Origin: Acidimicrobiaceae bacterium
GTDB taxonomy: Bacteria > Actinomycetota > Acidimicrobiia > Acidimicrobiales > Aldehydirespiratoraceae
Assembly (NCBI GenBank): GCA_028819505.1
Contig: JAPPLH010000116.1
Coordinates: 1 to 35,048, forward strand
Length of the DNA: 35,048 nt
Reading direction: 5' to 3'
The notes under the pieces were generated by a model that was given only the letters and a program-made list of their open reading frames with translations, was not told where the DNA came from and made no database searches. The position numbers were made by a program, and so were the translations under genes. Below, one piece after another: positions 1-35,048 of this stretch. Position 1 is the stretch's first letter; each line of letters opens with the position of its first letter.

Positions 1-54
1 GTGGCCGGCGGCCTGCTGCAGCACCAGTACGCAGCCCACGCCCGGGAGGCCTGA
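1..54 (+). pseudogene. 3' end of an unidentified gene cut by the window edge
   Basis: An open frame enters from the left edge and ends in TGA at 52-54, giving a C-terminal tail of 17 residues (VAGGLLQHQYAAHAREA). The rest of the gene is outside the window, so no function can be assigned, and whether the parent gene is intact is unknown. The tail is of interest because its first 28 bases recur at 452-479 with one mismatch (see the entry at 326-505). It may be the end of a real gene; the pseudogene label only reflects that it is partial. Confidence 0.4.
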
Positions 55-63
55 GCTACAAGC

Positions 64-141
64 CTTGAGTTACATTTGTTTGGGTTGAAACCTTAAGAAC
101 TAACACTAGAATCCTGATTGCAGCTTCGAGTTGCATTTTCT
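64..141. repeat. AT-rich segment with a pair of imperfect direct repeats
   Basis: Bases 60-145 are clearly less GC-rich than the rest of the window. Two imperfect direct repeats of about 19 bases lie at 64-82 and 123-141, sharing GAGTTxCATTT. No gene is visible in 55-171. The segment may hold a promoter for the small frame beginning at 172, or may be a recombination scar; the sequence does not decide between these. Confidence 0.35.
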
Positions 142-171
142 GCGAGATCGCGACAGCGAAGGATCTAGGCC

Positions 172-369
172 ATGACGCTCGGTCACTTCGGACCGGGCCT
201 GTTGGAGGTCGTCGTCGAGACGGCGCTGCGGCAACTCGACGCAGGCGAACCTGTGGAGCACATCGAAACGACCCGGCTCGACCTCAAGGAGGAGCCCGGC
301 CGACGGGCGGAGGGCGGGCCCGTCCGTGCAGGTCACGGCCCGGATGCCCTTCCCCAGCCGGGTCCGTGA
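172..369 (+). pseudogene. Possible truncated AlbA_2 (Schlafen-like) domain gene
   Basis: A 65-codon frame starts at ATG 172, with an AAGGA Shine-Dalgarno-like stretch at 159-163. The first 50 codons show the strong GC3 bias of real genes here; the last 15 do not. The peptide contains LDAGEPVEH and TTRLDLKEEPGRR. This resembles, from memory, the N-terminal segment of AlbA_2 (Schlafen-like) proteins, where an acidic xLDxKEE motif precedes the nucleotide-binding core. Such proteins have several hundred residues, so this would be a truncated remnant joined to unrelated sequence. The family assignment is tentative. It could also be a small unrelated ORF. Confidence 0.3.
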
Positions 370-505
370 CAGTATCGTGGTCAGCTTCGACATCGAGGCG
401 TTCCTGCGGGTGGAGCTGGCCTTGGCGGCCGCGGTCGTGGCCGGCGCCCTGGTGGCCGGCAGCCTGCTGCAGCACCAGTTGCGCGGCCCACGCACGCGAG
501 GCATG
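326..505 (+). pseudogene. Frameshifted duplicate of the gene tail at the left edge
   Basis: From GTG 326 an open frame encodes a charged segment, then a hydrophobic helix (ELALAAAVVAGALVAGSLLQ), then the same LLQHQ tail as at 1-54. Bases 452-479 match 1-28 with one mismatch. The match resumes at 486-493 against 34-41, one base out of register, so a +1 insertion has removed the original stop and the frame runs on to 607 into low-quality sequence overlapping the end of the next gene. I read this as a decayed second copy of a gene 3' end. The function of the parent is unknown; one transmembrane helix is likely. Confidence 0.35.
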
Positions 506-548
506 GACGGCGAGTGGTCCCGGCCCCGGACGGCGAGCGGTCCCGCCG

Positions 549-3497
549 CTAGACGACTCCCGCGAAGGCGAGGTCGCAGCCCTCGCGCACCTCGTCGGCC
601 TGCTTGAGGAAGTATGCGTCCTTGGCCGGCCAGGTGTGCCCCTCGTCGTGGCGCACGAGCATGTATCCCATGCCGTGAGTCTGGTAGGTGCCCCCACCCG
701 ACCTCGACACGTCCTCGATCAGCGCCCGGTCCACGCTGGCGGGGATCTCCCGCCATCCGAGCAGGGCCTCGAGGTCGTGACGCGCGATCATCAGAGCGCC
801 GCCGGCGAGGCTGGCCGAGCGCCGCTCGGCGCGGTTCCGGAAGCGGTGGATGGTCCGGTCCGAGTTGGCCAGGTACACGTACTCGGCCGCCTTCCCGACC
901 AGGGCGGCCCGGGTGTACTCGTGGGCCAGCACGAGGTCCCACAGATGCTCAGGACCGTAGAAGTCGTCGTCGTCGAACTTCGTGAGCAGCTTGCCCGTCG
1001 ATTCGGCCACCGCGGCGTTGAGCACCGCCCCCAGCGGCTCGGGCGCGGCCACCGGCACCGCCTGCGCCGGCAGGTCGATGGAATCGAGCAGCTCGCCGAT
1101 GGCCGCCAGGTCGAAACCCTCGCCGTGCATGGCCAGCACCAGCTCGACCCGGGGGTAGTTCTGGGAGGCCACCGCCTCGACGGCCGCGGCCACGCGGTGG
1201 GGACGCCGTGTGGCCAGCAGCACCGACACCAGCGGCAGCGGCGGACCGGAGCGCCCGCCCGCGGCGAGGACCTGGCGGGCTCGGGCCCGCAGCGAGTGGT
1301 CCCGCAGCGCGCAGCGGCGCATGGCGATGCTCAGCGACTCACGCGCGTGGGGATCAGCGGCCGCGATCCGGTCGTCGGTCATGAGCGAGTAGAGGTCGGA
1401 CCCCAGATAGCGGCCCAGTTCGGGATCGGGGCTCGTAACCCGGACCACCATGCCGGTGGCCGCCATCGCGGCCAGCCGGCCCGCCCGGGTCACCACGTCG
1501 GGGTGGTGGTCGGCCGAATCGTCGACGTGGTGGGCCCGGCCCAGCTTCTTTAGTCGGAGAGGGTCCAGGCCCCGGCGCAGCACGGACCTCGTAGTGGTCT
1601 GGGAGGAGCGGTGGGCGGCGGGCCAGTTCCGTGGGTTGAAGGTCGCGGCGTCGAAGGCCGGCACCGCAGCCGACGGATCCATCTCGGAGAGGATCACCAC
1701 CTTCTCCGCCGGCAGGCCGCGACCGTGGTCGGGCGTGTCGGCCACTACCACCTGAGTCTGCGGGCCGATGGTCCGGTCCACCTCGGCGGCGGCCGCGAAG
1801 ACGGCCGTGGCGACCGGTCCCACGGTCGCCATCTTTGGCCCGAGCCGGTAGTGGGCCTGCCTGCGGTATCGCAGCCTGACACCGGTCTCGGCGAGTCGCT
1901 TCCTGGCGATCACCCCGACGCTGCCGGCGGCCCATCGCCAGAAGTCCCGGGCGTCGTCGAGGCTGCGGATCCTCGATGCTTCCCTCATGATGGACCGGAC
2001 GACGCTGAAGCCCCGCCTGATGTTGCGGCTGAGGAAGTGCCGGAGCCGGCGCAGCCGCCGTGCCGTGCGGCGGTAGAGCCGGCGCACCGCGCGGACCCCG
2101 CGGGCGAGCGACGGCCGGGGCGTGTCCGCCGGGACCTGCGCCCGGATGTCCACGTCCAGGTCGTCCGGGTCTATGGGCGTCACCGCTTCACATCGGGACA
2201 GGGCGACCCCCCTGCGCGAGGCGCGGTGCAGGGCCCAGGCTCTCACGATGCTCACTCCCGCCTGGGGGTCGACCGGATTGGTGGACGCAGCCGGATCGGG
2301 TCCGAGCTGCTGGCGCAGCCTGGTGACGGCGTCGGGACCCACGGTCGCGTCGCCCGGCATCGTGATGTGGAATTGGGCCGCGGGGTACGCCTCGGGCGCG
2401 GCGCCCACCGCGCCGAAGCGGACCCTGGGGTCGCCGGCGAGCAGCCGTCGCAACTTCTCGTGATCCGCGGACCGGGTCGAGTCCCCGCCGGGCGGCTCCT
2501 CGATCCAGACCACCAGGTCGTGAACCCTGCCGGCCAGGATCTGCTCCACGGTCTCGACATGGGCCACGTCCCCGGACCCGGTCGCCCGCAGGGTCACCAC
2601 ATACTGCGGCACGGTGAAGCTGCGCCCCGGGGTTGCCCGCCTGAACCCATGGTGGGCGATGAGCTGCGAGATCTTGGCCCTTTGCAACTCCAGGCTGGCG
2701 GACTCGTCCGCGCTGGGCGCCGCCCCCTCGCCCTGGTGCCAGCACATGGCGTCGCGAGCCGGCACCAGCAGCCCGCCCCGGGTGTAGGCGCGGTAGCCGA
2801 ACTCGGTGTCCTCGGCGCCCCACTGGGTGAAGCTCTCGTCGTAGCCGCCGACGGTCCCGTAGAACTTCTTGGAGATCCCCAGGTTCCCTCCCGTCACGGC
2901 CCTGAAGATGTCGTCGGTGGAGGTGAGATCGCCGGTGCGCGACATGTGGAACTCGATCCACTCCGGTATCTGCCGGGGACGTCCCGCGAAGAGATCCTCG
3001 AGTGAGCCATCCCGGCCGCGGACGTCGCCGGCGCTGATGCCGGCCACGTCCACATGCGCCCTGAAGCCGAGCGTGAGCACATCGCCCGCGGCGTGATGCC
3101 AGCGGGCGTGCCCCGCCAGCCAGCCGGCCTCCGGCATCATGTCGCAGTCGAGGAACACGAGGATGCCGTGCGACGCGGCGCGCGCCCCCGTGTTGCGGGC
3201 CCGTGCCAGCGCGAAACCGAGGTCCTCCTGATGCACCACCCGCACGGCCAGCGGGCTGTCCGGAGGGGTGTCGAGCGGCGGGTTCGAGCCGTCGTCCACG
3301 ATCACGACCTCGAACAACTCCGGCGGATAGTCCTGACCCTCGAGGGCGGCAAGCGTCAACTCCAGCGCCTCAGGAGCCTCGTAGTAGGTGACGACCACGC
3401 TGACGGGCAGCGTCGGGCGGAACGTCTCCCGCGGCTCGACGGTCAGAGACGTCCAATCGTTGCCGCCGATTTCGGCCGGGGGCGGCGCGCCGCTCAT
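549..3497 (-). CDS. Large glycosyltransferase with two GT2 (GT-A) domains
   Basis: The protein has 982 residues and is probably cytoplasmic. Residues 30-300 form a GT2 domain with DDGS at 68-71, DCD at 117-119 and a GAED acceptor-site motif in the WGAEDTEFGYR region. The C-terminal ~230 residues form a second GT2-like domain with VSVLLATRR and an FDDDD metal-binding motif at 841-845. The middle third is less clear; a LRARARQV stretch before the second domain recalls the end of CgeB/GT1-like domains. The ATG at 3497 gives a 4-nt ATGA overlap with the stop of the upstream ligase gene, so the two are probably coupled. An open frame extends further upstream but only as a shadow of the ligase gene. 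The protein is a paralog of the product of 4932-8243, with the same domain order and the same FAGVV C terminus. It probably adds two sugars or a repeat to an envelope glycan; donor and acceptor are unknown. Confidence 0.85.
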   Translation of the reverse strand: MSGAPPPAEIGGNDWTSLTVEPRETFRPTLPVSVVVTYYEAPEALELTLAALEGQDYPPELFEVVIVDDGSNPPLDTPPDSPLAVRVVHQEDLGFALARARNTGARAASHGILVFLDCDMMPEAGWLAGHARWHHAAGDVLTLGFRAHVDVAGISAGDVRGRDGSLEDLFAGRPRQIPEWIEFHMSRTGDLTSTDDIFRAVTGGNLGISKKFYGTVGGYDESFTQWGAEDTEFGYRAYTRGGLLVPARDAMCWHQGEGAAPSADESASLELQRAKISQLIAHHGFRRATPGRSFTVPQYVVTLRATGSGDVAHVETVEQILAGRVHDLVVWIEEPPGGDSTRSADHEKLRRLLAGDPRVRFGAVGAAPEAYPAAQFHITMPGDATVGPDAVTRLRQQLGPDPAASTNPVDPQAGVSIVRAWALHRASRRGVALSRCEAVTPIDPDDLDVDIRAQVPADTPRPSLARGVRAVRRLYRRTARRLRRLRHFLSRNIRRGFSVVRSIMREASRIRSLDDARDFWRWAAGSVGVIARKRLAETGVRLRYRRQAHYRLGPKMATVGPVATAVFAAAAEVDRTIGPQTQVVVADTPDHGRGLPAEKVVILSEMDPSAAVPAFDAATFNPRNWPAAHRSSQTTTRSVLRRGLDPLRLKKLGRAHHVDDSADHHPDVVTRAGRLAAMAATGMVVRVTSPDPELGRYLGSDLYSLMTDDRIAAADPHARESLSIAMRRCALRDHSLRARARQVLAAGGRSGPPLPLVSVLLATRRPHRVAAAVEAVASQNYPRVELVLAMHGEGFDLAAIGELLDSIDLPAQAVPVAAPEPLGAVLNAAVAESTGKLLTKFDDDDFYGPEHLWDLVLAHEYTRAALVGKAAEYVYLANSDRTIHRFRNRAERRSASLAGGALMIARHDLEALLGWREIPASVDRALIEDVSRSGGGTYQTHGMGYMLVRHDEGHTWPAKDAYFLKQADEVREGCDLAFAGVV

Positions 3498-4969
3498 TCG
3501 ACCATCATCGCGCCGTCGAGCGCCGTGTAGGCGTCGCCCCTCACGATCGGCGCTCTGAGCGCCGCGGCCATCAGCAGCACCCAACTGTAGGAGAACCACA
3601 ACACGAAGCTCTCGGTCACGTTCTCCACCAGAAGGAAGGCTACGAGCGCGGCCCACATCCAAGTGTCCGCTCCAGGTCGCCGCCACAGCGCCAGACCGGC
3701 GTTGCGGGCGGCCAGGACCACTATGGCCGCGAAGGGGACCACACCCAGCAGGCCCAGGCCGAGGCCCACCTCGACCAGGCTGTTGTGGGCGCTGCCGCGC
3801 CGCAGCAGCACGTGCTGGGTCAGTTCCTCGATGTCCCAGAAGGTGAAGAACCCGTGGCCGCCCAGCGGCCGCTGGACGATCCGGTCCCAGACCAGGCTCC
3901 AGATGGTGCGGCGCTGGCTGAGGGTGGGCACGTTCCAGACCGCGACCAGGCCGGCGGCCGCGGCCACCGCGCTCGCCCCGGCCGCGGCGGCGGTCATCTT
4001 CCCGGCCTGGCTCCTGCCCCGGTGCCCGGCAGCCCGGTGGTAGACCCACGGAAGGCTCGACACCGCCAACGCGGCGATGAGCGACACCCAAGCGGTGCGG
4101 CTGCCCGCGCCGACCAGGCCCGCCAACGACGCCAGCACGAGCCCGACCGCCGCGGTCCGCTTCAGAACGTGCGCGGGTAGGTGCCAACCCGTCGCGTCGG
4201 GGCTGGGTGTTTCCCGCTCCTGTTCGCTGCGCTCACGGGCCGCTCGGGCCACGGCCTCGCCCGTATGAACCGGATTCTCGCGCCCACCCGCTCGGCCTCT
4301 GGGCAGGCGTCCGGGAGCCAGAGCGAAACGCAGCCCGGCCAGAACGCCGATCGCGGCCAGCGGGGCCAGGGAGTTGCGGTTGGTGTACACGCCCCTCCAG
4401 TAGTCGCTCGGTCCGAGACCGAGGTCTGGTCGAAGCACGACCAGCAGCAGGCTGGCACCGACCGCCGCCGCGGCCACCACGCCGATTGCGGCTGAGGTGT
4501 CGTGCGCGTCGAGCCGGGCGATCGCCCATGCCAGTAGGGCCATCCCGATGTATATGGAGGATCGCCACACGGTGGCGGTGGGATGCACGCTCCACAGCGA
4601 GGAGGCGAGCGCGGCCAGCGCGAACCAGGCCACCGCAATCGCCGCTATCCGCTCGGAGGCTTCTACCGGTCGCCGCCCCGCCCCTGACAGGTCCCATGCG
4701 GCCAGCGCGGCGCCGGCAACGGCCGCCGCGGCGAGGAACGGCCACACTGCCAGGTCCTCCCAGCGGCCGGTGCGGTCCAGCACGCTCTTGGAGAACAGCA
4801 GAACCGGACCGTTGGTGAACACGAGCAGGGCTCCCGCGGCGACCGCCGCGACCCCCCAGCGAGACCAGGTGGCGCGTCCGGCGGTTCCGGATCGTGCTTG
4901 CCGGCGAGATGAAGCGGTTCGCCTGGCGGGCTCAGACGACGCCCGCGAAGCGGAGGTCGCAGCCGTCAT
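3494..4969 (-). CDS. O-antigen ligase / polymerase-like membrane protein
   Basis: The 491-residue protein has about ten hydrophobic helices and a late conserved segment (GSAHNSLVEVGLG) that matches the Wzy_C/O-antigen ligase signature with a key His. Family members transfer or polymerise lipid-linked glycans on the outer face of the membrane. The ATG at 4969 is chosen because no good start lies between the upstream stop (4932) and the first helix; it overlaps the upstream glycosyltransferase by 38 nt. An in-frame insertion of roughly 40 residues between two helices (GRENPVHTGEAV through ERETPSPDATGWH) is rich in Arg, Glu and Ala. It coincides with a copy of a dispersed repeat (4172-4300). The position between two paralogous glycosyltransferases suggests it handles their product. 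Whether it is a ligase or a polymerase cannot be told from sequence. Confidence 0.8.
   Translation of the reverse strand: MTAATSASRASSEPARRTASSRRQARSGTAGRATWSRWGVAAVAAGALLVFTNGPVLLFSKSVLDRTGRWEDLAVWPFLAAAAVAGAALAAWDLSGAGRRPVEASERIAAIAVAWFALAALASSLWSVHPTATVWRSSIYIGMALLAWAIARLDAHDTSAAIGVVAAAAVGASLLLVVLRPDLGLGPSDYWRGVYTNRNSLAPLAAIGVLAGLRFALAPGRLPRGRAGGRENPVHTGEAVARAARERSEQERETPSPDATGWHLPAHVLKRTAAVGLVLASLAGLVGAGSRTAWVSLIAALAVSSLPWVYHRAAGHRGRSQAGKMTAAAAGASAVAAAAGLVAVWNVPTLSQRRTIWSLVWDRIVQRPLGGHGFFTFWDIEELTQHVLLRRGSAHNSLVEVGLGLGLLGVVPFAAIVVLAARNAGLALWRRPGADTWMWAALVAFLLVENVTESFVLWFSYSWVLLMAAALRAPIVRGDAYTALDGAMMVE
4172..4300 (+). repeat. Dispersed repeat copy A, inside the ligase gene
   Basis: About 129 bases match the left and middle modules of the intergenic copies at 16238 and 23565. 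The core (4212-4262) contains CTGCGCTCACGGGCCGCTCG, followed by CGGCCTCGCCCG and, after a variable spacer, CCCGCTCGGCCTCT at 4287-4300. Similarity to the copy at 23565 extends left to about 4172. The copy lies wholly inside the O-antigen ligase coding sequence and keeps its frame open. The right-hand module of the other copies (CGCGGCCCGGATC) is absent here. Confidence 0.7.
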
Positions 4970-7900
4970 GAACCTCGACGGCCTTCTCCAGGAAATACTC
5001 ATCGTCGGCCTCCCAGGTGTGTCCGCGAGCATGCCGCACCAGCAGGTAGCCGCGTCCGTGCGTGCGGTAGAGGCGGCCCCCGCCGGCCACGACGTCTCCC
5101 ATGAGGGCCCTGTCGACGCCGGAAGGCACCGGCTGCCATCCCACCACCGCGTCGAGGTCGCGGCGGGCGATGATCATCGCGCCTCCCGCCAGCGTCAGCT
5201 GCGACCCTGAGCGCTCGGCGCCGCCACGGAACCGGCGCAGGGTGCGGTCCGCTCCCTCCAGGTACACGTACTCGGCCGCCTTGCCGACCAGGGTGGCTCG
5301 GGAGTACTCGTGGGCCAGCACCAGGTCCCAGATGTGCTCCGGTCCGTAGAAGTCGTCGTCGTCGAACTTGGTGACCAACTCTCCCCGGCTGTGCTCCAGC
5401 GCCTGATTGAGCACCTCGCCCAGTACGAACCCCGCGGGCACGGTCAGGACGCGGGCATCCGTGCCGCTGCCGGCCGCCAGTGCCTCAAGTCGAGTGCGGT
5501 CGAATCCGTCGCCGTGGGCGGCCAACACCAGTTCGATGCGAGGGTAGGTCTGGGCCGCCACCGAAGCGACCGCCTCAGCCACCCGATCCGGTCGCCGGGT
5601 GGCCAGCAGCACCGACACCAGCGGCAGGGGCTCCACGTTCATCGAGGCTGCTTCGCATACCTGACGGGCTCGCGCCCGCAGCGAGTGCGTGCGCAGCGCC
5701 TCACGTCGCATCTCCACGCTCAGGGCCTCGCGCTCAGCCTCCGAGGCTGTCTCGATGCGAGGATCGGTGAGCAGGGCGAAGAGCCTCTCGCCCAGGAGTC
5801 CGGCCACCTCGACGCCGCCGTCACACAGGCGCACCACGGCGCCGTTGGCGGCGAGCGCGGCCACGGCGCCTGCTCTGGCCTGCACGTCGGCGTGATATGC
5901 GGCCACATCGGCCAAGTGGTGGTAGCGGCGCGCTCTCGCGAAGTCGGCGGCGTCCACCTTCCTGGAAACTGTGTTCCCCGTCGGCAGCAGCTTCTTGGGT
6001 CCGAGAGCGGCTGCCCGCTTCAGGGCCACGGGCCAGCGCGCGGGGTTGACCTGCTCGGCGTCGAAGGCAGGCGTCGCCGCGGTCGGTTCCATGCCGCCCA
6101 GCGAGATCACCGCGGTGCCGGCCTTTGGGCTCCACGTGCTCGGAAGGGGCCAGTCGTCACACAGCACGATCTGGGCAGGTGCCGAGGACTCGGTGCGAAG
6201 CCCCGTCCAGGCTGCGAACACCGCCGTCGACCGCGGACCGCAGGCTGCGATGGACGGACCGAGGCGATATGTGGCCGGCCGAATCGTCGTCGAGCGAGGC
6301 TGCCCCCTGGCAGCGCCGCGCACCGCGCGGGCGGCTTGGCGCATCCGCCACCGGATCTTGCGGGCGGCTCGGCGGATCCGCGACGCGGCTCGGCGCATCC
6401 GCCACCGGATCTTGCGGGCGGCTCGGCGGAATTGCAGCGCGATCCATCTCAGGCGCCAGCCCGCGGCTCGGAGCATCCATGCTCCGACGGTGCGCGCCAG
6501 CCGTGCGGCGTCGCCTGGGCTGCGTACCGAGCGCGCCTCAGCTGCGGTATAGGCGGCGATGCGACCCAACTTCCGCAGCCTGGGCAGCGGGCCCCCGTTG
6601 GCGGCGCGGGCCGGTTCCCGGATCACCTCCGGCGTGCTCGCGGGCAGGCTCTCCGGACCTAGCTGGCGCCGCCGCCGTGACAAGCTCGGCTTTTCCGGCA
6701 TGTCGGGCTTGGCTGTTTGGTCGGGCTTTTCCGGCATGTCGGGCTCGGCCGGCTCGTCGAGTTCCCGCGGCGAAGCAACCGTGTTCGTCGACGCACCGGC
6801 CGCGACAGAAGGCACTTCCCGAGCCACCCCGACACTGCCGGGGAGGTCGATTTCGGGGGTGGGGTTCGACGCCGCCTGGCGCCGCCGCAGCCTCGGTGCC
6901 AGCGTGGCCGCGGTGATCGATTCTCCGTCGAGGCCCCGTCGCAGCTCGCGGTGCAGCCTCCTGGCCCTCACCAGCAGGGCGACGCTGCCGTCGGGCTGCG
7001 ACGTAGTGGCCCATTCCGCGGTGCCCAGTCGCTTGCGGAGCCCGGACACGAGGTCGGTGGCGACGGGCGTGCCGGCCTGCACGAAGATGTGGAACTGTGA
7101 TGCGGCGAACGCGCTCGGTGCGCCGCCCCGCGGGCCGAAGCGCACCCTCGGGTCGCCCCCGAGGAGGCGTCGGGCGATCTCGGCCGCGTGGGCCTCCTCC
7201 TCGCCGGCTGGCTGCTGCTGCTCGATCCAGACGACCAGGTCGTGGACGTCGCCCGACAGGAGGCGCTCGACGGTGTCGAGTTGGCCGCCGGTGCCGGCCC
7301 CGCCGGTGTCGACGCTGACCACGTACTGGGGGACTGCGAAGCTGCGGCCCGGCCCGGCTCTCCTGAAGCCGTGGTGTGCGATCAACTGCGACAGCTTGGC
7401 CCGCTGCTGTTCAAGGCTGCGCGCCTCCGCGGGACTGGGTGCGGCGCCCTCTCCCTGGTGCCAGCAAAGCGCCCGGCGCTCGGGAACGAGGAGCGCGCCG
7501 AGCGTGAAGGCCCGGTAGCCGAACTCGATGTCCTCGGCGCCCCACTGGGTGAACGACTCGTCGTTGCCTCCGACCTCCCAGTAGAAGTGGCGCGACATCG
7601 CGAGGTTCCCGCCCGAGGCCACGCGGAACAAGTCGTCGTCGTCGGAGGTCAACTCCGCGGTGCGGGTCATGTGGGACTCGATCCATTCCGGCCGGTCCCA
7701 GGGCCGGTCGGCGAACAGTTCGTCGAGCGTTCCGCTGGAGCGACGCACATCGTCGGCCGAGACGCCGGCGACGTCGAGGTGTCGCCGGAATCCGATCGAC
7801 ACGGCGTCGCTGGCGGCGTGATGCCACCGGGCGTGGGCGGAGAGCCACTCGCGGGTGGGGATCATGTCGCAGTCGAGGAACACGACGATGTCGCCCTGAG

Positions 7901-8243
7901 CGGCGCGGGCGCCGTTGTTGCGGGCCCGGGCCAGGCCGAACCCGAGGTCGGGCTGACGGATCACACGGACGCTCAGCGGCGAACCCTTGGGCGCCTCCAG
8001 CGGCGGGTCCGACCCGTCGTCCACCACGATCACCTCGAAGAGGTGACGCGGGTAGCTCTGGCGCTCCAGGCCGGCCAGGGTGAGGGCCAGCGCGTCCGGC
8101 ACCTGGTAGTAGGGAACCACCACCGTGGCCCGCAGACTGGGCTCGAACCTCTCCAGGGAGGCCGTGTCGAGGGACTTCCAGTCGTTTCCGGCGACCCTCG
8201 CCGGCGGCGGTGCGAGAGGTGCGAACTGCCGGCTTCGAGCCAC
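4932..8243 (-). CDS. Large glycosyltransferase with two GT2 domains and a basic repeat linker
   Basis: The 1103-residue protein is a paralog of the product of 549-3497. The N-terminal GT2 domain has VVDDGSDPP, DCDM and a GAEDIEFGYR motif. The C-terminal GT2 domain has VSVLLATRRP and FDDDD at 960-964. The linker is longer than in the paralog. It holds PDMPEKP twice, then a highly basic region with tandem RKIRWRMR units (bases 6331-6430) that could form an amphipathic, membrane- or polyanion-binding helix. The GTG at 8243 is chosen because it begins the region shared with the paralog (GNDW, two SLxxxxxExFxP blocks) and sits just below a TAGGAT -10 element on this strand. An open frame continues upstream into the divergent permease gene and is rejected. 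It is the first gene of a three-gene minus-strand operon. Sugar specificity is unknown. Confidence 0.85.
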   Translation of the reverse strand: MARSRQFAPLAPPPARVAGNDWKSLDTASLERFEPSLRATVVVPYYQVPDALALTLAGLERQSYPRHLFEVIVVDDGSDPPLEAPKGSPLSVRVIRQPDLGFGLARARNNGARAAQGDIVVFLDCDMIPTREWLSAHARWHHAASDAVSIGFRRHLDVAGVSADDVRRSSGTLDELFADRPWDRPEWIESHMTRTAELTSDDDDLFRVASGGNLAMSRHFYWEVGGNDESFTQWGAEDIEFGYRAFTLGALLVPERRALCWHQGEGAAPSPAEARSLEQQRAKLSQLIAHHGFRRAGPGRSFAVPQYVVSVDTGGAGTGGQLDTVERLLSGDVHDLVVWIEQQQPAGEEEAHAAEIARRLLGGDPRVRFGPRGGAPSAFAASQFHIFVQAGTPVATDLVSGLRKRLGTAEWATTSQPDGSVALLVRARRLHRELRRGLDGESITAATLAPRLRRRQAASNPTPEIDLPGSVGVAREVPSVAAGASTNTVASPRELDEPAEPDMPEKPDQTAKPDMPEKPSLSRRRRQLGPESLPASTPEVIREPARAANGGPLPRLRKLGRIAAYTAAEARSVRSPGDAARLARTVGAWMLRAAGWRLRWIALQFRRAARKIRWRMRRAASRIRRAARKIRWRMRQAARAVRGAARGQPRSTTIRPATYRLGPSIAACGPRSTAVFAAWTGLRTESSAPAQIVLCDDWPLPSTWSPKAGTAVISLGGMEPTAATPAFDAEQVNPARWPVALKRAAALGPKKLLPTGNTVSRKVDAADFARARRYHHLADVAAYHADVQARAGAVAALAANGAVVRLCDGGVEVAGLLGERLFALLTDPRIETASEAEREALSVEMRREALRTHSLRARARQVCEAASMNVEPLPLVSVLLATRRPDRVAEAVASVAAQTYPRIELVLAAHGDGFDRTRLEALAAGSGTDARVLTVPAGFVLGEVLNQALEHSRGELVTKFDDDDFYGPEHIWDLVLAHEYSRATLVGKAAEYVYLEGADRTLRRFRGGAERSGSQLTLAGGAMIIARRDLDAVVGWQPVPSGVDRALMGDVVAGGGRLYRTHGRGYLLVRHARGHTWEADDEYFLEKAVEVHDGCDLRFAGVV
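6331..6430 (-). repeat. Tandem 54-nt repeat encoding a basic linker
   Basis: Bases 6331-6376 and 6385-6430 are nearly identical (one mismatch in 46) and 54 nt apart, an 18-codon unit. They encode repeated RKIRWRMRxAA and RIRRAA blocks, spacing Arg and Lys along what would be an amphipathic helix. The repeat is present only in the longer of the two paralogous glycosyltransferases. Confidence 0.8.
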
Positions 8244-8265
8244 GGTTGCATTATTGCCGCGACAG

Positions 8266-8281
8266 ACGATCCTAGGATCGT
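8266..8281. promoter_or_regulatory. 16-bp perfect palindrome with mirrored -10 elements
   Basis: ACGATCCTAGGATCGT is a perfect inverted repeat in the 42-bp gap between the divergent glycosyltransferase (start 8243) and ABC permease (start 8286). TAGGAT, a good actinobacterial -10 hexamer, occurs on the plus strand at 8273-8278 and on the minus strand at 8274-8269. On the plus strand the GTG follows after 7 nt, so the permease mRNA would be leaderless. On the minus strand it would leave a short leader. No strong -35 hexamer is evident on either side. It could instead be an operator; both roles are possible. Confidence 0.6.
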
Positions 8282-8285
8282 AGTC

Positions 8286-9125
8286 GTGAGCGATTCCGGC
8301 CAGCAGACGGACCAGCCGCTGGTCGACCTGACGCGGCCCTCCCCGCCCGCCGCTTATCTCGCCGAGGTCTGGCGGAGACGGGACTTCGCCATCCTGGTCC
8401 CCGTCCAGGACCTCCGGGCACAGAACATGGGATCCGCGTTGGGCCAGCTCTGGCACCTGCTGAACCCGGCATTGATGGTCGCGGTCTACTTCCTGATCTT
8501 CGGGGTGATCATCGACACCAGCCGCGGCGTGGACAACTTCCTGGGCTTCCTCATCGTCGGGGTGGTCTGGTTCCATCTCACCCAGCGGGTCGTGCAGGAC
8601 GCCGCGGTGTGCATCCCACGCAATCTGGGACTCATCCGATCCGTTCAGTTCCCCCGCATCCTGCTGCCCGCGGCGACCGTCAACGGCCAGACCGCCGCCT
8701 TCGCACCCGCGCTCGTGCTGGCCCTCGCGGCCGTGGTCGCCACCGGCGAGCGCCCGTCGCTGCGGTGGCTGGCACTGATCGGGGTGCTGGCCGCACAGTT
8801 CGTGTTCCACTTCGGGGCGGCGCTCCTGGTGGCCCGCATCGGGGCGGCAGTGCCCGACCTGCGCCAGCTGCTGCCGCACGTGTTCAGGCTGCTGTTCTAC
8901 GCCTCGGGGGTGATCTTCAGCGTCGATGCCTTCGTGACAAGCGAGTCCTGGCGTCGGGCGTTCGCCCTGAACCCGATCTACGACGTGATCACCTGCGCCC
9001 GCTGGTGCCTGCTCGGCGAGCCGGTCGACCCCTGGGTGGTGGCCGGGATGCTGGTATGGGGAGTGGTCCTGCTGGTTGTCGGATTCGCGGTGTTCTGGAG
9101 AACCGACCAGCGGCTGGGGGCGTGA
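8286..9125 (+). CDS. ABC-2 type polysaccharide export permease (Wzm-like)
   Basis: The 279-residue protein has about six hydrophobic helices after a cytoplasmic N terminus with a LRAQNMGSALGQLW segment, typical of ABC-2 permeases of polysaccharide/polyol-phosphate exporters (Wzm, TagG, mycobacterial RfbD). It should form the membrane pore that flips an undecaprenyl- or decaprenyl-linked glycan. The GTG at 8286 is chosen because a TAGGAT -10 lies 7 nt upstream; the open frame continues far upstream only as a shadow of the minus-strand gene. Its stop overlaps the ATPase start by 1 nt (TGATG), so the two are translationally coupled. It stands divergent to the glycosyltransferase/ligase operon and may share a control region with it. 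Confidence 0.88.
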   Translation: MSDSGQQTDQPLVDLTRPSPPAAYLAEVWRRRDFAILVPVQDLRAQNMGSALGQLWHLLNPALMVAVYFLIFGVIIDTSRGVDNFLGFLIVGVVWFHLTQRVVQDAAVCIPRNLGLIRSVQFPRILLPAATVNGQTAAFAPALVLALAAVVATGERPSLRWLALIGVLAAQFVFHFGAALLVARIGAAVPDLRQLLPHVFRLLFYASGVIFSVDAFVTSESWRRAFALNPIYDVITCARWCLLGEPVDPWVVAGMLVWGVVLLVVGFAVFWRTDQRLGA

Positions 9126-9871
9126 TGGACCCGGGTCGGGCGGTGACGGTGCGGGTGGACGACGCCCACGTGTACTTCCGGGTGTACGAGGATCCGGCCG
9201 CGGGCATCAAGCAGCTCTTCTCGAGCGGGCGGACCGCGCGGCGCTACCAGACCATCAGGGCCGTGCGGGGCGTGAGCCTGGATCTCCACGAGTCCGAGAC
9301 GCTGGGCCTCATCGGGGCCAACGGGTCGGGCAAGTCGACGCTGCTGGCGGCCATGACCGGGCTGCTCCCGCTGGCGTCGGGCAAGATCCTCGGCCGGAGC
9401 AGGCCGTCGCTGCTGGGAGTGTCCGCGGCGCTGCGCTCTGCTCTCTCCGGCAGGCGCAACATCCTGATCGGCGGACTCGCCCTGGGCTTCACAAGGGCCG
9501 AGGTGGAGAGCCGCATGGACGAGATCATCGACTTCGCCGGACTGCGGGCCGCCATAGATCGGCCGCTGCGCACCTACTCGTCGGGGATGAGGGCCCGTCT
9601 GAACTTCGCGATCGCCACCGCCCGGATCCCCGACATCCTGTTGATCGACGAGGCTCTGTCCGTAGGGGACCAGGGCTTCCGGGCCCGGAGCGCGGAGCGC
9701 ATCGACGAGGTCCGCTCGGCGGCCGGGTCGGTGGTCCTGGTGTCGCACAACATGGCGGAGATCGAGGAGTCGTGCGACCGCGTGGCGTGGCTCGACGCCG
9801 GCGCACTTCGGGCGGTGGGTGAACCGGGGGAGGTCGTCGCCTCCTACCTGGACTCCGACGCGGCGCGCTGA
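9125..9871 (+). CDS. ABC transporter ATPase for polysaccharide export (Wzt/TagH-like)
   Basis: The 248-residue protein has Walker A GANGSGKST at 64-72, the signature YSSGMRARL, Walker B ILLIDEAL and the H-loop VSHN. The N-terminal YFRVYED and the FSSGRTARRY segment before the core are typical of the Wzt/TagH/RfbE group. It ends right after the ATPase core and lacks the C-terminal carbohydrate-binding domain of Escherichia coli O9a Wzt. This suggests export that does not depend on recognising a capped chain end, as with TagH or mycobacterial RfbE. The ATG at 9125 overlaps the permease stop. Its 3' end overlaps the convergent glycosyltransferase gene by 28 nt. Confidence 0.9.
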   Translation: MDPGRAVTVRVDDAHVYFRVYEDPAAGIKQLFSSGRTARRYQTIRAVRGVSLDLHESETLGLIGANGSGKSTLLAAMTGLLPLASGKILGRSRPSLLGVSAALRSALSGRRNILIGGLALGFTRAEVESRMDEIIDFAGLRAAIDRPLRTYSSGMRARLNFAIATARIPDILLIDEALSVGDQGFRARSAERIDEVRSAAGSVVLVSHNMAEIEESCDRVAWLDAGALRAVGEPGEVVASYLDSDAAR

Positions 9872-10941
9872 GCGGCCGCTCTGAGGTTGCGGGCCCGTCC
9901 CGCCAGGAAGCCCGCTCCCCAGGAAAGGTGCATCACCGCGAAGGCGGCTGCGGCCCGCGCCCGGTCGAGCCGGCCGAGCAGCACCCCCCGCATACGGATG
10001 GCGGCCGCCGCGCAGGCGCCGGCGTACAGCACCGGCAGGGCCGCGCCCCGGAGGCGTCCGAGGGCCAGCGCGAACGCGGAGCACGCCAGCCCGGCAACCA
10101 GCGCGGGAGCGGCGAACTGGCGGATGCGGAGCGACCGGGGATTGCGTACCAGCACGGTGCGCTTCCATGCCCCGTACGCGAAGTACTGGCGGGCGAGACC
10201 GGAGTAGTCCGAGCGGGGCACGTAGTCGACCACGAGGCTCGGGTCGAGCCAGACGGTGCGACCCTGCTCGCGCAGCCGCCAGTTGAGCTCGTAGTCCTGG
10301 TTGCGCCCGAGGGTCTCGTCGAAGCCGCCGACCGACTCCAGGGCGTCGCGGTCGAACACTCCGAGGTACACGGTGTCTGCCGGTCCGGAGTGCCGGCCCC
10401 GGCGGAAGGCGGCCGGGCCGCCCCCGAAGGGCGACCGGATCGCGGCCGCGATCGCCCCCGGCAGGCCTTCGGCGCCTACGGGCCGCTGCACCCCGCCCAC
10501 GTTGGCCGCCCCGGTGCGGGCCAGGGTGGACACGGCCCTCTCCAGGTAGCCGGGCGGGATCCGCGACTGGGCGTCCACCCGGGCCACGACCGGGCCCTCC
10601 GACGCGGCCACTGCGAGGTTGAGGCCCGCCGCGGCGGTCCCTGCGGGGTTCTCGACCACCCGCACGGGCAGCTCGATGCCGGCGCTGGCGACCGCCTGCG
10701 CGGTGCCGTCGTGGCTGGGGGCCACGGCCACCGTCACGTCGACGGCCCCGCGGTATGTCTGGGCGCCGATGGCCGAGAGGCACTCACCTATCGCGGCGGC
10801 GCAGTCGCGGGCCGGCACCACCACCGAGACGTGCGGCAGGCGGTCGGGGGCGGTTGGAGGGCTGTTCACGGGCAGGCGGTCGGGGGCGGCGCGGGGGCTG
10901 TTCGCGCGCTGGCGGTCGGGGGCGGTTGGAGGGCTGTTCAC
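9844..10941 (-). CDS. GT2 glycosyltransferase, ExoA-like, membrane-anchored
   Basis: The 365-residue protein has a GT2 domain (HVSVVVPARD near residue 38, VARVDAQSRI as the metal-binding segment, RNQDYELNWRLR as the acceptor/base motif) followed by hydrophobic helices at the C terminus. SPFGGGPAAFRRG, DTVYLGVFDRDAL and DYVPRSDY are familiar from ExoA-type succinoglycan glycosyltransferases. The GTG at 10941 forms a 4-nt GTGA overlap with the stop of the sugar transferase gene upstream, a strong argument for this start. Its first 36 codons are three copies of a 12-residue Pro-rich unit (VNSPPTAPDRxx), probably disordered. A GTG at the start of the third unit (10869) could be an alternative or ancestral start. 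The coding 3' end overlaps the convergent ATPase gene. Confidence 0.85.
   Translation of the reverse strand: MNSPPTAPDRQRANSPRAAPDRLPVNSPPTAPDRLPHVSVVVPARDCAAAIGECLSAIGAQTYRGAVDVTVAVAPSHDGTAQAVASAGIELPVRVVENPAGTAAAGLNLAVAASEGPVVARVDAQSRIPPGYLERAVSTLARTGAANVGGVQRPVGAEGLPGAIAAAIRSPFGGGPAAFRRGRHSGPADTVYLGVFDRDALESVGGFDETLGRNQDYELNWRLREQGRTVWLDPSLVVDYVPRSDYSGLARQYFAYGAWKRTVLVRNPRSLRIRQFAAPALVAGLACSAFALALGRLRGAALPVLYAGACAAAAIRMRGVLLGRLDRARAAAAFAVMHLSWGAGFLAGRARNLRAAAQRAASESR
10834..10941 (-). repeat. Three tandem 36-nt units at the start of a GT2 gene
   Basis: Units at 10834-10869, 10870-10905 and 10906-10941 (plus coordinates) are closely similar; the outer two are the most alike. Each encodes a 12-residue block: VNSPPTAPDRQR, ANSPRAAPDRLP and VNSPPTAPDRLP in order of translation. 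The first and third units each begin with GTG, so the repeat carries the start codon itself. It begins exactly at the stop-start junction with the upstream gene. Confidence 0.85.
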
Positions 10942-12254
10942 CGGCCCGATCCGCGGGCCATCACGAGGAGGCTCTTCACCATGATCTCCCAGTCGAGCAG
11001 CGGCGACCAGTTCACAACGTATTGCAGGTCGTGACCGAGCTTGTAGGCGGCGTCCGTCTGGTAGTGGCCCTGCGTCTGGGCCAGGCCGGTGATGCCGGGA
11101 GGGATGTCGTGACGCCGGCCGTACCCGGCGATCTGCTCCTCGAGCCGGGCCGCCAGCGCGGGCCGCTCGGCCCGGGGCCCGACCAGAGACATCCGTCCGG
11201 TGAGGACGTTCCAGAGTTGGGGCAGCTCGTCGAGACGGGTCCGCCGGAGCCAGGCCACGCCGGCGATCACCCTGGGATCGTCGGCGACGGCCAGCTCCGG
11301 CCCGGCCTGCTCGGCGTCCGGGGTCATGGTCCGGAACTTCACCATCGTGAACGCCCGGCCCTCCATGCCCACCCTTTCCTGGCGGTAGAGCACCCCCCGG
11401 CCCGCCCGCAGGCGCACGTAGAGGGCGACTGCGAGCGTCAGGGGTATCGCGAACGGGGCCAGCACCAGCAGGTAGACGAGGTCGAGGAGGCGCTTGAAGC
11501 GCAGCCGGCACGCGGGCAGGGCGTGGGCTCTCAGCGCGACGAAAGGCATGCCGCCGATCTGGCGGGTCCGCTGAAGTCCCAGCAGCGTGTCGGACGGCGT
11601 TATGCGCCGGTAGACGCCCACCTGGCGTCCCTCGAGCTCGGCGAGGGGCTCGGGATAGATGATGTCCAGCGACTGGCGCGACAGCAGCAGCAGATCGGTG
11701 GCCGCGCAGCGGTCCGCCTCCGCCGCGATGTCTGAGGACGTCCCCGCCTGGCCGGCGATCTCGGTGGCCTGCCTCGACTCGGCCAGATGGCGCCGCGCCG
11801 ACTCCACATCGTCGGCGTCTCCCACCAGCAGCACGCGGGGCCGCCCGAAACGGCGCCTCCTCACTTGCCGGGCCAGCCAGCGGTTGAACGACACGACGAG
11901 GCTCGCGGCCACGGCCAGGACCACCAGGTTGGCCCGGGGCATCAGGTAGCGGCCGCTGAGCAGGCTCACGGTGGCGTCGGCCCCGACTGCCAGCAGGGTG
12001 AGCATCGTGGCTCTCGGCAGCCAGGGAGGCGCGCCGAGCCGCTGCTCGTACTCGTAGAGGCCGCCGAAGTAGTAGACGGCCATGTGCAGGCCGGTCGCCA
12101 CCGCGAAGCCGACCGCATAGTGCGACAGCGGGTAGGTCGGCCAGTCGAGTCGAAAGCGCACCGTCGTGATCGCGACCATGAGCCCGAGGAGCGTGGCCGC
12201 GTCGATCAGGTACAGGTAGCGGAATCCATGCCTTCGTAGGAAGCCGGTCCTCAC
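10938..12254 (-). CDS. Polyprenyl-phosphate sugar-1-phosphate transferase
   Basis: The 438-residue protein has four or five N-terminal membrane helices, a central cytoplasmic region with a nucleotide-binding-like fold (PRVLLVGDADD) and a C-terminal bacterial sugar transferase domain. In the last, FKRLLDLV precedes the re-entrant helix and is followed by RQERVG, MVKFRTM, the catalytic LDELPQLWNVL around residue 342, and MSLVGPRAERP. Enzymes of this WbaP/PHPT family start lipid-linked glycan synthesis by moving a sugar 1-phosphate from its nucleotide to polyprenyl phosphate. The GTG at 12254 overlaps the upstream SLH gene stop by 4 nt (GTGA), and its own stop overlaps the next GTG the same way. 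The sugar used cannot be read from sequence. Confidence 0.9.
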   Translation of the reverse strand: MRTGFLRRHGFRYLYLIDAATLLGLMVAITTVRFRLDWPTYPLSHYAVGFAVATGLHMAVYYFGGLYEYEQRLGAPPWLPRATMLTLLAVGADATVSLLSGRYLMPRANLVVLAVAASLVVSFNRWLARQVRRRRFGRPRVLLVGDADDVESARRHLAESRQATEIAGQAGTSSDIAAEADRCAATDLLLLSRQSLDIIYPEPLAELEGRQVGVYRRITPSDTLLGLQRTRQIGGMPFVALRAHALPACRLRFKRLLDLVYLLVLAPFAIPLTLAVALYVRLRAGRGVLYRQERVGMEGRAFTMVKFRTMTPDAEQAGPELAVADDPRVIAGVAWLRRTRLDELPQLWNVLTGRMSLVGPRAERPALAARLEEQIAGYGRRHDIPPGITGLAQTQGHYQTDAAYKLGHDLQYVVNWSPLLDWEIMVKSLLVMARGSGR

Positions 12255-14227
12255 GGCGATCGCATCAGGGGCGGCAACGGCACGTCGGTGTCGAACGCCG
12301 CGGGCGCCGCGGCCAGGTTCCACAACAGCACGGCCATCCGGGCCCGATCGACGTTGCCGCCCGGATTGAAGAGCTCCCGGTCGCCGGGCGGCCGGAAGTC
12401 CTCGCCGATCCAGAGGCGGTGCTCCACCAGCCATCGGGCTGCCTCCAGGTAGAAGTCGTTGATTCCTATGTCGGTGAACGGCACGGGGTGGTTGCTGTAG
12501 GTGCGTCCGGCGAAGCGCCACAGGAAGGCCGCCAGCTGCGCGGCGTCGAGCCGGTCGTCGGGACAGAACAGGGCGGTGTCGCCGCTGCACCCCTGGGTGA
12601 TGCCCTGGTCCACCATCCACCCCACGGCCTGCGCGTAGAAGCTGTCGGGCGCCACGTCGTCGAAGGCCGGGGATCCGTCGACCGGCTGCGGCTTGCCCGC
12701 GAGGCGCCACAGGAACGTGGCGAAGTCGGCTCGATTCACCGAGCGCCCGGGCGAGAACGTCGTCGCCGTCGTGCCCTCGGTGATCTCGGACTCGAGCAGC
12801 CACAGCACCGCCTCGGCGTAGGGAGCGTCCCACCGGACATCGGTGAAGGGAAGCGTGTGGACGGTGTGGCCGTCGCCGGTGCGGGAGCCCAGCAGCGTCA
12901 GCTTGGTGGACAGCAGGGGACGGCAGTCGGGCGTGTTGCGGCAGCCCCGCACGAGGGCGTAGTAGAAGCGGTAGCCGTAGGGTTCGCCGTCCTCGTCGCG
13001 GACCTCCAGCGTGCGGTCCGATCCCACGAGGGTCACCAGCGAGTCGTCGATCCGGCCCGAGGGGCCGCCGGGGCCGATGTAGATCTCGGCGAGCTCGCCC
13101 ACATCCAGATCGGCGAAGGGGTACGCCGCGAGCCACTCGCTGATCTGGCCGACCGTGTAGGTGCGCTCCCAGGAGTGGGTGGGATTCTGGGGGACGCCGT
13201 CGGCGTCGGGAGCAGCGTCGAAGGGATCCGGCTTGGCCAGCAGGTACGACAGGGAGTCCCGCCGGGGCTCCTCGTTGGCAGCGGTGTGGCCGCCGTTGGA
13301 GGAGCTGTAGTAGGCGACGATCACCTCGGGGTCGCCCCCATCGGCGGGCCGGTAGGTGAGCACCGTGTCGTCGGTGGCGTCCACCTGGTCCGTCCAGGCG
13401 TCCTGGCCCGGATCGCTCTCGTAGTCCCAAGCCCTGTACTCCTGGTCGCGGGTCGTCGCGTAGAGGTCGAACGGCGCGGACCAGCCGGCCCGGTCCGCCA
13501 TGATGGCCACGGCGTAGCTGCGGGCCGCGACGGCTTGGGCCTTGAGGGCCTCCGCAGGCCAGCTGTGGGGCACCTCCTCGATGCCGTAGAGGTACTGCTG
13601 CATGGTCATCTCGCCGATCACAAGGCAGTACTGGTTGGCGCCGGCGCTGCCGCAGTTGGCCACGCCCCCGGCGGCCGGGGTGAGCTGGAACTGCCCGTGC
13701 GCGTAGCGCTCGGCGCCGTTGCTCGTGCCGGAGACCCTGACGGCCTCGCCGTCGTTGAAGCCGACCGTCAGCACGGTCCCGCTGCAGAAGCCCCGGCACC
13801 AGTCGATGTTGCTGGAGTTGATGTGCCAGCCGCCGTTGCCGCGGCGCACGGTCAGGGTGTTGACGGTGGTGTCGAGGAACCGGCCGTCCATGGACACGGT
13901 CAGCAGGCCCGAGGGCCTGAACACCGTCGTGTTGTGGACTGCGATGCGCACGTCGACATCGTCGGGCACGAGGCCGGGATCGGTCCTCAGCGTGGTGCCG
14001 GAGTAGTAGAAGCCGAGGATCTCCTGGTGGGTGTGGCCGGCCTCCGCCCGACCCAGGGCCCCGTACTGGCTCATGCCGCTTCCGTGTCCCCAACCCCCGC
14101 CGATGAAGGTGAAGTCGTCGTCGGACGGGCCGTGGGGATGGGCGGCGGCCGGAGCGGCGAGGACTCCGGCCGAGACCGCAGCGGCCGCTAGCAGGCCTGC
14201 GAGCGAACGAATGGGATGGGAGGGCAT
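12251..14227 (-). CDS. Secreted SpoIID/LytB-domain protein with three SLH repeats
   Basis: The 658-residue protein begins with a signal peptide (residues 1-28, cut near AAAHPHG). Residues 35-330 are a SpoIID/LytB domain with GWGHGSGMSQYGA and GIEEVPHSWPAEALKAQAVA; Glu217 or Glu218 is the position equivalent to the SpoIID catalytic Glu. SpoIID is a lytic transglycosylase acting on denuded glycan strands. Residues ~460-650 contain three S-layer homology repeats (FTDVxxDAPYAEAVxWL, FDDVAPDSFYAQAVGWM, FTDIGINDFYLEAARWL). The ATG at 14227 fits the signal peptide. SLH domains bind wall polymers, often pyruvylated ones, so the protein is probably held at the cell surface. It lies first in an operon with the sugar transferase and a GT2. 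A role in wall remodelling where the glycan is attached is an inference. Confidence 0.88.
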   Translation of the reverse strand: MPSHPIRSLAGLLAAAAVSAGVLAAPAAAHPHGPSDDDFTFIGGGWGHGSGMSQYGALGRAEAGHTHQEILGFYYSGTTLRTDPGLVPDDVDVRIAVHNTTVFRPSGLLTVSMDGRFLDTTVNTLTVRRGNGGWHINSSNIDWCRGFCSGTVLTVGFNDGEAVRVSGTSNGAERYAHGQFQLTPAAGGVANCGSAGANQYCLVIGEMTMQQYLYGIEEVPHSWPAEALKAQAVAARSYAVAIMADRAGWSAPFDLYATTRDQEYRAWDYESDPGQDAWTDQVDATDDTVLTYRPADGGDPEVIVAYYSSSNGGHTAANEEPRRDSLSYLLAKPDPFDAAPDADGVPQNPTHSWERTYTVGQISEWLAAYPFADLDVGELAEIYIGPGGPSGRIDDSLVTLVGSDRTLEVRDEDGEPYGYRFYYALVRGCRNTPDCRPLLSTKLTLLGSRTGDGHTVHTLPFTDVRWDAPYAEAVLWLLESEITEGTTATTFSPGRSVNRADFATFLWRLAGKPQPVDGSPAFDDVAPDSFYAQAVGWMVDQGITQGCSGDTALFCPDDRLDAAQLAAFLWRFAGRTYSNHPVPFTDIGINDFYLEAARWLVEHRLWIGEDFRPPGDRELFNPGGNVDRARMAVLLWNLAAAPAAFDTDVPLPPLMRSP

Positions 14228-14253
14228 GAAACCACCGTCTTCTGCCGACGCCC

Positions 14254-14276
14254 GCAGGCGAAAGGCTAGCGCCTGC
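14254..14276 (-). promoter_or_regulatory. Hairpin overlapping a TAGCCT -10 before the SLH gene
   Basis: GCAGGCG at 14254-14260 and CGCCTGC at 14270-14276 form a perfect 7-bp stem with a 9-base loop. The loop and right arm hold TAGCCT on the minus strand (14269-14264), a plausible -10 hexamer, leaving a leader of about 30 nt before ATG 14227. The symmetry could be an operator over the -10 or an RNA hairpin. No clear -35 is visible. Confidence 0.4.
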
Positions 14277-14346
14277 CCGGTCCCGTGAAGCGGACGGTAG
14301 CGGTGTCGGCGGCCGCTCTCACTCCAACGCCCCGCCGGTGACGGGC

Positions 14347-14433
14347 GCCGAGCCGCCCGGAGGGCCGAGCAGCCACAGTGCCGAGCCGCCCGAGGGCCGA
14401 GCAGCCACAGTGCCGAGCCGCCCGAGGGCCGAG
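14347..14433. repeat. Intergenic tandem repeat, 32-33 nt units
   Basis: Two full units (14347-14379, 14380-14411) and a partial third (14412-14433) are almost identical, built on GCCGAGCCGCCCG and GCAGCCACAGT. They fill much of the 218-bp gap between the end of the biotin carboxylase gene and the start of the SLH gene. The units abut with no spacers, so this is not a CRISPR array. No function is apparent. Confidence 0.8.
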
Positions 14434-14445
14434 ACGCGCGTGCGC

Positions 14446-16233
14446 TCAGCGGACGACCGCGACGGTGTCGCCGGCGCCTACCGAGTCGCCCACCTTCGCC
14501 CGGATCTCGGCGACCGTGCCGGCGCGGCCCGCGACGATCTTGTTCTCCATCTTCATGGCCTCCAGCACGGCCACCGGCTGGCCGGCCTCCACCTCGTCGC
14601 CCACGTCCACCAGCAGCTTGATGATCGTGCCCTGCATCGGGACGGTGATCTCCTGGGCGCCGCCGCCGAGACTCGACGGCCCACGGGCCCTCCGGCGCGA
14701 CGCGCTCGGGCGCCCGGCGCCGTCGTCGCCGGCCTGCGGCGTCCACAGCGCGACGCTGAAGCGCTTGCCGTCCACCTCCGCCTCGATCTCATGGCGCACT
14801 CCGGGCCCGGAAACGCCGGCGCCGGCGCCGGTCGCCGCCGCTGGCTCGGGCAGGGACGCGAAGTCGAGTCGTTCCTCGACCCAGCGCGTCGAGTGGGTCA
14901 CCGACGCGAAGTCCGGGTGGGCGAGGATGGCCTGCGCGGCTCCGATGGTGGTGGCCACGCCACCGATCCGCGTCTCGGACAGGGCGCGCAGCGCGCGGCT
15001 GATGGCGACGTCGCGGTCGCGGCCCCACACGACGAGCTTGCCGATGAGGTTGTCGTAGTAGGGGCTGATCCTGTCGCCCGCCTCGTAGCCGCCGTCCCAT
15101 CGGGTGGCGTAGCCCTGGGCGGGCCTCAGGTCGGTGATCGGGCCGGGGCAGGGGAGGAAAGCGCCCCCGGCCGGGTCCTCCGCGTTGACGCGCACCTCGA
15201 TGGAGCAGCCGTCGATCGAGACGCCGGACTGGGTGAGGGCGAGCGGCTCGCCGGCGGCGATCCGCAGCTGCTGCTCCACCAGGTCCACGCCGGTCACCAT
15301 CTCGGTCACGGGATGCTCGACCTGCAGCCTGGTGTTCATCTCCAGGTAGTAGAACGAGCCGTCGGCGTAGAGGAACTCGACGGTGCCGGCGTTCACGTAG
15401 CCGCAGCCGCGGGCCACCGCCACCGCCGCCTCGCCCATCGCCTCCAGGACGGCCGGGTCGATGCCGGGCGCGGGCGCCTCCTCGACGAGCTTCTGATGAC
15501 GCCGCTGGGCCGAGCAGTCGCGGGTGCCGAGATGCACGCAGTTGCCGTGGGAGTCGGCCAGCACCTGCACCTCCACATGGCGGGCGGCGTCGAAGTAACG
15601 CTCCATGTAGAGCTCGCCGCGTCCGAAGTAGGCGAGCGCCTCCCGCTGGGCCGACTCGACCGCGGCGGACGCCTCCGCGGCCTCCTGCACCACCTTCATG
15701 CCCCGGCCCCCGCCCCCGTAGGCGGCCTTGACGGCCACGGGCCAGCCGTGGGCCGCACCGAAGGCCTCGACCTGCGCCGGGTCGACGATCGGCTCGGCGG
15801 TGCCCGGGACCGGGTCCACTCCGGCCCGGACGGCCGCGTCCCGGGCCGAGATCTTGTCGCCCATCACCTCGATCGCGTCCGGCGGCGGTCCGACGAAGGT
15901 GACGCCCCGGACGGCCATGGCGCGCGCGAAGTCGGCGTTCTCGCTGAGGAACCCGTAGCCGGGATGCACCGCCCCGGCGCCGCTCCGCTCGATCGCGGCT
16001 GCGATGGCGTCGGTGCGGAGATAGCTCTCCGCGGCGGCCGCGCCGCCCAGCGAGTAGGCCTCGTCGGCCAGGCGAACATGCATCGCGCCCCGGTCCTCGT
16101 CGGAGTAGACGGCGGCGGCCGCGACGCCCATCTCGCGGCAGGCTCGGATCACGCGGACCGCGATCTCGCCCCGGTTGGCGACCAGCACCTTCGAGAAGGC
16201 GCCGGCGGGTGCTGCTGCGTCGCTGTGAGGCAT
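14446..16233 (-). CDS. accA: Biotin carboxylase / biotin carboxyl carrier protein fusion
   Basis: The 595-residue protein is the alpha subunit of an acyl-CoA carboxylase (AccA3/PccA type). Residues ~13-460 are biotin carboxylase: FSKVLVANRGEIAVRVIRACRE, HPGYGFLSEN, the Gly-rich AYGGGGRGMK loop, EMNTRLQVEHPVTE. A linker leads to a biotinyl domain with VLEAMKMEN, the biotinylated Lys being about residue 561. It carboxylates biotin with bicarbonate and ATP for a carboxyltransferase subunit that is not in this window. The ATG at 16233 is chosen; an in-frame GTG at 16263 would add ten residues encoded by a dispersed repeat. The enzyme feeds malonyl- or methylmalonyl-CoA synthesis. The biotin ligase that should modify it lies 7.5 kb away at 23776. 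Confidence 0.93.
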   Translation of the reverse strand: MPHSDAAAPAGAFSKVLVANRGEIAVRVIRACREMGVAAAAVYSDEDRGAMHVRLADEAYSLGGAAAAESYLRTDAIAAAIERSGAGAVHPGYGFLSENADFARAMAVRGVTFVGPPPDAIEVMGDKISARDAAVRAGVDPVPGTAEPIVDPAQVEAFGAAHGWPVAVKAAYGGGGRGMKVVQEAAEASAAVESAQREALAYFGRGELYMERYFDAARHVEVQVLADSHGNCVHLGTRDCSAQRRHQKLVEEAPAPGIDPAVLEAMGEAAVAVARGCGYVNAGTVEFLYADGSFYYLEMNTRLQVEHPVTEMVTGVDLVEQQLRIAAGEPLALTQSGVSIDGCSIEVRVNAEDPAGGAFLPCPGPITDLRPAQGYATRWDGGYEAGDRISPYYDNLIGKLVVWGRDRDVAISRALRALSETRIGGVATTIGAAQAILAHPDFASVTHSTRWVEERLDFASLPEPAAATGAGAGVSGPGVRHEIEAEVDGKRFSVALWTPQAGDDGAGRPSASRRRARGPSSLGGGAQEITVPMQGTIIKLLVDVGDEVEAGQPVAVLEAMKMENKIVAGRAGTVAEIRAKVGDSVGAGDTVAVVR

Positions 16234-16237
16234 GTCG

Positions 16238-16390
16238 TTTCCCGCTCTTGTTGCTGCGCTCACGGGCCGCTCGGGCCACGGTCTCGCTCAGCGCCTCGCA
16301 GATCCTAGTTAGGCGCGGCTGATCCGCTCGGCCTCTGGCGAGAACATCACCGCATCGGACAGCCGGTCGCGGCCCGGATCACACGGAATG
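16238..16390 (+). repeat. Dispersed repeat copy B, upstream of accA
   Basis: This copy fills the gap between the GT-C gene stop (16404) and the accA start (16233). It has the core with CTGCGCTCACGGGCCGCTCG (one base shorter before it than copies A and C), the CCGCTCGGCCTCTGG module near 16324-16338 and the right module CGCGGCCCGGATCACAC near 16368-16384, shared with copy C. All three modules are in the same order and orientation as in copy C. Confidence 0.75.
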
Positions 16391-16403
16391 TCCTCCGATG
16401 CCG

Positions 16404-18008
16404 CTACTGCGGCAGCAGCCTGGAGGCGGAGATCACCACGAAGTCGCCGTGAACGGCGAGCGGGTCGTTCAGCGCTCCCGCCGGGAAGAAGTCGGGCACC
16501 CGGTCCGCGCTGAGGACCACGACATCGGATCCGTCCAAGTCGCCCAGGCCGTCCTCGTCGAGGGCTATCACCCGCGCGTGCAGGTAGTAGGAGACCCATG
16601 TGGGGCTGGTCACCGGGGGCACAGCCCATGCCAGTCGCGAGCCCGACAGTCTCCCCGCTTGCTCCAGCGCGGCGCCCGCGTCGGCGGGGTCGGTGATGTA
16701 GCGCTGCCGTGTCGAGCCGCCGGCCACTGCGACCAGCGTGCCCGCGATCACCACCGCAGCGAGCGCGGCCGGCAGCGGGCGCCAGCGGCGGGGGATGGGG
16801 CGGCGCACCCAGTCGGCGAGAGCCGCGAAGCCGATGGTCACCGGTGCCAGCCACGGGAAGTTCCACAGCCTGTGAACCCAGGCGCCCTGCTGGACCCCGA
16901 AGGTGAGCGCAGCCGCGACCGCCAGCGTTATGGCGGTCGGTGCCCGTGTGCGCCGGTCGATCAGCCCGGCCAGGAGGCAGGGCGCCAGGAGAATCCTCAA
17001 CCACACGGGGACCAGCATCTCCTCGGTGGCGAAACGCCATTGCCGGGCCAGGAACTCGCCGAAGGTGAAGGTCGGCCCGCCAGTGCCTCTCACTTCGTTG
17101 CTGGTGCGTACGGCCACCTGGTTGGCGAGATCCTCGACTCCGGCGCCGTTGAGCATCCACAGCGCGGTGGCGCCCGCGCCGAGCCCGGCGCCCGCGGCGA
17201 TCGCGGCGAGCAGCCGCTGCCGGCCGCCTGCCGGCCAGGGCGCCGGCAGCCTCCGCAGCGGTGCCGCGACCTCCGCGCCGTGGCCTGGCGCCGAGCCGGC
17301 CGGCGGCGGCTCGCCGGCGCCGCGGCGCCGGGCGGCGAGCAGCCACAGCATCACGAGTGCCATGGCCGCCATCCCGATCCAGGACTGCATCGCGGCCAGC
17401 GCGGCCGACCCGGCCACCACGAGCGTGTCCCGACGGCGCGGCTCGGCACGGCGCAACGCCCACGACACAGCCGCGATGGCGGCCAGCAGCAGCGAGAAGC
17501 TGACGCTGATCCGCGCGTACACGTAGTAGAAGCCGGTGCTCGCCATGGCCGCCACCGCCAGAAGGGTCGGCCCCCAGGCCAGGCCCCGGCCGCGGAGCAG
17601 CGACGCCATGAACACCACTGTCGCCGCGCCCACCAGCAGGCTGGGCACCCGCAGAGCCGCGACGCTGTCTCCGAGAACGCCCGTCGACACCACCGACATG
17701 AACACCTGGAGAGGCGGATGATGCGCGTACGTGACAGCGACGAGAGGCGGGTCGGCTCGGGGCGCCACGTCGTACACCGCCCTGACGTACGGCTCCACCG
17801 CCGCGCCGAAGCGCGAGTCCACCACGCCCAGATCCCAGAAGTTGCGGGCCTGAAGACCGAACAAGCCCAGGATGCGGCCGTCGTCGCTGTTGCCCAGAGG
17901 CAGGCCGACATCGGGCAGCCAGACAGCCAGAAGGGCGGCCGCGATCAGGGCCACGACAGTCCATCCCGACTTGAGAGCGTCCGCCAGCAGGTCGAGAGCC
18001 TCTCTCAA
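16404..18008 (-). CDS. GT-C family membrane glycosyltransferase (PMT/ArnT-like)
   Basis: The 534-residue protein has about ten to twelve hydrophobic helices. The first extracytoplasmic loop carries GNSDDGRIL, whose Asp residues fit the catalytic acidic motif of GT-C enzymes. YAHHPPLQVF and a hydrophilic C-terminal outer domain follow the GT39/GT83 pattern. Such enzymes use a polyprenyl-phosphate sugar on the outer side of the membrane. The Dpm1-like GT2 at 19423 could make that donor, but this link is only inferred. The TTG at 18008 is preceded by GGGGAG 8 nt upstream; no ATG or GTG lies nearby in frame. A -10 TATGAT lies at 18064-18059. The acceptor is unknown. Confidence 0.8.
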   Translation of the reverse strand: MREALDLLADALKSGWTVVALIAAALLAVWLPDVGLPLGNSDDGRILGLFGLQARNFWDLGVVDSRFGAAVEPYVRAVYDVAPRADPPLVAVTYAHHPPLQVFMSVVSTGVLGDSVAALRVPSLLVGAATVVFMASLLRGRGLAWGPTLLAVAAMASTGFYYVYARISVSFSLLLAAIAAVSWALRRAEPRRRDTLVVAGSAALAAMQSWIGMAAMALVMLWLLAARRRGAGEPPPAGSAPGHGAEVAAPLRRLPAPWPAGGRQRLLAAIAAGAGLGAGATALWMLNGAGVEDLANQVAVRTSNEVRGTGGPTFTFGEFLARQWRFATEEMLVPVWLRILLAPCLLAGLIDRRTRAPTAITLAVAAALTFGVQQGAWVHRLWNFPWLAPVTIGFAALADWVRRPIPRRWRPLPAALAAVVIAGTLVAVAGGSTRQRYITDPADAGAALEQAGRLSGSRLAWAVPPVTSPTWVSYYLHARVIALDEDGLGDLDGSDVVVLSADRVPDFFPAGALNDPLAVHGDFVVISASRLLPQ

Positions 18009-18058
18009 CGCGGGCGCTCCCCGGCGTTCATCGGGTCGCCCGGCATCGCCGGTTCCCG

Positions 18059-18064
18059 ATCATA
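18059..18064 (-). promoter_or_regulatory. -10 element TATGAT for the GT-C gene
   Basis: On the minus strand TATGAT lies about 50 nt before the TTG start at 18008. This would give a leader of some 44 nt that contains GGGGAG as ribosome binding site. No convincing -35 is seen. Confidence 0.45.
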
Positions 18065-18160
18065 AAGCCGCAGGTCAGAAGGATGCGAATCTCGCCAAAC
18101 CCGCACTCTCAGCATCCTGTCGGTGGTGTGTCGCCTGAACGGACAGTGGTCGTCGCGGAC

Positions 18161-18191
18161 TGGATCGGGGCACGGGCACCGCCCCGATCCA
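18161..18191 (-). terminator. Strong hairpin downstream of the Uma2 gene
   Basis: TGGATCGGGGC (18161-18171) pairs perfectly with GCCCCGATCCA (18181-18191) around a 9-base loop. It begins about 70 nt after the Uma2 stop on the minus strand and lies before the GT-C promoter. It would insulate the two genes. There is no T-tract after it, so it may be a U-less terminator or an mRNA-stabilising hairpin. Confidence 0.5.
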
Positions 18192-18262
18192 CCGCCGGTC
18201 GATTCTCGCATCCCGGGCCGGGGTAGTGCAACTTGTCGCCGAGCGCGGGTGCGGCGAACTGG

Positions 18263-19054
18263 TCAGGAGGTGCGGCCCAGGCGGTCCCGGAGCTCGGCGA
18301 GCTCTGCTTCGGCGGCCTGTCGGGCAGCGGACTCCTGGGCGAGTTCTGCTTCGGCGGCCTGTCGGGCGGCGGATTCCTCGGCGAGTTCTGCTTCGGCGGC
18401 CTGTCGGGCGGCGGATTCCTCGGCGGCCAGGGCGGACTGTTCGGCGAGGTCGTCGGGGTCGGGGAGCCATGCGCCCGCCGACAGGTCCCACAGCCGCAGC
18501 TTGGGCGGGCGCCAGCACAGGTCCAGGCCCAGCGCGTCGCTGCGGCCCCGCAGCCCGTCGCCGTCGGGCGCCACGTCGATCGGCGTCCAGCGTCCGGCCC
18601 GGCGCCGTTCGCCCTGCAGCGGCGGGTCCAGCAACTCCCCGCCGGTGGGGTCGAGCCGCCAGTACTCGTCCACGCCGAGTTCGGCGTACTTGTCCGGCTT
18701 GACGTACAGGTCGGTGCGCAGCGTCTTCGGCGACGCGATCTCCAGCGCGAAGCACGGCGCCGTGCCGGCCTCCCACACCTTGTAGACGCTCTTGTTCTCG
18801 ACTGCGGCCACGTCGACGCCGAACGCCACGGCTATGTCGGGCGCCACCACCACTCTGGGGTCGCCCTGCTTGTAGTACACGTTGATGTCGCAGCACACCC
18901 ACGCGTCCTCTGTGTCGCCGCGGCCCGCGTACCAGTGCCGCAGCGCCAGCAGCAGGTCCACGCTCCGGCGCAAGTGCATGTCGCCCTCGGGCACCTTCGG
19001 ACCCTCCGGATACTCGATGTCAACCTCGGGAGGCCTTGTCATCATCGATGTCAC
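18263..19054 (-). CDS. Uma2 family (DUF820) nuclease-like protein with coiled-coil tail
   Basis: The 263-residue protein has a Uma2/DUF820 core, a PD-(D/E)XK nuclease-like fold: APDIAVAFG supplies the PD, ALEIASPKT the E-x-(K-like) strand, and KPDKYAELGVDEYWRLDP is the family signature. The C terminus is three 14-residue repeats of ESAARQAAEAELAx, a predicted coiled coil. The start GTG at 19054 has an excellent Shine-Dalgarno (GGAGGTG, 7-nt spacing); ATGs at 19045 and 19042 are alternatives. Uma2 proteins are often in many copies per genome and their biological role is not settled. It stands alone between hairpin 18161-18191 and a divergent GT2 gene. Confidence 0.85.
   Translation of the reverse strand: MTSMMTRPPEVDIEYPEGPKVPEGDMHLRRSVDLLLALRHWYAGRGDTEDAWVCCDINVYYKQGDPRVVVAPDIAVAFGVDVAAVENKSVYKVWEAGTAPCFALEIASPKTLRTDLYVKPDKYAELGVDEYWRLDPTGGELLDPPLQGERRRAGRWTPIDVAPDGDGLRGRSDALGLDLCWRPPKLRLWDLSAGAWLPDPDDLAEQSALAAEESAARQAAEAELAEESAARQAAEAELAQESAARQAAEAELAELRDRLGRTS
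18299..18424 (-). repeat. Three tandem 42-nt repeats in the Uma2 gene
   Basis: Units at 18299-18340, 18341-18382 and 18383-18424. The last two are identical over all 42 bases; the first differs at four. They encode three 14-residue heptad-pair units of a coiled coil. Perfect identity at the DNA level points to recent expansion, with copy number likely to vary between strains. Confidence 0.88.
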
Positions 19055-19422
19055 GAGCGCACACCTCCGATCGCCCACGGCGACATTACCCCCACCCCGG
19101 ACACCCCGCAACCGGCAATCACGAAAATACATGTGAAATCCACACAACAGAAGTGTCGGCAGCACATGTTCCCCGCGGGCGGCAGCCGGCCCGGACACTC
19201 GGCTGGGCGAGACGGACCACCACCGCCCCTGCCATGCGCACGTCTCCGACCGCGTGGAGCGGGAGCGTCCGCCGGCTGCTGGTCGCCGGCTCGGGCGCCC
19301 GGCTCGGACGTGGGCGTGGCGCCCGCGTCCGACTGCGCAGCATGATGCGGAGCGCGATCTCGGCGGGTCCAGCCCGACAGTTCACAGGATTTCTTCCGCC
19401 GGCAGGCCGTAGGCTGTGGCGC
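19055..19422. other. 368-bp divergent intergenic region
   Basis: The region separates the Uma2 gene (minus) from the GT2 gene (plus). Bases 19120-19165 are relatively AT-rich and hold ACATGTG and CACATG; these could be the Uma2 promoter area. The rest is GC-rich and open in several frames, but none has a plausible start, ribosome site and recognisable product. The last bases hold the GT2 promoter. I see no RNA gene. Confidence 0.5.
19411..19416 (+). promoter_or_regulatory. -10 TAGGCT for a leaderless GT2 mRNA
   Basis: TAGGCT is followed after exactly 7 nt by the GTG start at 19423, the same spacing as at 8273-8286. Transcription would begin at or next to the start codon. No Shine-Dalgarno is present, which agrees with leaderless initiation. 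Confidence 0.5.
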
Positions 19423-20148
19423 GTGAGCGCCTCGGACGGCTGCCTCTCGGTGGTGATGCCCTGCTACAACGAGGCCGCCACCGTCGACGAGATCGTCTCC
19501 AGGGTGCTCGCCAGTCGCTTCGCCGGCGAGCTGATAGTGGTGGACGACGGTTCGACCGACGGAACCCGCGATCGGCTGTCCAAGTACGACGATCCTCGTG
19601 TGACGGTCCTGCTGGAGCCCGAGAATCGCGGCAAGGGCGCCGCGGTGCGGCGTGGCTTCGCCGAGGCGAGCCGCGAGTTCGTGGTGATCCAGGACGCCGA
19701 CCTCGAGTACGACCCCGGCGACTGGGACGCGCTGCTCGCGCCCCTGGCGAGCGGCGACGCCGACGTGGTGTACGGAACCCGCATGCAGGAAGGCCCGGCG
19801 CACAGGGCGCCGTACTACTGGCACATGATCTGCAACCGGATGCTGACACAGCTGTCGAACATGGTCACCGGCGTGCGCCTTGCCGATGTGGCGACCTGCT
19901 ACAAGGCGTTCCGCCTCGAGGTCGTGCAATCCCTCGACCTGCGCGAGAACCGCTTCGGGATCGACATGGAGATCACCGCGAAGGTGGCCGCCGGAGGCTG
20001 GCGCATCTGGGAGACCGGCATCTCCTACACGAGCAGGAACTATGCCGAGGGCAAGAAGATCACGTGGAAGGACGGCATCGCCGCCTTCGTGTGCATCTGC
20101 CGCTACGCGGTCTCGGAGCGGGTTCGCAGAATCGGGGGGAACGCCTGA
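19423..20148 (+). CDS. GT2 glycosyltransferase, Dpm1/polyprenol-phosphate type
   Basis: The 241-residue protein is a single GT-A domain without obvious membrane helices. It has LSVVMPCYNEAATVDEIV at the N terminus, VVDDGSTDGTRD, NRGKGAAVRRGF, the QDADLEYDP metal-binding motif and ENRFGIDMEITAKVA. These are the marks of the DPM1/DPG synthase group, which loads a sugar onto polyprenyl phosphate, and of close relatives with other acceptors. The GTG at 19423 begins at the conserved domain edge and fits the -10 spacing; the frame is open further upstream but without coding character. It may supply lipid-linked sugar to the GT-C enzyme at 16404. It converges on the epimerase gene with a 13-bp gap. 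Confidence 0.85.
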   Translation: MSASDGCLSVVMPCYNEAATVDEIVSRVLASRFAGELIVVDDGSTDGTRDRLSKYDDPRVTVLLEPENRGKGAAVRRGFAEASREFVVIQDADLEYDPGDWDALLAPLASGDADVVYGTRMQEGPAHRAPYYWHMICNRMLTQLSNMVTGVRLADVATCYKAFRLEVVQSLDLRENRFGIDMEITAKVAAGGWRIWETGISYTSRNYAEGKKITWKDGIAAFVCICRYAVSERVRRIGGNA

Positions 20149-20161
20149 CCGGGCTGAGTCT

Positions 20162-21292
20162 TCAGCCGTCGACCCAGTCGGCGAGAACCTCGAGAATCTC
20201 CTGGGACGGGCTTGACTGCGGCAGCCTCCGCGCGTGCCGGAAGCGTTCGGGGTCGGCCAGGAACGCCTCCACCGCTTCGGGGTCGTAGCGGCTCAAGACG
20301 GCGTTCTCGCCGAGGCCGTCGGCCCGGTCGGTGCGGTCACGCCACAGCAGCACCGGCACCCCCAGCAGAGCGCACTCCTCCTGGATGGAGCCCCCGTCGG
20401 TGATCGCGAACGGCGCCCGTGCGAGCGCCCTCACGAACTCGGCGTGAGGGACCATCGTTACGAGCTCCACGCCGGAGGCTTCAAGGCCGGCTTGTTCTGT
20501 GGCCCCGAGCGCCCGTCGTGTGGGCTCGTGTACGTACCAGCGCACCGGAGTCGTCTGCGCCAGCCGCGTGATCGTGTGCACCAGCGCCTGCCTCCGCGGT
20601 CGCCGGTGCAGGTTCTCCACCCGGTGCATGGTCACCACCACCGGGTGCGGCCGGCGCGGCGAGCTGTGCGAGTGAGCGCCTCCCGACATGTCAGGCGCCG
20701 TCGGCGCACCTGCCGCGCCCGACTCCAGGGCGGCGCGCAGCGCATCGCTGATCGTGTTGGACGATCCGGTGATGATCCGCCCTCTGACGCGGCGCTTGCG
20801 CAGGTCCTCGGCTGCTGTGCCGTCGGGCGCGAAGAGCAGGTCGGCGAGTCGGTCGACGGCAACCCGGACGATCTCCTCCGGGAAGGGATGCAGCCACCGG
20901 TGGGTGCGAAGGCCCGCTTCGACATGCGCCAGTGGCAGCCCCGCCCGCTTCGCCATGAGCGCGCCGATCAGCGCCGTCGGCGTGTCGCCGTGAACCACGC
21001 AGATGCCCGGGCAGCCGCCGAAGACGGTCCGGTCGAGCCGCCGGCGCAGCGCCAGCTTGAGGCCCAGTCCCGCCGCCCACCACAGAGCCGCAGGCACCGA
21101 GTCGACGCTGCGAGTGCCGCCCATCGCGTGGTCGGGCGCCCGCAGGCCCAGCTCATGGCGGAACGACTCCGACCGGTCGGCGTGCTGCCCGGAGTCGATC
21201 AGGCGGTAGGGGAGGCAGGCCGCCTCCATGCGCCGCAGCAGCGGCGCCAGCTTGATGTACTCGGCCTGGGTGCCGATGAAGACGTGGATCAA
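20162..21292 (-). CDS. UDP-GlcNAc 2-epimerase-like protein (WecB family)
   Basis: The 376-residue protein has the GT-B type epimerase fold: VHGDTPTALIGALMA, HVEAGLRTHRWLHPFPEEIVR, ITGSSNTISDAL, HRVENL and DGGSIQEECALLGVPVLLWRDRTDR. WecB converts UDP-GlcNAc to UDP-ManNAc. The usual GTRPE motif at the N terminus reads GTQAEYIKL, so the Arg normally near the nucleotide is missing. The usual PE after the Arg-rich loop reads ADGLGENAV. The substrate may therefore differ from UDP-GlcNAc. The TTG at 21292 gives a 4-nt TTGA overlap with the stop of the gene upstream and starts directly on the first strand of the fold. It is the third gene of a three-gene minus-strand operon. Confidence 0.8.
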   Translation of the reverse strand: MIHVFIGTQAEYIKLAPLLRRMEAACLPYRLIDSGQHADRSESFRHELGLRAPDHAMGGTRSVDSVPAALWWAAGLGLKLALRRRLDRTVFGGCPGICVVHGDTPTALIGALMAKRAGLPLAHVEAGLRTHRWLHPFPEEIVRVAVDRLADLLFAPDGTAAEDLRKRRVRGRIITGSSNTISDALRAALESGAAGAPTAPDMSGGAHSHSSPRRPHPVVVTMHRVENLHRRPRRQALVHTITRLAQTTPVRWYVHEPTRRALGATEQAGLEASGVELVTMVPHAEFVRALARAPFAITDGGSIQEECALLGVPVLLWRDRTDRADGLGENAVLSRYDPEAVEAFLADPERFRHARRLPQSSPSQEILEVLADWVDG

Positions 21293-22293
21293 GGCTCTGC
21301 GCCGTCCGGACGCCGCACCGGGCCCGCTTCGGCCCTCGCGCGCCTCGACGCGTCGAGCTCCGAGACGGCCGCGGCCAGCAGGTCGCGCAGCAGCAGCACC
21401 AGCCTGAACCCGAATATCAATATGCCGAGAGCCAGGGGATCGGCTGCGCCGAGCAGTGACGGAACGGTCACCTCCACCACGCCGATTCCCTGCGGCGCGA
21501 TCACAGAAAGGAACCGCAGGCCTCCCCAAGTGAGCACGAAGGCACCGGCGAGGTGGGCAGTCCCGAAGTCGTCGGCGGCATCGAAGGCGCGCATGTACAG
21601 GCAGAACACGGCGGCTGCACAAGTCCAATAGCAGGCCGATGCCGCGATCATGTGCAGGTAGCCCCGCCACGTGAATCCGCTGACCGAGGCCAGGCTGTCC
21701 AGGCCGCGCCGCCGGGCCACCGCCGCGACGGCCCGTCCCCCCACCGACGGCGAAGCGGCGACGATCACCCCCACCGCTGCGACGAACGGGATCGCGAGGC
21801 CTCCCGGCAGTTCGCCGGCCCACCCCAGCAGCACCAGGCCGTAGGCCACCGAGACGGCGAGGCTGACCGCCATCTCGAGTGCCGCGGTGAGGGCGAGAGG
21901 CCCCCCCGGAACGCCGCGGCGCTGCATCAGAGCCACCCGGCTGACCGCGAAAGTGACCATCAGCGGCACGTACCTGGCCGGCAGGGAACGAGCCGCGGTG
22001 ACCGTCAGGTCGCGGAAGAGCGGGCGCTGGCCGAGCAAGTGCAGGCTCACGAGCCAGAAGTACGCGCTCAGCGCTATCAGCACGAACCCGGTCACGAACG
22101 ACGCCGCCACGAGAGCGTGCGTCGCGCCCGCGAGGTCTCCGATCAGGTCGGCCACTTCGTCCCGGCGCGCCAGCACGAGCACGGGCACGGCGGCGGCGAG
22201 CAGGGCGAGGTATGCGATTCTCATCCATCTCAAGAGGCGTCGCTGCCACGGGCGGCCTGTCGTCGGGCGGGGTGGCTCGGGGCGGCCTGTCAT
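21289..22293 (-). CDS. LPG-synthase-TM (UPF0104) family membrane protein
   Basis: The 334-residue protein has about eight hydrophobic helices, with SLPARYVPLMVTFAVSRVALMQRRG and the late APQGIGVVEVTVPSLLG segment typical of the family that includes the MprF flippase domain and AglD. Members are thought to move lipids or lipid-linked sugars across the membrane. The ATG at 22293 lies inside a 30-nt tandem duplication, giving an N-terminal TGRPEPPRPT/TGRP stretch. An ATG at 22224 just before the first helix is a good alternative. Its stop overlaps the epimerase TTG. Context points to transport of a lipid-linked glycan intermediate, but the substrate is not shown. Confidence 0.75.
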   Translation of the reverse strand: MTGRPEPPRPTTGRPWQRRLLRWMRIAYLALLAAAVPVLVLARRDEVADLIGDLAGATHALVAASFVTGFVLIALSAYFWLVSLHLLGQRPLFRDLTVTAARSLPARYVPLMVTFAVSRVALMQRRGVPGGPLALTAALEMAVSLAVSVAYGLVLLGWAGELPGGLAIPFVAAVGVIVAASPSVGGRAVAAVARRRGLDSLASVSGFTWRGYLHMIAASACYWTCAAAVFCLYMRAFDAADDFGTAHLAGAFVLTWGGLRFLSVIAPQGIGVVEVTVPSLLGAADPLALGILIFGFRLVLLLRDLLAAAVSELDASRRARAEAGPVRRPDGAEP

Positions 22294-22310
22294 CGGGCGG
22301 GGTGGCTCGG
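22251..22310 (-). repeat. Two tandem 30-nt units over the start of the LPG-synthase-TM gene
   Basis: 22251-22280 and 22281-22310 differ at one base. That base turns the ATG start codon in the second unit (22293) into ACG in the first. The duplication therefore copied the start codon, and one copy has since been lost. Confidence 0.85.
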
Positions 22311-22315
22311 AGTGG

Positions 22316-23536
22316 CTACAACTCTGCGTCAGCAGATGACTGGATCAGCTCGAGCAGGTCGTCGAGCGCGGCGTCGTTGACCTTCAGGCGCTCACGCAGC
22401 AAGCCGCGCGCCTCGCCTGTCCGGCGCGACTGGTCCTGCGCCTCGGTCGCCGCGTCGATCAGTGTGCGGGGCTCGAAGCGCCCAGCGTCGAGCGGAGCCA
22501 AGTCGACGAGTGAGGCCCAGCCGCCGCCCTCGGCGGCGAGCGATCCCATTTTCGGAGAGTAGTCCAGCACCACCGCCGCCTGACCGTTGAGCAGAGCGGC
22601 AACGGCGCCGTGATAGCGCATGGTTACCACGAAGCGACTCCGGGCGACCTCGGCTAGCACATCCTCGATGTCGAGCACGACTATCTCGGCGTCCGTTCGC
22701 ATCTGATGTTGCAGCGCCGCGAGCATGGGGGCGTCCTGGCTCGGCTGGAAGGGCAGCAGGCGCAACGCCATGCCGCTGCTCTCGGCCAGCGCGTCCAGAG
22801 CCCGCGCCAGTTGACCCGTCCATGGCTGCCAGGACGTGCGGGCCTTCGCCGCGGCCGTGCGGATGCCCCGGCGATTCGGGGGGCGCAGGATCACGCAGAC
22901 AGTGTCGGTTGCGCCGCTGCTAGAGGGCGGCACGCCCGTCAGCCTCGGCGGCCCAGAGTGCGGCGGCAGGGTCGCAGCCGTCCGGCTCGAGACGAGCGCG
23001 GCGTCTCCGGCCAGCACCGGGTCGGCGCCGACCGCCACGCCGGGCACGCCCCAGTCGCGCAGGCGATTCGCCGAGGCGGCGTCCCTCGTGACGACACGGC
23101 AGGCCCGGCGCATCTCTGAGACCGCCATGCGCCGGTTGCCGGCGCCCCGGACGTGTCCCGTTCCCAGGCCGACGGCCGCGAACGCGGCCCGCGCCGGCCC
23201 GTGGGTGGACGCCGCCGGCACCGACCGCCGGTAGGCGCGGGGGCGCGACATGTGGAACCACATGTTCCACGGCGACGTCTCCGACTGCACCACCCCACCG
23301 GAGATGACCATGGCGTGCGCACTGCGCAGCGACCGGCGCAGCGCCGCGCCGTCCAGGGGCGAGCGATGAGCCACCGCCTCGATGCCATGGACAGCGGCAG
23401 TCCGCTCGGGATCGATCGACACGGCCAGCGGCGCCACCCCACGGGCGCGCAGGGCGGAGACCATGCATCTCAGAATCATCTCGTCTCCCAAGTTGTCCGA
23501 CCCGTACCAGCCGGCAAGGGCGATCCTCAGGGCCAT
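22316..23536 (-). CDS. Polysaccharide pyruvyl transferase (CsaB-like)
   Basis: The 406-residue protein has the family's N-terminal GWYGSDNLGDEMIL and the middle VISGGVVQSE, then VTRDAASANRLRDWGV and VGADPVLAG. Late in the sequence come VTMRYHGAVAALLNGQAAVVLDYSPKMGSLA, a GT-B-like fold with the conserved RxHG. These enzymes transfer a ketal-linked pyruvate from phosphoenolpyruvate to a sugar of an exported polymer. CsaB does this to the wall polymer that binds SLH domains. The ATG at 23536 is preceded by GAAGGAGG about 11 nt upstream. It is the first gene of an operon with the LPG-synthase-TM protein (22-nt gap) and the epimerase. The SLH protein at 12251 could bind the product. Confidence 0.85.
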   Translation of the reverse strand: MALRIALAGWYGSDNLGDEMILRCMVSALRARGVAPLAVSIDPERTAAVHGIEAVAHRSPLDGAALRRSLRSAHAMVISGGVVQSETSPWNMWFHMSRPRAYRRSVPAASTHGPARAAFAAVGLGTGHVRGAGNRRMAVSEMRRACRVVTRDAASANRLRDWGVPGVAVGADPVLAGDAALVSSRTAATLPPHSGPPRLTGVPPSSSGATDTVCVILRPPNRRGIRTAAAKARTSWQPWTGQLARALDALAESSGMALRLLPFQPSQDAPMLAALQHQMRTDAEIVVLDIEDVLAEVARSRFVVTMRYHGAVAALLNGQAAVVLDYSPKMGSLAAEGGGWASLVDLAPLDAGRFEPRTLIDAATEAQDQSRRTGEARGLLRERLKVNDAALDDLLELIQSSADAEL

Positions 23537-23564
23537 AGCAGGAGCAGCCTCCTTCGAGGACCCG

Positions 23565-23769
23565 CGCGGGCATGCAGACCTGTCGCATCGAGGCGGGGTG
23601 CCTCCCGCTCTTGTTCGCTGCGCTCACGGGCCGCTCGGGCCACGGCCTCGCCCGCATGCAACAGATTCACTCGCCTACCCGCTCGGCCTCTCGGTGCTTG
23701 TCAAGCCATGAACTTACCGTGTGCCTGGGGGCACCGGAGAGCCGATCGCGGCCCGGATCGCACAGAATG
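23565..23769 (+). repeat. Dispersed repeat copy C, in a divergent intergenic region
   Basis: This is the fullest copy. It lies between the divergent pyruvyl transferase (start 23536) and biotin ligase (start 23776) genes. Left part 23565-23600 resembles 4172-4211; the core holds CTGCGCTCACGGGCCGCTCG and CCACGGCCTCGCCCG; the middle has CCCGCTCGGCCTCT near 23678-23691; the right module 23739-23769 (GCGGCCCGGATCGCACAGAA) matches copy B. The right end includes the putative -10 of the biotin ligase gene. Confidence 0.75.
23763..23768 (+). promoter_or_regulatory. -10-like CAGAAT for a leaderless birA mRNA
   Basis: CAGAAT is followed after 7 nt by ATG 23776. The hexamer is the last part of dispersed repeat copy C, which would make the repeat the promoter donor. 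There is no Shine-Dalgarno. Confidence 0.35.
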
Positions 23770-23775
23770 GGCCTA

Positions 23776-24585
23776 ATGGGATCGGTCACGCCACGGTCGC
23801 GGTCGGCCGGCAGGCAGCTGCCGCTCGGCTGTGCGGCAGCTCGCCGCGCCGGGCTGGGCGAACTGCGCCACACCGTCGAGACGGGCTCCACCAACGACGA
23901 CCTGGTCCGGGAGGCCCGACTCGGGGACCGCTCGCCGGCTGTCCTGGTGGCCGACCACCAGACCGCGGGAAGGGGTCGGCTGGGGCGTCGCTGGTCCGAC
24001 GCGGCCGCCGGCCCCCACGCCGGTGAGGCGTCGCTGCTGGTCAGCTTCCGGCTCGTGGTGCCCGTGGCCGGCGCGTTCGACCGGACCGCCGCGGTCTCGG
24101 CCGCCGCGCTCCTGGCCGTGTCGGGCGCACTTGCCGGCTCCGGAGCGGCGGTGCGGTCCAAGTGGCCGAACGACTTGCTCATCGAGTCTCGGGACGCGTC
24201 CGGCAAGTTGGCGGGCGTGCTGTCGGAGATCGTCGACGGCGAACCCTCGCTGGTGGTGGTCGGTCTGGGCCTGAACATCGCGGAGGCGCCACCGGCGCCG
24301 GGGGCGGCCTCGCTCGCTCAGGCGGGCGGCACAGCCACCCGCGACGAGCTCCTGGCGTCGCTGATCGACGCCCTGCCCGGCTACCTGGCCGACCCCGGGC
24401 GGGCCCGCGAGGACCTGAGGGCCGCGTCGGCGACGCTGGGGAGGCAAGTGAGGGTCCAGCGCACCGACGGCACGTCGATCGTGGGCACGGCCGTCGATGT
24501 CGACGGCTCAGGCCGCCTGGTCGTCGCCGGCGATTCCGGCGAGGTCGCGATCGGCGCTGGAGACGTGTTCCACCTGCGTTCCTGA
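23776..24585 (+). CDS. birA: Biotin-[acetyl-CoA carboxylase] ligase
   Basis: The 269-residue protein joins biotin, via biotinyl-AMP, to the carrier Lys of biotin-dependent carboxylases. It has the catalytic-domain marks GSTNDDLVREA, the biotin/ATP loop TAGRGRLGRRW, KWPNDLLIE, GKLAGVLSE and VVVGLGLNI, and a C-terminal SH3-like domain (RTDGTSIVGTAVDVDGSGRLVV). There is no N-terminal DNA-binding domain, so it is a class I ligase and not a repressor. The ATG at 23776 is chosen for the -10 spacing; ATG 23767 is an in-frame alternative. Its likely substrate is the product of 14446-16233. Confidence 0.92.
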   Translation: MGSVTPRSRSAGRQLPLGCAAARRAGLGELRHTVETGSTNDDLVREARLGDRSPAVLVADHQTAGRGRLGRRWSDAAAGPHAGEASLLVSFRLVVPVAGAFDRTAAVSAAALLAVSGALAGSGAAVRSKWPNDLLIESRDASGKLAGVLSEIVDGEPSLVVVGLGLNIAEAPPAPGAASLAQAGGTATRDELLASLIDALPGYLADPGRAREDLRAASATLGRQVRVQRTDGTSIVGTAVDVDGSGRLVVAGDSGEVAIGAGDVFHLRS

Positions 24586-24595
24586 CGGGAGACAC

Positions 24596-24690
24596 AGAGG
24601 CCGAGCGGGCAGGCGGGGAGTCCGGCGCCCTACGAGCGAGGCCGCGGCCCGATCGGCCCGCAGGTCGCAGCGGACAGGCGCGGGTCGCGG
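24596..24690 (-). repeat. Dispersed repeat copy D, diverged and inverted
   Basis: Between the biotin ligase stop and the LCP gene, the minus strand carries the CCCGCTCGGCCTCT module (24609-24596), a CCGCGGCCTCGCTCG block and a CGGGCCGATCGGGCC block in the same order as the core of the other copies, with more mismatches. The spacing between modules matches copy C closely. The right module is not found. Confidence 0.55.
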
Positions 24691-24726
24691 CCTGCCGATC
24701 ATGCAGAGGGCCGGGGGGACCGGCGG

Positions 24727-24732
24727 TACGCT
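24727..24732 (+). promoter_or_regulatory. -10-like TACGCT before the LCP gene
   Basis: TACGCT is followed after 8 nt by GTG 24741, again a leaderless arrangement. It lies in the 155-bp gap after birA, next to repeat copy D. Confidence 0.4.
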
Positions 24733-24740
24733 TGGCGCCC

Positions 24741-26408
24741 GTGACCGACCAAGGGAAGCCGCGCTTGAGGCGTAGTTGGCCGCAGCGCCTGGTGGTGGTC
24801 GCGAGCCTCCTGGTGATCGTCTCGGCCGTGGCGTCGGCGAGGACCGTGCAGTACGTCGAGGAGGTCTGGGAGCAGGTCGACCGGGTGCCCGTCACCGGCA
24901 CCGTCCAGTACGGCCAGGAGCTGCTGCGACCCGACACAGAGCCGGGGGAGCCCGTCAATTTCCTGATCGTCGGCACCGACAGCGGCACTGATGTCGCGGA
25001 CACCGCGGGCGCGGAGCAGGCCGGCGGGGCCGCCGCCGCCGGCAGGAGCCTGGCCGACGTGATCATGCTGCTGCACCTCGACCCGAAGGCGAAGTCGGCG
25101 TGGGTCTTGTCTATCCCCCGGGACCTGTGGTCCGAGATACCGGGCGCCCAGGACCACAAGATCAACTCCGCCTTCTATATCGGCGGCGCCTCGCTGCTGG
25201 TGGAGACCATCACGTCGATGTTCGACGTGGAGATCAACCACTACGTGCAGATGGACTTCGCAGGCTTCCAGCAGGTGGTGGACAGCCTCGGGGGAGTGCC
25301 GGTGTGGTTCCCCCATCCGGTCCGTGATCCCAAGTCGCATCTGGACATCACCGAGGCAGGCTGCCATGTGCTGGGAGGCGAGCAGGCCCTGCAGTACGTG
25401 AGGAGCCGCCGGTACACCGAACTGATCGACGGGAGGTGGAGGATCACCGGCGGCGACGACTTCAGCCGCATCGCCCGCCAGCAGGACTTCCTGGTGCTCG
25501 CCCTCGACCGGGCCATAAGCCGCGGCGCCAGGAATCCCGCCACCATCGCCGGCATGATCGAGGCGGGAGCCGCCTTCGTGACCATCGACCAGGCTCTGAC
25601 CCTCGGCGAGCTGGTGTCGCTGGCCCAGGACTTCTCCGACTTCAACCCCGAGAACCTGCAGCGGCAGCGACTCGAGGTGTACACGCTGTTCTGGCCCGAC
25701 GGCCGCTACAAGGGCGAGGCCGCGCTCCGGCAGGCGAACGAGCCGATCCTCGACGTCTTCCGGGGGGAGGCGGACTCGTTGAGTCCCTCCGAGGTGGCGT
25801 TGACCGTCGCCGGCTTCAACGAGTTCAACCGCGAGGAGGCGTCCGCTTCGCTGGCCGGCGAGGGCTTCCGGGTACTGGGGTCTCTGCCGTCTCCGGCCCT
25901 TCCCGAGACCGTCGTGCTGCACGGTCCCGGCCACGCGGAGGCGGCCATGACCGTGGCCCGCTACCTCGAGCCGGTGCCCTACGTCGTGTCCGACGACGGG
26001 TTCGACGGCGTGGCGGTGGTGCTCGGCGCCGACTACGGCGGGGTGCTGTTCGGGTTCCAGGAGCCCATGAGCGTGGTGCGTGAACAGGTACGGGCCCGCG
26101 GCTTCCCCCCGATCCTGCCCGATCTGGCCTCGGTGGTCCCTCCGCCGGCGACCGGCGGCGCGGCGCAGGCGCCGGTCGTCTCCGGCGGGGCTTCCGTTGG
26201 AGGTCCGGCGGGCGCGATCGCCGCTGCGGCCGGGGGCCCGCACGTCCTGGGAGCCATGTTGTCCGGGGGTGCGCATGTTCTGGGGGCCGCGCTGGGCGGC
26301 GGTTCCGTGGTCGGAGGCGCCGACCTTGTCGCCGCGCAACCGGCTCCGGCGGATGCCGATCCGGTCACAATCCTGGGCCGCCCGCCCGAAGGCGAATCCT
26401 GTGGCTGA
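24741..26408 (+). CDS. LytR-CpsA-Psr (LCP) family glycopolymer transferase
   Basis: The 555-residue protein has one N-terminal membrane helix (residues ~15-35) and an extracytoplasmic LCP domain: VNFLIVGTDSG, SLADVIMLLHLDP, VLSIPRDLW, KINSAFYIGG and LGGVPV, including the Asp and Arg residues that bind polyprenyl pyrophosphate. A LytR_C-like domain follows (about residues 340-450). The last ~70 residues are low complexity with a repeated GGxHVLGAxLxGG. LCP enzymes attach lipid-linked polymers to peptidoglycan. The GTG at 24741 fits the -10 and the membrane helix. It overlaps the UGD start by 8 nt. Here it probably joins the locus glycan to the wall. Confidence 0.88.
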   Translation: MTDQGKPRLRRSWPQRLVVVASLLVIVSAVASARTVQYVEEVWEQVDRVPVTGTVQYGQELLRPDTEPGEPVNFLIVGTDSGTDVADTAGAEQAGGAAAAGRSLADVIMLLHLDPKAKSAWVLSIPRDLWSEIPGAQDHKINSAFYIGGASLLVETITSMFDVEINHYVQMDFAGFQQVVDSLGGVPVWFPHPVRDPKSHLDITEAGCHVLGGEQALQYVRSRRYTELIDGRWRITGGDDFSRIARQQDFLVLALDRAISRGARNPATIAGMIEAGAAFVTIDQALTLGELVSLAQDFSDFNPENLQRQRLEVYTLFWPDGRYKGEAALRQANEPILDVFRGEADSLSPSEVALTVAGFNEFNREEASASLAGEGFRVLGSLPSPALPETVVLHGPGHAEAAMTVARYLEPVPYVVSDDGFDGVAVVLGADYGGVLFGFQEPMSVVREQVRARGFPPILPDLASVVPPPATGGAAQAPVVSGGASVGGPAGAIAAAAGGPHVLGAMLSGGAHVLGAALGGGSVVGGADLVAAQPAPADADPVTILGRPPEGESCG

Positions 26409-27762
26409 CCGGGACGCGCCGACGGTGCCGGCCGACGGCGGCGGGAGGTCTGCCGCTCCGGAGAAGGGCGGCGGGAGGCCTGCCGCTTCGGCCGCGGTCG
26501 CCGTCGTCGGGGCGGGGTACGTCGGTCTGACCACCGCGGCGTGCCTGGCTCGGCTGGGCCACCGCGTGACCTGCACCGACGTGGATGAGTCCAGGATCAC
26601 CGCGCTTCAGCGCGCCGAGATGCCGATCCATGAGCCGGGGCTGGCCGAGTTGGTGAGGACCGGCATCGACGGGTCCCGGCTCTCCTTCGCGTGCGGTTCG
26701 GCTGACGCTGCCGCCCGGGCCGACTTCGTCTTCCTGTGCGTGCCCACTCCCTCGGGCCCGGACGGCGGCACCGACCTCGGCTGCCTGGAGGCCGCGGCCG
26801 CCGAGATCGGTCCGAGCCTGCGGCCGGGGACGGTGGTGGTGAACAAGTCGACTGCTCCGGCGGGCACCGTGGCGCTGCTGGCTCGAGTGCTGGGACGGGC
26901 CGACGTCTCGGTGGCGTCCAATCCCGAGTTCCTGAGGCAGGGCTCGGCCGTCCACGACTTCCTCAACCCCGACCGGTTGGTGGTGGGCGCGGCCGACGTC
27001 GCGGTGGCCGAGCGGGTGGCCGGTCTCTACGCCGGCATAGATGCGCCCGTCCTCGTCACCGACCCGGCCTCCGCTGAGACGGTCAAGTACGCGGCCAACG
27101 CCTTCCTGGCGACGAAGCTGTCGTTCTCGAACTCGGTCGCGGCGCTCTGCGAGGCGGTGGGCGCCGACGCCGACGACGTGCTGGAGGGCATGGGACACGA
27201 CAGGCGGATAGGCCGCGACTACCTGCGGCCCGGGCCGGGATGGGGCGGCTCGTGCCTTCCCAAGGACACGCGTTCGCTGGTGGTGGCGGCGTCCGCCGCG
27301 GGCTACGACTTCGCGCTGCTGCGAAGCGTGGTGGAAGCCAATGAAGCGCAGTTCGCCAGGATCGTGGACAAGGTCGCGCGCCGGGTAGAGCTGTCCGGGG
27401 CCCGCGTCGCGCTGCTCGGCCTGGCCTTCAAGGCCGGTACCGACGACCTGCGAGACTCGCCCGCCCTGGAGATTGCCAGGCGCCTGGCCGGGGCCGGGGC
27501 GGCGGTCCACGCCTACGATCCGATGATCGGCGCCTGCGCGGCCACCGAGCAGGCCGGCGTGGCCGTAGCGGACGACGCGTACGCGGCCTGCGACGGCGCC
27601 TCCGCGCTGGTGGTCGCGACCGAGTGGGACGAGTTCCGGCGACTCGATCTCGACCGGTTGGCCAGCCTCATGGACGAACTGCACGTGATCGACGCCCGCA
27701 ACCTGCTGGACCGCGGCGAACTGGAGCGCCGCGGCTTCACCTACAGCGGCGTCGGCGTGTGA
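26401..27762 (+). CDS. UDP-glucose 6-dehydrogenase family protein
   Basis: The 453-residue protein oxidises a UDP-sugar, most likely UDP-glucose to UDP-glucuronate, with NAD. It has the nucleotide fold VGAGYVGLTTAACLARLGH, NPEFLRQGSAVHDF, KYAANAFLATKLSF, catalytic Cys285 in GPGWGGSCLPKDT, and LGLAFKAGTDDLRDSPA. The GTG at 26401 overlaps the LCP gene by 8 nt. The first ~32 residues before the fold are an extension with a duplicated GGGRxAA block (30-nt repeat), not part of the enzyme core. UDP-ManNAc dehydrogenase is possible, especially given the epimerase at 20162, but the GSCLPKDT and NPEFLRQG context fits UGD. Confidence 0.9.
   Translation: MADRDAPTVPADGGGRSAAPEKGGGRPAASAAVAVVGAGYVGLTTAACLARLGHRVTCTDVDESRITALQRAEMPIHEPGLAELVRTGIDGSRLSFACGSADAAARADFVFLCVPTPSGPDGGTDLGCLEAAAAEIGPSLRPGTVVVNKSTAPAGTVALLARVLGRADVSVASNPEFLRQGSAVHDFLNPDRLVVGAADVAVAERVAGLYAGIDAPVLVTDPASAETVKYAANAFLATKLSFSNSVAALCEAVGADADDVLEGMGHDRRIGRDYLRPGPGWGGSCLPKDTRSLVVAASAAGYDFALLRSVVEANEAQFARIVDKVARRVELSGARVALLGLAFKAGTDDLRDSPALEIARRLAGAGAAVHAYDPMIGACAATEQAGVAVADDAYAACDGASALVVATEWDEFRRLDLDRLASLMDELHVIDARNLLDRGELERRGFTYSGVGV
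26437..26496 (+). repeat. Two tandem 30-nt units near the start of the UGD gene
   Basis: 26437-26466 and 26467-26496 share GGCGGCGGGAGG and a CTGCCGCT block. They encode two GGGRxAA segments in an N-terminal extension that the enzyme family does not need. Confidence 0.7.
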
Positions 27763-27785
27763 AGCCTGCTCGGCCTCCGGGCCGA

Positions 27786-27791
27786 TAGCGT
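27786..27791 (+). promoter_or_regulatory. -10-like TAGCGT before the His-rich gene
   Basis: TAGCGT is followed after 8 nt by GTG 27800, in the 37-bp gap after the UGD gene. It may give an internal leaderless transcript within the operon. Confidence 0.35.
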
Positions 27792-27799
27792 GACGGCCC

Positions 27800-28537
27800 G
27801 TGGCCAAGCCGAGTTCGTCGAAGAAGGTCCAGCGAGCCGCCAGAGCGGCGGCCGCGTCGAAGGGCGCCCGCGAGCGCCGGGAGATCGCCTTCCCGCTGGC
27901 ACTGGCGGTGGTGGTGATCCTCGGGGTGGCCCTCGTGGTGTTCGCCCGATCCTCCCGCACGCCCGCGGCGGCCCCGAGAGTCGGCAACGATCACTGGCAC
28001 TCGGCCTACGGGATCTACGACTGCGACCGGTTCCTGCCCGCCTTCACCAGCGCGGCCGATCCCGACGGCATCCACTCCCACCAGGACGGCGTGGTCCACA
28101 TCCACCCGTGGAACAGTTCCGCGGCCGGTGATCGGGCCGACCTCGACGTGTTCTTCGAGGCCATGGGGGCGAGGGTCACCGACGATGAGATAAGCGGCCC
28201 CGGCATCGGCGTGCTGGAGGCCGGATCGGACTGCAACGGCGAGCCGACCGTGATCAGGGCTGTGCGATTCACCCGGGTCGATCCCGCCGCCATCGACGCC
28301 GCCGACACGCTCTCGGAGATCTACGAGGCCACCGACACCTACTCTGACGACTTCGGCGACGTACGCCTGCTGGGAGACCTGGAGGCGTTCACGTTCGCCC
28401 GGGTCCCGGCCGGGGCCGACATCCCGCCGCCGCCCGAGGACCGGCTCCAGGTCGCTCTGGCGGCCTCGGCGGGGAACCTGGTCTCCACCGGGCCGGAAAC
28501 CGAAGTCGACCCGACCGACGCCCCGCCCGAGGAATAG
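27800..28537 (+). CDS. Membrane-anchored protein with a His-rich extracytoplasmic motif
   Basis: I do not recognise a named family. The 245-residue protein has a basic N terminus (VAKPSSSKKVQRAAR), one membrane helix at about residues 32-53, and an outer domain. The domain opens with NDHWHSAYGIYDC, followed by GIHSHQDGVVHIHPW: seven His in about 50 residues, plus two Cys (the second in GSDCNGEP). This looks like a metal site, possibly with one disulphide. The C-terminal ~60 residues are acidic and Pro-rich. The GTG at 27800 gives the expected positive-inside topology. It sits between UGD and a nucleotidylyltransferase gene (22-nt gap downstream), so a link to glycan assembly is likely but unproven. 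Confidence 0.75.
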   Translation: MAKPSSSKKVQRAARAAAASKGARERREIAFPLALAVVVILGVALVVFARSSRTPAAAPRVGNDHWHSAYGIYDCDRFLPAFTSAADPDGIHSHQDGVVHIHPWNSSAAGDRADLDVFFEAMGARVTDDEISGPGIGVLEAGSDCNGEPTVIRAVRFTRVDPAAIDAADTLSEIYEATDTYSDDFGDVRLLGDLEAFTFARVPAGADIPPPPEDRLQVALAASAGNLVSTGPETEVDPTDAPPEE

Positions 28538-28559
28538 AGGGCGGGGCGGGGGCGCCGAG

Positions 28560-29570
28560 GTGCAGGCGATCCTGCTCGTCGGAGGCTTCGGGACCCGCTT
28601 GCGCCCCCTCACCCTCACCACTCCCAAGCAGATGCTGCCGGTGCTGGACCGGCCCATGATCGAGCACGTCGTGTCAGGGCTGGGACGCCACGGCGTGGAC
28701 AGGGTGGTCCTGGCGCTCGGCTACCAGGACGACGCCTTCCGGGCGGCCTACCCGGACGGGCGCTGCGCGGGGGTCGAGTTGTGCTGCGTCGTGGAGTCCG
28801 AGCCGCTCGACACTGCCGGCGCCATCCGCTTCGCCTACGAGGCCTCGGACATGGGCGCAGTCCCGAGCACCTTCCTGGTGGCCAACGGCGACGTGATCAC
28901 CGGCCTCGACGTGAGCGAACTGCTGCGCCTGCACCGCGCAGCCGGAGCCGAGGCCACCATCCATCTGATCGAGGTGGAGGATCCGTCCCGCTACGGCGTG
29001 GTGGTGACCAACGCCGGCGGGCGGGTGACCGCCTTCGTGGAGAAGCCGTCGCCGCCGGCGCCCAGTCGCTGGATCAACGCCGGCACCTACCTGATGGAGC
29101 CGTCGGTGATCGGGCGCATCGCTAGCGGGCGCCGGGTGTCGGTGGAGCGCGAGGTGTTCCCGGCCATGGCCGCCGACGGCACGCTGTGGGCCTTGCGGCA
29201 CAACACCTACTGGGTCGACGCCGGCACCCCCGAGACATACCTGCGGGCCCAACTCGACCTGCTCGACGGCCGGCGGGGTCCGGCCGCGGCCGGGGTGTCG
29301 GGGGAAGCAGTGGTGGATCCGGGGGCAGTCGTCGAGCGCAGCGTGGTCATGGCCGGCGCCGTGGTGGCGGCAGGCTCGGTTGTGCGGGGCTCGGCCGTCC
29401 ATTCCGGCGCGGTGATCGAACCGGGCGCGCAGGTGCTCGACTCCGTGGTGGGGTCGGAAGCGACGGTCGGGCGTGGCGCCCGCGTTGCGGACGGGACCCT
29501 GATCGGCGAAGGCTCCGCGGTGGCGCCTGGGGCGGCCCTGTCGGGCGCCCGAGTGCCTGAGGCGGCCTGA
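28560..29570 (+). CDS. Sugar-1-phosphate nucleotidylyltransferase with left-handed beta-helix
   Basis: The 336-residue protein begins with AILLVGGFGTRLRPLT and TPKQMLPVLDRPMIEHV, the signature of nucleotidyltransferases that make NDP-sugars. FLVANGDVITGLD is the metal-binding strand; VEKPSPPAPSRWINAGTY follows. From about residue 245 hexapeptide-like repeats (VVDPGAVVERSVVMAGAVV and on) form a beta-helix. The layout fits mannose-1-phosphate guanylyltransferase-like enzymes; glucose-1-phosphate thymidylyl- or uridylyltransferase cannot be excluded. The GTG at 28560 starts on the first strand. The stop overlaps the ATG of a 10-codon ORF (TGATG). It supplies activated sugar to the locus. Confidence 0.88.
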   Translation: MQAILLVGGFGTRLRPLTLTTPKQMLPVLDRPMIEHVVSGLGRHGVDRVVLALGYQDDAFRAAYPDGRCAGVELCCVVESEPLDTAGAIRFAYEASDMGAVPSTFLVANGDVITGLDVSELLRLHRAAGAEATIHLIEVEDPSRYGVVVTNAGGRVTAFVEKPSPPAPSRWINAGTYLMEPSVIGRIASGRRVSVEREVFPAMAADGTLWALRHNTYWVDAGTPETYLRAQLDLLDGRRGPAAAGVSGEAVVDPGAVVERSVVMAGAVVAAGSVVRGSAVHSGAVIEPGAQVLDSVVGSEATVGRGARVADGTLIGEGSAVAPGAALSGARVPEAA

Positions 29571-29607
29571 TGGCGGCTGCCGGGCATTCTGAGGCGGCCT
29601 GATGGCG
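29558..29607 (+). repeat. Direct repeat of a stop-start junction
   Basis: TGAGGCGGCCTGATGGCG occurs at 29558-29575 and again at 29590-29607, 32 nt apart, with no mismatch. Each copy contains a TGATG stop-start overlap. The first ends the nucleotidylyltransferase gene; the second starts galE. Confidence 0.9.
29570..29602 (+). CDS. 10-residue minigene between the nucleotidylyltransferase gene and galE
   Basis: The ATG at 29570 overlaps the nucleotidylyltransferase stop, encodes MAAAGHSEAA, and ends in TGA at 29600-29602, which overlaps the galE ATG. The frame exists because the stop-start junction was duplicated. It would keep galE translation coupled to the gene upstream through two reinitiation steps. 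No function of the peptide itself is evident, and it may be only a by-product of the duplication. Confidence 0.4.
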   Translation: MAAAGHSEAA

Positions 29608-30612
29608 ACGCTGGTCACCGGGGGCGCCGGCTACATCGGCAGCCACACCGTGGTGGCCTTGCACGACGCGGGCCGCGACGTGGTGATCTTGGACGACTTC
29701 TCCAACGCGGCGAGGCGTGCGGTCGACTCGATCCGGAGCCTCACCCGCTCGGACCTTCCGGTCGAGGAGGGCGACGCGAGCGATCCGGACGTCCTGGAGG
29801 CGGTCTTCCGCGGGCATCGGATCGACTCGGTGGTCCATTTCGCGGCCCGCAAGAGCGTGGCTGAGTCGGTCGCCGATCCGCTCGACTACTACCGCAGCAA
29901 CCTCGGGTCGGTGATCTCGCTGGCCGCCGCGGCCATCGACAGGGGCGTCCCGCGGCTGGTGTTCAGCTCATCGGCCACCGTCTACGGGTCGGCCTCGGCG
30001 CCGCCGGTCACCGAGGAGTCGCCGACCGTCCCGGCGAGCCCCTACGGCGAGACCAAGCTGATGGGGGAGCGCATCCTGGCCGACGCCGCGGCCGCGTCGG
30101 AGATGAGCGTGACCTCGCTGCGCTACTTCAACCCAGTGGGCGCGCACCCGTCGGGGCTGATAGGGGAGGATCCGTCCGGTGAGCCGGCCAACCTGGTGCC
30201 CCGGATCATGCAGGTGGCTGCGGGCCGTCGGGACCGGCTGGAAGTCTTCGGCGCCGACTACTCCACTGTCGACGGCACCGCATTGCGCGACTACGTGCAC
30301 GTCATGGACCTGGCCGAGGGTCATGTGGCTGCTCTGGATGCCGCGATGGCCCCGGCGAGCAGCCGGGTCTACAACCTGGGAACGGGCTCGGGCACCACTG
30401 TGCTCCAGATCCTGGCCGCAGCCTCCGAGGTGATCGGCTCGCCCATTCCCTACGAGATGGCCGAACGTCGCCCCGGCGACATCGAAGCCTCCTGGGCCGA
30501 CTGCACCCGGGCCCGCGACGAACTCGGCTGGCAGGCCCGCCGCAGCCTGCCGGAGATGCTGGCCGACCACTGGAACTTCACCCACCACCACCCCGCCGGC
30601 TACGGGAGTTAG
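29602..30612 (+). CDS. galE: UDP-glucose 4-epimerase
   Basis: The 336-residue short-chain dehydrogenase/reductase has the NAD-binding TGGAGYIGSHTVVAL, VVHFAARKSVAESV, the catalytic Ser in FSSSATVYG and YxxxK as Tyr148-Lys152 (SPYGETK), and RYFNPVGAHPSGLIGEDP. It interconverts UDP-glucose and UDP-galactose (or the N-acetyl forms), providing Gal residues for the glycan. The ATG at 29602 overlaps the minigene stop. It is the last envelope gene of the plus-strand operon and is followed after 42 bp by a toxin-antitoxin pair with its own promoter. Confidence 0.92.
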   Translation: MATLVTGGAGYIGSHTVVALHDAGRDVVILDDFSNAARRAVDSIRSLTRSDLPVEEGDASDPDVLEAVFRGHRIDSVVHFAARKSVAESVADPLDYYRSNLGSVISLAAAAIDRGVPRLVFSSSATVYGSASAPPVTEESPTVPASPYGETKLMGERILADAAAASEMSVTSLRYFNPVGAHPSGLIGEDPSGEPANLVPRIMQVAAGRRDRLEVFGADYSTVDGTALRDYVHVMDLAEGHVAALDAAMAPASSRVYNLGTGSGTTVLQILAAASEVIGSPIPYEMAERRPGDIEASWADCTRARDELGWQARRSLPEMLADHWNFTHHHPAGYGS

Positions 30613-30627
30613 GACCCCTGTCACGGC

Positions 30628-30648
30628 CGTAGCACACCGTGCTACGAT
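30628..30648 (+). promoter_or_regulatory. Operator palindrome over the -10 of the toxin-antitoxin operon
   Basis: CGTAGCAC (30628-30635) and GTGCTACG (30639-30646) are perfect 8-bp inverted arms around a 3-bp spacer. The right arm overlaps TACGAT (30643-30648), a good -10, and ATG 30655 follows after 6 nt. This is the usual layout for autorepression by a Phd-type antitoxin, and the mRNA would be leaderless or nearly so. Confidence 0.7.
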
Positions 30649-30654
30649 AGTGAC

Positions 30655-30909
30655 ATGAGTACTGAGATCAGCCAGCGACAGCTCCGGAACGACAGCGGTC
30701 GGATCATGCGTGCCCTCAGCGAGGGCAAGACGTTCACGATCACCCGCAACGGTGAGCCTGTCGGTGCGCTGACGCCCCTGCGCCGCCGCCGTTTCGTTCT
30801 TGCCGAGGCCGCCGTCGAACTCTTCGGCGCGGCTGCCCCGATGGACTACGAGAGCCTCCGCCGCGACCTCGACCAGGTTGCCGACCAGGATCCCACCGTC
30901 CGTGCCTAG
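30655..30909 (+). CDS. Antitoxin, Phd/YefM family
   Basis: The 84-residue protein has a Phd/YefM N-terminal DNA-binding fold (SQRQLRNDSGRIMRALSEGKTFTITRNGEPVGALTP without its first residues) and an acidic C-terminal helix (DYESLRRDLDQVADQDP) that should wrap the toxin. It would bind the palindrome just upstream and repress its own operon. Its stop overlaps the toxin GTG by 8 nt, ensuring more antitoxin than toxin. Confidence 0.9.
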   Translation: MSTEISQRQLRNDSGRIMRALSEGKTFTITRNGEPVGALTPLRRRRFVLAEAAVELFGAAAPMDYESLRRDLDQVADQDPTVRA

Positions 30910-31315
30910 CGCCGGCCGGCCCGAGCGCGGCCTGCTCGACACGTCGGTCGTCATCGACCTGGATCGGATACCGGCGGCGGCTCTGCCGACAGAGGTCGCC
31001 ATCAGCGCGATCACCCTCGCAGAGCTGGCCGCAGGTCCCCACGCGGCAGGCGACCCCGACGAACGAGGCCGGCGCCAGGACCGGCTGCAACGCACCGAAG
31101 CGACCTTCGACCCGATCCCTTTCGGTGCCGACGCAGCCCGCGCCTACGGCCGGGTCTTCTCGGCCGCGATGGCAGCGGGGCGCAAGCCACGAGGAGCGCG
31201 GGCTGTCGACCTCATGATCGCCGCCACCGCGGTAGCCGAGGGGCTCCCGCTCTACACCCGCAATCCCGACGACTTCCGCTCGCTCGAAGACCTCGTGACC
31301 ATCGTCGCCGTCTGA
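30902..31315 (+). CDS. vapC: Toxin, VapC family PIN-domain ribonuclease
   Basis: The 137-residue PIN protein has the acidic residues of the active site: LLDTSVVIDL at the N terminus, the Glu of TLAELAAG, RAVDLMIAATA and the Asp of TRNPDDF. VapC toxins cleave tRNA or rRNA with Mg2+ or Mn2+ until the antitoxin blocks the site. The GTG at 30902 is the only good start near the domain edge. The pair may act as a plain addiction module or protect the nearby restriction-modification genes from loss; the sequence shows neither. It converges on the mod gene with a 36-bp gap and no clear terminator. Confidence 0.88.
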   Translation: MPSAGRPERGLLDTSVVIDLDRIPAAALPTEVAISAITLAELAAGPHAAGDPDERGRRQDRLQRTEATFDPIPFGADAARAYGRVFSAAMAAGRKPRGARAVDLMIAATAVAEGLPLYTRNPDDFRSLEDLVTIVAV

Positions 31316-31351
31316 CTTGCTACTGACCGCCAGAATCCGCGCCGTTGGCCG

Positions 31352-33907
31352 CTAGGCGACGTTACGCACCGAGGTCATCTCCATGCCGGTGGCGGTGACG
31401 ATCTTGACGGCGATTCGTCCTCGTTCGGGCGGATCGAAGGGTGCTGACCGCATCGCGGTGAGAGCTTCCTGCTCTGCTTCCTCGGCGTTCTTGCCGAGCT
31501 CCTTCAGCAGCTTCTTGATCTGGCGGTCGTTGTCGGCGCCGGGGAAGTGGATGCGGCGGGCGTAGAAGCTCTCGCCGTCGTGGTCGGTGTCGAGCATCCA
31601 GCAGGCCACGTCGTCGGGGCCTCCCTCCGCGGCGTTACCGATGGCGGGGTCAAAGGTGTCGTAACCGAGTACCTCTACGGCAATCTGCCCGTCGGGGTAG
31701 TCATCAAGGATGCGGACGTCCGGCTCTCCGATGATGACGAACGCTTCGTGGCCGGTCTCGGCCGACAACTCACGGATCATCAGGTCGCGGTTCATTTGCG
31801 CTCTGACGACGGTGATGCGCCCTACCGTCGCCGGGGCGTCGGCCGCATACGCGTACGCAATCACCAGCAGCAGATCAGCTCGTTCTGCGCTGTCGGCGAT
31901 CTCTCGGGCAGCCTCGCGGACCATCTCGCCGGGCACGGTCACGTCCTCGGCGGCCACCATCACCGCGGCGGTGTGCTCGGCTGCTCCGCCGTTGATGGTG
32001 TAGATGGCTTTCCAGGCGAGCAGGTTGGAGTCGGTGGGCCACGGCTCCAGCGTGCGGACGGTCATGTCGGCGTCGTCGCGTCCGCCGTTGATGGTGTGGT
32101 TCAGCAGCGCTGCCTCTACCGCTTCGGAGAAGTCGCCGTGTGCGACCACCATCTCGTCGTCGGAGCCTTCCAACGGGATGACCGTCGCCCAGGGCTGCTC
32201 GCTCTCTACGGTCATCGGCGATGTCACCCGCGTCACGGCGCGTTTCTTGCGGGGCCGGTCCACGAGCATGATGGGGTCTGGGTCTAGATCGTAGGCCAAA
32301 ACGCTGGCCGACACCTGTGGGACACGCTCGTAGACGAAGCCTTGGGCGGGGTCGTTGCCCCATCCCTCGTCGGGCGGGGATGCTTCCGGCTTGCCCGAGA
32401 GTTCTGCTTCTTGGCGTGCGCCATCTGCCGAATCAGTGAGGGTCCAGTACGGGAAGGTCGCGGTGGAGAGCCGTTGACGCGCGATTGATACGGAGACCGG
32501 TGAGGTGTCGCACGTAATCCAGCGTCGTCCCCACTTCTCAGCAGCGACCGCGGTGGTGGCCCCGCCGCACGTCGGGTCCAACACCAAGTCACCGGGGTCG
32601 GTTGCCAGAAGGACGCATCTCTCGATCACGCTGTCAGCGGTCTGGACCACATAACGTTTGTCAGAGGCGTACATCTGCCGGTGCCACATGTTGTTGATGC
32701 GTCGGCCTGGTACCTCCTTCTCGTAGCTCTTCCACCTGAGTGCAGAATCACGCCCGGCCGAATCGAGCCGTCCAAGTTCAGCGAGCCGGTTCATGCCCTC
32801 CCGAGAAACGCTCCAGTGTCGACCAGCAGCGCATGGCCAGTCGTGCCCTTCCCAGTAGTACGGCTCAGACCGGCCTTCCTGATGTCCCTGCGAATCCAGG
32901 GACCTCCGCTGATATAGACGAGCTCCCACCGGCAGGTATTGGTCTGGATCAACTCGTTCCTCAGCCGTTAGCGAACGTGTAGAACCGTCTTGCAGTTCAA
33001 CTCGTGCGTAGGAACTCATGTACGCGACTATCTCCGATCGAGTCAATCGTTCGTAGAGTTGATGGTACTTGATCTGTTGTGCATCCTTGGCATACCAGAG
33101 GAGGAAGTCGGCGACGCTGGGCAAGGTACGAGAGGATGACCCGCTTGTGGTCGAGAAGGGGATGATTGAGACGCGGTTGCCCGCTCCGAACATCTCATCC
33201 AATAGGACGCCAACCCTGAGGACGTTCTCGTCGCCAATCTGCATGAAGAGTGAGCCATTGTCTGCGAGTAGCTCACGCATCAGGATGAGCTTCTCGCGGG
33301 TGAGATCAAGGTACGAGTGGATGTTTCGTTCGTAAGTGTCTCGGAAGGCCCGAATAGTGCGGGTGTCGTGGGGGCGGCCCGCAGCATCCTCGGGGACTTC
33401 CCGATTGTTGACTGATACTTGGAAGTTGGACCTGTAGCCGACTCCGTAGGGCGGGTCGAAGTAGATCATCTGGACCTTGCCGGCCATGTTCTCGCGTGCG
33501 AGCAGGGAGGCCATGACTCGGGTGCATTCGCCGTGGATGAGTCGGTTGGACCAGTTGGCGGCGTGCTGGTACCACTCGTAGGCGGCGTCGGGGGTGGGCA
33601 GGCCGTTGAAGTCCTTGAAGAGTTGGGGCTGGTCGCCGCTGCCTTGTAGGAGCTTGACGAAGGCGGCTGGGTGAACCTTCTCGCGCACGTAGAGCGGGTG
33701 AGCGGCGTGTCCGTTCTGGTTGGCGGACTGGCGGTTCCAGGCGAGGACCGGTTCGTCGTCTATGTCTCTGGTCTGGGGCTGGTAGAGGATGGGGCGACGG
33801 TCGGTGTCGCTCATGGTCTTGCCGGTCTGCTCGGTCGGCAGGTTGGCGCGCTTGGCGGAGGGGTGCGTGTACTGCTCGGTGGTCTTGGTGGTGGCTCGTT
33901 TGGCCAT
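31352..33907 (-). CDS. Type III-like DNA methyltransferase (Mod), beta-class
   Basis: The 851-residue protein has the catalytic motif IV DPPYGVGY at 151-158 and the AdoMet motif I DPTCGGATT at 444-452. This is the motif order of beta-class adenine N6 methyltransferases such as type III Mod subunits. The ~290 residues between should hold the target-recognition domain. The ~380 residues after motif I are long for a Mod and may contact the Res subunit. The ATG at 33907 overlaps the res stop by 1 nt (TGATG). Bases 32640-33430, most of the stretch between the two motifs, are visibly less GC-rich than either side. The recognition site is unknown. Confidence 0.85.
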   Translation of the reverse strand: MAKRATTKTTEQYTHPSAKRANLPTEQTGKTMSDTDRRPILYQPQTRDIDDEPVLAWNRQSANQNGHAAHPLYVREKVHPAAFVKLLQGSGDQPQLFKDFNGLPTPDAAYEWYQHAANWSNRLIHGECTRVMASLLARENMAGKVQMIYFDPPYGVGYRSNFQVSVNNREVPEDAAGRPHDTRTIRAFRDTYERNIHSYLDLTREKLILMRELLADNGSLFMQIGDENVLRVGVLLDEMFGAGNRVSIIPFSTTSGSSSRTLPSVADFLLWYAKDAQQIKYHQLYERLTRSEIVAYMSSYARVELQDGSTRSLTAEERVDPDQYLPVGARLYQRRSLDSQGHQEGRSEPYYWEGHDWPCAAGRHWSVSREGMNRLAELGRLDSAGRDSALRWKSYEKEVPGRRINNMWHRQMYASDKRYVVQTADSVIERCVLLATDPGDLVLDPTCGGATTAVAAEKWGRRWITCDTSPVSVSIARQRLSTATFPYWTLTDSADGARQEAELSGKPEASPPDEGWGNDPAQGFVYERVPQVSASVLAYDLDPDPIMLVDRPRKKRAVTRVTSPMTVESEQPWATVIPLEGSDDEMVVAHGDFSEAVEAALLNHTINGGRDDADMTVRTLEPWPTDSNLLAWKAIYTINGGAAEHTAAVMVAAEDVTVPGEMVREAAREIADSAERADLLLVIAYAYAADAPATVGRITVVRAQMNRDLMIRELSAETGHEAFVIIGEPDVRILDDYPDGQIAVEVLGYDTFDPAIGNAAEGGPDDVACWMLDTDHDGESFYARRIHFPGADNDRQIKKLLKELGKNAEEAEQEALTAMRSAPFDPPERGRIAVKIVTATGMEMTSVRNVA

Positions 33908-35048
33908 CACGCGGCTCCTTGCTGGAGCGTCTCGGGGTGCGCGGCGCGGGCTGCCTTGATGGCGGTGTTCAGGTCTGCGGACAGGAGGTCGGGTTCGTCC
34001 AGCTCCACGAATGCCCATCGGCGCAGCCAGGCCGGCAGCTGTCCCGATGACTGCACCGCCGGGACCCACCGGGTTGTCACGGCCTGCTTCTTGCGTTCGC
34101 TGTGGTCGTCGGGCACGCCCTTGCACTCGATGATGAGATGCACGGCGTCTTCGTCCTCGCGGTCCGCGAAGAGGCGGGCCACGAAGTCGGGCTCGTATCG
34201 GTGCCAGGTGCCCTCCCACAGGTAGGGCACCGTCCAGCCGAGCCGGAAGTTGCGAGCCCAACTGACCACATCAGGGTGCTTGTCCAGCGCTCGGGCGCAG
34301 GCCCTCTCGAACTGCGAGTGGCAGGCCGCGATGTTCAGCTCGGACTTCTTGGTGACGCGGCGGGCCGACAGGCTGGTCTCGAACTTGACGCTGGACGTGT
34401 CCAGCAGCAGCGGCTGCCCGAACGCGGCGACGAGACGGTCTGGCGCGCCGCCGGTGGTCTCGCACGCATCGTCTATCTCTTTGACGGCTTGGTCCCGGCT
34501 GGTTGACCCGAGCCCGTCGTAGTGGTCCTCGGTGACTTTGGCGAGGTCCGTCCAGGTCTTGACGATTCTGATGGCGTCGTGGAACAGCAGTCGCCGCCGG
34601 GCGCGCCGGCCCTCGCCGCTGTTGTCCATGCGCCGGCACCAACGTCCCACAAGGTCGGCGGCCAGACGGGTGAGGGCCTGCTGCTGGCGCACGCTCGCTT
34701 CGGCGCTGATGGTCTTGGTGCCTCCGACCGACCCCTCCAGCACCGTCTCCTTGACCCCCTTCGGCCTCCACTTGATGACTCGCTTGGGGTTCAGCCGGAA
34801 CCCGTCGGCTCCGGGCTCGGTGAGGTAGTGCTCCACGTTGGGGAACTCGATGCGATGGTCGCGCCGTCCGGGGATGCTGTGAACCTCGTAGCGGGGCTTC
34901 GGCGGCGCCGGGTCGTCCTCGGGGCGCTTGACCGGCATGAACTCGAACGGCACGCCTATGACCTCGGCGTACTCTGCGACGAGCCTGCCGTCCTCGTCGT
35001 AGTTGTCGTAGTTGGAACGCCGCAGGGCCCGTCCAGTGACCTGCTCGC
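33907..35048 (-). CDS. Type III restriction subunit (Res), C-terminal part
   Basis: About 379 C-terminal residues are visible; the N terminus lies beyond the right edge. The first residues read EQVTGRALRR, helicase motif VI of SF2 translocases, followed by EYAEVIGVPFEF. Near the C terminus YEPDFVARL and VHLIIECKG form a PD-(D/E)XK nuclease site. This is the plan of Res subunits: an ATP-dependent translocase with a C-terminal endonuclease. A GTG at 34953 could be mistaken for a start but the frame continues to the edge. It is transcribed before mod, the reverse of the classical EcoP1I order. Confidence 0.85.
   Translation of the reverse strand, partial: EQVTGRALRRSNYDNYDEDGRLVAEYAEVIGVPFEFMPVKRPEDDPAPPKPRYEVHSIPGRRDHRIEFPNVEHYLTEPGADGFRLNPKRVIKWRPKGVKETVLEGSVGGTKTISAEASVRQQQALTRLAADLVGRWCRRMDNSGEGRRARRRLLFHDAIRIVKTWTDLAKVTEDHYDGLGSTSRDQAVKEIDDACETTGGAPDRLVAAFGQPLLLDTSSVKFETSLSARRVTKKSELNIAACHSQFERACARALDKHPDVVSWARNFRLGWTVPYLWEGTWHRYEPDFVARLFADREDEDAVHLIIECKGVPDDHSERKKQAVTTRWVPAVQSSGQLPAWLRRWAFVELDEPDLLSADLNTAIKAARAAHPETLQQGAA

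Follow-up and report, generated by a model that had tools for sequence, protein, structure and literature searches.

The window, by which we mean the whole 35,048-nucleotide stretch of DNA analyzed here, carries four copies of one repeat, and profile searches recovered all four with E values from 3.5e-43 to 1.4e-10. Copy 1, a full element of type A on the plus strand (positions 4164 to 4300; E = 3.5e-43 over 4146 to 4317), consists of a left arm (4164 to 4210), a core unit (4211 to 4250; family consensus TTCCCGCTCYTGTTCGCTNCGCTCACGGGCCGCTCGGGCC), and a middle part with the right end, which runs to GGCCTCT at 4300. In its terminal stem, positions 4173 to 4183 pair with 4281 to 4291, as read from the sequence, the stem of 49 copies, and a single-copy fold. 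Copy 2 is a full type B element located at the accC start (16194 to 16336, plus strand; E = 1.5e-37 over 16179 to 16357), and its core (16239 to 16277) is one base shorter. Copy 3, again of type A, lies upstream of bpl (23557 to 23691, plus strand; E = 6.9e-40 over 23541 to 23709) and has its core at 23602 to 23641. Downstream of bpl, copy 4 is degenerate, without a recognizable left arm (24596 to 24685, minus strand; E = 1.4e-10 over 24577 to 24685). Blind repeat finding paired copy 1 with copy 3 at 86% across 122 nt and matched copies 1, 2, and 3 over a 35-nt core at 97 to 100%. The sequence-only reading had the four copies, their strands, the core strings, and the constant order right, and no tRNA was detected, as it had held, but its copies 1 to 3 began too far to the right; the limits given here for these three were read by us from aligned ends, the starts being approximate. 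Additionally, comparison of orthologous loci identified 27764 to 27783 (plus strand) as the right-end remnant of a fifth, deleted copy, at a locus where one core is kept in genome G013 and two cores in genome G010.

A right module shared by copies 2 and 3 had also been counted as part of the repeat, and this did not hold. The module is a site beside the biotin genes accC (16358 to 16390) and bpl (23737 to 23769), both copies on the plus strand and outside the repeat. It occurred exactly twice in the whole genome (control, 0) and was retained in relatives whose locus is empty of the repeat. The accC/bpl site is a warning that conserved regulatory sites adjoining such repeats can pass for repeat modules.

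The family comprises hundreds of intergenic copies in this genome and belongs to uncultured actinobacteria, some of them sponge derived. A genome-wide pattern search found the core at 239 places with at most 3 mismatches in the window's own 3.73-Mb genome and the reversed pattern at none; thus, the idea that there might be only four copies fails. The search of relatives that had been proposed at the outset located the core in 15 of 16 genomes of the genus, at 16 to 286 places each; G005 was without an exact core, and the copy number ranges from 0 to 286 within the genus. Across the order the core was patchy (10 of 198 genomes), the carriers including all four sampled members of one genus in another family; the repeat-bearing relatives include members of the genus itself, of genus g2, and of g68, a genus in family f59. 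In a second family, a mismatch-free core is flanked by different arms. Viral contigs gave no exact match to the 29-nt core pattern, plasmids gave no match to the one copy used as a query, and a search of openly accessible literature did not find a description of this repeat. The full element measures approximately 135 to 150 bp and is built from a left arm (approximately 60 nt), a strongly conserved core (approximately 40 nt), which is sometimes tandem at steps of 43 to 57 nt, and a right arm with a sharp end at GGCCTCT, while the left boundary is diffuse. Core-only or partial forms also occur in the whole-element profile, from which the left-arm counts were taken.

The copies avoid genes: only 9 of 46 overlapped predicted genes by at least half, against 86.3% expected at random (P = 3.5e-24, with a home-made gene caller). 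This location between genes, in either orientation, argues against a peptide-coding insert like the Rickettsia palindromic elements, an explanation that we find hardly credible. The EAER..RARPWPERP phrase noted earlier is indeed readable in copies 1 and 4, the two that we translated, but the substitutions in 314 cores gave no sign of selection on a protein. Among type A copies the frame of this phrase is open in 37 of 49 and among type B copies in 19 of 30, and another frame is about equally open (38 of 49 and 19 of 30), as expected at approximately 70% GC. In the frame of the phrase the cores showed 68 synonymous and 252 changing substitutions (75 and 244 expected), that is, no deficit of changing substitutions. 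A synonymous excess did appear in frames +2 (182 versus 113 expected) and −1 (170 versus 107 expected); however, it was driven by two variable sites, and with these and an edge site removed the three codon phases carried 67, 66, and 46 changes by our count, while the −1 frame gained 17 stops where 8 were expected. The synonymous-site test and the open-frame count led us to reject the coding reading.

The ends of the element form an imperfect inverted repeat, in which two pairs clearly covary among 49 copies. Paired cells in the terminal stem of these copies numbered 768, whereas 500 shuffles averaged 749.5 and reached 765 at most. One stem pair was formed in 47 of 49 copies versus 40.5 in shuffles and the adjacent pair in 40 versus 35.8; however, most pairs did not exceed the shuffles, pair 23-123 was worse (43 versus 45.1), and the covariation is partly borne by subfamilies. 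In another genus the stem GCGGGTAGG/CCTACCCGC is replaced by GCGGATTGA/TCAATCCGC in G016 and by GCGGATTGC/GCAATCCGC in G140. The consensus folds were not beyond all column shuffles, either for type A (−69.6; shuffle mean, −62.9; best, −71.7) or for type B (−43.9; mean, −35.3; best, −44.4). Folded singly, two copies did not outperform their shuffles in energy (z, −1.16 to +1.66), a first RNAalifold run gave little signal, and an earlier duplex-energy test of arm pairing was weak, with equally good shuffles in 318 of 2,000 cases for type A and 41 of 2,000 for type B.

These folds bear on the suggestion, also made from the sequence alone, of a repeated regulatory or structural RNA. Cis-acting structured RNAs (terminators, attenuators, or riboswitches) expanded in number would account for the paired ends and the location between genes, and by eye the right end of some copies lies directly at a stop codon. 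However, the shuffle-like fold energies speak against such RNAs, the orientations of flanking genes with respect to the element (13/12/12/9) are like the background (81/77/77/54), with no fixed orientation, and the same genes stand without the element in relatives. Rfam at the gathering threshold gave no match to the element in the window; at permissive settings, 11 foreign loci gave nothing credible and one window copy gave one subthreshold match (14.3 bits versus a gathering score of 50) at 4147 to 4163, just outside the element. We consider this explanation very unlikely.

Presence of the repeat differed at orthologous sites of related genomes. The profile gave 201 hits in 2.4 Mb, and for 29 filled entries, about 23 loci by eye, the ortholog was near-empty or shorter. 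Within the window, the repeat is absent at the copy 2 site in G010, G006, G013, and G015 and at the copy 4 site in G010, G006, G013, and G008, while the copy 3 site is filled in G013 and near-empty in G010. Elsewhere, the site CGCCAT^GGYTAAA is filled in G009, G010, and G013 and empty in G006 and G011, and GGCAT^CTGGGG is filled in G009 and empty in G011. Several of the empty sites retain repeat-like sequence, and deletion is therefore also common; at most loci the direction, gain or loss, is not proven, and recombination that swaps alleles could look like either.

Such frequent differences, together with the range from 0 to 286 copies within one genus and the lack of an exact repeat in G005, weigh against a chromosomal protein-binding site (for the nucleoid, segregation, or recombination) whose core is under selection and was spread by recombination, with the arms as accessories. 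Conservation of the core would suit such a site. It is overstated in the 314-core and type A sets, because many of the former and 30 of 49 rows of the latter came from loci fetched by a core match, and we measured it again on contigs chosen by length or synteny, where the core was ungapped in 68 of 74 profile hits with a median of 1 mismatch per 38 nt. The mismatch-free core in two families with differing arms points the same way, as do the CGCTC motifs that, by eye, recur within the core with about helical spacing and the same-orientation runs seen on some contigs, with 36 of 54 adjacent pairs on the same strand. However, a hand count among exact core matches placed 18 of 31 adjacent pairs on the same strand, and no link to GC skew was seen, on which ground a replication-strand signal was also rejected. 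A binding site of this kind seems improbable to us.

The suggestion of a non-autonomous mobile element, in contrast, is supported by the high copy number, the lack of coding capacity, and the filled versus near-empty orthologous sites, and further by the locus with one versus two cores and the core-only or partial forms. We regard the family as probably (at about 0.72) a modular non-autonomous mobile repeat, BOX-like in build, that is moved in trans by candidate machinery. A narrower form of this reading, whose odds overlap with it, is a classical miniature inverted-repeat transposable element (MITE), derived by deletion from a DDE-type insertion sequence (IS) and bearing matched terminal inverted repeats along with target-site duplications. 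Bacterial MITEs are likewise short, noncoding, intergenic, and present in many copies with inverted ends, and the length of approximately 140 bp and the presence/absence differences fit as well. Junctions were resolved for 24 of the 29 entries (all except 16, 24, 63, 125, and 174), and 11 of these were dropped by eye (15, 35, 76, 83, 88, 89, 153, 178, 179, 183, and 191), their empty side still bearing repeat sequence, having a deletion, or failing to align; entries 178, 183, and 191 compared two-core with one-core copies. At the 13 cleaner junctions (12 loci, since entries 145 and 152 are the same locus in two genomes), the script gave overlaps of 6, −2, 6, 0, 1, 1, −2, 11, 4, −2, −3, −4, and −6, and by eye the values 6 (entry 60) and 11 (entry 158) stem from likeness to the repeat itself. 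A direct repeat of 6 bp, CGAGAA, lies at the copy 2 junction and one of 4 bp at another junction, but target-site duplications had no common length. The comparison of orthologous gaps proposed in the sequence-only reading yielded filled and near-empty sites but not a common duplication. Additionally, the outer ends are asymmetric by eye (AGARCGTSC versus AGAGGCCGA), and we judge a classical MITE to be unlikely. No parental IS came to light.

Our survey of a subset of transposase families did not find a mobilizer, and a longer element sharing these ends did not turn up either. The Y1 family of IS200 and RAYT (PF01797) was not detected in any of the 16 genus genomes, the control set being positive in 5 of 14 genomes, and reverse transcriptase (PF00078) was present in only 2 of 16 (G006 and G002) and not in the window's genome, making reverse transcription unlikely as the mover. 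The Y2 family of IS91 type (PF04986) was found in 0 of 16, but the control set was silent too, which makes this zero uninformative, and IS110 (PF01548) reached an E value of ≤0.001 in 7 of 16 and passed the cutoff in 2, with none in G000. The Y1 and reverse transcriptase counts argue against REP/BIME-type repeats moved by RAYT or IS200/IS605 (Y1) and against retrotransposed copies. REP/BIME are high-copy, short, palindromic, intergenic repeats without duplication, and the present family resembles them in these features, in its paired ends, and in having one sharp and one variable end; in a fold of one core, a stable hairpin was not apparent (z = +1.20 and +1.66). We see little chance for this explanation.

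If the family is a mobile repeat, the element would insert between genes, oriented either way, and would often be lost again or left as fragments. Encoding nothing, it would need trans-acting machinery, which may recognize the paired ends together with the strongly conserved core and would move the element without a regular target-site duplication; core-only copies may alternatively spread via slippage or recombination. We infer that movement is as DNA, that the core is the recognized sequence, and that a host-encoded mobilizer lies elsewhere. More tentatively, and with low confidence, the core might be the putative recognition sequence of a mobilization system beyond Y1/RAYT, reverse transcription, and duplication-forming DDE enzymes, one that would insert small modular DNA with no target duplication and would have kept the core constant in at least two families of Acidimicrobiia, even as the paired arms were exchanged. 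The unchanged core between differing arms in two families leads to a testable prediction of a shared recognition factor: this trans factor should track the repeat through the 15 genus genomes, g2, and g68 of f59 and be missing or changed in G005.

The spread of BOX- and MIRU-like repeats is an old question, to which this family adds a case. As described in PMC3049150, BOX of Streptococcus pneumoniae is composed of boxA, a variable tandem boxB, and boxC, sometimes as lone modules, with more than 100 strain-variable copies and a predicted fold to which boxB contributes little; BOX-type families of S. suis share boxB within different end modules. The same paper gives BOX terminal inverted repeats, target-site duplications, and ends similar to ISSpn2. 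The likeness to our family, judged on architecture alone, lies in the A-Bn-C module order with a variable tandem core; the regular duplication and partner IS, both features of BOX in that description, were not found here. Additionally, our family differs in its GC-rich actinobacterial host, its common core-only copies, and its mismatch-free core in two families. The mycobacterial MIRU are actinobacterial and intergenic, with tandem units of approximately 40 to 100 bp at gene junctions, and against this general description our family is alike in host phylum, placement, and tandem units, whereas MIRU are not known to have paired end arms or a core common to several families. The copies described here alter regions around gene starts and ends in an uncultured actinobacterial lineage, and some contig ends also carry copies of the repeat.

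The repeat is a real high-copy family whose presence varies between related genomes. The sequence-only reading had described four copies in the window, and all four were recovered: copies 1 to 3 (4164-4300, 16194-16336 and 23557-23691, all plus strand) by a blind repeat search of the window, and copy 4 (24596-24685, minus strand), which is degenerate, by the profile, which nevertheless matched it with E = 1.4e-10. In the blind search, copies 1 and 3 aligned over 122 nt with 86% identity, and a 35-nt core was common to copies 1, 2 and 3 at 97 to 100% identity. The family extends well beyond these four copies: in the genome to which the window belongs (3.73 Mb in 167 contigs, the window being contig 63), the 21-nt core with up to three mismatches was found at 239 places (115 + 124), with 0 for the reversed control, and BLAST with copy 3 gave at least 43 matches (the best 40 of 327 candidates were scored). 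Copies also lie within 50 bases of the start of contigs C12, C137, C142 and C165 of this genome, and because of this position the repeat may have caused the assembly breaks there. High copy number and a presence that differs between related genomes both support the earlier suggestion of a non-autonomous mobile element, which we consider the most likely reading, with a probability of roughly 0.7, although the odds of its rivals partly overlap.

In the aligned copies, a left arm (about 60 nt) with a diffuse left boundary is followed by the core TTCCCGCTCYTGTTCGCTNCGCTCACGGGCCGCTCGGGCC, a middle part that comes in two lengths (types A and B) and a sharp right end, GGCCTCT. The core was ungapped in 68 of the 74 profile hits obtained from 1.74 Mb of contigs chosen for length or synteny, with a median of 1 mismatch in 38 nt and 16 exact matches; variation per core site among these hits had a median of 6%, with two sites at 34% and 29%. 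Both ends were present in 32 of the hits, the right end only in 16, the left arm only in 7 and neither in 19. Across 49 copies of type A, the variable fraction averaged 29% in the left arm, 13% beyond the core and 5% in the core, the last value being biased low because 30 of the 49 were fetched in a way that favors a conserved core. A stem between the element ends gave 768 paired cells in the same 49 copies, compared with a mean of 749.5 and a maximum of 765 in 500 shuffles; clear covariation was seen in two neighboring pairs, while most pairs did not exceed the shuffles and one was worse. The stem is often GCGGGTAGG/CCTACCCGC in the window's genus and GCGGATTGA/TCAATCCGC or GCGGATTGC/GCAATCCGC in two genomes of genus g2 (G016 and G140, respectively), so that the letters differ but complementarity is kept. 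In another family, f59, some copies have core units in tandem at 57 nt, and the core is the same as in the window's genus with different arms; this unchanged core in two families is the most interesting and least explained feature of the repeat.

Presence and absence were compared at orthologous sites. The related genomes G009 and G011 share 92% identity along 70.5 kb; here two full copies of G009 stood opposite near-empty sites in G011, one of which itself holds GCTCGGCCTCTCAG, resembling the repeat's end. In a set of 201 hits from 2.4 Mb of own and related sequence, partly fetched for containing the core, 29 entries (about 23 loci by eye) had a near-empty or shorter ortholog with flank identity of at least 86%. 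Copy 2 is present in the own genome, G008 and G004 and missing from G010, G006, G013 and G015, while copy 3 is present in the own genome and G013, with a near-empty site in G010 and a deletion there in G015 and G006. The locus at window position 27764 carries two cores in G010, one in G013, only a right-end remnant in the own genome and nothing in G006. Three genomes (G009, G010 and G013) carry a copy at the site CGCCAT^GGYTAAA, which is empty in G011 and G006; since these states split the close pairs G009-G011 and G010-G006, the pattern reflects exact loss, replacement of the allele or repeated targeting. A script resolved 24 junctions, of which 13 (12 loci) were clean enough to use, and target-site duplications of a common length were not found across them. 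The proposed comparison of orthologous gaps yielded filled and empty or near-empty sites but not a constant duplication. A core-only copy (L016, contig C25) has the 12-nt direct repeat AGCCTATCGCCG on both flanks and, by eye, an adjoining tRNA-like stretch.

The copies are largely intergenic: 9 of 46 overlapped predicted genes by at least half, compared with 86.3% of random placements (P = 3.5e-24), with genes taken from a home-made caller that makes some visible errors. With respect to the genes on either side, the orientation counts of the copies (13/12/12/9) resembled those of all intergenic gaps of at least 60 bp (81/77/77/54), and no link was found between repeat orientation and GC skew. 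Adjacent nontandem pairs lay on the same strand in 36 of 54 cases over all contigs, a tendency that was weaker in a hand count on exact core matches (18/31). Long one-orientation runs (L061-L067 and L072-L091) were seen on C167 (13 of 14 plus), C35 (6 of 6 minus) and C91 (two plus, then seven minus). Y1 transposases (RAYT, IS200/605) were found in none of the 16 genomes of the genus, in a search whose control worked; reverse transcriptase was found in 2 of the 16, and IS110 in 7 at E ≤ 0.001, in 2 of them above its own cutoff. A 29-nt core pattern was not matched exactly anywhere in viral contigs, and a plasmid search with one copy of the repeat gave no match.

With up to two mismatches, the core occurred in 15 of the 16 genus genomes, own included (16 to 286 places each; none in G005), in 1 of 9 other genomes of the family, each from a different genus, and in 1 of 16 from the order's other families. 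Of 198 genomes sampled from the order, 10 contained a 32-nt core with up to three mismatches, with controls of 0 throughout; counts were 182 in the own genome, 32, 19 and 2 in genus g2, 18, 51, 24 and 16 in genus g68 of f59, and 4 and 1 in two further genomes. At least 80 core matches were obtained in the named collection, and the titles among the matches listed were Acidimicrobiia, Acidimicrobiaceae, Acidimicrobiales or Microthrixaceae metagenome genomes, except for one of the 80 that read "bacterium" only. The jk18x bins are described as originating from Ircinia sponges (PMC9531527). In G005, which lacks an exact core, the interval between the biotin carboxylase and biotin protein ligase genes (L123) contains a stretch distantly like the repeat, GGCTGCGCTCACAACAGCG ... 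GCGGCCTCTAG, which may represent a sister family that has diverged.

A description of the repeat was not found in the literature searched. Pneumococcal BOX elements are described as having a middle module, variable in its number of tandem units, flanked by end modules, and as occurring also in the form of single modules (PMC3049150); the repeat has the same modular architecture. Unlike BOX, for which target-site duplications are a described feature (PMC3049150), the repeat has no regular ones. By analogy it would work like a BOX element, but because it lacks a regular duplication and the likeness is drawn from architecture and not module sequence, we do not class it as BOX.

A 33-nt stretch (16358-16390 and 23737-23769) had been assigned to the repeat as its right module. 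This assignment did not hold, as the stretch occurs exactly twice in the whole genome (control, 0) and lies between the biotin genes of relatives in which this interval is free of the repeat. Its neighbors are a biotin carboxylase with a biotinyl domain (accC) and a biotin protein ligase (bpl), which are adjacent and divergent in G001, G007, G009 and G011, with one 33-nt site and no repeat between them. This candidate regulatory site is most likely a promoter or operator that accC and bpl share, with a copy probably retained beside each gene as some 7 kb came to separate them. In the window, this block (16404-23536) parts the two genes, with a biotin site at each end; it includes polysaccharide pyruvyl transferase and mannosyltransferase-like genes and is not between accC and bpl in G001, G004, G007, G009, G011 and G012.

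Other repeats in the window included two large genes (549-3599 and 4932-8879) assigned by Pfam to glycosyltransferase family 2, with blocks 72 to 83% identical in the blind repeat search; the pair is an old duplication. A short tandem repeat at 18293-18425 has three copies with a 42-nt step, and a tandem array at 14357-14436 has a 16-nt step.
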